Source: Trujillonella endophytica | Lineage (GTDB): Bacteria > Actinomycetota > Actinomycetes > Mycobacteriales > Geodermatophilaceae | Assembly: GCF_900110555.1 (NCBI RefSeq) | Contig: NZ_FOEE01000024.1 | Location: 1 to 35,262, forward strand | Direction of reading: 5' to 3' | Length of the DNA: 35,262 nt | In this document: one piece after another, positions 1 through 35,262 of the stretch | How the letters are laid out: each line of letters begins with the position of its first letter | Numbering within the stretch: the first letter of the stretch is position 1 | Made by a program: the position numbers and the translations under genes | The notes under the pieces: generated by a model | What the model saw: only the letters and a program-made list of their open reading frames with translations | What the model was told of the DNA's origin: nothing | Databases searched by the model: none

Positions 1-177
1 GCCCCCGGGCAACTTCGCGCTTCCGCCCCCGGGCAATTCCGCGCTTCCGCCCCCGGGCAATTCCGCGCTTCCGCCCCCGGGCAACTTCGCGCTTCTGCCC
101 CGGGGCAACTTTGCGCTTCTGCCCCGGGGCAACTTTGCGCTTCTGCCCCGGGGCAACTTTGCGCTTCTGCCCCGGGG
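1..177. repeat. 24-bp tandem repeat array, seven full copies plus a partial one
   Basis: Seven contiguous 24-bp units run from 1 to 168 and an eighth starts at 169 and breaks off near 177. Each unit holds a CCCGGG-centred palindrome (GCCCCCGGGC in units 1-4, the perfect GCCCCGGGGC in units 5-8) followed by a less GC-rich half (AACTTCGCGCTTC or AACTTTGCGCTTC). Units 5-7 are identical, units 2 and 3 are identical, and unit 4 is a hybrid, which suggests unit duplication from one end. The array probably continues left of the window. It begins 10 bp beyond the stop of the glutamate dehydrogenase gene, so its palindromes could act in 3' end formation. There are no unique spacers, so it is not a CRISPR array. 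Function unknown. Confidence 0.9.
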
Positions 178-187
178 GGCGGGGCGT

Positions 188-3100
188 TCAGTGGCCGCGC
201 AGGCCGCGCAGCGTGCGGACGGCGACCAGCAGCTCGGCCAGCTCCTGGCGGTCGCCGCCGGCCAGGTCGGCGAGCTGCGCGGCCGCCCGCCGCTGGCCGG
301 CGTCCCACCCCCGGACCCAGCCGGCGACGAGCTCGGTCGCGTCGGTCCCCGGTGCGGCCCCCCGCACCACCTCCGCGGTGAGCGCGGTCGCCTCGGCGGA
401 CAGGTCGTCGCGCAGCGTGGCGCGGGCCAGCGAGGGCCAGCGCCGGTCCCGGGGCAGCGCGGTGACCAGCTCCCGCAGCGGGACCAGCCCGAGCCGCTCG
501 GCCAGGCACTGCTGCACCCGCCCGGCCAGCTCCAGCGGCGCCCCGGTCCGCTCGACGACGACGGCGAGGTCCAGCGCGGCCGGCACGAGCGGCGCCGCCG
601 CGGCCTCGACCGCGAGGGCTGCGGGCACCCCGGTCGCGCGCAGCCGCTCGGTCCGCTCGGCGTAGGCGGCGGCCTCGGCGCCCAGCAGCCACCCGGGCAG
701 GCCGCGGCGCACCTGCGCCACCGGGGCGGCGAACCGGTCCACGACCGCGCCGATCGGGACCGGCCGGTCCCCCGCCAGCTCGGGCAGCCGCAGCAGCCAT
801 CGGGTGGCGCGCTCGGCCAGCCGGGTGGCCTCCGTGCGCAGCTCGATCTGGGTGGCGGCGGGCACCCGGTTGTCCAGCTCCCCCGGGGCGTCCCACAGGC
901 GGTCCACCCCGAAGACCGCACGGGCGACCGCGTGCGCCCGCACGACACCGGCCGGCCCCACGCCGGTCTCCTCGGTGAGCCGGAACAGGCCGGTGACCCC
1001 GGCGATGTTGACCGCGCGGTTGGTCAGCACCGTGGCGACGATCTCGCGGCGCAGGGGATGGCCGGCCACGGCCTCGGAAAATCGCTCCCGCAGGGCCGCG
1101 GGGAAGTAGCCGGCGAGCAGCGGCTCCAGGGCGGGGTCGTCGGGCAGCCCGGAGGCCAGCACGGCCTCGCCGGCCTCGAGCTTGGCGTAGGCCAGCAGCA
1201 CCGACAGCTCGGGGCCGGTGAGCGCCTGCCCGTCGCGGCGCCGCTCGGTGATCACCCGGTCGTCGGGCAACGCCTCCACCGCCCGGACCAGCCGGCCCGA
1301 CCGCTCCAGGGCGCGGATGAAGCGCTGCCCGGCGTCGAGCAGGCTGCGCGCGGAGCCGACGTCCCCGGCCAGCGTCGCGTTCTGCGCCGCGTTGTCGGCG
1401 AGGACGGCCACCGCCACCTCGTCGGTCATCTCCTGCAGCAGCGCCGCCCGCTGCGCGTCGTCCAGGCCGCCGCGGGCGACCACCCCGTTGAGCGCGATCT
1501 TGATGTTCACCTCGTGGTCGGAGGTGTCGACCCCGGCGGAGTTGTCGATGGCATCGGTGTTCACCCGGCCGCCGGCCAGGGCGTACTCCACGCGGCCCCG
1601 CTGGGTGAGCCCGAGGTTGCCGCCCTCCCCCACCACGCGGACCCGCAGGTCGCGGCCGTCGACCCGCACCGCGTCGTTGGCCTTGTCGCCGACGTCGAGG
1701 TCGCTCTCGGCCGCGGCCTTGACGTAGGTGCCGATGCCGCCGTTGAACAGCAGGTCCACGGGGGCGAGCAGCACGGCGCGGATCAGCTCGACCGGCGACA
1801 GCACGTCGACGTCGTCCGGCAGCCCGAGCGCGGCGCGCATCGGCTCGCTCACGGGCACGGTCTTCGCCGTCCGCGGCCACACCCCTCCCCCGGGGCTGAT
1901 CAGCGCCGGGTCGTAGTCGGCCCATGACGAGCGCGGCAGCGCGAACAGCCGGCGGCGCTCGGCGAACGAGGCGGCGACGTCCGGATCGGGGTCGACGAAC
2001 ACGTGCCGGTGGTCGAAGGCGGCGACCAGTCGGATGTGCTCGGACAGCAGCATGCCGTTGCCGAACACGTCGCCGGACATGTCGCCGACGCCGACGACGG
2101 TGAACTCCTCGCGCTGCACGTCGAGGCCGAGCTCCCGGCTCTCCCCGTCTCCGCCGAGCTCGCGGAAATGCCGGGCTACCGACTCCCACGCCCCGCGGGC
2201 GGTGATGCCCATGGCCTTGTGGTCGTAGCCGACCGAGCCGCCGGAGGCGAACGCGTCGCCGAGCCAGAAGCCGCGCTCGATCGCCACCTCGTTGGCGAGA
2301 TCGGAGAACGTCGCCGTCCCCTTGTCCGCGGCGACCACGAGGTAGCTGTCGTCGCCGTCGTGCCGCACGACCCGCTGCGGCGGCACGACCCGGCCGTCGG
2401 CGTCGAGGTCGTCGGTGAGGGAGAGCAGCGCGCCGATGAACAGCCGGTAGCAGGCCTGGCCCTCGGCGAGCTGGGCCTCGCGGGAGGGATCGGCCGGCGG
2501 CCGGCGGACGACGAACCCGCCCTTGGCGCCGGTCGGCACGATCACGGTGTTCTTCACCATCTGGGCCTTCACCAGGCCGAGCACCTCGGTGCGGAGGTCC
2601 TCGTGGCGGTCGGACCAGCGCAGCCCGCCCCGGGCGACCGCGCCGAAGCGCAGGTGCACCCCGGCGACGCGCGGCGAGCACACCCAGACCTCCCGCTCCG
2701 GGCGCGGCTGCGGCACGTCGGGCACCTCGGCCGGGAAGAGCTTGACCGCCAGCGGCACGGCCGGGGTGGAGACGGCGTAGTAGTTCGTCCGGCGCGTGGC
2801 GAGCACGGCGGCCAGCAGCGCGGTGAGCACCCGGTCGGCGTCCAGCGACTCGACGGAGGCGATCGCCGTCCGCAGCGACGCGGCGAGGGCCTCCTGCCGC
2901 TCCTGCCGGCCGGCCTCTCGGTCGGGGGAGAACCGGCTCTCGAAGAGGGCCACGAGCCGGGCGACGACGTCGGGGTGGGCCGCCAGCGTCGTCTCCACGT
3001 AGCGCTGCCCGAAGGGCAGGCCCGCCTGCCGCAGCCACTGCACGTAGGCCCGGACGACGGTCACCTGACGCCAGTTCAGCCCGGCCAGCAGCACCAGCGC

Positions 3101-5143
3101 GCCGAGGCCGTCGTCCTCGGCCTCCCCGCGCTGCACCGCCAGGACGGCGTCGGTGAACCGCTCGGGCAGGGAGCCGGCGAACGGCAGTTCCCCGCCGGGC
3201 GCGGCCAGGCCGAAGTCGTAGATCCACGCCACCGGCGCGCCGATCCGGTCGATGCCGTAGGGCCGCTCGTCGACGACGTCCACGCCCATGTGCTGCAAAA
3301 CCGGCAGGATGTGCGACAGCAGCAGCCGCTCCCCCACCCGGTACACCGACAGGCGCGCCTCGCCGCCGTCGCGGGGACGGCGCAGCCGCAGGCCGGTCTC
3401 CCCGGGGGCCAGCGCGTCGAGCCGGGCGAGGTCCTCCACGGCGGTCGCCGCCGGGAAGTCCTCCTGGTAGGCGGCCGGGAAGGCGTCCGCGACCCGCGCC
3501 AGCAGCCGCTCGGAGTCGGCCCCGTGCCGGGCGTGCAGCGCGTCGGTCAGGTCGTCGGTCCAGCTGCGAGCGGCGGCGGCGAGCTCGTCCTGCAGCGCCG
3601 CGACGTCGACGTCCGGCAGCGCCGTCCGCCCGCCCCGGGTCGCCGGCGGGCGGACGACGAAGTGCAGCCGGGCGAGCACCGACTCCGTGACCCGCGCGGT
3701 GTACTCGATCCCGCTGCCGCCCAGGCGCTCCAGGAGCAGCTGCTGCATGCGGGTGCGGACCTCGGTCGTGTAGCGGTCCCGCGGCAGGTAGACCAGCGCC
3801 GACCAGAACCGGCCGTGGGCGTCGCGGCGCAGGAACAGCCGGGTCTGGCGGCGTTCCTGCAGCTGCAGCACGCCGACGGCGACGGGGAGCAGCTCCTCGG
3901 CCCCGACCTGGAACAGCTCGTCGCGGGGATGGGTCTCCAGCAGGTCCACCAGCGCCTTGCCGGTGTGGCTGTCCTCCGGCACACCGGCCTGCTCCACCAC
4001 CCGGGCCACCGTGCGCCGGACCACCGGCACGTCCCGCACGCTGGTGGCGTACGCCGCGGTCGACCACACGCCGGCGAGGCGATGCTGGCGGGTGGTGCCG
4101 TCGGGCCCGGGCAGGGTGACGGCGACCAGGTCCAGCCAGGCGCGGCGGTGCACGGTGGCCCGCAGGTCGGCCTTGCCGACGGTGAGCAGCGCGTCCGCGT
4201 CGGCCGTGCGCCCCTCGGGCGGCGCCGTCCCCGCCGGGTCGCTGCGCAGCATGCCCAGCCCGCTGCCGGGGACGGCGCGCACGGTCCGGGCCCGGCCGGT
4301 GGGCAGGTCGACGTCGCGGGCGCCGAGGAACACGAAGCTGCCGTCGGCCAGCCAGCGCAGCAGGGCCGCGACCTCGGCGGGGTCCTGCTCCGGGTCGTCG
4401 GTGGCGGCCGGGGGGAGCTCGTCCAGCCGGTCGGCGAGCACCAGCGCCCGGGCCCGCATCCGGTCGGCGTCCTCGTCGACGGCGCGGACGTCGGCCAGCA
4501 CCGTCCGCAGGCCCTCGACGAGGTCGTCGCGCGCCTCGTCGTCCAGGGGCCCGTCGAGGACGACGGCCATCCACGACTCGAGCAGCGCGTCGGGGCCGCA
4601 CTCGGCGGGGTCGGCGCTGTCGCAGACGGCGCCGATGCGCCCGGCCGCGTCCCGCCGGACCACGAGGACCGGGTGGACGACGTGCTCGAGCCGGAACCCC
4701 TGGCGCACGACCTCGGCGGTGACGGAGTCGACGAGGAAGGGCATGTCGTCGGTGACGACCAGGACGACGGAGCGGCTGCGGTCGGCGCCGTCGCGCCGGA
4801 CGACCTCCACCGTGGCCGAGCCCGGCGGGCGGACGGCGGCCACCCGCAGGTGCTGCAGCGCGAGCGCGGCCAGCTCGGCCGGCAGCTTCCGGACGACCTC
4901 GGCCGCCGGCTCGCTCCAGTAGTAGCGGCGGAACAGACCCGGCAGGTCGGCGACCGCGCAGCCGGCCGGCAACCCGGGATCGGCGGCCGGGGCCTCCCGG
5001 GCGGCGGCCTCCAGGAGCCGGTGCTTGGCGGCTCGCTCCGCCTCGAGGGCGGCCAGGTCGGACGGGGCGGCCGTGGCGGCGGCGAGCGCGGCCTCCGGCT
5101 CGGGGCGGCCGGTTCCGGCGACGCCGCCGGAGGTGCTGACCAT
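188..5143 (-). CDS. gdh: NAD-specific glutamate dehydrogenase, large (about 180 kDa) type
   Basis: A 1651-residue protein of the large NAD-dependent glutamate dehydrogenase family, which oxidatively deaminates glutamate to 2-oxoglutarate and ammonium, a catabolic role in the cytoplasm. Length is normal for the family. A long regulatory N-terminal half precedes the catalytic core. The glutamate-site lysine lies in GAKGGFVV (K874), followed by ADKGTATFSDLANEVA and the NGGIGTYVK stretch near residue 1130. The first 24 residues are low in complexity and could be missing if translation starts later. The ATG at 5143 is supported by a TAGCGT -10-like hexamer (5150-5155, minus strand) six bases upstream, which would give a leaderless mRNA, and there is no Shine-Dalgarno sequence. 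Long antisense ORFs over this gene are GC-composition shadows. Confidence 0.95.
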   Translation of the reverse strand: MVSTSGGVAGTGRPEPEAALAAATAAPSDLAALEAERAAKHRLLEAAAREAPAADPGLPAGCAVADLPGLFRRYYWSEPAAEVVRKLPAELAALALQHLRVAAVRPPGSATVEVVRRDGADRSRSVVLVVTDDMPFLVDSVTAEVVRQGFRLEHVVHPVLVVRRDAAGRIGAVCDSADPAECGPDALLESWMAVVLDGPLDDEARDDLVEGLRTVLADVRAVDEDADRMRARALVLADRLDELPPAATDDPEQDPAEVAALLRWLADGSFVFLGARDVDLPTGRARTVRAVPGSGLGMLRSDPAGTAPPEGRTADADALLTVGKADLRATVHRRAWLDLVAVTLPGPDGTTRQHRLAGVWSTAAYATSVRDVPVVRRTVARVVEQAGVPEDSHTGKALVDLLETHPRDELFQVGAEELLPVAVGVLQLQERRQTRLFLRRDAHGRFWSALVYLPRDRYTTEVRTRMQQLLLERLGGSGIEYTARVTESVLARLHFVVRPPATRGGRTALPDVDVAALQDELAAAARSWTDDLTDALHARHGADSERLLARVADAFPAAYQEDFPAATAVEDLARLDALAPGETGLRLRRPRDGGEARLSVYRVGERLLLSHILPVLQHMGVDVVDERPYGIDRIGAPVAWIYDFGLAAPGGELPFAGSLPERFTDAVLAVQRGEAEDDGLGALVLLAGLNWRQVTVVRAYVQWLRQAGLPFGQRYVETTLAAHPDVVARLVALFESRFSPDREAGRQERQEALAASLRTAIASVESLDADRVLTALLAAVLATRRTNYYAVSTPAVPLAVKLFPAEVPDVPQPRPEREVWVCSPRVAGVHLRFGAVARGGLRWSDRHEDLRTEVLGLVKAQMVKNTVIVPTGAKGGFVVRRPPADPSREAQLAEGQACYRLFIGALLSLTDDLDADGRVVPPQRVVRHDGDDSYLVVAADKGTATFSDLANEVAIERGFWLGDAFASGGSVGYDHKAMGITARGAWESVARHFRELGGDGESRELGLDVQREEFTVVGVGDMSGDVFGNGMLLSEHIRLVAAFDHRHVFVDPDPDVAASFAERRRLFALPRSSWADYDPALISPGGGVWPRTAKTVPVSEPMRAALGLPDDVDVLSPVELIRAVLLAPVDLLFNGGIGTYVKAAAESDLDVGDKANDAVRVDGRDLRVRVVGEGGNLGLTQRGRVEYALAGGRVNTDAIDNSAGVDTSDHEVNIKIALNGVVARGGLDDAQRAALLQEMTDEVAVAVLADNAAQNATLAGDVGSARSLLDAGQRFIRALERSGRLVRAVEALPDDRVITERRRDGQALTGPELSVLLAYAKLEAGEAVLASGLPDDPALEPLLAGYFPAALRERFSEAVAGHPLRREIVATVLTNRAVNIAGVTGLFRLTEETGVGPAGVVRAHAVARAVFGVDRLWDAPGELDNRVPAATQIELRTEATRLAERATRWLLRLPELAGDRPVPIGAVVDRFAAPVAQVRRGLPGWLLGAEAAAYAERTERLRATGVPAALAVEAAAAPLVPAALDLAVVVERTGAPLELAGRVQQCLAERLGLVPLRELVTALPRDRRWPSLARATLRDDLSAEATALTAEVVRGAAPGTDATELVAGWVRGWDAGQRRAAAQLADLAGGDRQELAELLVAVRTLRGLRGH

Positions 5144-5149
5144 GGGCCG

Positions 5150-5155
5150 ACGCTA
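5150..5155 (-). promoter_or_regulatory. Candidate -10 element giving a leaderless glutamate dehydrogenase mRNA
   Basis: TAGCGT fits the actinobacterial -10 pattern TANNNT and is followed by six bases and the ATG. It sits inside a 14-bp sequence (5148-5161) repeated exactly before the next gene upstream (5591-5604). No convincing -35 hexamer is visible 17-18 bp upstream. Confidence 0.5.
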
Positions 5156-5217
5156 GCGCCGGAGCGGGCTCCCGGCCCGGTAGCGAGCCGCCGTCCGGAA
5201 GCCCGGATCGCGGGGGG

Positions 5218-5586
5218 TCAGCTGCGGTCGAGCACCTGGTCGACCACCCAGCCACCGATGGCCAGCAGCAGGCCCCCGGCCACCGCGCTGCCGAACGAGG
5301 TGACGTCGAGGCGGTCGGTCAGCGCGGCGGTGAGTCCGAGCAGGGCGGCGTTGATGACCAGCAGGAACAGCCCGAGGGTGAGCAGCACGAACGGGAGCCC
5401 GAGCAGGCGCAGGATCGGGCCCACGACCGCGTTGACCACCGCGAAGATCAGGGCGATCCACAGCCAGGTGCCGGACTCGCCGAGCGGCCCGTCCTCATTC
5501 GGGTGCACCTCGACCCCGTCGAGGAGGTAGTTGACGCCGTAGAAGACGCCGGCCATGAGCACGACCTTGATCGCGAACTTGATCAC
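5218..5586 (-). CDS. Small four-helix membrane protein, PF04020 (phage holin 4_2 superfamily) type
   Basis: A 122-residue protein with about four hydrophobic segments: residues 3-22, a segment around 42-60 (TWLWIALIFAVVNAVVGPIL), 62-88 and a C-terminal glycine-rich helix. The pattern and the N-terminal FAIKVVLMAGVFYGVNYLLDGV are typical of the widespread PF04020 membrane proteins. The family name mentions holins, but chromosomal members are not prophage genes and their role is unknown. The start is a GTG at 5584-5586. The same TAGCGT-N6-start arrangement as in the glutamate dehydrogenase gene suggests a second leaderless mRNA. A 74-bp gap separates it from glutamate dehydrogenase, so the two could be co-transcribed or separately promoted. 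Confidence 0.85.
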   Translation of the reverse strand: MIKFAIKVVLMAGVFYGVNYLLDGVEVHPNEDGPLGESGTWLWIALIFAVVNAVVGPILRLLGLPFVLLTLGLFLLVINAALLGLTAALTDRLDVTSFGSAVAGGLLLAIGGWVVDQVLDRS

Positions 5587-5592
5587 AGCCCG

Positions 5593-5598
5593 ACGCTA
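5593..5598 (-). promoter_or_regulatory. Candidate -10 element for the PF04020 gene
   Basis: TAGCGT on the minus strand lies six bases before the GTG start, inside a 14-bp block (5591-5604) identical to the one before the glutamate dehydrogenase ATG. No clear -35 is seen. Confidence 0.5.
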
Positions 5599-5762
5599 GC
5601 GCCGCGGACCGGCCGCGTCGCGCAGCTACCGCCGTCTACGCCTGTCTAGCGTCGTCGCTAGGCGGGCCGAGACGCCCCTCGAGACCCGCCACCCCCGCCC
5701 GCCCCGCGCGACACGCGCTACCGCGTTCTACGGATGTCTACGGCGCCGGCTAGACAGCGCCA

Positions 5763-5768
5763 TACGGT
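5763..5768 (+). promoter_or_regulatory. Candidate -10 element for the AAA ATPase gene
   Basis: TACGGT fits TANNNT and stands seven bases before the GTG at 5776. This supports a leaderless mRNA and the downstream GTG as the start, rather than the ATG at 5734, which lies upstream of this element. The surrounding region (5626-5757) is rich in CTAC/CTAG motifs, including CTAGCG-TCGT-CGCTAG (5646-5661) and a 9-bp inverted repeat (5642-5650 with 5749-5757). Confidence 0.45.
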
Positions 5769-5775
5769 GCTCGAC

Positions 5776-6966
5776 GTGGATCCCGTCCGGAACCCCTACG
5801 CCCCCGGCGCCGGCCAGCGCCCGCCCGAACTGGCCGGGCGCGACGACGAGCTGTCGGCCTTCGACGTCGTCCTGGAGCGCATCGCGCGCGGGCGGCCGGA
5901 GCGCTCCCTCGTGCTCACCGGGCTGCGCGGCGTCGGCAAGACCGTGCTGCTCAACCAGCTGCGCTCGGCGGCGATCGGCCGGGGCTGGGGCACCGGCAAG
6001 ATCGAGGCCCGGCCCGACCAGTCGCTGCGCCGGCCGGTCTCCTCCGCGCTGCACATGGCGCTGCGCGAGCTGCGGCACCCCGACCAGGACTCCATGGACG
6101 CCGTCCTCTCCACGCTCAAGGCCTTCGCCCAGCGGGCGGTGGGCAGCGACGCCAAGGTGCGCGACCGGTGGCAGCCGGGCATCGACGTCCCCGCGGCCAG
6201 CGGCCGGGCCGACTCCGGGGACATGGAGATCGACCTGGTGGAGCTGCTCAGCGACGCCGCCGGCCTGGCCGCCGACGTGGGCAAGGGCGTGGCGCTGTTC
6301 ATCGACGAGATGCAGGACGTGCAGGCCCCCGACGTGTCGGCCATCTGCGCCGCCTGCCACGAGCTGTCCCAGCAGGGCGCGCCGCTGATCGTGGTCGGCG
6401 CGGGCCTCCCCCACCTGCCCGCGGTGCTCAGCGCCTCCAAGAGCTACTCCGAGCGGCTGTTCCGCTACCTGCGCATCGACCGGCTGGACCGCGCCGCCGC
6501 CGACCGCGCCCTGCTCGCCCCCGCCGAGCGGGAGGACGTCACCTTCGACCCCGCCGCGCTGGACGCGCTCTACGCCGCCGCCGACGGTTATCCGTACTTC
6601 GTCCAGGCCTACGGCAAGGTCACCTGGGACGTCGCCGCGGCCTCCCCCGTCACCGCGGCCGACGTCGCCATGGCCGCGCCGGTCGCCGAGGCCGAGCTCG
6701 CGGTCGGCTTCTTCGGCTCCCGCTACGACCGGGCCACCCCGGCCGAGCGCGAGTACATGCACGCGATGGCCGAGCTGGGCGGGCCGCAGGGCGCCGCCGT
6801 CGCCACCTCGGAGGTCGCCGTCTCCCTGGGGCGCAAGCCGGCGTCCCTCTCCCCCGCGCGCGACTCGCTGATCAAGAAGGGGCTGGTCTACTCCGCCGAG
6901 CGCGGCCAGATCGCCTTCACGGTGCCGCACTTCGGCCGCTACCTGCTCAGCCACCCCAGCGACTGA
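5776..6966 (+). CDS. AAA-family ATP-binding protein
   Basis: A 396-residue P-loop ATPase. Walker A is GLRGVGKTVLL (about residues 49-59) and Walker B is ALFIDEMQDV (about 173-182), so nucleotide binding and hydrolysis are expected. The C-terminal 100 residues, after about residue 295, look like a winged helix (repeated helices, then SLSPARDSLIKKGLVYSAERGQIAFTVP). This arrangement occurs in a family of stand-alone actinobacterial ATP-binding proteins with no firm function, often related to archaeal-type ATPases. The start was set at GTG 5776 (MDPVRNPYAPGAG, a common beginning in this family) and not at ATG 5734, because a -10-like TACGGT lies between them. It is transcribed away from the membrane protein gene and converges with the phosphatase gene. 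Confidence 0.8.
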   Translation: MDPVRNPYAPGAGQRPPELAGRDDELSAFDVVLERIARGRPERSLVLTGLRGVGKTVLLNQLRSAAIGRGWGTGKIEARPDQSLRRPVSSALHMALRELRHPDQDSMDAVLSTLKAFAQRAVGSDAKVRDRWQPGIDVPAASGRADSGDMEIDLVELLSDAAGLAADVGKGVALFIDEMQDVQAPDVSAICAACHELSQQGAPLIVVGAGLPHLPAVLSASKSYSERLFRYLRIDRLDRAAADRALLAPAEREDVTFDPAALDALYAAADGYPYFVQAYGKVTWDVAAASPVTAADVAMAAPVAEAELAVGFFGSRYDRATPAEREYMHAMAELGGPQGAAVATSEVAVSLGRKPASLSPARDSLIKKGLVYSAERGQIAFTVPHFGRYLLSHPSD

Positions 6967-6990
6967 CGCGGTTCCGGGGCGGCGGCACCG

Positions 6991-7010
6991 GGCACGGGGG
7001 TCCGCGTGCC
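6991..7010. terminator. Weak hairpin between convergent genes
   Basis: GGCACG and CGTGCC form a 6-bp stem with an 8-nt loop in the 123-bp gap between the convergent ATPase and phosphatase genes. No T-run follows, so this is only a candidate. Confidence 0.25.
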
Positions 7011-7089
7011 GACGTGGGTGGAGGCGGGGCCCCGGGGGCTGGTCCGGAGAGCGTCGTGCTCGGGCTCGGGACGAGCAGAGGACCGCCCG

Positions 7090-8823
7090 TCAGCGGGCGG
7101 CGGCGCGGGTCCGCAGGGCCAGGACGGCGACGTCGTCCTCGGCGCCGTCGGCCAGCATCACCGCGAGCAGCCGGTCGCACAGCTCGTCCAGGGGCAGGTC
7201 CCCGAAGCGGGCCAGCAGCTGGCGCACCTGGTCGCGCCCGTCGTCCAGCAGGACGCCGCGGCGCTCGAACAGCCCGTCGGTGAACAGCAGCACCGTGGCG
7301 TCGTCCGGCAGGTCCGCCGCGCCGTCGGCCCGCGGTCCGCGCCAGCCGATGCCCAGGGGCGGCCCGATCGGCGCGGCGAGGTCGGTGACGCGACCGTCGG
7401 CGGTGAGCAGCAGCGGCTCGGGGTGCCCGGCCGACGACCAGCGCAGCGTGCGCCCGCCGGCGCCGTCGTGCTCCACCCGGCACACCAGCGCGGTGGCCAT
7501 GGTGGGCACGGCCAGGCCGACGAGCGCGTGGTCGACCCTCCGGAGGACGCCGGCCGGCTCCTCCAGGCGGTCGAAGGCGATGCCCCGCACCAGGGTCTTG
7601 ACCTGTCCCATCGCGGCCGCGGCCTCGATGTCGTGGCCCATGACGTCGCCGATGACCAGCACCATGTCGCCGTCGGGCTGCAGGAAGCTGTCATACCAGT
7701 CGCCGCCGATGGAGACGCCGCGGGTGGCGGCCCGGTAGCGGACGGCGGTCCCCAGGTGCGGCTGCTGCACCGGCGGCGAGAGCAGGGACAGCTGGAGCCG
7801 CTCGGCGACCTGCTGGTTGGCCGCAGCCAGCCGCGCATTGTCCAGGGCCAGTGCCGCGCGCCGCGAGGCCACCTCGGCCGTGCGCAGTTCGACGTCGGTG
7901 TGCGGGCCGCGCTCGGGCCCGTTGACCAGGGTGATGACCCCGAACTGCTCGCCCCGGGCCAGCAGCGGGAACGCGGCGGCGGCCGACGGCCGCAGCGGTG
8001 CCAGCGCCTCGCGGCTGGCCTCATCGGCCACCATCTGGTCGATGTGCGCGCTGGTGAGCTGGGGGATGACGACGGGCTGCCCGCTGCGCAGCGCCGTCGG
8101 CACCGGGGCGGTCGGCCGGTTGCTGCCCACCCGCGTGTCCGCGTAGCGGTGCATCGCCTCGACCATGGCGGGGTCGCGGTGCGCGCGGCCGACGTCGCGC
8201 CGGGTGCCGTCGGGATCGACCACGCTGACCAGGCACCAGTCGGCCAGCAGCGGGACGACGAGCCGGGCGAAGCGGCTCACCGCCTCGTCGGTGTCCAGGG
8301 TGGACGTCATCGCCTGGCTGATGTCGCCCAGCAGCATGAGGTGCCGGCCGGCCAGCTCCGCGGTCGTGGCGGCCTCGGCCGCGCGGAGGGCGGCCTCGGC
8401 GGCGCGCTGGGCTGCCTCCTCGCGCGCGGCGACCGCGGCGGCGCGCTCCTCCTCGGTCCGGCGCCTGTCGGTGACGTCGTCATAGGTGACGACCAGGCCG
8501 GCTTCGGTGCGGAACGCGTCGGCCTGGAACCAGATGTCCAGCGGCGCGAAGAACGCGACGGTGCGGCCGGACCGGCCGGTGGTCGCGACGGACCGGTACA
8601 GCTCGTCGAAGGGACTGCCGACCGCCTCGGGGAACGCCTCCCAGATGACGCGGCCGACCAGAGCGCCGACCGTGCGGCCGAGCACCCGCGCGCCGGCGGG
8701 GTTGACGTAGGTGAAGCGCCAGTCGTCGTCGAGGACGAACATCGGGCGGTCCATGCCCTCGACGGCCTGCACCAACAGGTCGCCGGTCAGCGGCGTCGGC
8801 CCATCGGTGATCACGGTCGCCAC
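7090..8823 (-). CDS. PAS-GAF-SpoIIE (PP2C-type) serine phosphatase
   Basis: A 577-residue soluble signalling phosphatase. A PAS domain (about residues 16-125) is followed by an alanine- and glutamate-rich coiled coil (about 128-165), a GAF domain (about 170-320) and a SpoIIE/PP2C catalytic domain (about 345-573). Metal-binding and catalytic motifs are present: IGGDWYD (about 372), GDVMGH, SAGHPEP, LFTDGL (about 515) and EDDVAVLAL (about 563). Such proteins dephosphorylate anti-anti-sigma (STAS) proteins in partner-switching cascades, and the sensory domains would set the signal. No STAS gene is in the window. The divergent neighbour encodes an anti-sigma-type ATPase, the usual counterpart. 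The start is GTG at 8821-8823 with GAGG four bases upstream. Confidence 0.93.
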   Translation of the reverse strand: MATVITDGPTPLTGDLLVQAVEGMDRPMFVLDDDWRFTYVNPAGARVLGRTVGALVGRVIWEAFPEAVGSPFDELYRSVATTGRSGRTVAFFAPLDIWFQADAFRTEAGLVVTYDDVTDRRRTEEERAAAVAAREEAAQRAAEAALRAAEAATTAELAGRHLMLLGDISQAMTSTLDTDEAVSRFARLVVPLLADWCLVSVVDPDGTRRDVGRAHRDPAMVEAMHRYADTRVGSNRPTAPVPTALRSGQPVVIPQLTSAHIDQMVADEASREALAPLRPSAAAAFPLLARGEQFGVITLVNGPERGPHTDVELRTAEVASRRAALALDNARLAAANQQVAERLQLSLLSPPVQQPHLGTAVRYRAATRGVSIGGDWYDSFLQPDGDMVLVIGDVMGHDIEAAAAMGQVKTLVRGIAFDRLEEPAGVLRRVDHALVGLAVPTMATALVCRVEHDGAGGRTLRWSSAGHPEPLLLTADGRVTDLAAPIGPPLGIGWRGPRADGAADLPDDATVLLFTDGLFERRGVLLDDGRDQVRQLLARFGDLPLDELCDRLLAVMLADGAEDDVAVLALRTRAAAR

Positions 8824-8956
8824 TCTGCCTCATCGGGCCCTCGGAACCCGCCCTCCGCCGCCGAGCACCACACCGAGGGGGATCCCACGGTTGAGGCCGG
8901 GTCCGGCTGGGCACCCTGGATGCATCCCAGAACCGGACGCTGACGGGGGCGAGGAC

Positions 8957-9418
8957 ATGAGTCGACTGGCGTGGCCGGTTCGGCCGCTGCCGGACGGCAG
9001 GGGCGAGATGTGGCGGTGGGACCTGACGTCCCTGGCCCAGCTCCCCGCGGTCCGCGGGGCCCTGCGGGCGAGGTTGGACGAGGTCGGATTCCCACGGGAC
9101 GCCGACGACCCCGTCGCCGACCGGATGATCCTGGCCTTCGACGAGCTCGCGTCGAACGCGCTGCGTCACGGTCACCGCCCCGTGGTCGCCACGGTGGTCG
9201 CCGGCAGCGGCGGCTGGATCCTCGACATCAGCGACCGCGCGCGGCACACGATGCCGATGCCGGCCGTCGACCGGGACCCCGCCCAGGGCGGGCTGGGGCT
9301 CTACCTGGTCGCGCGGATGTCGGTGGCGCACGGCTGGTACGTCGACGACATCAGCAAGCACGTGTGGGCCTGCCTGCCCACGACGGTCGAGGACCGGGAG
9401 CCGGCCTACTCCTCCTGA
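8957..9418 (+). CDS. Anti-sigma-factor-type ATP-binding protein (RsbW/HATPase_c_2 family)
   Basis: A 153-residue single-domain GHKL ATPase. The N-box FDELASNALRHG (about residue 61) and the G-box GGLGLYLVARMS (about 111) match the RsbW/SpoIIAB-like regulatory serine kinase family, which binds sigma factors or phosphorylates STAS antagonists. The ATG at 8957 was chosen because GGGGGCGAGG lies just before it. The reading frame is open further upstream, but there it covers the intergenic region of a divergent promoter. It is divergent from the PAS-GAF-SpoIIE phosphatase across 133 bp, so the two may form one partner-switching module. Its sigma-factor partner is not in the window. Confidence 0.88.
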   Translation: MSRLAWPVRPLPDGRGEMWRWDLTSLAQLPAVRGALRARLDEVGFPRDADDPVADRMILAFDELASNALRHGHRPVVATVVAGSGGWILDISDRARHTMPMPAVDRDPAQGGLGLYLVARMSVAHGWYVDDISKHVWACLPTTVEDREPAYSS

Positions 9419-9469
9419 CCGGAGGTGTCGTGGGCCCGGGGGCGGGCTCAGCGGCCCTGGGGGACGGCT

Positions 9470-9500
9470 CGTGGCCGCGGTGTCGTGGCCGCGGTGTCGT
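9470..9500. repeat. 14-bp tandem duplication
   Basis: The unit CGTGGCCGCGGTGT occurs twice in a row (9470-9483 and 9484-9497) followed by CGT of a third copy. It lies in the non-coding gap between the anti-sigma-type gene and the chemotaxis operon. It is probably replication slippage in GC-rich DNA. Confidence 0.75.
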
Positions 9501-9524
9501 CCGGAGGACGACGACGTTGTTGCG

Positions 9525-9565
9525 CCCGGGGCGGCGGGGCACGGGTGGCCCGGCGCCGCCCCGGG
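9525..9565 (+). terminator. Hairpin after the anti-sigma-type ATPase gene
   Basis: A perfect 12-bp stem, CCCGGGGCGGCG with CGCCGCCCCGGG, closes a 17-nt loop in the gap between convergent genes. There is no T-run, as is common in actinomycetes. It probably serves the plus-strand gene ending at 9418. Confidence 0.5.
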
Positions 9566-9578
9566 GCAGCTCCTCCCA

Positions 9579-9599
9579 GCGCCGGGGGTGACCCGGCGC
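9579..9599 (-). terminator. Terminator of the cheB-cheR-cheY-cheX operon
   Basis: GCGCCGGG and CCCGGCGC form a perfect 8-bp stem with a 5-nt loop. It starts 13 bases past the stop codon of the last gene of the chemotaxis operon. No U-tract follows. Confidence 0.6.
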
Positions 9600-9612
9600 G
9601 CGAAAGGTGGTC

Positions 9613-10101
9613 CTACGGGATCACGAGCGACAGCGATCCCTTGCCGTAGCCGGGGACCTCGACGGCGAGGTCGATCCGGTTGAAGGCCGCGAGCATGCCC
9701 GCGATGTCCCCGTCGATGTCGTCACCGGGGGCGAAGAGCTTGTGCAGCTTGGAGTGCGGCGCACCCGGGACGTTGAACAGGGCCGAGACCACGTTCACGA
9801 CCTCGTGCAGGGCCTCGGTCAGCATCGACGTCAGCTCGCCGTCCTCCTCGACGGCGTCCTGGACGCCGCCGGGGGGGAGCATCGCCAGCGCGCCGGCGGT
9901 CCAGGCCGAGAGGGCCAGGTCCATGACGCAGAGCGCGTTGACGTTCAGGTGCGGGTCGACGTAGACGGCGACCGAGACCGGGGAGCGCTCGGTCGGGGTG
10001 ACCGGCGCGCCGGGCGAGACGGCGACCGGCTTGCCGACCAGACCCGTCAGCATGTCCTTGATGTCCTTGCTGGTGGGCAGGACGCGGGTGTCGGCGGTCA
10101 T
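9613..10101 (-). CDS. CheC/CheX-like protein, last gene of the chemotaxis operon
   Basis: A 162-residue protein starting at ATG 10101. The central segment TEALHEVVNVVSALF gives E96-x3-E100-x2-N103. This resembles the CheC/CheX CheY-phosphatase motif (D or S)-x3-E-x2-N, with the first acidic position Glu instead of Asp or Ser. It overlaps the preceding cheY by 4 bp (ATGA), so translation is coupled. If active, it would dephosphorylate the adjacent CheY. The changed first residue leaves open that it is a binding-only homologue. No membrane segments or signal peptide. The family call rests on this motif, operon position and size. The longer ORF running into cheY is a frame artefact. Confidence 0.62.
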   Translation of the reverse strand: MTADTRVLPTSKDIKDMLTGLVGKPVAVSPGAPVTPTERSPVSVAVYVDPHLNVNALCVMDLALSAWTAGALAMLPPGGVQDAVEEDGELTSMLTEALHEVVNVVSALFNVPGAPHSKLHKLFAPGDDIDGDIAGMLAAFNRIDLAVEVPGYGKGSLSLVIP

Positions 10102-10460
10102 GCGATCACCCCGTCCAGGTGCTCGGTGAAGGTCTCGGAGGTGAACGGCTTCGCGATGAGGAACAGCGCGCCGGCGTCGGCGGCCTTGCCGCGCATCTCC
10201 TCGGAGCCCTCGGAGGTGACGAAGCCGAACGGCACGGTCGAGCCGGCCGACCGGAGCGCCTCGAGGCACTCGATGCCGGTCATGTTCGGCATGTTCCAGT
10301 CCGAGAGGACCAGGTCGGGCTTCTCCGCCTGGACCTTCTCGTAGGCGTCGCGGCCGTCCTCGGCCTCGACGATGTCGTGGTCGTCGTATCCGGCCTGACG
10401 CAGGGTCCGGATGACGATCTGCCGCATGACGCGGCTGTCGTCAGCGATGAGGATCTTCAC
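10098..10460 (-). CDS. cheY: CheY-type response regulator (first of two)
   Basis: A 120-residue single receiver domain with no output domain. The acidic pocket is D7-D8, the phosphoacceptor is D54 in LSDWNMP, the switch threonine is T82 in FVTSEGS, and the conserved lysine is K104 in AKPF. It would be phosphorylated by CheA and signal to the flagellar motor or compete for phosphate. It starts at GTG 10460, preceded by GAGGTGC, and overlaps the CheX gene by 4 bp (GTGA). It lies between two CheX/CheC-like genes, which suggests dedicated dephosphorylation. Confidence 0.93.
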   Translation of the reverse strand: MKILIADDSRVMRQIVIRTLRQAGYDDHDIVEAEDGRDAYEKVQAEKPDLVLSDWNMPNMTGIECLEALRSAGSTVPFGFVTSEGSEEMRGKAADAGALFLIAKPFTSETFTEHLDGVIA

Positions 10461-11029
10461 AGGGGCACCTCGTTCTCGTACGTGGAGCGGTCGGGGTCAG
10501 CGGGGTGGTGCGGGTCCGGGGACGACGGCAGGGCCGGCAACGCGCCCTGCACCGAGATGGCGACGGGCTCGCCGCGCCAGAGGAGGTCGATCCGGCAGAC
10601 GTCGGAGGCGTTGCGGACCTCGGGGGAGGCGCCGACCGACGGCAGGCTGAGGGCGGAGTGGCCGGGGAGCGTGGCCTTGATGCTGCCGCCCACGACGTTG
10701 GCGATCTCGCCGAAGGCGTCGACGACGTCCTCCTCGTCGAGCACCGGGGGCGCGCTGTCGCGCAGCAGGGCCCGGGAGAGCTCCTCGGCGGTGCGGCGGC
10801 CGGTGGTGAGGACGACGCTGCCGGTCCACGGACCGACCACGTCGACCCAGCTGGACAGGACGTCGGCCGGCAGCTCGGCGGGGAGCGGGACGAGCACCTC
10901 CTCCTCACCGACCAGCGAGATCCAGGCCTGCTCGGCGATGGACTGGATCGTGGCCTCGTCGATGAGCTCGGTGATCACCGGGCGGGCATCGGTGGCGCGG
11001 CGGCGCTCGGCGGTGTCGAACGCGGTCAC
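10457..11029 (-). CDS. cheX: CheX-type CheY phosphatase
   Basis: A 190-residue protein with a clear CheX/CheC active-site motif, D104-A-F-G-E108-I-A-N111, followed by VVGGSIKATLPG. CheX proteins remove phosphate from CheY and replace CheZ in bacteria that lack it. No cheZ is seen here. The C-terminal tail, rich in Pro, Asp and His after about residue 168, looks disordered. GTG start at 11029, with a 4-bp overlap with the cheY gene upstream. Its place between two cheY genes fits a role in setting signal lifetime. Confidence 0.82.
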   Translation of the reverse strand: MTAFDTAERRRATDARPVITELIDEATIQSIAEQAWISLVGEEEVLVPLPAELPADVLSSWVDVVGPWTGSVVLTTGRRTAEELSRALLRDSAPPVLDEEDVVDAFGEIANVVGGSIKATLPGHSALSLPSVGASPEVRNASDVCRIDLLWRGEPVAISVQGALPALPSSPDPHHPADPDRSTYENEVPL

Positions 11030-11415
11030 AGGACGACCTCCTGGGGGAGCAGGCCGAGCAGCGCCAGCTTGTCGCGGATCGCGTCGGCCGTGAACGGCTT
11101 GATGACGTACTCGTGGGCGCCCGCGGCGAGAGCCCGCACGATCTGGGTGTGCTCGCTCTCGGAGGTGACCATCATCATGGTCATCGAGCGCCAGGCCGGG
11201 TTGGCCCGGACGGCGGAGACGAACTGGAGCCCGTCCATCACCGGCATGTTCCAGTCGATCGTGGCCAGGTCGGGGACCCAGCCCTCGTTCAGCACCTCGA
11301 GGGCCTCTCCGCCGTGGCCGGCGTCGCGGACCTCGTAGCCGAAACCGGTGAGGATGGAGGAGACGATCCGGCGCATGGCGCGGGAGTCGTCGATCACCAG
11401 TGCACGCATTCTCAT
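11026..11415 (-). CDS. cheY: CheY-type response regulator (second of two)
   Basis: A 129-residue single receiver domain. Residues: D9-D10 acidic pair, D54 phosphoacceptor in ATIDWNMP, T84 in MVTSES, and K106 in VIKPF. It could also start at an internal ATG two codons later (11409). It overlaps cheR upstream and cheX downstream by 4 bp each. The MTMMMVTSES stretch is typical of CheY. Having two CheY proteins in one operon implies either a motor-binding and a phosphate-sink form, or two outputs. The sequence alone does not say which binds the motor. Confidence 0.93.
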   Translation of the reverse strand: MRMRALVIDDSRAMRRIVSSILTGFGYEVRDAGHGGEALEVLNEGWVPDLATIDWNMPVMDGLQFVSAVRANPAWRSMTMMMVTSESEHTQIVRALAAGAHEYVIKPFTADAIRDKLALLGLLPQEVVL

Positions 11416-12236
11416 GCCCCCTTCAGCGGGCGGTAGGCGGAGCTGCGGCCGAGGACGACCCGCTCCCAGGAGTCGTCGACGCCGAGGGTGGTCTCGGCGG
11501 CACCGAGGAACAGCCACCCGTCCGGCCGCATGAGGGAGCGGACCCGGCGCAGGATCGCCTGCTTGGTGGGCAGGTCGAAGTAGATGAGGACGTTGCGCAG
11601 GTACACGACGTCGAACGGGCCCATCCGCGGCAGCGGCGCGGCCAGGTTGCACTCGGTCGCGGTCACCATGCGGCGGAGGGAGGCGTTGACCTCCCACTCG
11701 CTGCCCGCGCGGGTGAAGTGGCGGACCAGCATCGACGCCGGCAGGCCGCGGTTGACCTCCAGCTGGCTGAACCGGCCGGCGCGGGTCCGCTCGACCATCT
11801 CGCGGGAGAGGTCGGTGGCCGTGATCGACACCCGGCCGGCCGCGTTGGGCATCGCGTCCTCGAGCAGCATCGCGATCGTGTAGGCCTCCTGCCCGCTCGA
11901 GCAGGCCGCCGACCAGATCTGCAGCCGCTCGCCGGCCCCGCGCGCCGCGAGGAGCGCGGGCAGGACGGTCGTGGTCAGGGCGGTGAACGGGTCGCCGTCC
12001 CGGAACCACGAGGTCTCGTTGGTGGTGAGGGCCTCGACGATGCGGCGGGTGTTCTCCGGGCTGGGGCGGGTGCGCACGTTGTCGACCAGCTGACCGACGT
12101 CCGCCAGGCCCATCTGCCGGGCGATCGGCAGCAGCCGCGCCTCGACCAGGTACTCCTTGCCCGGCGCCAGCACGATCGCGCTCTCCCGGTGCACCACCTG
12201 GCGCACCCAGTCGAAGCTCGTGGCGGTCAGGGTCAT
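11412..12236 (-). CDS. cheR: Chemotaxis protein methyltransferase CheR
   Basis: A 274-residue SAM-dependent methyltransferase that adds methyl groups to glutamates of chemoreceptors for adaptation. An N-terminal helical domain (about residues 1-70) is followed by TTNETSWFRD (71-80), the SAM-binding loop IWSAACSSGQEAYT (107-120), FDVVYLRNVLIYF, and the C-terminal FLGAAET motif. No C-terminal receptor-tethering pentapeptide-binding extension or TPR is evident. ATG at 12236 overlaps the cheB stop by 4 bp. Confidence 0.95.
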   Translation of the reverse strand: MTLTATSFDWVRQVVHRESAIVLAPGKEYLVEARLLPIARQMGLADVGQLVDNVRTRPSPENTRRIVEALTTNETSWFRDGDPFTALTTTVLPALLAARGAGERLQIWSAACSSGQEAYTIAMLLEDAMPNAAGRVSITATDLSREMVERTRAGRFSQLEVNRGLPASMLVRHFTRAGSEWEVNASLRRMVTATECNLAAPLPRMGPFDVVYLRNVLIYFDLPTKQAILRRVRSLMRPDGWLFLGAAETTLGVDDSWERVVLGRSSAYRPLKGA

Positions 12237-13351
12237 CGGACTCCTCCGGTGAGCAGCGCGGAGGTCCGGCTGGGAACGGGGCCGGCGGTGGGGCCGGTCA
12301 GGCGGCGGGTGATGGCCTCGGCGATGCGGTCCAGCGGCAGGATCTCGTCGGCCAGACCGGCCGAGGCGATCGCGCCCGGCATGCCCCAGACCACGGACGT
12401 GGCCTGGTCCTGCACGACGACGGAGCCGCCGGCCTCGCGGACACCGGCGGCGCCCAGCTTGCCGTCGGAGCCCATCCCGGTCAGGACGACGGCGAGCACC
12501 GCGCCCCGGTGGATCTCGACCGCGGAGCGGAACAGCGGGTCCACGGCCGGCCGGCAGAAGTTCTCCGGCGGACCCTGGGTGAGCCTCGTGGCGTTGCCGC
12601 GGGCACCGCTGCGGATGGTGAGGTGGTGGTCGCCGGGGGCGAGGTGGACCGTGCCGGGCATCAGGGGCGTCCCGTCGACGGCCTCGACGACGCGCAGGGC
12701 GCAGAGCCGGTCCAGCCGCTGGGCGAACTGCCGGGTGAACACCGGCGGCATGTGCTGGACGAGGAGCACCGGCACCGGCAGCGAGGCCGGCAGCGCGGGC
12801 AGGACCTTGGCGAGGGCCTCGGGGCCGCCCGTGGAGGAGCCGATGACCAGGATGGCCGGCTTCTCGACCGGCGCGGTGCGCGGCGGTGCCGGGCGGGCCG
12901 GGGGGAGGGCGGCGGTGGCGCGCGCCGGCCCGGTCGTGATCGGGCGGCCGAGCAGGGCCTTGATCTTGGGGATCAGCTGCTCGCGGACGCTCTCCATCGA
13001 CTGCGCGACGCTGCCGACGTTGGCCGGCTTGGTCACGTACTCGTTGGCTCCGGCGGCGAGCGCGTCCAGCGTGGCGGAGGCACCGCGCTCGGTGAGCGTG
13101 CTGAACATGATGATCGGGATCCGGCTGCGCGTGGCGCGGATGGCGCGGACCGCCTGGATGCCGTTCATCTCCGGCATCTCGATGTCCATGGTGACCAGGT
13201 CGGGCTTGAGCTGCTCCACCTTGCCGACGGCGATCTTGCCGTTGACGGCGGTTCCGACGACCTCGATCGCGGGGTCCTGCGAGAGCACGTCCGTGACGAT
13301 CTTGCGGACGACGATCGAGTCGTCCACCACCAGCACCCGGATCGGGTTCAT
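12233..13351 (-). CDS. cheB: Chemotaxis response regulator protein-glutamate methylesterase CheB
   Basis: A 372-residue two-domain protein. An N-terminal receiver domain (D10-D11, phosphoacceptor D56 in VTMDIEMPEMNG, K108) joins through a Pro/Ala linker (about 137-165) to the methylesterase domain. The catalytic triad is visible: S173 in IGSSTGGPEA, H200 in VQHMPP, and D296 in GMGSDG. It removes receptor methyl groups when phosphorylated by CheA and opposes CheR. The start was placed at ATG 13351 because a perfect GGAGGA lies four bases upstream and the frame upstream is not receiver sequence. It is the first gene of the six-gene operon, so its promoter should lie in the 411-bp gap at 13352-13762. 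Confidence 0.95.
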   Translation of the reverse strand: MNPIRVLVVDDSIVVRKIVTDVLSQDPAIEVVGTAVNGKIAVGKVEQLKPDLVTMDIEMPEMNGIQAVRAIRATRSRIPIIMFSTLTERGASATLDALAAGANEYVTKPANVGSVAQSMESVREQLIPKIKALLGRPITTGPARATAALPPARPAPPRTAPVEKPAILVIGSSTGGPEALAKVLPALPASLPVPVLLVQHMPPVFTRQFAQRLDRLCALRVVEAVDGTPLMPGTVHLAPGDHHLTIRSGARGNATRLTQGPPENFCRPAVDPLFRSAVEIHRGAVLAVVLTGMGSDGKLGAAGVREAGGSVVVQDQATSVVWGMPGAIASAGLADEILPLDRIAEAITRRLTGPTAGPVPSRTSALLTGGVR

Positions 13352-13710
13352 CCGTCCTCCTGCTCCTGTCGACAGCCGACAGGGGCTGTTACTCGGTGTA
13401 TCGGCACCAGCGAGCGGGGCTGAAGTTCGGCCGCGCACAACCGGTTCCGCTCGGTACGGATGTCTCGGGCGCATCACCCGACACAGGAGTTGTCGGCTGT
13501 CCCAAACGGGAACTGAACCGGGAGAGCGAACTCGTTACGAGATTCCCGGTGACCGTTCCCGGAAATGGCTGCTCGGCCATTTGTCGACAGGCGGGAACGG
13601 TGACCGGCGACGCCCTGACCTGCACGGACGCCGTCCGACACGGGCACTGTGCGGTGAGGGACCGTTCGGTCATCGGAACGGGCAGGGAGCGCACATCGCC
13701 CGACGTCCGT
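13352..13710. other. Non-coding upstream region of cheB with several dyads
   Basis: No gene is supported here; base composition is less GC-rich than in the flanking genes. An 11-bp element GACAGCCGACA (13371-13381) recurs inverted as TGTCGGCTGTC at 13491-13501. A nested dyad follows: ACCGTTCCCG (13552-13561) with CGGGAACGGT (13592-13601), enclosing AAATGGC (13563-13569) with GCCATTT (13576-13582). These could be operator sites for cheB or cruciform-forming DNA. A minus-strand GTGCCGATA similar to one upstream of cheA lies between the first element and cheB, near 13395-13405. Confidence 0.6.
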
Positions 13711-13729
13711 CCGCCGGGAGGCCCGGCGG
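13711..13729 (-). terminator. Terminator after the 293-residue unknown gene
   Basis: CCGCCGGG and CCCGGCGG form a perfect 8-bp stem with a 3-nt loop, 34 bases past the stop codon at 13763. No U-tract. Confidence 0.55.
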
Positions 13730-13762
13730 CGCGAGGGGGATGCTGCCCGAGGTGGCGCGGGG

Positions 13763-14644
13763 TCAGGCGGTGGTGACCCGCTCCCAGGGAGCCAGCAGGA
13801 CCGACAGCGCGCTGGAGTCCAGCAGGTCGCCCATGGTCAGCCCCTGCACCACCCCGGCGACGGCGTTCCAGACGCCCTGCGCGCCGTCGCGGCCGTCGAA
13901 GCCGCCGTCGGCGAACGCCTGCACGGCCAGCAGCTGCGCGGCGGCCAGGACCCGCAGGCGGCCGGAGACGTGCGCGGCCCACGAGGCCTCGTGCATGGCC
14001 GTCGCCCACGGCCGGCGCTCGAAGCGACCCTCGTCGACGGCGCGACGCCAGCGGGCCCGCGCGGGGTCGTCCTGGTCACCGACGGCGGCGAGGAAGGCGC
14101 GCACCTCGACGCCGGCGGGCCCCAGGTCCGGCTCGGCGGGCGGGACGAGGCCGGTCGCCGTGGCCAGGGCGAGCGGGCCGGTGAGCTGCCGGCGGACCAG
14201 CGGGGGGAGCACGTCGGAGGCGAAGGAGCCGATCACGGCGTCGCCGAGCACGTCCGCGGCGGCCGCGACGACGTCCTCGTCCAGGTCGGCGACGGCGGGG
14301 TGCTCGGGCCCGAGGACGTCGTCGCGCAGCACCCGCTCCACGGCGGCGGCGTCGCCGATCATCCCGCGCTCGAGCTGCTCCACCAGGACCGCGGCCCGGT
14401 CGCTGCCGGCCGACCGCAGGTGCGGCACGGCGGCGGCCAGCTCGCGCGCCCGGCGGGCACGGACGGCCAGGACGGCGCGCTCCTCGCGCTCCCGGCCGGC
14501 CGAGGGGTGCGCGCTCGCGATGCCCTCCAGCGTGGCCGCGTCGGCGGTCAGCCCGGTGAGCAGGACGTCGGCGACCTGCCGGCCGAGGGGCAGGCGGACG
14601 AGGTCGAAACCGAGGGTGGCGGCACTGACCAGCGAGTACGGCAC
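13763..14644 (-). CDS. Unrecognised alanine-rich protein between the two chemotaxis operons
   Basis: A 293-residue protein that I do not recognise. It is rich in Ala, Leu, Arg and Asp, predicted mostly helical, with no signal peptide, no clear membrane segment and no familiar catalytic motif. Visible pieces are VPYSLVSAATLGFDLVRLPL at the N-terminus and a conserved-looking WATAMHEASWAAHVSGRLRVL near residue 225. The start was placed at GTG 14644 because GGAGG lies seven bases upstream. An open frame reaches 14800 but its extra residues look non-coding. It is bounded by hairpins on both sides, so it is probably a single-gene unit. Its location between cheB and cheW makes a chemotaxis or motility accessory role possible but unproven. 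Confidence 0.72.
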   Translation of the reverse strand: MPYSLVSAATLGFDLVRLPLGRQVADVLLTGLTADAATLEGIASAHPSAGREREERAVLAVRARRARELAAAVPHLRSAGSDRAAVLVEQLERGMIGDAAAVERVLRDDVLGPEHPAVADLDEDVVAAAADVLGDAVIGSFASDVLPPLVRRQLTGPLALATATGLVPPAEPDLGPAGVEVRAFLAAVGDQDDPARARWRRAVDEGRFERRPWATAMHEASWAAHVSGRLRVLAAAQLLAVQAFADGGFDGRDGAQGVWNAVAGVVQGLTMGDLLDSSALSVLLAPWERVTTA

Positions 14645-14818
14645 GACAGCGCCTCCGAGAGCCGGGACAAGGGCGAGACCATGCTGACCGTGATCGCTCC
14701 AGAGCGCCATGTGATCGTCACTCGACCGTTGGAGACGCGCGACCCCTCTCCCGCGTGTCCCTCCTGATCGGGTGACCATGCTCTCGCAGAGAGTCACCAA
14801 TCATCGCCGGAAAACGCC

Positions 14819-14865
14819 ACCGGCCCCCTGCCGGCTCCGGAGGGGAGCGGCGGCAGGGGGCCGGT
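14819..14865 (-). terminator. Strong terminator after cheA-cheW
   Basis: A perfect 15-bp stem, ACCGGCCCCCTGCCG with CGGCAGGGGGCCGGT, whose loop contains a further GCTCC-GGAGG-GGAGC hairpin. It begins 19 bases past the cheW stop on the minus strand, and a short T-run (GTTTTCC) follows. A smaller dyad, GGTGAC (14771-14776) with GTCACC (14793-14798), lies beyond it. Confidence 0.75.
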
Positions 14866-14884
14866 GGTGGGGTGCAGTCCTCAG

Positions 14885-15352
14885 TCAGGCGCTGACGGCC
14901 TTGTGGACGTCGAGGGCGAGCAGCAGCTGACCGTCGAGCTTGAACGCCCCGCGGATCAGGTCGCGGGCCGTGCCGTCCAGCGTGTCCGGCGGGGCCTCGA
15001 AGTCGGCCGGGTCGACGTCGACCACGTCGGCGATCGCGTCGACCAGCAGGCTGACCGCCTCGCCGTGCAGCCGCACGACGATGACGACGGCGTCGGTGTC
15101 CGCGGGCCGCGGGGGACGGCCGAGGCGCTCGCGCAGCTCGATCGCCGTCACCACCTGGCCGCGGAGGTTGATCAGGCCGGCGACGGCCGTCGGGGCCAGC
15201 GGCACCCGGGTCAGGCTCTGGCTGCGCAGGACCTCCTGCACGTGCGCCACCTCGACGCCGTACAGGTCGCCGTCGAGCCAGAAGGTGGCCAGCTGCCCGC
15301 CGATCGCCGGCGTCGCGCCGTCGGGTGTGCGGGTCTCGGTCGCGGTGCTCAC
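14885..15352 (-). CDS. cheW: Chemotaxis coupling protein CheW
   Basis: A 155-residue CheW domain that links CheA to receptors in the cytoplasmic signalling array. Typical pieces are ATFWLDGDLYGVEVAHVQEVLR, TRVPLAPTAVAGLINLRGQVV and AVSLLVDAIADVVDV. The start is GTG 15352, two bases after the cheA stop, with the Shine-Dalgarno GGAGG formed by the last codons of cheA. A longer open frame that reads into cheA is out of frame with it and not real. cheW ends the two-gene operon and is followed by a strong hairpin. Confidence 0.94.
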   Translation of the reverse strand: MSTATETRTPDGATPAIGGQLATFWLDGDLYGVEVAHVQEVLRSQSLTRVPLAPTAVAGLINLRGQVVTAIELRERLGRPPRPADTDAVVIVVRLHGEAVSLLVDAIADVVDVDPADFEAPPDTLDGTARDLIRGAFKLDGQLLLALDVHKAVSA

Positions 15353-15354
15353 GG

Positions 15355-17709
15355 TCAGACCTCCATCAGGGACGCGGAGACGCCCTCGGGCGTCGAGTGG
15401 GCGGGACCGGCGGTGTAGAAGGCCGGGTCGGCGGCGAGGATCGCCGCGCGGACGTCGAGCAGCTCGGTGACCTTCTCGCCGAGGACGGCGGAGCCGAGCA
15501 GGCCCATGTCCTCGATGTCGCTGCGGATCGCGGCCTCGCCGTCGACGATGTCGAGGATCTCCTCGACCACGATGGCGACGCTGCGGCCGTGGTCGCTGTA
15601 GACGATGACCTCGAGGACCTCGCGGTCGCTCTCGCCGTAGGCACCCAGGTGCCGGTCCAGCCGGACGATCGGCAGGATCGCGCCGCGGTACTGCACGACC
15701 TCCCGGTTGCCGACCCGCTCGACGTTCTCGGTGCGCACCTGCTCGAGCCGGGTGACCGTGTCCAGCGGGATCGCGACCCGCCGTCCGCCACCGATGGACG
15801 CGAGGAGCATCCGCTCCCGCTGCCCCTCGGTGTCCTTCGCCGCGACGGCGGCGGCCACGCGGGCCTCCTGCCGCTCGGCGCTCTCGGCGCGCAGCGCCCG
15901 GCGGGCCAGGGCCTGCACGTCGAGGATCAGCGCGACCGTGCCGTCGCCGAGGACGGTGGCGCCGGAGTACAGGCCGATCGCCTTGAGCTGACCGCCGACC
16001 GCCTTGACGACGATCTCCTCGGTGTTGATCACCCGGTCGACCACGAGGCCGAAGCGGCGGCCCTCGGAGCGCAGCACGGCGATGACGACGTGGCCGTCGT
16101 GCCGGTCGGAGGTGAGGCCGAGGACGTCGGTGAGGCGGACCAGCGGCAGCAGTTCGCCGCGCAGCCGGTAGACCGGGGCGCCCCCGACCTCCTCGACGGC
16201 GTTGGCGGCCTTCTCGGCGTCCAGGCTGACGAGCTCCTGCAGGCTGATCTGCGGGATGGCGTAGCGGTCGCCGGCGCACTCCACGGTGAGCGCGGGGACG
16301 ATCGCCAGCGTCAGCGGGATCCGCAGCCGGCAGACGGTGCCCTTGCCGGCGACCGACTCGACCTCGATGGTGCCGCCGATGGCCTCGATGTTGGTCTTGA
16401 CCACGTCCATGCCGACCCCGCGGCCGGAGACGTTGGTGACGGCCGCGGCCGTCGAGAAGCCCGGCAGGAAGATCATCTGCAGGACGTCGGTGGGCGTCAT
16501 CCGGGCCAGCTGGGCCTCGGTGACCACGCCCCGCTCGACGGCCTTCGCGCCGATCTTCGCCGGGTCGATGCCGGCGCCGTCGTCGGCGACCTCGACGACG
16601 ACCTGGCCGCTCTCGTGCTTGGCGCGGAGGGTGAGCACGCCCTCGGCCGGCTTCCCGGCCCCGCGGCGCGCATCGGGCGTCTCGATGCCGTGGTCGACGG
16701 AGTTGCGGACCAGGTGGGTCAGCGGGTCCTTGACGGCCTCGAGCAGGGTCTTGTCGAGCTCGGTGTCCTTGCCCTCCATCTCCAGGCGGACGTTCTTGCC
16801 ACACTGGATGCCGAGGTCGCGGACGACGCGCGGCAGCTTGGACCAGATGTGGTCGATCGGCTGCATGCGCGTCTTCATGACGCCCTCCTGCAGCTCGCTG
16901 GCGATCAGGTTCAGCCGCTGCGAGGCGCGCACGAGGTCGGTGTCGTTGGACCGGCCGACGTACTGGACGATCTGGTTGCGGGTCAGCACGAGCTCCCCGA
17001 CGAGCAGCATCAGCTCGTCGAGCAGGTCGACGTCCACGCGGATGGTGCTGTCGGCCACGGCGCGGCGGGCCGGCGAGTTGTCGTCGGCCGACGGGGCGGC
17101 GGGCGCGTGCTCGGTCTCGGCGGCCGGGGCCGGGCGGGGCGCGGGCACCTCGGCGACCTCCACCACGGCCGGGGCCGCGGCGACGGGCGCCTCCACCGCG
17201 GGCTTGCGAGCGGTCTTGCGGGCCGGCTTCGCGGCGGCGGGCGCCTCGGCGGCCTCGGTCCCGGCGGCTGCAGCGACCTCGGCGACGGGGGCGGCCGGCG
17301 CGGGGGCGGCGGCCTCGGCCGGGCGGTCCTCCATCGCTGCGCTGATCTCGGCGACGACGGCGGAGACGTCCACCGTGCCCTCGCCGCCGGTCGCCTCGAT
17401 GGAGGCGAGCAGCGAGCGGACGGTGTCCACCATGCGCAGCAGCACGCTGGTGCGGGTGGGGGTCAGGTCCAGGGCGCCGTCCCGCAGCCGGGAGAGCATG
17501 TTCTCGCCGACGTGGGCGACCTCCTCGAGGCGGTTGAACGCCAGGAAGCCGCTGGTCCCCTTGATCGTGTGGATCGTGCGGAAGATGCTCGAGAGCCGCT
17601 CCCGGGAGTTGGGCTCCTGCTCGAGCGCCACCAGGTCGGTGTCCAGCTGGTCGAGGTTCTCGTGGCTCTCGACGAGGAACTCCTCGACGATGTCGTCCAG
17701 ACCGTCCAC
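15355..17709 (-). CDS. cheA: Chemotaxis histidine kinase CheA with two C-terminal CheW-like domains
   Basis: A 784-residue kinase. The HPt domain (about 1-105) carries phosphorylatable H47 in TIHTIKGTSGF. A long Ala/Pro/Glu-rich linker (about 125-220) takes the place where a CheY-binding P2 domain would be. Next are the dimerisation domain (about 222-285), the HATPase domain with N-box HLVRNSVDHG, G1 DDGAGID, PGFST and G2 GRGVGMDVV (about 325-465), and then two CheW-like domains (about 470-610 and 645-775). Most CheA proteins have one. The second could bind an extra receptor or CheW partner. The start is GTG 17709, about five bases after AGAAGG. An open frame to 17769 adds residues unlike an HPt start. 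Confidence 0.94.
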   Translation of the reverse strand: MDGLDDIVEEFLVESHENLDQLDTDLVALEQEPNSRERLSSIFRTIHTIKGTSGFLAFNRLEEVAHVGENMLSRLRDGALDLTPTRTSVLLRMVDTVRSLLASIEATGGEGTVDVSAVVAEISAAMEDRPAEAAAPAPAAPVAEVAAAAGTEAAEAPAAAKPARKTARKPAVEAPVAAAPAVVEVAEVPAPRPAPAAETEHAPAAPSADDNSPARRAVADSTIRVDVDLLDELMLLVGELVLTRNQIVQYVGRSNDTDLVRASQRLNLIASELQEGVMKTRMQPIDHIWSKLPRVVRDLGIQCGKNVRLEMEGKDTELDKTLLEAVKDPLTHLVRNSVDHGIETPDARRGAGKPAEGVLTLRAKHESGQVVVEVADDGAGIDPAKIGAKAVERGVVTEAQLARMTPTDVLQMIFLPGFSTAAAVTNVSGRGVGMDVVKTNIEAIGGTIEVESVAGKGTVCRLRIPLTLAIVPALTVECAGDRYAIPQISLQELVSLDAEKAANAVEEVGGAPVYRLRGELLPLVRLTDVLGLTSDRHDGHVVIAVLRSEGRRFGLVVDRVINTEEIVVKAVGGQLKAIGLYSGATVLGDGTVALILDVQALARRALRAESAERQEARVAAAVAAKDTEGQRERMLLASIGGGRRVAIPLDTVTRLEQVRTENVERVGNREVVQYRGAILPIVRLDRHLGAYGESDREVLEVIVYSDHGRSVAIVVEEILDIVDGEAAIRSDIEDMGLLGSAVLGEKVTELLDVRAAILAADPAFYTAGPAHSTPEGVSASLMEV

Positions 17710-17927
17710 CGAATGCCTTCTCTCTGCTCTGCGTCGGACCCGTGCAGGACCCGTTGGTTCTGTCGGCACGCGGACGGGCGAGTCAAGGCGAGTCCGGGCT
17801 CTCAGCGCGAGAACCTAGGAGCGGAGCGGGGCGCGCACGGCCATTCGCGGGGTGTGTCGCGGGGCCGCGGGCGAGAAAGACCGGTGACCGTCCGGGCGCG
17901 GTCGACAAGGCGATCGGCGGACGACGA

Positions 17928-17960
17928 CGGGCCCGGCGCCGGGAGCGGCGGCCGGGCCCG
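17928..17960 (-). terminator. Terminator after the acireductone dioxygenase gene
   Basis: CGGGCCCGGC and GCCGGGCCCG form a perfect 10-bp stem with a 13-nt loop, about 40 bases past the stop codon at 18000. Confidence 0.6.
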
Positions 17961-17999
17961 GACGGCGCGGGATCAGCGGGTGGAGCGGGTGGAACCGGA

Positions 18000-18572
18000 T
18001 CAGCGAGCGGCGACGATCTGGTCGTAGGTGGAGAAGCCGCGGGAGATGCCGCTGTCGGTGAAGCTGCCGACCCAGCCCTCGTCGTCGTGGAAGAAGCGCA
18101 CGGACACGTAGTCGGGGCTCGTGCCCATGTCGAACCAGTGCGTCGTGCCGCCGGGAACGGACAGCAGGTCACCGGCCTCGCACAGCACCGCGTGCACCTT
18201 GCCCTGCAGGCGCAGGTAGAAGATGCCGGACCCGGTGGCGAAGAAGCGGTCCTCGTCGTCGTCGTGGGTGTGCTCGTCGAGGAACTTCGCGCGGGCGGTG
18301 CGCACGGTCTCCGGCCACGACGGGTCGTCGCTGGGGTGCATCTGCACCACGTCGACGAGCGTGTAGCCCTCGGCGGCGGTCACGCCGTCGATGCGGTCGC
18401 GGTAGGCGTCCAGCACGTCGTCCTGGGTCGGCCGGTCGGGGAGCTCCTGCACCGGCCACTGCTCGAACCGGACGCCGAGCTCCTTGAGCACGACGGCGAT
18501 CTCCGCGGCGTCCTCGGTGCGCAGTTCGGGCGTGTCGGGGGCGTCCTCACGCCACACGGTGAGCAGGGTCAC
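18000..18572 (-). CDS. mtnD: Acireductone dioxygenase
   Basis: A 190-residue cupin of the acireductone dioxygenase family. With iron it converts acireductone and O2 to formate and 2-keto-4-methylthiobutyrate (KMTB), the methionine precursor. With nickel the family makes a non-productive product. Metal ligands are H101, H103 and E107 in EHTHDDDEDRFF, and H145 in GGTTHWFDMG. EAGDLLSVP and RFFHDDEGWVGSF are also family hallmarks. GTG start at 18572, with GAGGTGG five bases upstream. It stands alone, divergent from the ribose-type importer operon, and is the only core salvage enzyme outside the minus-strand operon at 24012-33398. Confidence 0.93.
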   Translation of the reverse strand: MTLLTVWREDAPDTPELRTEDAAEIAVVLKELGVRFEQWPVQELPDRPTQDDVLDAYRDRIDGVTAAEGYTLVDVVQMHPSDDPSWPETVRTARAKFLDEHTHDDDEDRFFATGSGIFYLRLQGKVHAVLCEAGDLLSVPGGTTHWFDMGTSPDYVSVRFFHDDEGWVGSFTDSGISRGFSTYDQIVAAR

Positions 18573-18595
18573 GGGTCCACCTCGATCATCGGATT

Positions 18596-18624
18596 TCCGG
18601 TTGTCCGGACGGAATCCCTACTAT
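18596..18624 (+). promoter_or_regulatory. Promoter with a dyad for the leader ORF and importer operon
   Basis: A good -10 element TACTAT (18619-18624) lies seven bases before a GTG (18632), predicting a leaderless transcript. At the -35 position is the dyad TCCGG-TTGT-CCGGA (18596-18609), a candidate repressor or activator site. It is also close to the divergent mtnD start, so it could control both directions. Confidence 0.55.
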
Positions 18625-18631
18625 TCCCCTC

Positions 18632-18775
18632 GTGATGGTCGCGGCGCCACCGACCTCCGGCAGCTCCGCTGTCGGAGCGCTGCGGCGCACCGTCAACGCC
18701 GCCGTGCACCCGGCGGTGTGTCCGGAGCTGTGTTGCATGCCGGGGTCCCGGGTCTCGCGTCCGCAGCACGCGTGA
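18632..18775 (+). CDS. Leaderless short ORF with a Cys-rich segment, putative sulfur-responsive leader peptide
   Basis: A 47-residue ORF beginning at GTG 18632, with an alternative ATG at 18635 and a possible short form from GTG 18704. A TACTAT -10 element seven bases upstream predicts that the mRNA starts at or next to the start codon. Near the end it encodes CPELCCM, that is three Cys and one Met within seven codons, two of the Cys codons being TGT, which is rare in such GC-rich DNA. Its stop (18773-18775) abuts a GC-rich hairpin (18776-18811). The downstream gene is a sulfur-salvage importer. Mycobacteria have leaderless polycysteine ORFs that act as cysteine-responsive attenuators; this fits that pattern but is inferred, and translation is not shown. 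Confidence 0.5.
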   Translation: MMVAAPPTSGSSAVGALRRTVNAAVHPAVCPELCCMPGSRVSRPQHA

Positions 18776-18811
18776 GGCCCCGGCGCGGCCGAGCCGCGCC
18801 GTCGTGGGGCC
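18776..18811 (+). promoter_or_regulatory. Hairpin directly after the leader ORF, possible attenuator
   Basis: GGCGCGGC and GCCGCGCC (18782-18789, 18793-18800) form a perfect 8-bp stem with a 3-nt loop. GGCCCC (18776-18781) can extend it by pairing with GGGGCC (18806-18811). The first base follows the leader ORF stop codon directly, so a ribosome at the stop would cover the left arm. No U-tract. A smaller GGGCC-GTCC-GGCCC hairpin (18844-18857) lies just before the Shine-Dalgarno of the next gene. Confidence 0.45.
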
Positions 18812-18878
18812 CACCTGGAGTGCGCCGCCCCGCTCCGCTCTCCGGGCCGTCCGGCCCACCGCTCCCGAAGGACCCCCC

Positions 18879-19982
18879 ATGCCCCGCTCCACCCGGTTCC
18901 CCCTGCTCGCCGGGACCGCCGTCTCGCTCCTCCTGCTCTCCGCATGCTCCCAGTCCGACGGCGACGACGGCGACTCGTCGGAGGCCGCGGCCCGCACCAC
19001 GCAGGCAGCCTCCGCCGACGCCCCCGCCCCCTTCTCCGACGGCCCGGTCGAGGTCGCGCTGGTCCGCCAGAGCGGCGCCGGCGACTACTTCGAGGCCTGG
19101 GGCCAGGGCGCCGAGGCCCAGGCCGAGGCGGCCGGGATCGAGCTGACCGTCACCGACGCCCGCAACGACAACGCCCGGCACGCCTCGGACCTGGAGCGGG
19201 CGATCGCCTCCGAGCCGGACGCGATCATCGTCGACCACGGGCAGACCGACACCATCGCCCCGCTGGTCCAGGAGGCCGTCGACGCCGGCATCCCGGTCGT
19301 CGTCTACGACCTCGAGCTGCCGCCGATCGAGGGCGTCGTGGTCACCAGCCAGAGCGACGCGAGCATGGCCGAGGGCGTGCTGGACCAGCTCGTCGCGGAC
19401 GTCGGCGACGGCGCCGCGGTGGGCTACGTGTCCGCCACCGGCTTCGCCCCGCTCGACCGCCGTGCCGAGGTCTGGGACACCTACGTCGCCGAGCACCAGC
19501 TCGACCAGCGGTTCTCCACCGGCGAGGTGACCGAGTCGACGGCGACCGACAACATCCCGCTGGTCGACGCCGCGCTCAAGCAGCACCCCGACGTGACCGC
19601 GATCTTCGCCCCGTACGACGAGATCGCGAAGGGCGCGGTCCAGGCGGTGCTCCAGAACGACCTGCAGGACGGCGTCCGGGTCTACGGCATCGACATCTCC
19701 AACGCCGACATCGAGGTGATGACCGCCGAGGGGAGCCCGTGGGTCGCCACCTCCGCCACCGACCCCACCCAGATCGGTGGCGCGGTCGTCCGCGTGGCCG
19801 CCCTGGAGCTGGCCGGTCAGCTGGAGGAGGACGCCGTCCAGTTCCCCGCCGTCACGGTGACGCAGGACTTCCTCCGGGACAACGACATCACCTCGGTCGC
19901 CGACCTGGTCGAGGCGGAGCCGTCGCTGCGCCTGGACGACGTCGCGGTGGCCGACTGGCTGCCGAACAACTCCGCGTCCTGA
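18879..19982 (+). CDS. Ribose-type ABC importer substrate-binding lipoprotein
   Basis: A 367-residue lipoprotein with a signal peptide and lipobox LLSAC (Cys near residue 23), then an acidic Ser/Ala linker and a periplasmic-binding-protein type 1 domain of the RbsB family (Peripla_BP_4). Motifs include VALVRQSGAGDYFEAWGQGA, DAIIVDHGQTDTIAPLVQEA and VFGIDISN-like VRVYGIDISNADIEVM. It captures a sugar-like ligand outside the membrane for the ATPase and permease that follow. The operon ends with an MTR kinase, so methylthioribose is the likely ligand; this is inferred from context. Start at ATG 18879 after GAAGGA. Confidence 0.9.
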   Translation: MPRSTRFPLLAGTAVSLLLLSACSQSDGDDGDSSEAAARTTQAASADAPAPFSDGPVEVALVRQSGAGDYFEAWGQGAEAQAEAAGIELTVTDARNDNARHASDLERAIASEPDAIIVDHGQTDTIAPLVQEAVDAGIPVVVYDLELPPIEGVVVTSQSDASMAEGVLDQLVADVGDGAAVGYVSATGFAPLDRRAEVWDTYVAEHQLDQRFSTGEVTESTATDNIPLVDAALKQHPDVTAIFAPYDEIAKGAVQAVLQNDLQDGVRVYGIDISNADIEVMTAEGSPWVATSATDPTQIGGAVVRVAALELAGQLEEDAVQFPAVTVTQDFLRDNDITSVADLVEAEPSLRLDDVAVADWLPNNSAS

Positions 19983-19999
19983 TCGGTCGGGGCCGGCAC

Positions 20000-21562
20000 A
20001 TGAGCACCGCGGCGGTGTCCCTGCGGGGGATCGGCATGTCCTTCGGGGCCCACCGGGTCCTCGACGGCGTCGACCTGGACATCGCCGCGGGCGAGGTGCT
20101 GGCCCTGCTCGGCGCCAACGGGGCCGGGAAGTCGACCCTGATCAAGGTCCTGTCGGGGGTCCACCCGGGCCACGACGGGACGATCCGGATCGAGGGCACG
20201 GAGCAGCGGATGGACTCGCCGCTCCGTGCCCGCCGGGCCGGCATCGCGACCGTGCACCAGCGGGTGCACGACGGGGTGGTCCCGGGGCTCACCGTCGCGG
20301 AGAACCTGGCCTTCGACGACCTCGCCCACCCGGCGCGCCGCGGCCCGTCCGCGGTGCTCCTGCGGCGGCGCGAGGTGCTGGCCGCCGCCCGGACCGCCGT
20401 CGAGGTGCTCGGCCTCGACTGGAGCGACGCCGTCCTGCGCCGCGACGTCGCCGAGCTCGGCATCTCCGACGCCCAGTTGCTGGTGCTCGCGCGGGCGCTG
20501 GTGCACCGGCCGCGGCTGCTCGTCCTGGACGAGCCGACGTCGGCGCTGTCGGCCGCGGAGGCCGACCGCCTGTTCGCGGTCGTCCGCGGCCAGCGGGCGG
20601 CCGGCCTCGCCGTCCTCTACGTCTCGCACCGGCTCGGCGAGGTCGACGCCCTCGCCGACCGGGCGGTGGTGCTGCGCGACGGCCGGGTCACCTCCGACAC
20701 CCGGGCGCCGTTCCGCTGGGACGTCGTCCTGCCGGCGATGCTCGGCGAGCGCGCCGCCGTGCACCCCGTCGGCCCCGACGGCATCGGCCCGCCGCCGCGG
20801 GAGCCGCTACCCGCAGGGGACGTCGCCGTCCGCCTGCGCGGGGTGCGGCTGCTCCCCCGCTCCCCCGCCCTGGATCTCGACCTGCACGCCGGCCAGGTCA
20901 CCGGCGTCGTCGGGCTGCTCGGCGCCGGCAAGTCCGAGCTCGCGCACGGCCTGTTCGGGTCGGCCTCGTGGGCCGGCGGGACGGCGGAGCTCGACGGCCG
21001 GCCGTTCGCCCCCCGCTCCCCCGCCGCCGCCGTCCGGGCCGGCGTCCACCTCGTCCCCGAGGACCGCGCCGGCCAAGCCCTGCTGCCCGGCTGGTCGATC
21101 GCCCGCACGCTGAGCCTGCCGTTCCTGCGCGAGCTGTCCCGCGGTGGCGTGGTCGACCGCGCCACCGAGGCCGACCGGGCCCGGACCGCGGTCGACCGCT
21201 TCGGCGTGGTGACCCGCAGCGAGAGCACCGACGTCGGCGAGCTCTCCGGCGGCAACCAGCAGAAGGTCGTCGTCGGCCGCTGGCTGGTGCCCGGCGTGCG
21301 GGTGCTGCTGCTGGACGAGCCGTTCCGCGGCGTCGACCTCGGCGCCCGCCGCGACATCGGCGGCCACGCCCGCGACGCCGCGCGCGCCGGTGCCGCGGTC
21401 GTCGTCCTCTCCGCCGACGTCGACGAGGTGCTGGAGGTCGCCGACCGCGTCCTCGTGCTCGTCGACGGCGCCGTCACCCTCGACGCCCCCGTCTCCGCCG
21501 TGCCGCGCGACGCGGTCGTCGCCGCCTTCTCCGCCACCTCCCCGGGAGGAACCCCCGCGTGA
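20000..21562 (+). CDS. Ribose-type ABC importer ATP-binding protein, two fused ATPase domains
   Basis: A 520-residue RbsA/MglA-type ATPase with two nucleotide-binding domains. Domain 1 has Walker A GANGAGKST and Walker B LLVLDEPTSAL, but its ABC signature reads ELGISDAQLL in place of LSGGQ. Domain 2 has Walker A GLLGAGKSE, signature LSGGNQQKVVVGRWL and Walker B VLLLDEPFRGVDLGAR. Degenerate signatures in one half are common in this family, so one site probably does most of the hydrolysis. ATG start 17 bases after the binding-protein gene. Its stop overlaps the permease GTG (GTGA). Confidence 0.92.
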   Translation: MSTAAVSLRGIGMSFGAHRVLDGVDLDIAAGEVLALLGANGAGKSTLIKVLSGVHPGHDGTIRIEGTEQRMDSPLRARRAGIATVHQRVHDGVVPGLTVAENLAFDDLAHPARRGPSAVLLRRREVLAAARTAVEVLGLDWSDAVLRRDVAELGISDAQLLVLARALVHRPRLLVLDEPTSALSAAEADRLFAVVRGQRAAGLAVLYVSHRLGEVDALADRAVVLRDGRVTSDTRAPFRWDVVLPAMLGERAAVHPVGPDGIGPPPREPLPAGDVAVRLRGVRLLPRSPALDLDLHAGQVTGVVGLLGAGKSELAHGLFGSASWAGGTAELDGRPFAPRSPAAAVRAGVHLVPEDRAGQALLPGWSIARTLSLPFLRELSRGGVVDRATEADRARTAVDRFGVVTRSESTDVGELSGGNQQKVVVGRWLVPGVRVLLLDEPFRGVDLGARRDIGGHARDAARAGAAVVVLSADVDEVLEVADRVLVLVDGAVTLDAPVSAVPRDAVVAAFSATSPGGTPA

Positions 21563-22671
21563 CCGACCCCCTGACGAAGCCGGCACCGACGCCGGCCCCG
21601 GCCCTCCCCGAGCCGGCCCCGCGCGCCTCCGCCGGCGCCCGGCTCGCCCCCGGCCTGGACCGGGCGCGCGAGCTGCTGGTCCGCTACGGGTTCATCGCCG
21701 TCACCGTGGCGCTGATCGCCTGGTTCGTGCTCAGCGAGCCCAACTTCCGCACCGCGGACAACCTCTACGGGCTGCTGGAGTACGCCGCACCGACCGCGAT
21801 CGCGGGGCTCGGCGTCACCATCGCGATGACCGTCGGCGGGCTGGACCTCTCGGTGGGTGCGGCCGCGGGCTTCGGCGTCTCCCTCGCCGCCTGGATGATG
21901 GTCGTGCAGAACCAGGTGGGCGGCGTCGCCATCGGCGCGGTCCTGCTCGGCGGCGCTTTGATCGGCCTGGTCAACGCCCTGCTGGTGGTGTGGGCCCGCA
22001 TCCCGGACCTGCTCGCCACCCTGACCACGATGTTCGCCGTCATGGGGCTCAAGCTCGTGCTCGTCGACGGCCGCTCCATCTCCTCCCGGATGACGCTGGA
22101 GGACGGCTCGACCGCCCCCGGCCGGTTCACCGACGACTTCCTGTGGCTGGCCCGGGGCGACATCGGACCGGTGCCCGTGCCCGCGGTGCTCCTGCTGCTC
22201 GTCGCCGTCGCCGTGTGGTTCCTCCTGGAGCGCACCCGCTACGGCCGGCTGTTCTACGCCGTCGGCGCCAACGCCGAGGCCGCCCGGCTCGCCGGCGTCC
22301 CCGTCGGCCTGTACCGCAGCGCGGCGTACGTGCTGTCCGGCGTGCTGGCCTCGGTCGCCGGCCTGCTGCTGGCCGCCCGCATCGGCCAGGGCGACGTGAG
22401 CGCCGGCAACTCGCTGCTGCTGGACGCCGTCGCCGTGGCCCTGGTCGGCACCTCGGTGCTGGGGCGCAACGTGCCCAACGCCTGGGGCACGGTCCTGGGC
22501 GCGGTGCTGGTGTCGGTGATGGTCGTCGGGTTCAGCATGAAGGGGCTGCCGTACTACGTGCAGGACGTCGCCAAGGGGGCCGTGCTGCTGGCCGCCCTGC
22601 TGTTCAGCTACACCCTGTCCCGCCGGCGCACCGCGCTGCCGGGCCAGCCCGCCGCCGGAGGTGCCGAGTGA
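21559..22671 (+). CDS. Ribose-type ABC importer permease
   Basis: A 370-residue RbsC-family (BPD_transp_2) permease with roughly ten membrane helices after a Pro/Ala-rich cytoplasmic N-terminus of about 40 residues. Family stretches are AIAGLGVTIAMTVGGLDLSVGA and YGRLFYAVGANAEAARLAGV, the latter being the ATPase-contacting loop. One gene only, so the channel is probably a homodimer. GTG start with GGAGGAA upstream, 4-bp overlap at each end (ATPase stop and kinase start), so translation is coupled through the operon. Confidence 0.92.
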   Translation: MTDPLTKPAPTPAPALPEPAPRASAGARLAPGLDRARELLVRYGFIAVTVALIAWFVLSEPNFRTADNLYGLLEYAAPTAIAGLGVTIAMTVGGLDLSVGAAAGFGVSLAAWMMVVQNQVGGVAIGAVLLGGALIGLVNALLVVWARIPDLLATLTTMFAVMGLKLVLVDGRSISSRMTLEDGSTAPGRFTDDFLWLARGDIGPVPVPAVLLLLVAVAVWFLLERTRYGRLFYAVGANAEAARLAGVPVGLYRSAAYVLSGVLASVAGLLLAARIGQGDVSAGNSLLLDAVAVALVGTSVLGRNVPNAWGTVLGAVLVSVMVVGFSMKGLPYYVQDVAKGAVLLAALLFSYTLSRRRTALPGQPAAGGAE

Positions 22672-23927
22672 CCCGTACCGAACCCGACCGCGGCCCGGCC
22701 GTGCTGGCCCCCGGGGAGCTGCTCACCGTGGCGGCCGTGCCGGTGTACCTGGCCGCCGTCCCGGCGCTGGCCCGGGCCGTCGACCCGTCCGCGCTGGCGA
22801 GCGTGGTCGAGGTCGGCGACGGCAACCTCAACCTGGTCTTCGTCGTCACCGACACCTCCGGCCGCTCGCTGGTGCTCAAGCAGTCGCTGCCGCACGTGCG
22901 CACCGACCCGAGCTGGCCGATGACCCGGGAGCGCTCCGCCCGGGAGGCCCGGATCCTGGCCGCGCACCGCGCCGTCGACCCCGAGCACGTGCCCGAACTG
23001 CTGCACTTCGACCCGGCGGCCCAGGTGCTGGCGATCGAGGACCTGTCCGACCACGTCGTCTGGCGGGTCGCCCTCGACGGGGGCGATCTGCACGCGGAGG
23101 CCGCCGTCGACCTCGGCGTCTACGCCGCGCGCGCCGGCTTCGGCACGTCGGTGCTGGCGCTGGGCACCGCCGGGCACAAGGCCGCGGTCGCCGCGGCGAT
23201 GAACCCGGAGCTGTCGGAGATCACCGAGGACCTGGTGCTCACCGAGCCGTTCGTCGAGCACCCGCACAACGTCGTCCTGCCGGCCAACGCCGCCGACGTG
23301 GCCGCCCTCGCCGCCGACCCCGAGGTGCAGGCCGCGGTGGGGCGGGCCAAGTGGGCGTTCATGACCCGCGCCGAGGTGCTCCTGCACGGGGACCTGCACA
23401 CCGGCTCGGTCTTCGTCCGCGCCGCCGCCGGCGGCGCCCCCCGCTCGACCCGCGCCTTCGACGCCGAGTTCGGCGCCTACGGCCCGCTGGGCTTCGACGT
23501 CGGCATGCTGTGGGGAAACCTCGTGCTGGCCGCCGCGCGGGCCACCGCGCGGGGGCAGGACGCCCGTGCCGCCGAGCTCCTGGGACTGCCCGCGGCGACC
23601 TGGGCGGCGTTCGAGGCCGAGTGGCGGCGGCTGTGGCCCTCCCGCACCGACCCGCGGGTGTTCGGCGACGCGGTGCTGGAGGACCTGCTGGCCCGCGCCC
23701 GCGCCGACGCCACGGCCTACGCGGGCGCGGAGGTCGCGCGCCGGGTGATCGGCTTCGCGAAGGTCAGCGACGTCGAGACGCTGCCGGAGGCGCTGCGGGA
23801 GGGCGCCGTCCGCGGGGCGCTGCGCGCGGCGCGGGAGCTGCTGCTGGCCGCCGGCCGGGGGCGGACCGACCCCGCCGCCCTGTCCGCCGTCACCGGCGAG
23901 CTGCTGACGGCGGCCGCCACCCGCTGA
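22668..23927 (+). CDS. mtnK: S-methyl-5-thioribose kinase, copy 1 (ribose-type importer operon)
   Basis: A 419-residue kinase of the APH/choline-kinase fold, MtnK family, which phosphorylates MTR to MTR-1-phosphate. The nucleotide loop is EVGDGNLNLVF (about 48-58), the ATP lysine is K71 in SLVLKQSLP, the catalytic loop is HGDLHTGS (H240, D242), and the metal segment is FDAEFGAYGPLGFDVGML. The second MtnK in this window has DPEF there, the more usual form. GTG start overlaps the permease stop by 4 bp, with GGAGG six bases before it. Direct coupling to an importer suggests capture of incoming MTR by phosphorylation. A related sugar such as 5-deoxyribose is an alternative substrate. Confidence 0.9.
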   Translation: MTRTEPDRGPAVLAPGELLTVAAVPVYLAAVPALARAVDPSALASVVEVGDGNLNLVFVVTDTSGRSLVLKQSLPHVRTDPSWPMTRERSAREARILAAHRAVDPEHVPELLHFDPAAQVLAIEDLSDHVVWRVALDGGDLHAEAAVDLGVYAARAGFGTSVLALGTAGHKAAVAAAMNPELSEITEDLVLTEPFVEHPHNVVLPANAADVAALAADPEVQAAVGRAKWAFMTRAEVLLHGDLHTGSVFVRAAAGGAPRSTRAFDAEFGAYGPLGFDVGMLWGNLVLAAARATARGQDARAAELLGLPAATWAAFEAEWRRLWPSRTDPRVFGDAVLEDLLARARADATAYAGAEVARRVIGFAKVSDVETLPEALREGAVRGALRAARELLLAAGRGRTDPAALSAVTGELLTAAATR

Positions 23928-23945
23928 GCGGGCCGCCGTCGTACG

Positions 23946-23982
23946 CCGGTGGCCCGGAAGCGGCACGGCTCCGGGCCACCGG
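23946..23982. terminator. Bidirectional terminator between the two salvage operons
   Basis: CCGGTGGCCCGGA and TCCGGGCCACCGG form a perfect 13-bp stem with an 11-nt loop between the convergent mtnK copy 1 and mtnB genes. It would serve both strands. Confidence 0.75.
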
Positions 23983-23990
23983 GGTACAGC

Positions 23991-24006
23991 CGTTCCACGT
24001 GGAACG
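23991..24006. promoter_or_regulatory. parS-like palindrome (candidate ParB binding site)
   Basis: CGTTCCACGTGGAACG is a perfect 16-bp palindrome in the convergent intergenic gap, five bases from the end of mtnB. It matches the parS form GTTYCACGTGRAAC with C/G at the variable symmetric pair; the actinobacterial form I know best has T/A there. parS sites seed ParB spreading for chromosome segregation and cluster near the replication origin. It cannot be a promoter operator, because both flanking genes run toward it. Identity is inferred from sequence only. Confidence 0.55.
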
Positions 24007-24011
24007 CGGCG

Positions 24012-24674
24012 TCAGCGGGCGCCGACCGAGCCCCCCGGCCGCGTCTCGGACGCGAAGGTCATCAGGAACTCGACGATCTCCGTGTGGTGCCGGGCCTGCG
24101 TCAGGTCCCGGCCCCACGCGTACATGCCGTGCCGGGCCACGATGAACGCCGGCACCTGGCCGTCCCACCGCGGCTCCCAGGCCGCGGCGATCTCGTCCAT
24201 GTCCTGGCTGTTGGGGACGACGGGGATGGTCACCGTCTCGTCGTGGGCCTTCCGGCCGATGCCCTTGAGCATCTCCAGGTCCCGCAGCGGCAGGCCGTCG
24301 GGGTACCAGTGGCCGGCCAGGACCGCCGCCATGCAGTGCACGTGCACGATCGCGTCGGCTCCGGCGTGCGCGGCGATCCGGGCGTGCAGCGCGGCCTCGG
24401 CCGACGGCGGCAGGTCCGGGTTCGGCTGGTCGGGCACGGCCCGGCCCCGCTCGTCGACCACGACGACGTCGCCGCTGGTCAGCTCCCCCTTGTCCAGGCC
24501 GCTGACGGTCACCGCCAGCCGCAGCGGGTCGCGGGTGAGGACCACCGACAGGTTGCCGGAGGTGCCGCGCATCCAGCCCATCCCCGCAAAGCGCGCGGAC
24601 TCCGCGGCCAGCGCCCGCCCGGCGGCCTCCAGTGCGCTACGGGGGATGCCGCCCGCCTGCACCAGCCCGGTCAC
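24012..24674 (-). CDS. mtnB: Methylthioribulose-1-phosphate dehydratase
   Basis: A 220-residue class II aldolase-fold enzyme that dehydrates 5-methylthioribulose-1-phosphate to the diketo intermediate. It shows the phosphate and substrate motif MRGTSGNLSV (35-44), SAEAALH (91-97), zinc ligands H111 and H113 in HVHCMA, and H182 in ARHGMYAWG. The GTG start overlaps the mtnC stop by 4 bp (GTGA). It is the last gene of the long minus-strand salvage operon. Related aldolases (fuculose- or 5-deoxyribulose-phosphate type) share the fold, but mtnC directly before it and mtnD in the locus favour MtnB. Confidence 0.9.
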   Translation of the reverse strand: MTGLVQAGGIPRSALEAAGRALAAESARFAGMGWMRGTSGNLSVVLTRDPLRLAVTVSGLDKGELTSGDVVVVDERGRAVPDQPNPDLPPSAEAALHARIAAHAGADAIVHVHCMAAVLAGHWYPDGLPLRDLEMLKGIGRKAHDETVTIPVVPNSQDMDEIAAAWEPRWDGQVPAFIVARHGMYAWGRDLTQARHHTEIVEFLMTFASETRPGGSVGAR

Positions 24675-25390
24675 GGGGCCGCCACCACGTCGAGCTCGGT
24701 GAAGTCCGCGACGACCGGGACGTCGCCGAAGTCGGCGCCCGCGTTGGGCTCGCCGGCCCGCCGGACGCCGACGACCTGCCAGCCGGCCTCCCGGGCGGCG
24801 AACAGCTCGGCGGGCAGGTCGGAGAGGAACAGCAGCCGGCCCGGCTCGTCCCCGAGCGCGGCGGCGATCGCGTCGTAGGAGCCCGCCTCGCGCTTGGGGC
24901 CGGCCGTCACCGTGTCGAAGTAGTCGGTGACCAGCGGGGTGAGGTCCCCGGCGGGGGCGTGCCGGAACCACGGCACCTGGCTGGCGACCGAGCCCGAGGA
25001 GAACACCGCCAGCCGCACGCCGCGCTCGTGCCAGGCGCGCAGCCGGGGCACCACGTCGTCGAAGAAGTGCGAGGAGAGCTCTCCCGCGGCATACCCCGCG
25101 GCCCAGATCTGCCCCTGCAGCGTCTTGAGCGGGGTGGCCTTCACGTCGTCGTCCATCCAGCGGTGCAGCACGTCGACCACCTCGGCGGTGCCGGCGTCCT
25201 CGCGCAGCCCGCCCTCGTCCCGGGTCCGCGCCACCGCGCCGACCACGTCCGGGTCGTCGGCGTGGGTGTCGATCCAGGGCCCGAGCCGGGGCCGGGCGTA
25301 GTCGTAGAGGGTGCCGTGGACGTAGCCGGCGGCGCCGGTGGTGCCCTCGATGTCGAGGACGACGGTGCGCGCGATCAGGCTCAGGGTCAC
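24671..25390 (-). CDS. mtnC: Enolase-phosphatase E1 (2,3-diketo-5-methylthiopentyl-1-phosphate)
   Basis: A 239-residue HAD-superfamily enzyme that both enolises and dephosphorylates the diketo intermediate to acireductone. HAD motif I is VLDIEGTT (nucleophile D13, E15), motif II is SSGS (S131-S134), motif III lysine is K166 in GPKREAGSYD, and motif IV is LLFLSDL (D191). DIEGTT is diagnostic of MtnC. GTG start 11 bases after the mtnA stop. No strong Shine-Dalgarno sequence. TAGGCT, overlapping the mtnA stop, could by chance mimic a -10 element, but co-transcription with mtnA is more likely. Confidence 0.93.
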   Translation of the reverse strand: MTLSLIARTVVLDIEGTTGAAGYVHGTLYDYARPRLGPWIDTHADDPDVVGAVARTRDEGGLREDAGTAEVVDVLHRWMDDDVKATPLKTLQGQIWAAGYAAGELSSHFFDDVVPRLRAWHERGVRLAVFSSGSVASQVPWFRHAPAGDLTPLVTDYFDTVTAGPKREAGSYDAIAAALGDEPGRLLFLSDLPAELFAAREAGWQVVGVRRAGEPNAGADFGDVPVVADFTELDVVAAP

Positions 25391-25401
25391 GGGACGCCAG
25401 C

Positions 25402-26490
25402 CTACCGAGCCGCCGGATCGGCCCCGGCGGGCTCGGGGGCCGCGTGGTACTCGGCCACCCGGGCGGGCTCGAAGACCCCCCGGTCGGTGGCGATGCGGGT
25501 CACGAAGCGCGGCGGGGTGACGTCGAAGGCCGGGTAGTGGCCGCGCTGCACCAGCGGCGAGGCCGAGCGGACGCCGAGCACCGAGAGCACCTCGTCGCCG
25601 TCCCGCTCCTCGATCTCGACATCAGCACCGGTCGGCGCCTGCGGGTCGGGCGCCTGCACCATCGCGTAGAAGGGGACGCCGAAGGCGTGCGCGGCCACCG
25701 CGTGCCCCAGCGTGCCCACCTTGTTGATCACGTGGCCGTCCATGGTCACCCGGTCGGCGGCGGTGACCAGCGCGTCGACCCGGCCGAGCGTCGAGGTGGG
25801 GGCCAGGACGGCGGCGGCCATCCCGTCGGTGATGAGCGCGACCTCCTGGCCCATCTCCACCAGCGTGTGCGCGGTGAGCCGCGCCCCCTGCAGGTAGGGC
25901 CGGGTCTCGGTGGCCACCCAGGTGTACCGGCGGCCCGCGGCGTGGGCGGCGCGGACCAGCTCGATGAGGTAGGCGTCGGCCCAGCAGTGGGTCAGCACCC
26001 GTGCGCCGTCGGGCACGAGCGCGGCGGTGTGCGCGGCCATAGCGGCGCTCCGGGCGCGGTACCCGGCGTCCAGGGCGGCGGCAGCGGCTCCGACGGCCTC
26101 CTCGAGCTCCCGGCCGCTCCGGGCGCCGGCGACGTCCGGGGTGGCCAGCAGGTCGGCGACGGCGTCGCGCACCGCGTTGTTGGTCGGCCGGGCACCGGTG
26201 AGGGCCGACCCCGCCCGCAGCAGCGCGGCCCGGGCCTCGTCCACCGGCCGGCCGGCGTGTTGGCGGGCGTCGAGCGCCAGGCCGGCCAGCGCCGCGTAGA
26301 AGGGCCCCGAGCTCTGCGTCACCATCGCGCGGATCGCCTCCGCCACCTCGGCGGCGTCCCGGGCGAGCACCCACTCCTCGCGGGCCGGGAAGACCCGCCG
26401 GTCGAGGATGGCGACGCCGTCGTCGGAGAGTCGGACGCTGTCGTCGAGCACCGGCCGGGGAAGGGGGGAGGGAACGCTCACGCCTGCCAT
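25402..26490 (-). CDS. mtnA: Methylthioribose-1-phosphate isomerase-like protein (divergent, eIF2B-related)
   Basis: A 362-residue protein of the MtnA / eIF2B-alpha-like isomerase family, expected to convert MTR-1-phosphate to methylthioribulose-1-phosphate. A candidate catalytic Cys is C169 in LTHCWADAY and the acid is D222 in ITDGMAA. TRPYLQGARLTA, NKVGTLGHAVAA and GVPFYAMVQ follow the family pattern. Two usual motifs differ. The N-terminal RGAPAIG segment is replaced by VTQSSGPFYAALAG (57-70), and the usual CNAG-type sequence reads CWAD. Gene context (mtnK before, mtnC and mtnB after) supports MtnA, but a related sugar-phosphate isomerase cannot be excluded. ATG 26490 has GGGGGAT directly upstream. 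An 83-bp gap separates it from mtnK copy 2, the largest in the operon. Confidence 0.78.
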   Translation of the reverse strand: MAGVSVPSPLPRPVLDDSVRLSDDGVAILDRRVFPAREEWVLARDAAEVAEAIRAMVTQSSGPFYAALAGLALDARQHAGRPVDEARAALLRAGSALTGARPTNNAVRDAVADLLATPDVAGARSGRELEEAVGAAAAALDAGYRARSAAMAAHTAALVPDGARVLTHCWADAYLIELVRAAHAAGRRYTWVATETRPYLQGARLTAHTLVEMGQEVALITDGMAAAVLAPTSTLGRVDALVTAADRVTMDGHVINKVGTLGHAVAAHAFGVPFYAMVQAPDPQAPTGADVEIEERDGDEVLSVLGVRSASPLVQRGHYPAFDVTPPRFVTRIATDRGVFEPARVAEYHAAPEPAGADPAAR

Positions 26491-26573
26491 GATCCCCCGG
26501 CTCGCCACGGGCAAAGTGCGCCCCGTGCCCGATCGAGGTCCGGAACGGTCCGTCCGCGCACACCGCTCGCGGG

Positions 26574-27755
26574 TCAGCGCACCAGCGCGGCCACCGCAGC
26601 GGGATCGCCGAAGGCCGGCCGGTCCAGCAGCAGGGCGCGGGCGGCGCGCAGCACCACCGCGCTCGCCGGCCCAGGGTCGGGCAGCGTCTCCAGGTCCGCG
26701 GCGTGCGAGTAGCCGGCCACCCGGCGGACCATCTCGACGGCGGCGAACCCGAGGGTGTCGTCCCACACCGACGCCAGTTGGCGGGACAGCCAGGCGTCGT
26801 CGAGGAAGCGGTCGGCCCGGCCGGGCCAGCCGGCCTGCCAGGCGGCCGTGAACGCCTCCCACAGGACGGCGGCCTGGCCGGCCCGGTCGGCGGCCTCGGC
26901 GCGGTCGCCCAGGGCCGCGCTGCGGGCGGCGGCGACCAGGGCGTTGGCCAGGTACAGCCCGAGGTCCAGGCCGATCGGGCCGACGACGGCGAACTCCGGG
27001 TCGATGACCCGCACCACGGCGGCGCCGTCCCGCTCCCCCACCATCACGCTGCCGGAGTGCAGGTCGCCGTGCACCAGCGCCTCGGCCCTGGACGCGAAGG
27101 CCCAGCGCAGCGCCGACACCTCGGTGCGCACCGCCGGGTCGGCCCGCAGCGCGGCCACCTCGGCGTCCAGCAGCGGGTGGTGGCGGTTGGCGTCGGAGGC
27201 GCCGAACGGCTCGGACAGCAGGTACTGCTCGGTGACGGCGGCGAGGACCGGGTTGACCGAGGCGGCGAGCAGCGCGGCGCGGTCGGCCGCCGTCGCGCCG
27301 GCCGCGCTGGTGGCGAAGGTGACCCGGCCGACGAGGTCGCCGACCTGGCGGGAGGTGTCGCCGAAGCCGGCGCCGTCGACCAGCGCGGTGCGCAGGACGG
27401 TGAGGTCGGAGAGGTCCTCCATCGTGAAGGCGAAGCGGCCCGGGTCGACGTCGAGCACGCGCGGCGTCTGCTCGGGGGCGAACCGGGCGAAGGTGGCCAG
27501 CGCCCGCGCCTCGACCATGGCCCGCTCGGGGCTCATCGGCGCCGAGGGCCCCAGGGCACGGATCCACGGCGGCGCCTGCTTCACCGCCAGTCCCCGCGTG
27601 GCGCCGGCGGGGACGGCGACGAACACCCGGTTCATGTTGCCGTCGCCGACCTCGCGCACGGTGCCCGAGCTCCCGTCCGGGGCCAGGCCGCGGGCGACCA
27701 GGTAGGCCCAGACGTCGCCGGGCTCGAGCACCCCGGCGGCAGCCGGGCCGGTCAC
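26574..27755 (-). CDS. mtnK: S-methyl-5-thioribose kinase, copy 2 (nucleoside-type importer operon)
   Basis: A 393-residue MtnK-family kinase. It has the Gly-rich loop EVGDGNMNRVF (about 35-45), K59 in LAVKQAPP, the catalytic loop HGDLHSGS (H229, D231) and the metal segment IDPEFAVVGPIGLDLGLYLAN, the classical MtnK form. It differs clearly from copy 1 in the plus-strand operon, so the pair is not a recent duplication. GTG start overlaps the nucleoside hydrolase stop by 4 bp. Placed between a nucleoside hydrolase and MtnA, it would phosphorylate MTR released inside the cell. Confidence 0.92.
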   Translation of the reverse strand: MTGPAAAGVLEPGDVWAYLVARGLAPDGSSGTVREVGDGNMNRVFVAVPAGATRGLAVKQAPPWIRALGPSAPMSPERAMVEARALATFARFAPEQTPRVLDVDPGRFAFTMEDLSDLTVLRTALVDGAGFGDTSRQVGDLVGRVTFATSAAGATAADRAALLAASVNPVLAAVTEQYLLSEPFGASDANRHHPLLDAEVAALRADPAVRTEVSALRWAFASRAEALVHGDLHSGSVMVGERDGAAVVRVIDPEFAVVGPIGLDLGLYLANALVAAARSAALGDRAEAADRAGQAAVLWEAFTAAWQAGWPGRADRFLDDAWLSRQLASVWDDTLGFAAVEMVRRVAGYSHAADLETLPDPGPASAVVLRAARALLLDRPAFGDPAAVAALVR

Positions 27756-28741
27756 CGGACGCCGGCCAGGCGGCCCACGAAGTCGGCGAGGAAGCCGGCC
27801 GCGTCCACCCCGGTGACGACCGTCGTGGCCGGGGCGGTGCGCGCCTCCTCCTGGGCGAAGGGCACGGGCAGGCCGTCGGCGGTCTGCAGCAGGTGGGCGC
27901 GGGCCAGCAGCCCGTCGGGCACGACCGCGACCGGCCCGTCGATCGAGGCGGTGATCCAGCGGGGCTCGACGAGCAGCCCGGCGGTCAGGCCGTCCCAGGC
28001 CGGGGAGATCCGCCGGCCCCACGCGTACTGGTAGAAGTCCATGTAGGACTCCAGGACCGCGGCGCAGAACTCCCCCACCGGGTCGCCGCTGCGGTGCAGC
28101 GCCTGCACCGCGGCCTCGTCGACGATGGTCTGCGCGCCCGCGTTGACCCCCACCATGACCAGCTCGCTGCGCGGCGCGGCGAACACCGCCCGCGCGGCCG
28201 CCGGGTCGTTGGCGATGTTCGCGTCGACGGTCTGGGTGACGCCCACCGGCGGGAACGGCCCGGAGCCGCCCATCAGCACCGTGGAGCGGAACTTCGTCAG
28301 CACCAGCGGGTCCAGCTCGAGGGCGAGGGCGAGGTTGCTCAGCGGGCCCAGTGGCAGCAGGTCGTACTCCCCCGGGGCCGAGTCGGCCAGCTCCACCAGG
28401 TACTCCGCGGAGGTCGGGCCCACGACGGCCGGCGTCGTCCGCTGCAGCCCGAGGTCGCCCAGGCCGTCGATGCCGTGCACGTAGGAGGCGATGTGCGCCG
28501 GCCGCCCGTCGACGGGGCCCGGCGCGCCCGCGGCGACCGGCACGTCCGGCAGCCCGGCCAGGGCCAGCACGTGGCCGATGTTGCGCAGCGCGTCGTCGAC
28601 CGAGCAGTTGCCGTAGACGGACGTGACGGCGCTGATCTCGACGTCGGGCCGGCGGGCCAGCCACAGCAGGGCCAGCGCGTCGTCGATGCCGGTGTCGGTG
28701 TCGACGACGACCCGGCGCGGCGCGGGGTGGTGCTCGGTCAA
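27752..28741 (-). CDS. Nucleoside hydrolase (inosine-uridine preferring family), candidate MTA nucleosidase
   Basis: A 329-residue nucleoside hydrolase that breaks the N-glycosidic bond of a nucleoside. The calcium-binding signature DTDTGIDDA (D14, D16, D20, D21) is intact, with VLMGGSG and NIANDPAAARAVF further on. The start is a TTG (28739-28741) that overlaps the permease stop by 4 bp and has GAGGAG five bases upstream. No methylthioadenosine phosphorylase or nucleosidase gene is in the window, and this gene sits between a nucleoside-type importer and an MTR kinase. A methylthioadenosine-cleaving role is therefore the natural inference. General purine salvage is the alternative. Confidence 0.88.
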   Translation of the reverse strand: MTEHHPAPRRVVVDTDTGIDDALALLWLARRPDVEISAVTSVYGNCSVDDALRNIGHVLALAGLPDVPVAAGAPGPVDGRPAHIASYVHGIDGLGDLGLQRTTPAVVGPTSAEYLVELADSAPGEYDLLPLGPLSNLALALELDPLVLTKFRSTVLMGGSGPFPPVGVTQTVDANIANDPAAARAVFAAPRSELVMVGVNAGAQTIVDEAAVQALHRSGDPVGEFCAAVLESYMDFYQYAWGRRISPAWDGLTAGLLVEPRWITASIDGPVAVVPDGLLARAHLLQTADGLPVPFAQEEARTAPATTVVTGVDAAGFLADFVGRLAGVR

Positions 28742-29697
28742 CGGGGCTCCTCGGGGTGCAGGGCGGTCTCGGGGTGGGCGGCGCTCTCGGCGGCGACCGG
28801 GTCCGCGGCGCGCAGGCGGCGCCGGACGCGGATCCGGGAGAGCACGAGGACCACCAGGGTGACCAGGTAGGGGGCGGCGTCGGTGAGCTGCTGGGGCAGG
28901 CCGATGCCCTGCAGCCGGAAGCCCCAGGCCTCCGCGGCGCCGAACAGCAGGCAGGCACCGAGGACCCACAGCGGGCGGCTGACGGCCAGCATCACCGCAG
29001 CGACGGCCACCCAGCCGCGCCCGGCGGTCATGTTCTCGGTGAAGGCGGTGACCGTGCCCAGCGACAGCTGCGCGCCGCCCAGCCCGCACAGCGCGCCGGC
29101 GACGACCACCGTCGCCATCTGGTAGCGCGTCACCGGCACGCCCAGGCTGGTCGCGGCCTCGGGGTGCTCCCCCACCCCGCGCAGCCGCAGACCGATGGAG
29201 GTGCGGGCCAGCCACAACGACAGGACGACGGCCAGCACGAGCGCCAGGGGCACCAGCACGGTGGCGCGGCCGAGGACGGGGCCGAGGACCGGGACGCCGT
29301 CGAGCACGTCGAGGTCCGGCAGCCCGGGCAGGCCCGCCGGGGCGAAGGTGCCGGTGGCGCCGAGCGCCTCCCGCATCACGAAGCCGGTCAGCCCCAGGGC
29401 CAGCAGGTTCATCCCGACGGCGACGATGATCGGGTCGGCCCGGAAGGCGACGGCCCCGACCGCGAGGACCAGGCTGAACACCGCGGTGGCCGCGACCGCG
29501 GCGAGCACGCCCAGCCAGGGGTTGCCGCTCCACCAGCTGACCGCCACCGCGGTGAAGGCGCCCCACAGCAGCTGGCCCTCGAGCGCGATGTTGAAGACGC
29601 CGGCCCGGCCGCAGAGGGCGCCGCCGAGGGCGGCGTAGAGCACCGGCGCGGCCGAGGTGAGGACGGCGGCGACGAAGGCCAGGTTGAGGACGTCCAC
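28738..29697 (-). CDS. BMP-type nucleoside ABC importer, second permease
   Basis: A 319-residue BPD_transp_2-family permease, about 8-9 membrane helices, of the nucleoside (YufQ/BmpG-like) type. Characteristic is GRAGVFNIALEGQLLWGAF near residue 30 and RTSIGLRLRGVGEHPEAATSLGV, the ATPase-contacting loop. The start was chosen at GTG 29697, one base after the upstream stop, with GGGAGGG as Shine-Dalgarno. The frame is open to another GTG at 29712. It overlaps the nucleoside hydrolase start by 4 bp. It forms a heterodimeric channel with the next upstream gene. Confidence 0.91.
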   Translation of the reverse strand: MDVLNLAFVAAVLTSAAPVLYAALGGALCGRAGVFNIALEGQLLWGAFTAVAVSWWSGNPWLGVLAAVAATAVFSLVLAVGAVAFRADPIIVAVGMNLLALGLTGFVMREALGATGTFAPAGLPGLPDLDVLDGVPVLGPVLGRATVLVPLALVLAVVLSLWLARTSIGLRLRGVGEHPEAATSLGVPVTRYQMATVVVAGALCGLGGAQLSLGTVTAFTENMTAGRGWVAVAAVMLAVSRPLWVLGACLLFGAAEAWGFRLQGIGLPQQLTDAAPYLVTLVVLVLSRIRVRRRLRAADPVAAESAAHPETALHPEEPR

Positions 29698-29698
29698 G

Positions 29699-30769
29699 TC
29701 AGGCCCTCCCACCGGCCGCGCGCCGGGCGCGGGCGGCGATCCACCGGGTGGCCAGCACGCGTAGCGCGAGCACCAGGATCACGACCGCCTGCAGCACCTG
29801 GCCCAGCTGGCGCGGCACGTCCACGTCGCGCTCCATGCCCGCCGACCCGACCGACAGGATGGTGAACAGCGCCGCGGTGACCGGCAGCAGGGCCGGCCGG
29901 CCACCGGCCAGCAGCGCCGCGGCGACCCCGGCGAAGGTGTAGCCGGGGGCGGTCAGCGCGTCGTCGATGAAGCGGAACGGCTGACTCATCACGATCACGG
30001 CCCCGGCCAGGCCGGCGACGGCCCCCGCGGCGGCGAGCGTCCCCAGCGTCAGCCGCGGCACCGACAGCCCCCCGTAGGCGGCGAACCCGCGGTTGGCCCC
30101 GGCGACGCGGACCTCGTAGCCGACCGGAGTGCGCGCGTCGACGTAGACGGTGACCAGCAGGACGGCGAGGACGAGCACCAGCCCGGCGTTGGTGTAGCTC
30201 ATGCCCGGGAAGGCGGGCAGGTGCGCCGCGTCGGGCAGCCGGGGCGTCTGCGGGACCGGGGAGCCCTCCTGGGCCATCGGGAAGCGCACGAGGTAGGAGG
30301 TGAGCGCGACCGCCGGCGTGCTGAGCAGCAGCGTGGAGATGATGACCGGGACGCCGGCGCGGGTGGACAGCGGCGCCGAGACCGAGGCGAGCGTGCCCCC
30401 GGCGAGCATTCCCGCGACCACGCACAGCGGGAGCAGCAGCGCGGCCGGACCCGGCACGTAGAGCGCGACCGCGGCCGCGGCGATCCCGCCGGCCACCAGC
30501 TGCCCGTCGCCGCCGAGGTTGTACTCCCCCATCCGCGCGGGGATGGCGAACGCGAGCGACATCGCCAGGATCGCGGTGAACCCGGCGACGGCGAAGTCGA
30601 TGTTGCTCACGCTCAGCGCCCCGCGGAACATGGCCTCGTAGCCGAGCAGCGGGTTCACCCCGGCGGCCAGCATCACCCCGGCGCCGACGGCCGCGGCGAC
30701 GGCGACCGCGCCGAGCGGCACCAGGGCGGCGGGCGCCCCCAGCCGCAGCCGCTGTCCGAGGGCGCTCAC
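29699..30769 (-). CDS. BMP-type nucleoside ABC importer, first permease
   Basis: A 356-residue permease of the same superfamily (YufP/BmpF-like), about ten membrane helices. RMGEYNLGGDGQLVAGGIAA corresponds to the conserved N-x-G-x-G/E-GQ segment of nucleoside permeases, and TPVGYEVRVAGANRGFAAYGGL is the coupling loop. GTG start overlaps the ATPase stop by 4 bp. With the following permease it makes the transmembrane part of the importer. Confidence 0.91.
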   Translation of the reverse strand: MSALGQRLRLGAPAALVPLGAVAVAAAVGAGVMLAAGVNPLLGYEAMFRGALSVSNIDFAVAGFTAILAMSLAFAIPARMGEYNLGGDGQLVAGGIAAAAVALYVPGPAALLLPLCVVAGMLAGGTLASVSAPLSTRAGVPVIISTLLLSTPAVALTSYLVRFPMAQEGSPVPQTPRLPDAAHLPAFPGMSYTNAGLVLVLAVLLVTVYVDARTPVGYEVRVAGANRGFAAYGGLSVPRLTLGTLAAAGAVAGLAGAVIVMSQPFRFIDDALTAPGYTFAGVAAALLAGGRPALLPVTAALFTILSVGSAGMERDVDVPRQLGQVLQAVVILVLALRVLATRWIAARARRAAGGRA

Positions 30770-32355
30770 CGCTCCCCTCCCCCGCTCGCACTCCCGGCCG
30801 GGCTCCCGGCCCGGCCCGCCTGCACCATCGCCGCGCCCAGCACCTCCTCGGTGGCCTCGGCCGCGTCCAGCTCCGCCGTCACCGCGCCGTCCAGCATCAC
30901 CAGCACCCGGTCGGCCAGCGCCCGCAGCTCGGTGATCTCGTAGGACACCAGCAGCACCGCGCCGCCGCGGCTGCGGACGTCGAGCAGCAGCCGGTGGATC
31001 TCCTCGCCGGCGCCGACGTCCACGCCCTGGGTGGGCTGCTCGACCACGAGCAGGGGCGCCTCGTGGTGCAGCTCGCGGGCCAGCACCACCTTCTGCGCGT
31101 TGCCACCCGACAGCGAGCTCACCGGCACGGCGACACCGGCGGTCTTCACGCCGAGGCGGCGGACCAGCTCGGCGGCCTGCGCGCGCAGCGCCCGGGGGGA
31201 GAGGCGGCCCCGGCGGCCGATCGGCGGCGTGCGGTGGTGCCCCAGCGCCAGGTTGTCGGCGACGGACAGGCTCGCGGCCGTCCCCATCCCCTGGCGGTCC
31301 TCGGGCACGTACGCGATGCCGAGCCGGCGGCGCTCCCGGACGCCGAGGCCGGCCAGGTCCCGGCCGTGCAGCCGGACGCCACCGGACTCGGGTCGGCGCA
31401 GGCCGACGACGGCCTCCACCAGCTCGCGCTGGCCGTTCCCCGAGACGCCGGCGATGCCGACCACCTCGCCGGCGGAGACCCGCAGCGAGACGTCCTGCAC
31501 CCGGCTCGCGCCGGGCGCGGCCGGCATCCGCAGGCCGTCGACCTCCAGCACCGGATCGCCGCGGACGGCGCCGCGGGGGTTGACGGCCGGGACCAGCCCG
31601 CGGCCGATCATCGCCTCGACGATCTCGCCGGCGGTGGTCTGCGCGGTGGTCAGCCGCGCGGTCACGACGCCGTCGCGCAGCACGGTCACCCGGTCGGTCA
31701 CCTCGAGCACCTCGCGGACCTTGTGGGTGACCAGCGCGACCGTCGTCCCCTGCTCGGCCATCCGGCGGACGACGACGAACAGCGAGTCGACCTCGCCGGG
31801 AGTGAGCACCGCGGTCGGCTCGTCGAGGATGAGCACCTCCGCCCGGCGGTGCAGGGCCTTCAGGATCTCCACCCGCTGGCGGACGCCGAGCGGCAGCGTG
31901 TCCACGCGGGCGGTGGGGTCGACGTCCAGGCCGATGCGGGCCGACAGCTCCGCCACCCGCTCCTGCGCGGCCCGCCGGTCCAGCACGCCGAAGCGGGCCG
32001 GCTCCGCGCGGTAGACGACGTTCTCGGCCACGGTCAGCGAGCCGAAGAGCCGGAAGTGCTGGTGCACCATCCCCAGCCCCGCGGCGATGGCGTCCAGCGG
32101 TGAGCCCAGCCGCACCTCGCGGCCGTCGCGCAGCACCTGTCCCGCGTCGGGCCGGTGCAGGCCGTAGAGCACCGACATCAGGGTGGACTTGCCCGCACCG
32201 TTCTCGCCGACGACGGCGTGCACGGTGCCGCGCTCGAGCGCCAGGTCGACCCCGTCGACGGCGAGCACGGGGCCGAAGCGCTTGGTGATGCCACGCAGCT
32301 CGGCCGCGGGGGGAGCACCCCCCGCGGCCGAGCCGACTGCCGTGCTACCGGTCAT
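30766..32355 (-). CDS. BMP-type nucleoside ABC importer ATP-binding protein
   Basis: A 529-residue double ATPase of the YufO/BmpE type. Domain 1 has Walker A GENGAGKST, signature LPLGVRQRVEILKAL and Walker B LILDEPTAVLTP. Domain 2 has a degenerate Walker A (GVSGNGQRE, no Lys-Ser/Thr), signature LSGGNAQKVVLARELH, and VVEQPTQGVDVGA, as is usual for this family. ATG at 32355 overlaps the binding-protein stop by 4 bp. A longer frame upstream is antisense-like noise inside the binding-protein gene. Confidence 0.93.
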   Translation of the reverse strand: MTGSTAVGSAAGGAPPAAELRGITKRFGPVLAVDGVDLALERGTVHAVVGENGAGKSTLMSVLYGLHRPDAGQVLRDGREVRLGSPLDAIAAGLGMVHQHFRLFGSLTVAENVVYRAEPARFGVLDRRAAQERVAELSARIGLDVDPTARVDTLPLGVRQRVEILKALHRRAEVLILDEPTAVLTPGEVDSLFVVVRRMAEQGTTVALVTHKVREVLEVTDRVTVLRDGVVTARLTTAQTTAGEIVEAMIGRGLVPAVNPRGAVRGDPVLEVDGLRMPAAPGASRVQDVSLRVSAGEVVGIAGVSGNGQRELVEAVVGLRRPESGGVRLHGRDLAGLGVRERRRLGIAYVPEDRQGMGTAASLSVADNLALGHHRTPPIGRRGRLSPRALRAQAAELVRRLGVKTAGVAVPVSSLSGGNAQKVVLARELHHEAPLLVVEQPTQGVDVGAGEEIHRLLLDVRSRGGAVLLVSYEITELRALADRVLVMLDGAVTAELDAAEATEEVLGAAMVQAGRAGSPAGSASGGGER

Positions 32356-33398
32356 CCAGCGGCCGGGTCGTCCACGGTGATCGTGCCGTCGATGATCTCC
32401 TGCCGGATCTGCTCCAGCTGCTCGATGACGTCGGGCCGGTCGGCGATCAGGCAGCCGGAGTCGGCGACGTCGTCCTCGAACGCCGTGAGGCCGACGCCGT
32501 CCTCGGCGAGGCCGTAGACCTGCGAGCCACCGGTGTCGCCGTCGAGGATCGCCGTCACGGACTCGGCGAGGGCGACGTCGACGTTCTTGGTCACGTTGTC
32601 CACGACCTGGCCGGGGGCCGAGGCGCACTCGTTGACGTCCACGCCGTAGGCCTGGAAGCCGCCGGCCGCCGCCACCTCGAATGCGCCGACGTTGCTGCCG
32701 GAGGCCGCCAGCAGCACCTGGTCCGCGCCGCCGTCGGCGAGCACCTGCGCCTGGGCACCGCCGCGGGCCGGGTCACCGAAGGGGTTGTCGCCGCCCACGA
32801 ACAGCGGGGTGGAGGTCGCGGCCGGGTTCACGCTCTGGGCGCCGGCCAGGAAGGGGTCCACCCAGCGGCGGATGAAGGGCGTGTCCAGCGCGGCGACGAC
32901 GCCGATCCGCCCGGTCTCGGTGAGCAGCCCGGCCTCGACGCCGGCCAGGTAGGTGGCCTCGTGCTCGCGGAACGCGGCGCAGGTGACGTTGTCCGGCTGC
33001 GGGTCGGGGCAGCCGTCGACGAGCAGGAACTGCTGGTCGGGGTTGTCGACGGGGACGGTCGCGAACGCGTCCTGCAGCGAGAAGGTGAGCCCGATGACGA
33101 TGTCGGGCTGCTCCCGGACGGCCGCCTCGACGTTCTGCTGGATGGAGGTCGGGTCGGTGCTCTCGTAGACCTCGAGCTCCAGGCCCCGCTCCTCTGCGAC
33201 GCGCTCGGCGCCCTCGATCGCGAGGGAGAGGAAGTTGTTCCCGCCCACCGGGTTGGGGGTGATCACGATGATCGAGCCGGCGGAGTCCCCGCCGTCACCT
33301 CCACCGGAGTCGCTGTCGGCACAGGCCGTGAGGCCGGCGAGGACGGCGAGCGCGACGGCGGGGAGCCGCCCCCGGCGACGGCGGTGGACGGAGTTCAT
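32352..33398 (-). CDS. BMP-family (basic membrane protein) substrate-binding lipoprotein
   Basis: A 348-residue lipoprotein: a basic N-terminus, a hydrophobic stretch, lipobox LTAC (Cys near residue 23), an Asp/Gly/Ser linker, then a BMP/PnrA-like periplasmic binding domain of the kind that binds nucleosides. Pieces are REQPDIVIGLTFSLQDAF, HEATYLAGVEAGLLTETGRIGVV and GFQAYGVDVNECA. It is the first gene of the nine-gene minus-strand operon. A riboswitch precedes it, so the whole set should respond to S-adenosylmethionine. ATG 33398 has GGGAG six bases upstream. Ligand unknown; methylthioadenosine or another adenosine-like nucleoside is likely from context. Confidence 0.92.
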   Translation of the reverse strand: MNSVHRRRRGRLPAVALAVLAGLTACADSDSGGGDGGDSAGSIIVITPNPVGGNNFLSLAIEGAERVAEERGLELEVYESTDPTSIQQNVEAAVREQPDIVIGLTFSLQDAFATVPVDNPDQQFLLVDGCPDPQPDNVTCAAFREHEATYLAGVEAGLLTETGRIGVVAALDTPFIRRWVDPFLAGAQSVNPAATSTPLFVGGDNPFGDPARGGAQAQVLADGGADQVLLAASGSNVGAFEVAAAGGFQAYGVDVNECASAPGQVVDNVTKNVDVALAESVTAILDGDTGGSQVYGLAEDGVGLTAFEDDVADSGCLIADRPDVIEQLEQIRQEIIDGTITVDDPAAG

Positions 33399-33499
33399 CG
33401 GTTCTCCCAGGGAGCGGGCGCGGGATGCGCGCGTGGTCGGGCGACACCGCGACCGGTCCGGCCGGAGCGGGATCCGGTCCACCCCGACATCCTCGGCCT

Positions 33500-33601
33500 C
33501 GCCGGGACGCAGTGCCCACGTCTGGTCGTCCCCCGGAGCAGCCCACGACGCCGGAGGGTTGCCGGCCAGCGAGCCGGGGCTTCGTGCTGGCACTCAGGAC
33601 C
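33500..33601 (-). promoter_or_regulatory. SAM-IV riboswitch controlling the nucleoside-importer salvage operon
   Basis: On the minus strand the RNA begins GGUCCUGAGUGCCAGC, followed by AAGCCCCGGCU, GCUGGCCGGCAACCCUCC and, further on, CUCCGGGGGACGACC. This order and these sequences match the SAM-IV aptamer consensus as I remember it: P1 (GGUC with GACC), P2 (CCAGC with GCUGG), and the GGCAACC core. SAM-IV is found in actinobacteria upstream of sulfur genes and binds S-adenosylmethionine. About 100 nt follow before the BMP gene and could hold the expression platform; CTCCC lies next to the Shine-Dalgarno GGGAG. The rest of the 331-bp gap (33614-33729) shows no gene. The 3' limit is approximate. 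Confidence 0.85.
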
Positions 33602-33607
33602 GCCCAG

Positions 33608-33613
33608 AACGTA
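33608..33613 (-). promoter_or_regulatory. Candidate -10 element for the SAM-IV controlled operon
   Basis: TACGTT fits TANNNT and ends seven bases before the first G of the riboswitch (33601), so transcription would begin right at the aptamer. No clear -35 hexamer is seen 17 bp upstream. Confidence 0.5.
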
Positions 33614-33729
33614 CACGCGGCGCCCGCGCGGCCGGCGCGGCCCCGGATGCCGTCCGTCCCGCCCGCTGGAACGCTGGTTCACCCAGTGGGACGGGCGACC
33701 CGCGGGCGGCCCGGTGGGAGACTGGCGGC

Positions 33730-34905
33730 GTGACGCTCCAGCGAGCCGCCCTCACCCCTCGGATGCGGCCCTTCACGACGACGGTCTTCGCCGAGATGTC
33801 GGCCCTGGCCGCCCGGACCGGCGCCATCAACCTCGGGCAGGGCTTCCCGGACACCGACGGGCCGTCGTCCCTGCTCGAGGACGCCGTGGCCGCCATCCGC
33901 GGCGGCGCCAACCAGTACCCGCCGGGGCCGGGGGTGCGGGAGCTGCGCGAGGCCGTCGCCGCCCACCAGGAGCGCTTCTACGGCCTGCGGACCGACCCCG
34001 ACGACGTCCTGGTGACCGTCGGCGCCACCGAGGCGATCACCGCCGCCGTCCTGGCGCTCACCGAGCCCGGCGACGAGGTCGTGACCTTCGAGCCCTACTA
34101 CGACGGCTACGCCGCGGCGGTCGCGCTGGCCGGGGCGGCCCGTCGCACGGTGGTGCTGCGCTCCCCCGGCTTCGCCGTCGACGAGGCCGCGCTGCGGGCG
34201 GCGTTCACCCCGCGCACCCGGCTGGTGCTGCTCAACAGCCCGCACAACCCGACCGGCAAGGTGTTCACCCGCGCCGAGCTGGAACTGGTGGCGCGGCTGG
34301 CGGCCGAGCACGACGCCGTGGTGATCTCCGACGAGGTCTACGAGCACATGACCTACGGGGTGCCGCACGTGCCGATCGCGACGCTGCCCGGGATGGCCGA
34401 GCGGACGCTGACGATCTCCTCGGCGGGCAAGACCTTCTCGGTGACCGGCTGGAAGGTCGGCTGGGTGCACGGCCCGACCGAGCTGGTGGCCGCCGTCCGG
34501 GCGGTCAAGCAGTTCCTCACGTTCGTGGGCAGCGGGCCGTTCCAACCCGCCGTGGCCCGTGCGCTGGCGCTGCCCGACGAGTACTTCGACGGGCTGCGGG
34601 CCGGTCTCGAGCGCAAGCGGGACCTGCTCATGACCGGCCTGGACGCGGCCGGCTTCGCGGTGAACCGGCCCGACGGCACCTACTTCGTCACGGCCGACGC
34701 CGCGCCGCTGGGCTACACCGACGCCATGGCGCTGTGCTGGGACCTGCCGGAGCTGGCCGGCGTGGTCGGCGTCCCGGTGGGGGTCTTCCACGACGACCCG
34801 GAGGCCGCCCCCTCGCTGGTCCGGTTCGCCTTCTGCAAGCAGGACGCCGTCCTGGGCGAGGCCGTCGACCGGCTCGCGGCGCTCGGCGCCCGCCTCGCGG
34901 GCTGA
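33730..34905 (+). CDS. Class I PLP-dependent aminotransferase, candidate for the last step of methionine salvage
   Basis: A 391-residue fold-type I aminotransferase of the kynurenine/methionine aminotransferase subgroup. INLGQGFPDTDGP, NQYPPGPG, the NSPHNPTGK stretch, ISDEVYEH and the PLP lysine K234 in SSAGKTFSVTGWKVGW are present. Members of this subgroup (for example E. coli YbdL) prefer methionine-like substrates. KMTB to methionine is the step after MtnD, and no other aminotransferase is in the locus, so this is a good MtnE-type candidate. N-succinyldiaminopimelate or kynurenine aminotransferase activity are alternatives. GTG start 33730, with GGGAGA eight bases upstream. It is divergent from the riboswitch operon. 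Confidence 0.85.
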   Translation: MTLQRAALTPRMRPFTTTVFAEMSALAARTGAINLGQGFPDTDGPSSLLEDAVAAIRGGANQYPPGPGVRELREAVAAHQERFYGLRTDPDDVLVTVGATEAITAAVLALTEPGDEVVTFEPYYDGYAAAVALAGAARRTVVLRSPGFAVDEAALRAAFTPRTRLVLLNSPHNPTGKVFTRAELELVARLAAEHDAVVISDEVYEHMTYGVPHVPIATLPGMAERTLTISSAGKTFSVTGWKVGWVHGPTELVAAVRAVKQFLTFVGSGPFQPAVARALALPDEYFDGLRAGLERKRDLLMTGLDAAGFAVNRPDGTYFVTADAAPLGYTDAMALCWDLPELAGVVGVPVGVFHDDPEAAPSLVRFAFCKQDAVLGEAVDRLAALGARLAG

Positions 34906-34930
34906 GCCCGCCCCCGGTTCGGGGGCGGGC
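34906..34930. terminator. Bidirectional terminator
   Basis: GCCCGCCCCC and GGGGGCGGGC form a perfect 10-bp stem with a GGTTC loop, directly after the aminotransferase stop and 11 bases from the stop of the convergent chemoreceptor gene. Confidence 0.75.
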
Positions 34931-34941
34931 CCAGCGGCGAC

Positions 34942-35262
34942 TCAGTAGCTGAAGCGGCCCACCGTGGTGCGCAGGTCGGCGGCCATCCGGGAGAGCTCGT
35001 CGACCGCGGTCCGCGTCTGGGTCAGCGCCTGGGTGGTCGAGTCCGCGGCCGAGGCGACCCCGGTGATGTTCTCCGCGATCTGGCCGGAACCCTGCGCGGC
35101 CTCCTGGACCGAGCGGGACATCTCGTTGGTGGTGGCGGTCTGCTCCTCCACCGCGCTGGCGATGGTGGTCTGCCGGTCGGAGATCTGGGCGACGATCTGG
35201 GAGATCTCCCCGATCGCCGCGACCGCGGCGGTGGTGTCGCCCTGGATGGCCTGCACCCGGCG
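34942..35262 (-). CDS. Methyl-accepting chemotaxis protein, C-terminal part (runs off the window)
   Basis: The last 106 residues of a chemoreceptor, continuing beyond the right edge. It has the heptad pattern and sequence of the MCP signalling domain C-terminal helix: AIGEISQIVAQISDRQTTIASAVEEQTATTNEMSRSVQEAA, and ends in RTTVGRFSY. The receptor would form arrays with CheA and CheW. No pentapeptide tether for CheR is seen at the tail. The GTG at 35254-35256 is an internal codon, not the start. Sensor and membrane parts are outside the window. Together with the che operons it flanks the salvage locus, so it could be a chemoreceptor for a nutrient from this locus, but this is speculation. Confidence 0.9.
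   Translation of the reverse strand, partial: RRVQAIQGDTTAAVAAIGEISQIVAQISDRQTTIASAVEEQTATTNEMSRSVQEAAQGSGQIAENITGVASAADSTTQALTQTRTAVDELSRMAADLRTTVGRFSY

What the first reader, a model, noticed from the sequence alone, without database searches (positions are those of the whole stretch)
18000..34905. Methionine-salvage locus with two importers and two methylthioribose kinases
Seen: a ribose-type ABC importer followed by MtnK (plus strand), and a BMP/nucleoside-type ABC importer followed by nucleoside hydrolase, a second divergent MtnK, MtnA, MtnC and MtnB (minus strand), with MtnD and an aminotransferase alongside. Known: MtnK-A-B-C-D and an aminotransferase turn MTR into methionine. Inferred: one importer takes MTR and the other takes MTA (or a related nucleoside), which the hydrolase splits, giving a scavenging system for sulfur nucleosides lost by other organisms. 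The pairing of each importer with its own kinase is the unusual point.
Basis: partly seen in the sequence, partly recalled or inferred. Interest (0 to 1): 0.85.

Follow-up and report, generated by a model that had tools for sequence, protein, structure and literature searches.

The report
Riboswitch-linked methylthioadenosine and methylthioribose scavenging locus
A soil actinobacterium carries a gene island that appears to import two sulfur-containing waste molecules (methylthioribose and, probably, methylthioadenosine) and turn them back into methionine, using a reshaped nucleoside-splitting enzyme in a role where other bacteria use an unrelated one.

Summary
At 18000-34905 lie a ribose-type (CUT2) importer with MtnK1 (plus strand) and a BMP importer, IU-family nucleoside hydrolase (NH), MtnK2, MtnA, MtnC and MtnB (minus strand), with MtnD and an aminotransferase. 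Both kinases pass the MTR-kinase cut-off. New evidence: (1) the CUT2 binding protein's closest solved relative is titled a 5-methylthioribose transporter binding protein (4RY8). (3) The genome's only PNP_UDP_1 protein is a purine nucleoside phosphorylase, so neither MtnN nor MtnP was found. (4) The two residues that bind the substrate's 5'-OH are changed (Asn to Gly, Glu to Asp) in 27 of 27 aligned close NHs; 31 of 31 control IU-NHs keep them. Best reading: a scavenging island in which this NH is an MTA hydrolase feeding MTR kinase. The claimed unusual point, one kinase per importer, is only partly right: MtnK1 adjoins the CUT2 importer in 19 of 20 cases, yet 9 relatives have both importers and one kinase. 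The BMP ligand and NH activity remain untested.

The parts
18000..18572 (-). MtnD, acireductone dioxygenase
   Evidence: Pfam ARD 89.8 bits, cut-off 27; no NCBIfam match
18879..19982 (+). CUT2 substrate-binding lipoprotein, predicted 5-methylthioribose binder
   Evidence: Best PDB match 4ry8_A, 198.3 bits alone, 305.1 bits as 11-row profile; Foldseek ranks 1-3, 37% identity, title names a 5-methylthioribose transporter SBP
20000..21562 (+). CUT2 importer ATPase (two ABC domains)
   Evidence: AraG/RbsA-type matches below equivalog cut-offs; Pfam ABC_tran, 2 stretches
21559..22671 (+). CUT2 importer permease
   Evidence: Pfam BPD_transp_2 134.2 bits
22668..23927 (+). MtnK1, methylthioribose kinase overlapping the CUT2 permease gene by 4 bases
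   Evidence: TIGR01767 329.5 bits, cut-off 275; K1 clade
24012..24674 (-). MtnB, methylthioribulose-1-phosphate dehydratase
   Evidence: TIGR03328 167.2 bits, cut-off 137.05
24671..25390 (-). MtnC, acireductone synthase (enolase-phosphatase)
   Evidence: TIGR01691 210.6 bits, cut-off 128.1
25402..26475 (-). MtnA, methylthioribose-1-phosphate isomerase (divergent)
   Evidence: TIGR00512 200.3 bits, below cut-off 279; only PF01008 match in the genome
26574..27755 (-). MtnK2, second methylthioribose kinase, overlaps the NH gene by 4 bases
   Evidence: TIGR01767 309.1 bits, cut-off 275; K2 clade
27752..28741 (-). IU-family nucleoside hydrolase with altered 5' pocket (G167, D173), predicted MTA hydrolase
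   Evidence: PF01156 196.7 bits; residues invariant in 27 of 27 aligned relatives; 31 of 31 controls have Asn and Glu there
28738..29697 (-). BMP importer permease 1
   Evidence: BPD_transp_2 118.9 bits
29699..30769 (-). BMP importer permease 2
   Evidence: BPD_transp_2 90.9 bits
30766..32355 (-). BMP importer ATPase (two ABC domains)
   Evidence: ABC_tran, 2 stretches; best NCBIfam match putative B6 ABC ATPase 438.6 bits, below cut-off 670
32352..33398 (-). BMP/PnrA-type substrate-binding lipoprotein, predicted MTA binder (ligand inferred from context)
   Evidence: PF02608 130.7 bits; nearest solved chain 7x0r
33511..33601 (-). SAM-IV riboswitch aptamer upstream of the BMP operon
   Evidence: RF00634 59.9 bits, gathering 38; same place in L047, L048, L049, L082
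33730..34905 (+). Class I/II aminotransferase, plausible last step (MtnE role)
   Evidence: NF005855 596.3 bits, cut-off 553, a general PLP aminotransferase model

Best explanation
The island is a two-entry scavenging system for sulfur-bearing leftovers of S-adenosylmethionine. Entry 1: a CUT2 importer brings in 5-methylthioribose (MTR), which MtnK1, whose gene overlaps the permease gene, phosphorylates. Entry 2: a BMP-type importer brings in 5'-methylthioadenosine (MTA); an IU-family nucleoside hydrolase, whose pocket has lost its two 5'-hydroxyl ligands, splits MTA to adenine and MTR, and MtnK2 phosphorylates the MTR. Both streams join at MTR-1-phosphate and go through MtnA, MtnB, MtnC, MtnD and an aminotransferase to methionine. 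The BMP operon is led by a SAM-IV riboswitch, so it should be on when SAM is low. Because neither MtnN nor MtnP was found in the genome, the hydrolase should also recycle the cell's own MTA. Shown here: gene content, homology, riboswitch match, conservation, residue changes, no MtnN/MtnP found. Inferred: all ligands, enzyme activities, direction of regulation.
For: Binding protein 1 is closest to 4RY8, titled a 5-methylthioribose transporter SBP, by sequence and fold. Both kinases pass the MTR-kinase cut-off. SAM-IV riboswitch before the BMP gene in 5 of 5 Geodermatophilaceae loci examined. BMP importer beside the NH in 17 of 18 loci where the NH has mtn neighbours (exception L069) and in 0 of the 9 other loci of the alignment. 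Own genome: one PF01048 match, a purine nucleoside phosphorylase over cut-off, MTAP far below. The O5' ligands Asn and Glu (RihA Asn158, Glu164; PMC2898832 passage) are Gly and Asp in 27 of 27 aligned relatives and intact in 31 of 31 controls; in a survey all 19 NH ligand complexes had the 5' side chain hydrogen-bonded (PMC12648331 passage). The Tyr pair said to be needed for purines (PMC8910321 passage) is at 233 and 237.
Against: No biochemical data. The BMP protein's ligand was not predicted from sequence. 13 of 13 NH-mtn loci searched outside Geodermatophilaceae show no SAM riboswitch at the gathering score. 11 of 16 NH-bearing genomes also have MtnP, so there the NH is not the sole MTA enzyme. 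The altered pocket also occurs in 9 NH loci without mtn neighbours. MtnA scores below its cut-offs. The 31 controls are best Pfam scorers plus the host's paralogue, so they lean to canonical enzymes. The scan that found the relatives used the words ESYMDFY and VVVDTDTG; the first holds the Tyr pair, so its conservation is partly built in. A second IU-NH exists in the genome.
Confidence: 0.72

Rival explanations
1. The BMP importer and hydrolase serve ordinary purine nucleosides (adenosine, inosine); they share the locus for adenine or ribose supply and have no special role for MTA.
For: Nearest solved relatives of the hydrolase are general nucleoside hydrolases such as ZmNRh2b and ZmNRh3; the BMP protein's ligand is not predicted and its relatives include nucleoside binders (recalled).
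Against: Both 5'-OH ligands are changed in 27 of 27 aligned relatives and kept in 31 of 31 controls including the host's own second IU-NH; hydrolase gene overlaps MtnK2 by 4 bases; SAM-IV leader; BMP importer found with the NH in 17 of 18 mtn-linked loci and 0 of 9 unlinked.
Confidence: 0.15
2. The locus is a carbon-scavenging route for 5'-deoxyadenosine and 5-deoxyribose (DHAP shunt, DrdK/DrdI/DrdA type), with methionine salvage secondary.
For: DrdK of Bacillus thuringiensis uses 5-deoxyribose and MTR about equally, and some drd clusters have putative sugar transporters (PMC6079011 passages). The changed 5' pocket would suit 5'-deoxyadenosine too. MtnA is divergent.
Against: MtnB passes the dehydratase cut-off while fuculose-phosphate aldolase models score far below theirs; MtnC and MtnD are present; SAM-IV leader. 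A separate aldolase in the genome was not searched for.
Confidence: 0.1
3. Two kinases and two importers are simple redundancy: two overlapping salvage cassettes met by horizontal transfer and the two kinases do the same job. (Not exclusive with the best explanation: it concerns the kinases only.)
For: MTR kinase over cut-off in 2 of 96 family genomes and 12 of 298 order genomes; 12 of 16 NH-bearing genomes have one full-length kinase; L047 and L049 show MtnK2 without the CUT2 cassette.
Against: MtnK1-clade genes adjoin the CUT2 importer in 19 of 20 rows and MtnK2-clade genes in 0 of 10, and the clades are separate in the tree.
Confidence: 0.4

Closest known systems
Methionine salvage pathway with predicted MTR importer MtrACB/MtnXYZ (Bacillus cereus, enterobacteria)
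   Same: MtnK, A, B, C, D plus a sugar-type MTR ABC importer under SAM-responsive control (PMC3228920 and PMC4239095, passages)
   Different: Here a second, BMP-type importer and an IU-NH are added, there are two kinases, and no MtnN was found
Tlet_1677 5-methylthioribose transporter binding protein (PDB 4RY8)
   Same: Closest solved relative of the plus-strand binding protein, 37% identity
   Different: Thermotoga protein; nothing was checked here about its neighbouring genes, and the ligand part of the title was cut off in the listing
Bacillus subtilis MTR influx transporter MtrA (YfnA)
   Same: A transporter of MTR, reported as experimentally authenticated (PMC5743806 passage; its appendix was not seen)
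   Different: Not compared here by sequence; the window has ABC importers
Group I IU/CU nucleoside hydrolases (RihA, YeiK, CfNH, plant NRH)
   Same: Fold, calcium-binding aspartates, loop His, nucleophile Asn, Tyr pair
   Different: Asn and Glu that bind the 5'-OH are Gly and Asp; in the five aligned Geodermatophilaceae rows the His before the last calcium Asp is Trp, as in group II (PMC8910321 passage)
5-deoxyribose disposal / DHAP shunt (DrdK-DrdI-DrdA; E. coli mtnK-mtnA-ald2)
   Same: Shares kinase and isomerase families, and a transporter gene in some clusters (PMC6079011, PMC12632272, passages)
   Different: Here MtnB, C, D and a SAM riboswitch point to methionine
SAM-IV riboswitch of Actinomycetales
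   Same: RF00634 match over gathering score
   Different: Target named in the passage read is metXY (PMC4239095); here it leads a salvage and import operon

Membership tests
Methionine salvage pathway | MtnK, MtnB, MtnC at or above curated cut-offs | tested here: met
Methionine salvage pathway | MtnA at or above equivalog cut-off | tested here: inconclusive
   TIGR00512 200.3 against 279; PRK05720 248.9 against 271; only PF01008 match in the genome
Methionine salvage pathway | MtnD (ARD family) | tested here: met
   Pfam ARD over cut-off; no NCBIfam match
Methionine salvage pathway | MTA-cleaving MtnN or MtnP (both of PF01048, recalled for MtnN) | tested here: not met
   Only PF01048 match is a purine nucleoside phosphorylase; MTAP 81.2 bits against 274.85
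CUT2 methylthioribose importer | Binding protein closest to a protein titled MTR transporter SBP | tested here: met
   4ry8 first
CUT2 methylthioribose importer | Binds MTR | not testable with these tools
   needs a binding assay
BMP/PnrA nucleoside importer | BMP domain lipoprotein with ATPase and two permeases | tested here: met
BMP/PnrA nucleoside importer | Ligand is a nucleoside, here MTA | not testable with these tools
   no residue test was made for the pocket
IU-type nucleoside hydrolase | DxDxxxDD calcium motif and distal Asp | tested here: met
   D14, D16, D20, D21, D250
IU-type nucleoside hydrolase | Asn and Glu binding the 5'-OH | tested here: not met
   G167 and D173; roles from PMC2898832 (passage)
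SAM-IV riboswitch | Covariance model match over gathering score | tested here: met
   59.9 bits against 38
5-deoxyribose disposal (Drd/DHAP shunt) | Class II aldolase in place of MtnB dehydratase in the cluster | tested here: not met
   TIGR03328 MtnB over cut-off; L-fuculose-phosphate aldolase models far below theirs; rest of genome not searched

The most novel reading that the evidence does not exclude
This hydrolase founds a subfamily of IU-type nucleoside hydrolases that has given up 5'-hydroxyl recognition to become a dedicated MTA (and 5'-deoxyadenosine) hydrolase, an evolutionarily separate replacement for MtnN/MtnP, and it is fed by a dedicated MTA importer of BMP type, the first I know of, under a SAM riboswitch.
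Probability: 0.6. Interest if true: 0.65.

Novelty: new variant of a known kind. Interest (0 to 1): 0.55.

Why it matters
MTA and MTR are excreted or leaked by some organisms (E. coli exports MTR; PMC6302742 and PMC3228920 passages). If the reading holds, it gives a genetic marker for bacteria that harvest them, names a candidate MTA importer, and shows a second evolutionary origin for MTA cleavage. It would break the rule, stated in a 2022 review (PMC8910321, passage), that nucleoside hydrolases so far characterised are strict for an intact ribose; the 5' pocket change gives a direct, testable explanation.

Tried and rejected
Rejected: importer and kinase pairs as a fixed rule. Rejected as general: the Trp before the last calcium Asp as a purine signature, since among the aligned enzymes only the Geodermatophilaceae rows have it. 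Rejected: replacement of MtnP by the hydrolase in every genome, since 11 of 16 NH-bearing genomes have MtnP over cut-off. No SAM riboswitch was found before the CUT2 operon (one far sub-threshold match to another family, ignored). Neighbours of hydrolases without mtn genes showed no common theme in what was scanned: 10 proteins from 5 of the 9 loci. PF01048 matches in those 9 genomes were listed but not sorted into subfamilies, so no claim is made. The empty-site question (was the island inserted into a chemotaxis cluster?) could not be answered. No search was made for an aldolase elsewhere in the genome, nor a pocket analysis of the BMP protein. Papers: the ten searches listed no title or abstract start on an IU-NH that splits MTA or on a BMP-type MTA importer; some searches showed 15 of 25, 15 of 41 and 10 of 18 papers; of the papers opened only the passages found were seen.

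None of these required other odds.
Full report
Setting. The window is bases 1-35262 of contig C22 of a 4.87 Mb, 99.64% complete genome, 75% G+C. The same-family genome G120 has a contig of the same length (983,271) and the same MtnK as Blastococcus haudaquaticus DSM 44270 (L040 and L049), so the host is in the Geodermatophilaceae, in another genus (g1 against g7).

Observation. The minus-strand block reads BMP lipoprotein, ATPase, two permeases, NH, MtnK2, MtnA, MtnC, MtnB, with four-base overlaps at BMP/ATPase, ATPase/permease, permease/NH, NH/MtnK2 and MtnC/MtnB; only MtnK2 and MtnA are more than 11 bases apart (98 bases), so it looks like one operon (coordinates). The plus-strand block reads lipoprotein, ATPase, permease, MtnK1, with four-base overlaps at ATPase/permease and permease/MtnK1.

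Riboswitch. A SAM-IV aptamer (59.9 bits, gathering 38) lies at 33601-33511, 112 bases before the BMP start codon. It stands in the same place in all five Geodermatophilaceae loci examined: window, L047, L048, L049, L082. It was not found at the gathering score in 13 of 13 NH-mtn loci of other groups (L050-L053, L055-L061, L063, L064); L069 was not searched. A SAM-sensing leader argues for a sulfur role of the BMP importer, hydrolase and MtnK2 in this family.

Importer 1. The plus-strand binding protein has 4ry8_A as best solved relative (198.3 bits; 305.1 bits with an 11-row profile). With an AlphaFold2 model (mean pLDDT 77.6) Foldseek ranks three 4ry8 chains first, 37% identity; the title, cut in the listing, begins 'Crystal structure of 5-methylthioribose transporter solute binding protein TLET_1677'. 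A predicted MTR ABC importer is described for Bacillus cereus and enterobacteria (PMC3228920 passages; PMC4239095 passages), so this half is a known kind.

Importer 2 and hydrolase. One scan of the species-genome collection (84,980 species by the tool's description) gave 37 loci. The 26 with at least about 45% identity over 290 or more residues were aligned with the window enzyme, 27 rows in all (A2); L073-L083 were left out. By tblastn with window proteins, 18 of the 27 have mtn genes within the fetched stretch and nine do not (L054, L062, L065-L068, L070-L072). The BMP importer is beside the hydrolase in 17 of the 18 (not L069) and in none of the nine. L082, whose contig ends inside the hydrolase gene, also has the importer.

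Residue test. In RihA the inhibitor's O5' is held by Asn158 and Glu164, and the attacking water by Asp10 and Asn166 (PMC2898832 passage). By alignment (the match to RihA numbering is my reading) these are G167, D173 and N175 in the window enzyme. All three are invariant in 27 of 27 rows. In 31 of 31 control IU-NHs from the same order, including the host's own second IU-NH (L113), they are Asn, Glu and Asn. The controls are the 30 loci returned as best Pfam matches plus L113, so they lean to canonical enzymes. Of ten further IU-NHs of the scan (L073-L081, L083), nine were aligned: one has Asn and Glu, eight have Asp and Asp. A review says CfNH turns over nucleosides lacking the 2', 3' or 5' hydroxyl very slowly, calls strict ribose specificity common to all isozymes so far characterised, and says two Tyr in helix 8 are needed for efficient purine hydrolysis (PMC8910321 passages). 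The window enzyme has Tyr at 233 and 237, which by the alignment match YeiK 223 and 227 (my reading). The second Tyr is kept in 26 of 27 rows (Ser in L069), but one search word, ESYMDFY, contains both Tyr. Four of 31 control rows (L115, L117, L134, L144) also have both Tyr, so the pair alone is not special. The AlphaFold2 model (pLDDT 93.5) is closest to plant ZmNRh2b and ZmNRh3.

Pathway gap. The host has one PF01048 match, a purine nucleoside phosphorylase over cut-off (TIGR01698 316.8 against 302.6). So no MtnN or MtnP was found. A single PF01048 match is usual in the family (73 of 96 genomes by my count; their subfamilies were not tested), and only 2 of 96 have an MTR kinase over cut-off, so the lack is no sign by itself that the hydrolase displaced anything. 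MtnP over cut-off is in 15 of 20 genomes checked: 11 NH-bearing genomes and the four f13 genomes that have both kinases but no NH in the fetched stretches. It is below cut-off in the host, G120, the Naasia MAG, Jiangella and the Modestobacter MAG; Naasia and Jiangella have four and five PF01048 matches, so MtnN is not excluded there.

Kinases. A 33-row tree puts MtnK1 and MtnK2 in separate supported clades (20 rows, 97/94; 10 rows, 100/99); the tool warned of long branches, among them L051's second kinase. MtnK1-clade genes adjoin the CUT2 importer in 19 of 20 rows (not L063). MtnK2-clade genes follow the hydrolase in 6 of 10 rows, two of which are the same genome, and head an mtnKACB run without hydrolase in the four f13 genomes. 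Of 16 NH-bearing genomes searched, 12 have one full-length MTR kinase, three have two (host, Jiangella, and the Naasia MAG, whose second scores 251.8, below cut-off) and one MAG has none. Of the 12, one is G120 with MtnK2; of the other 11, nine have both importers in the fetched stretch and nine have a kinase placed in the MtnK1 clade; L059's kinase was not examined and L053's was cut by the end of the stretch. L047 and L048 were not held and not searched genome-wide. So the pairing is real for MtnK1 but not obligatory for the BMP module.

Conclusion. The best reading is a modular MTA/MTR scavenging island. MTR uptake is a known kind. The new part is a hydrolase subfamily with an altered 5' pocket, linked to a nucleoside-type importer and, in this family, a SAM riboswitch: most likely an MTA hydrolase. 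No binding or enzyme data exist here, and the substrate of the BMP importer is inferred from context alone.

Noticed in passing
window 10098-17769 and 34942-35262: The island lies between chemotaxis genes (response regulator, CheX, CheR, CheB, CheA on one side, the end of a chemoreceptor on the other); Blastococcus endophyticus L047 has matching flanks, in B. haudaquaticus L049 no chemoreceptor or CheA match was found.
   Followed up: partly
L074-L081: Microbacteriaceae-type IU-NHs with Asp at both 5' pocket positions and Asn before the last calcium Asp, a further non-canonical group.
   Followed up: no
window 27752-28741: The His before the last calcium Asp is Trp only in the Geodermatophilaceae rows, a mix of group I and group II hydrolase features.
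   Followed up: partly
L062 1229-2173: A hydrolase of the same altered-pocket group in a Red Sea MAG labelled Acidiferrobacteraceae, 54% identical.
   Followed up: no
L033, L034, L036, L038/L039: Four genomes of one other family carry both kinase lineages and the CUT2 importer without the BMP/NH module in the fetched stretches; two (L033, L038) have a cobalamin riboswitch about 4 kb before the MtnK2 run.
   Followed up: partly
window 25402-26475: MtnA is a divergent form below both family cut-offs, though similar genes recur in the related clusters.
   Followed up: no
window 188-5143: A large NAD-specific glutamate dehydrogenase lies at the left end of the window.
   Followed up: no
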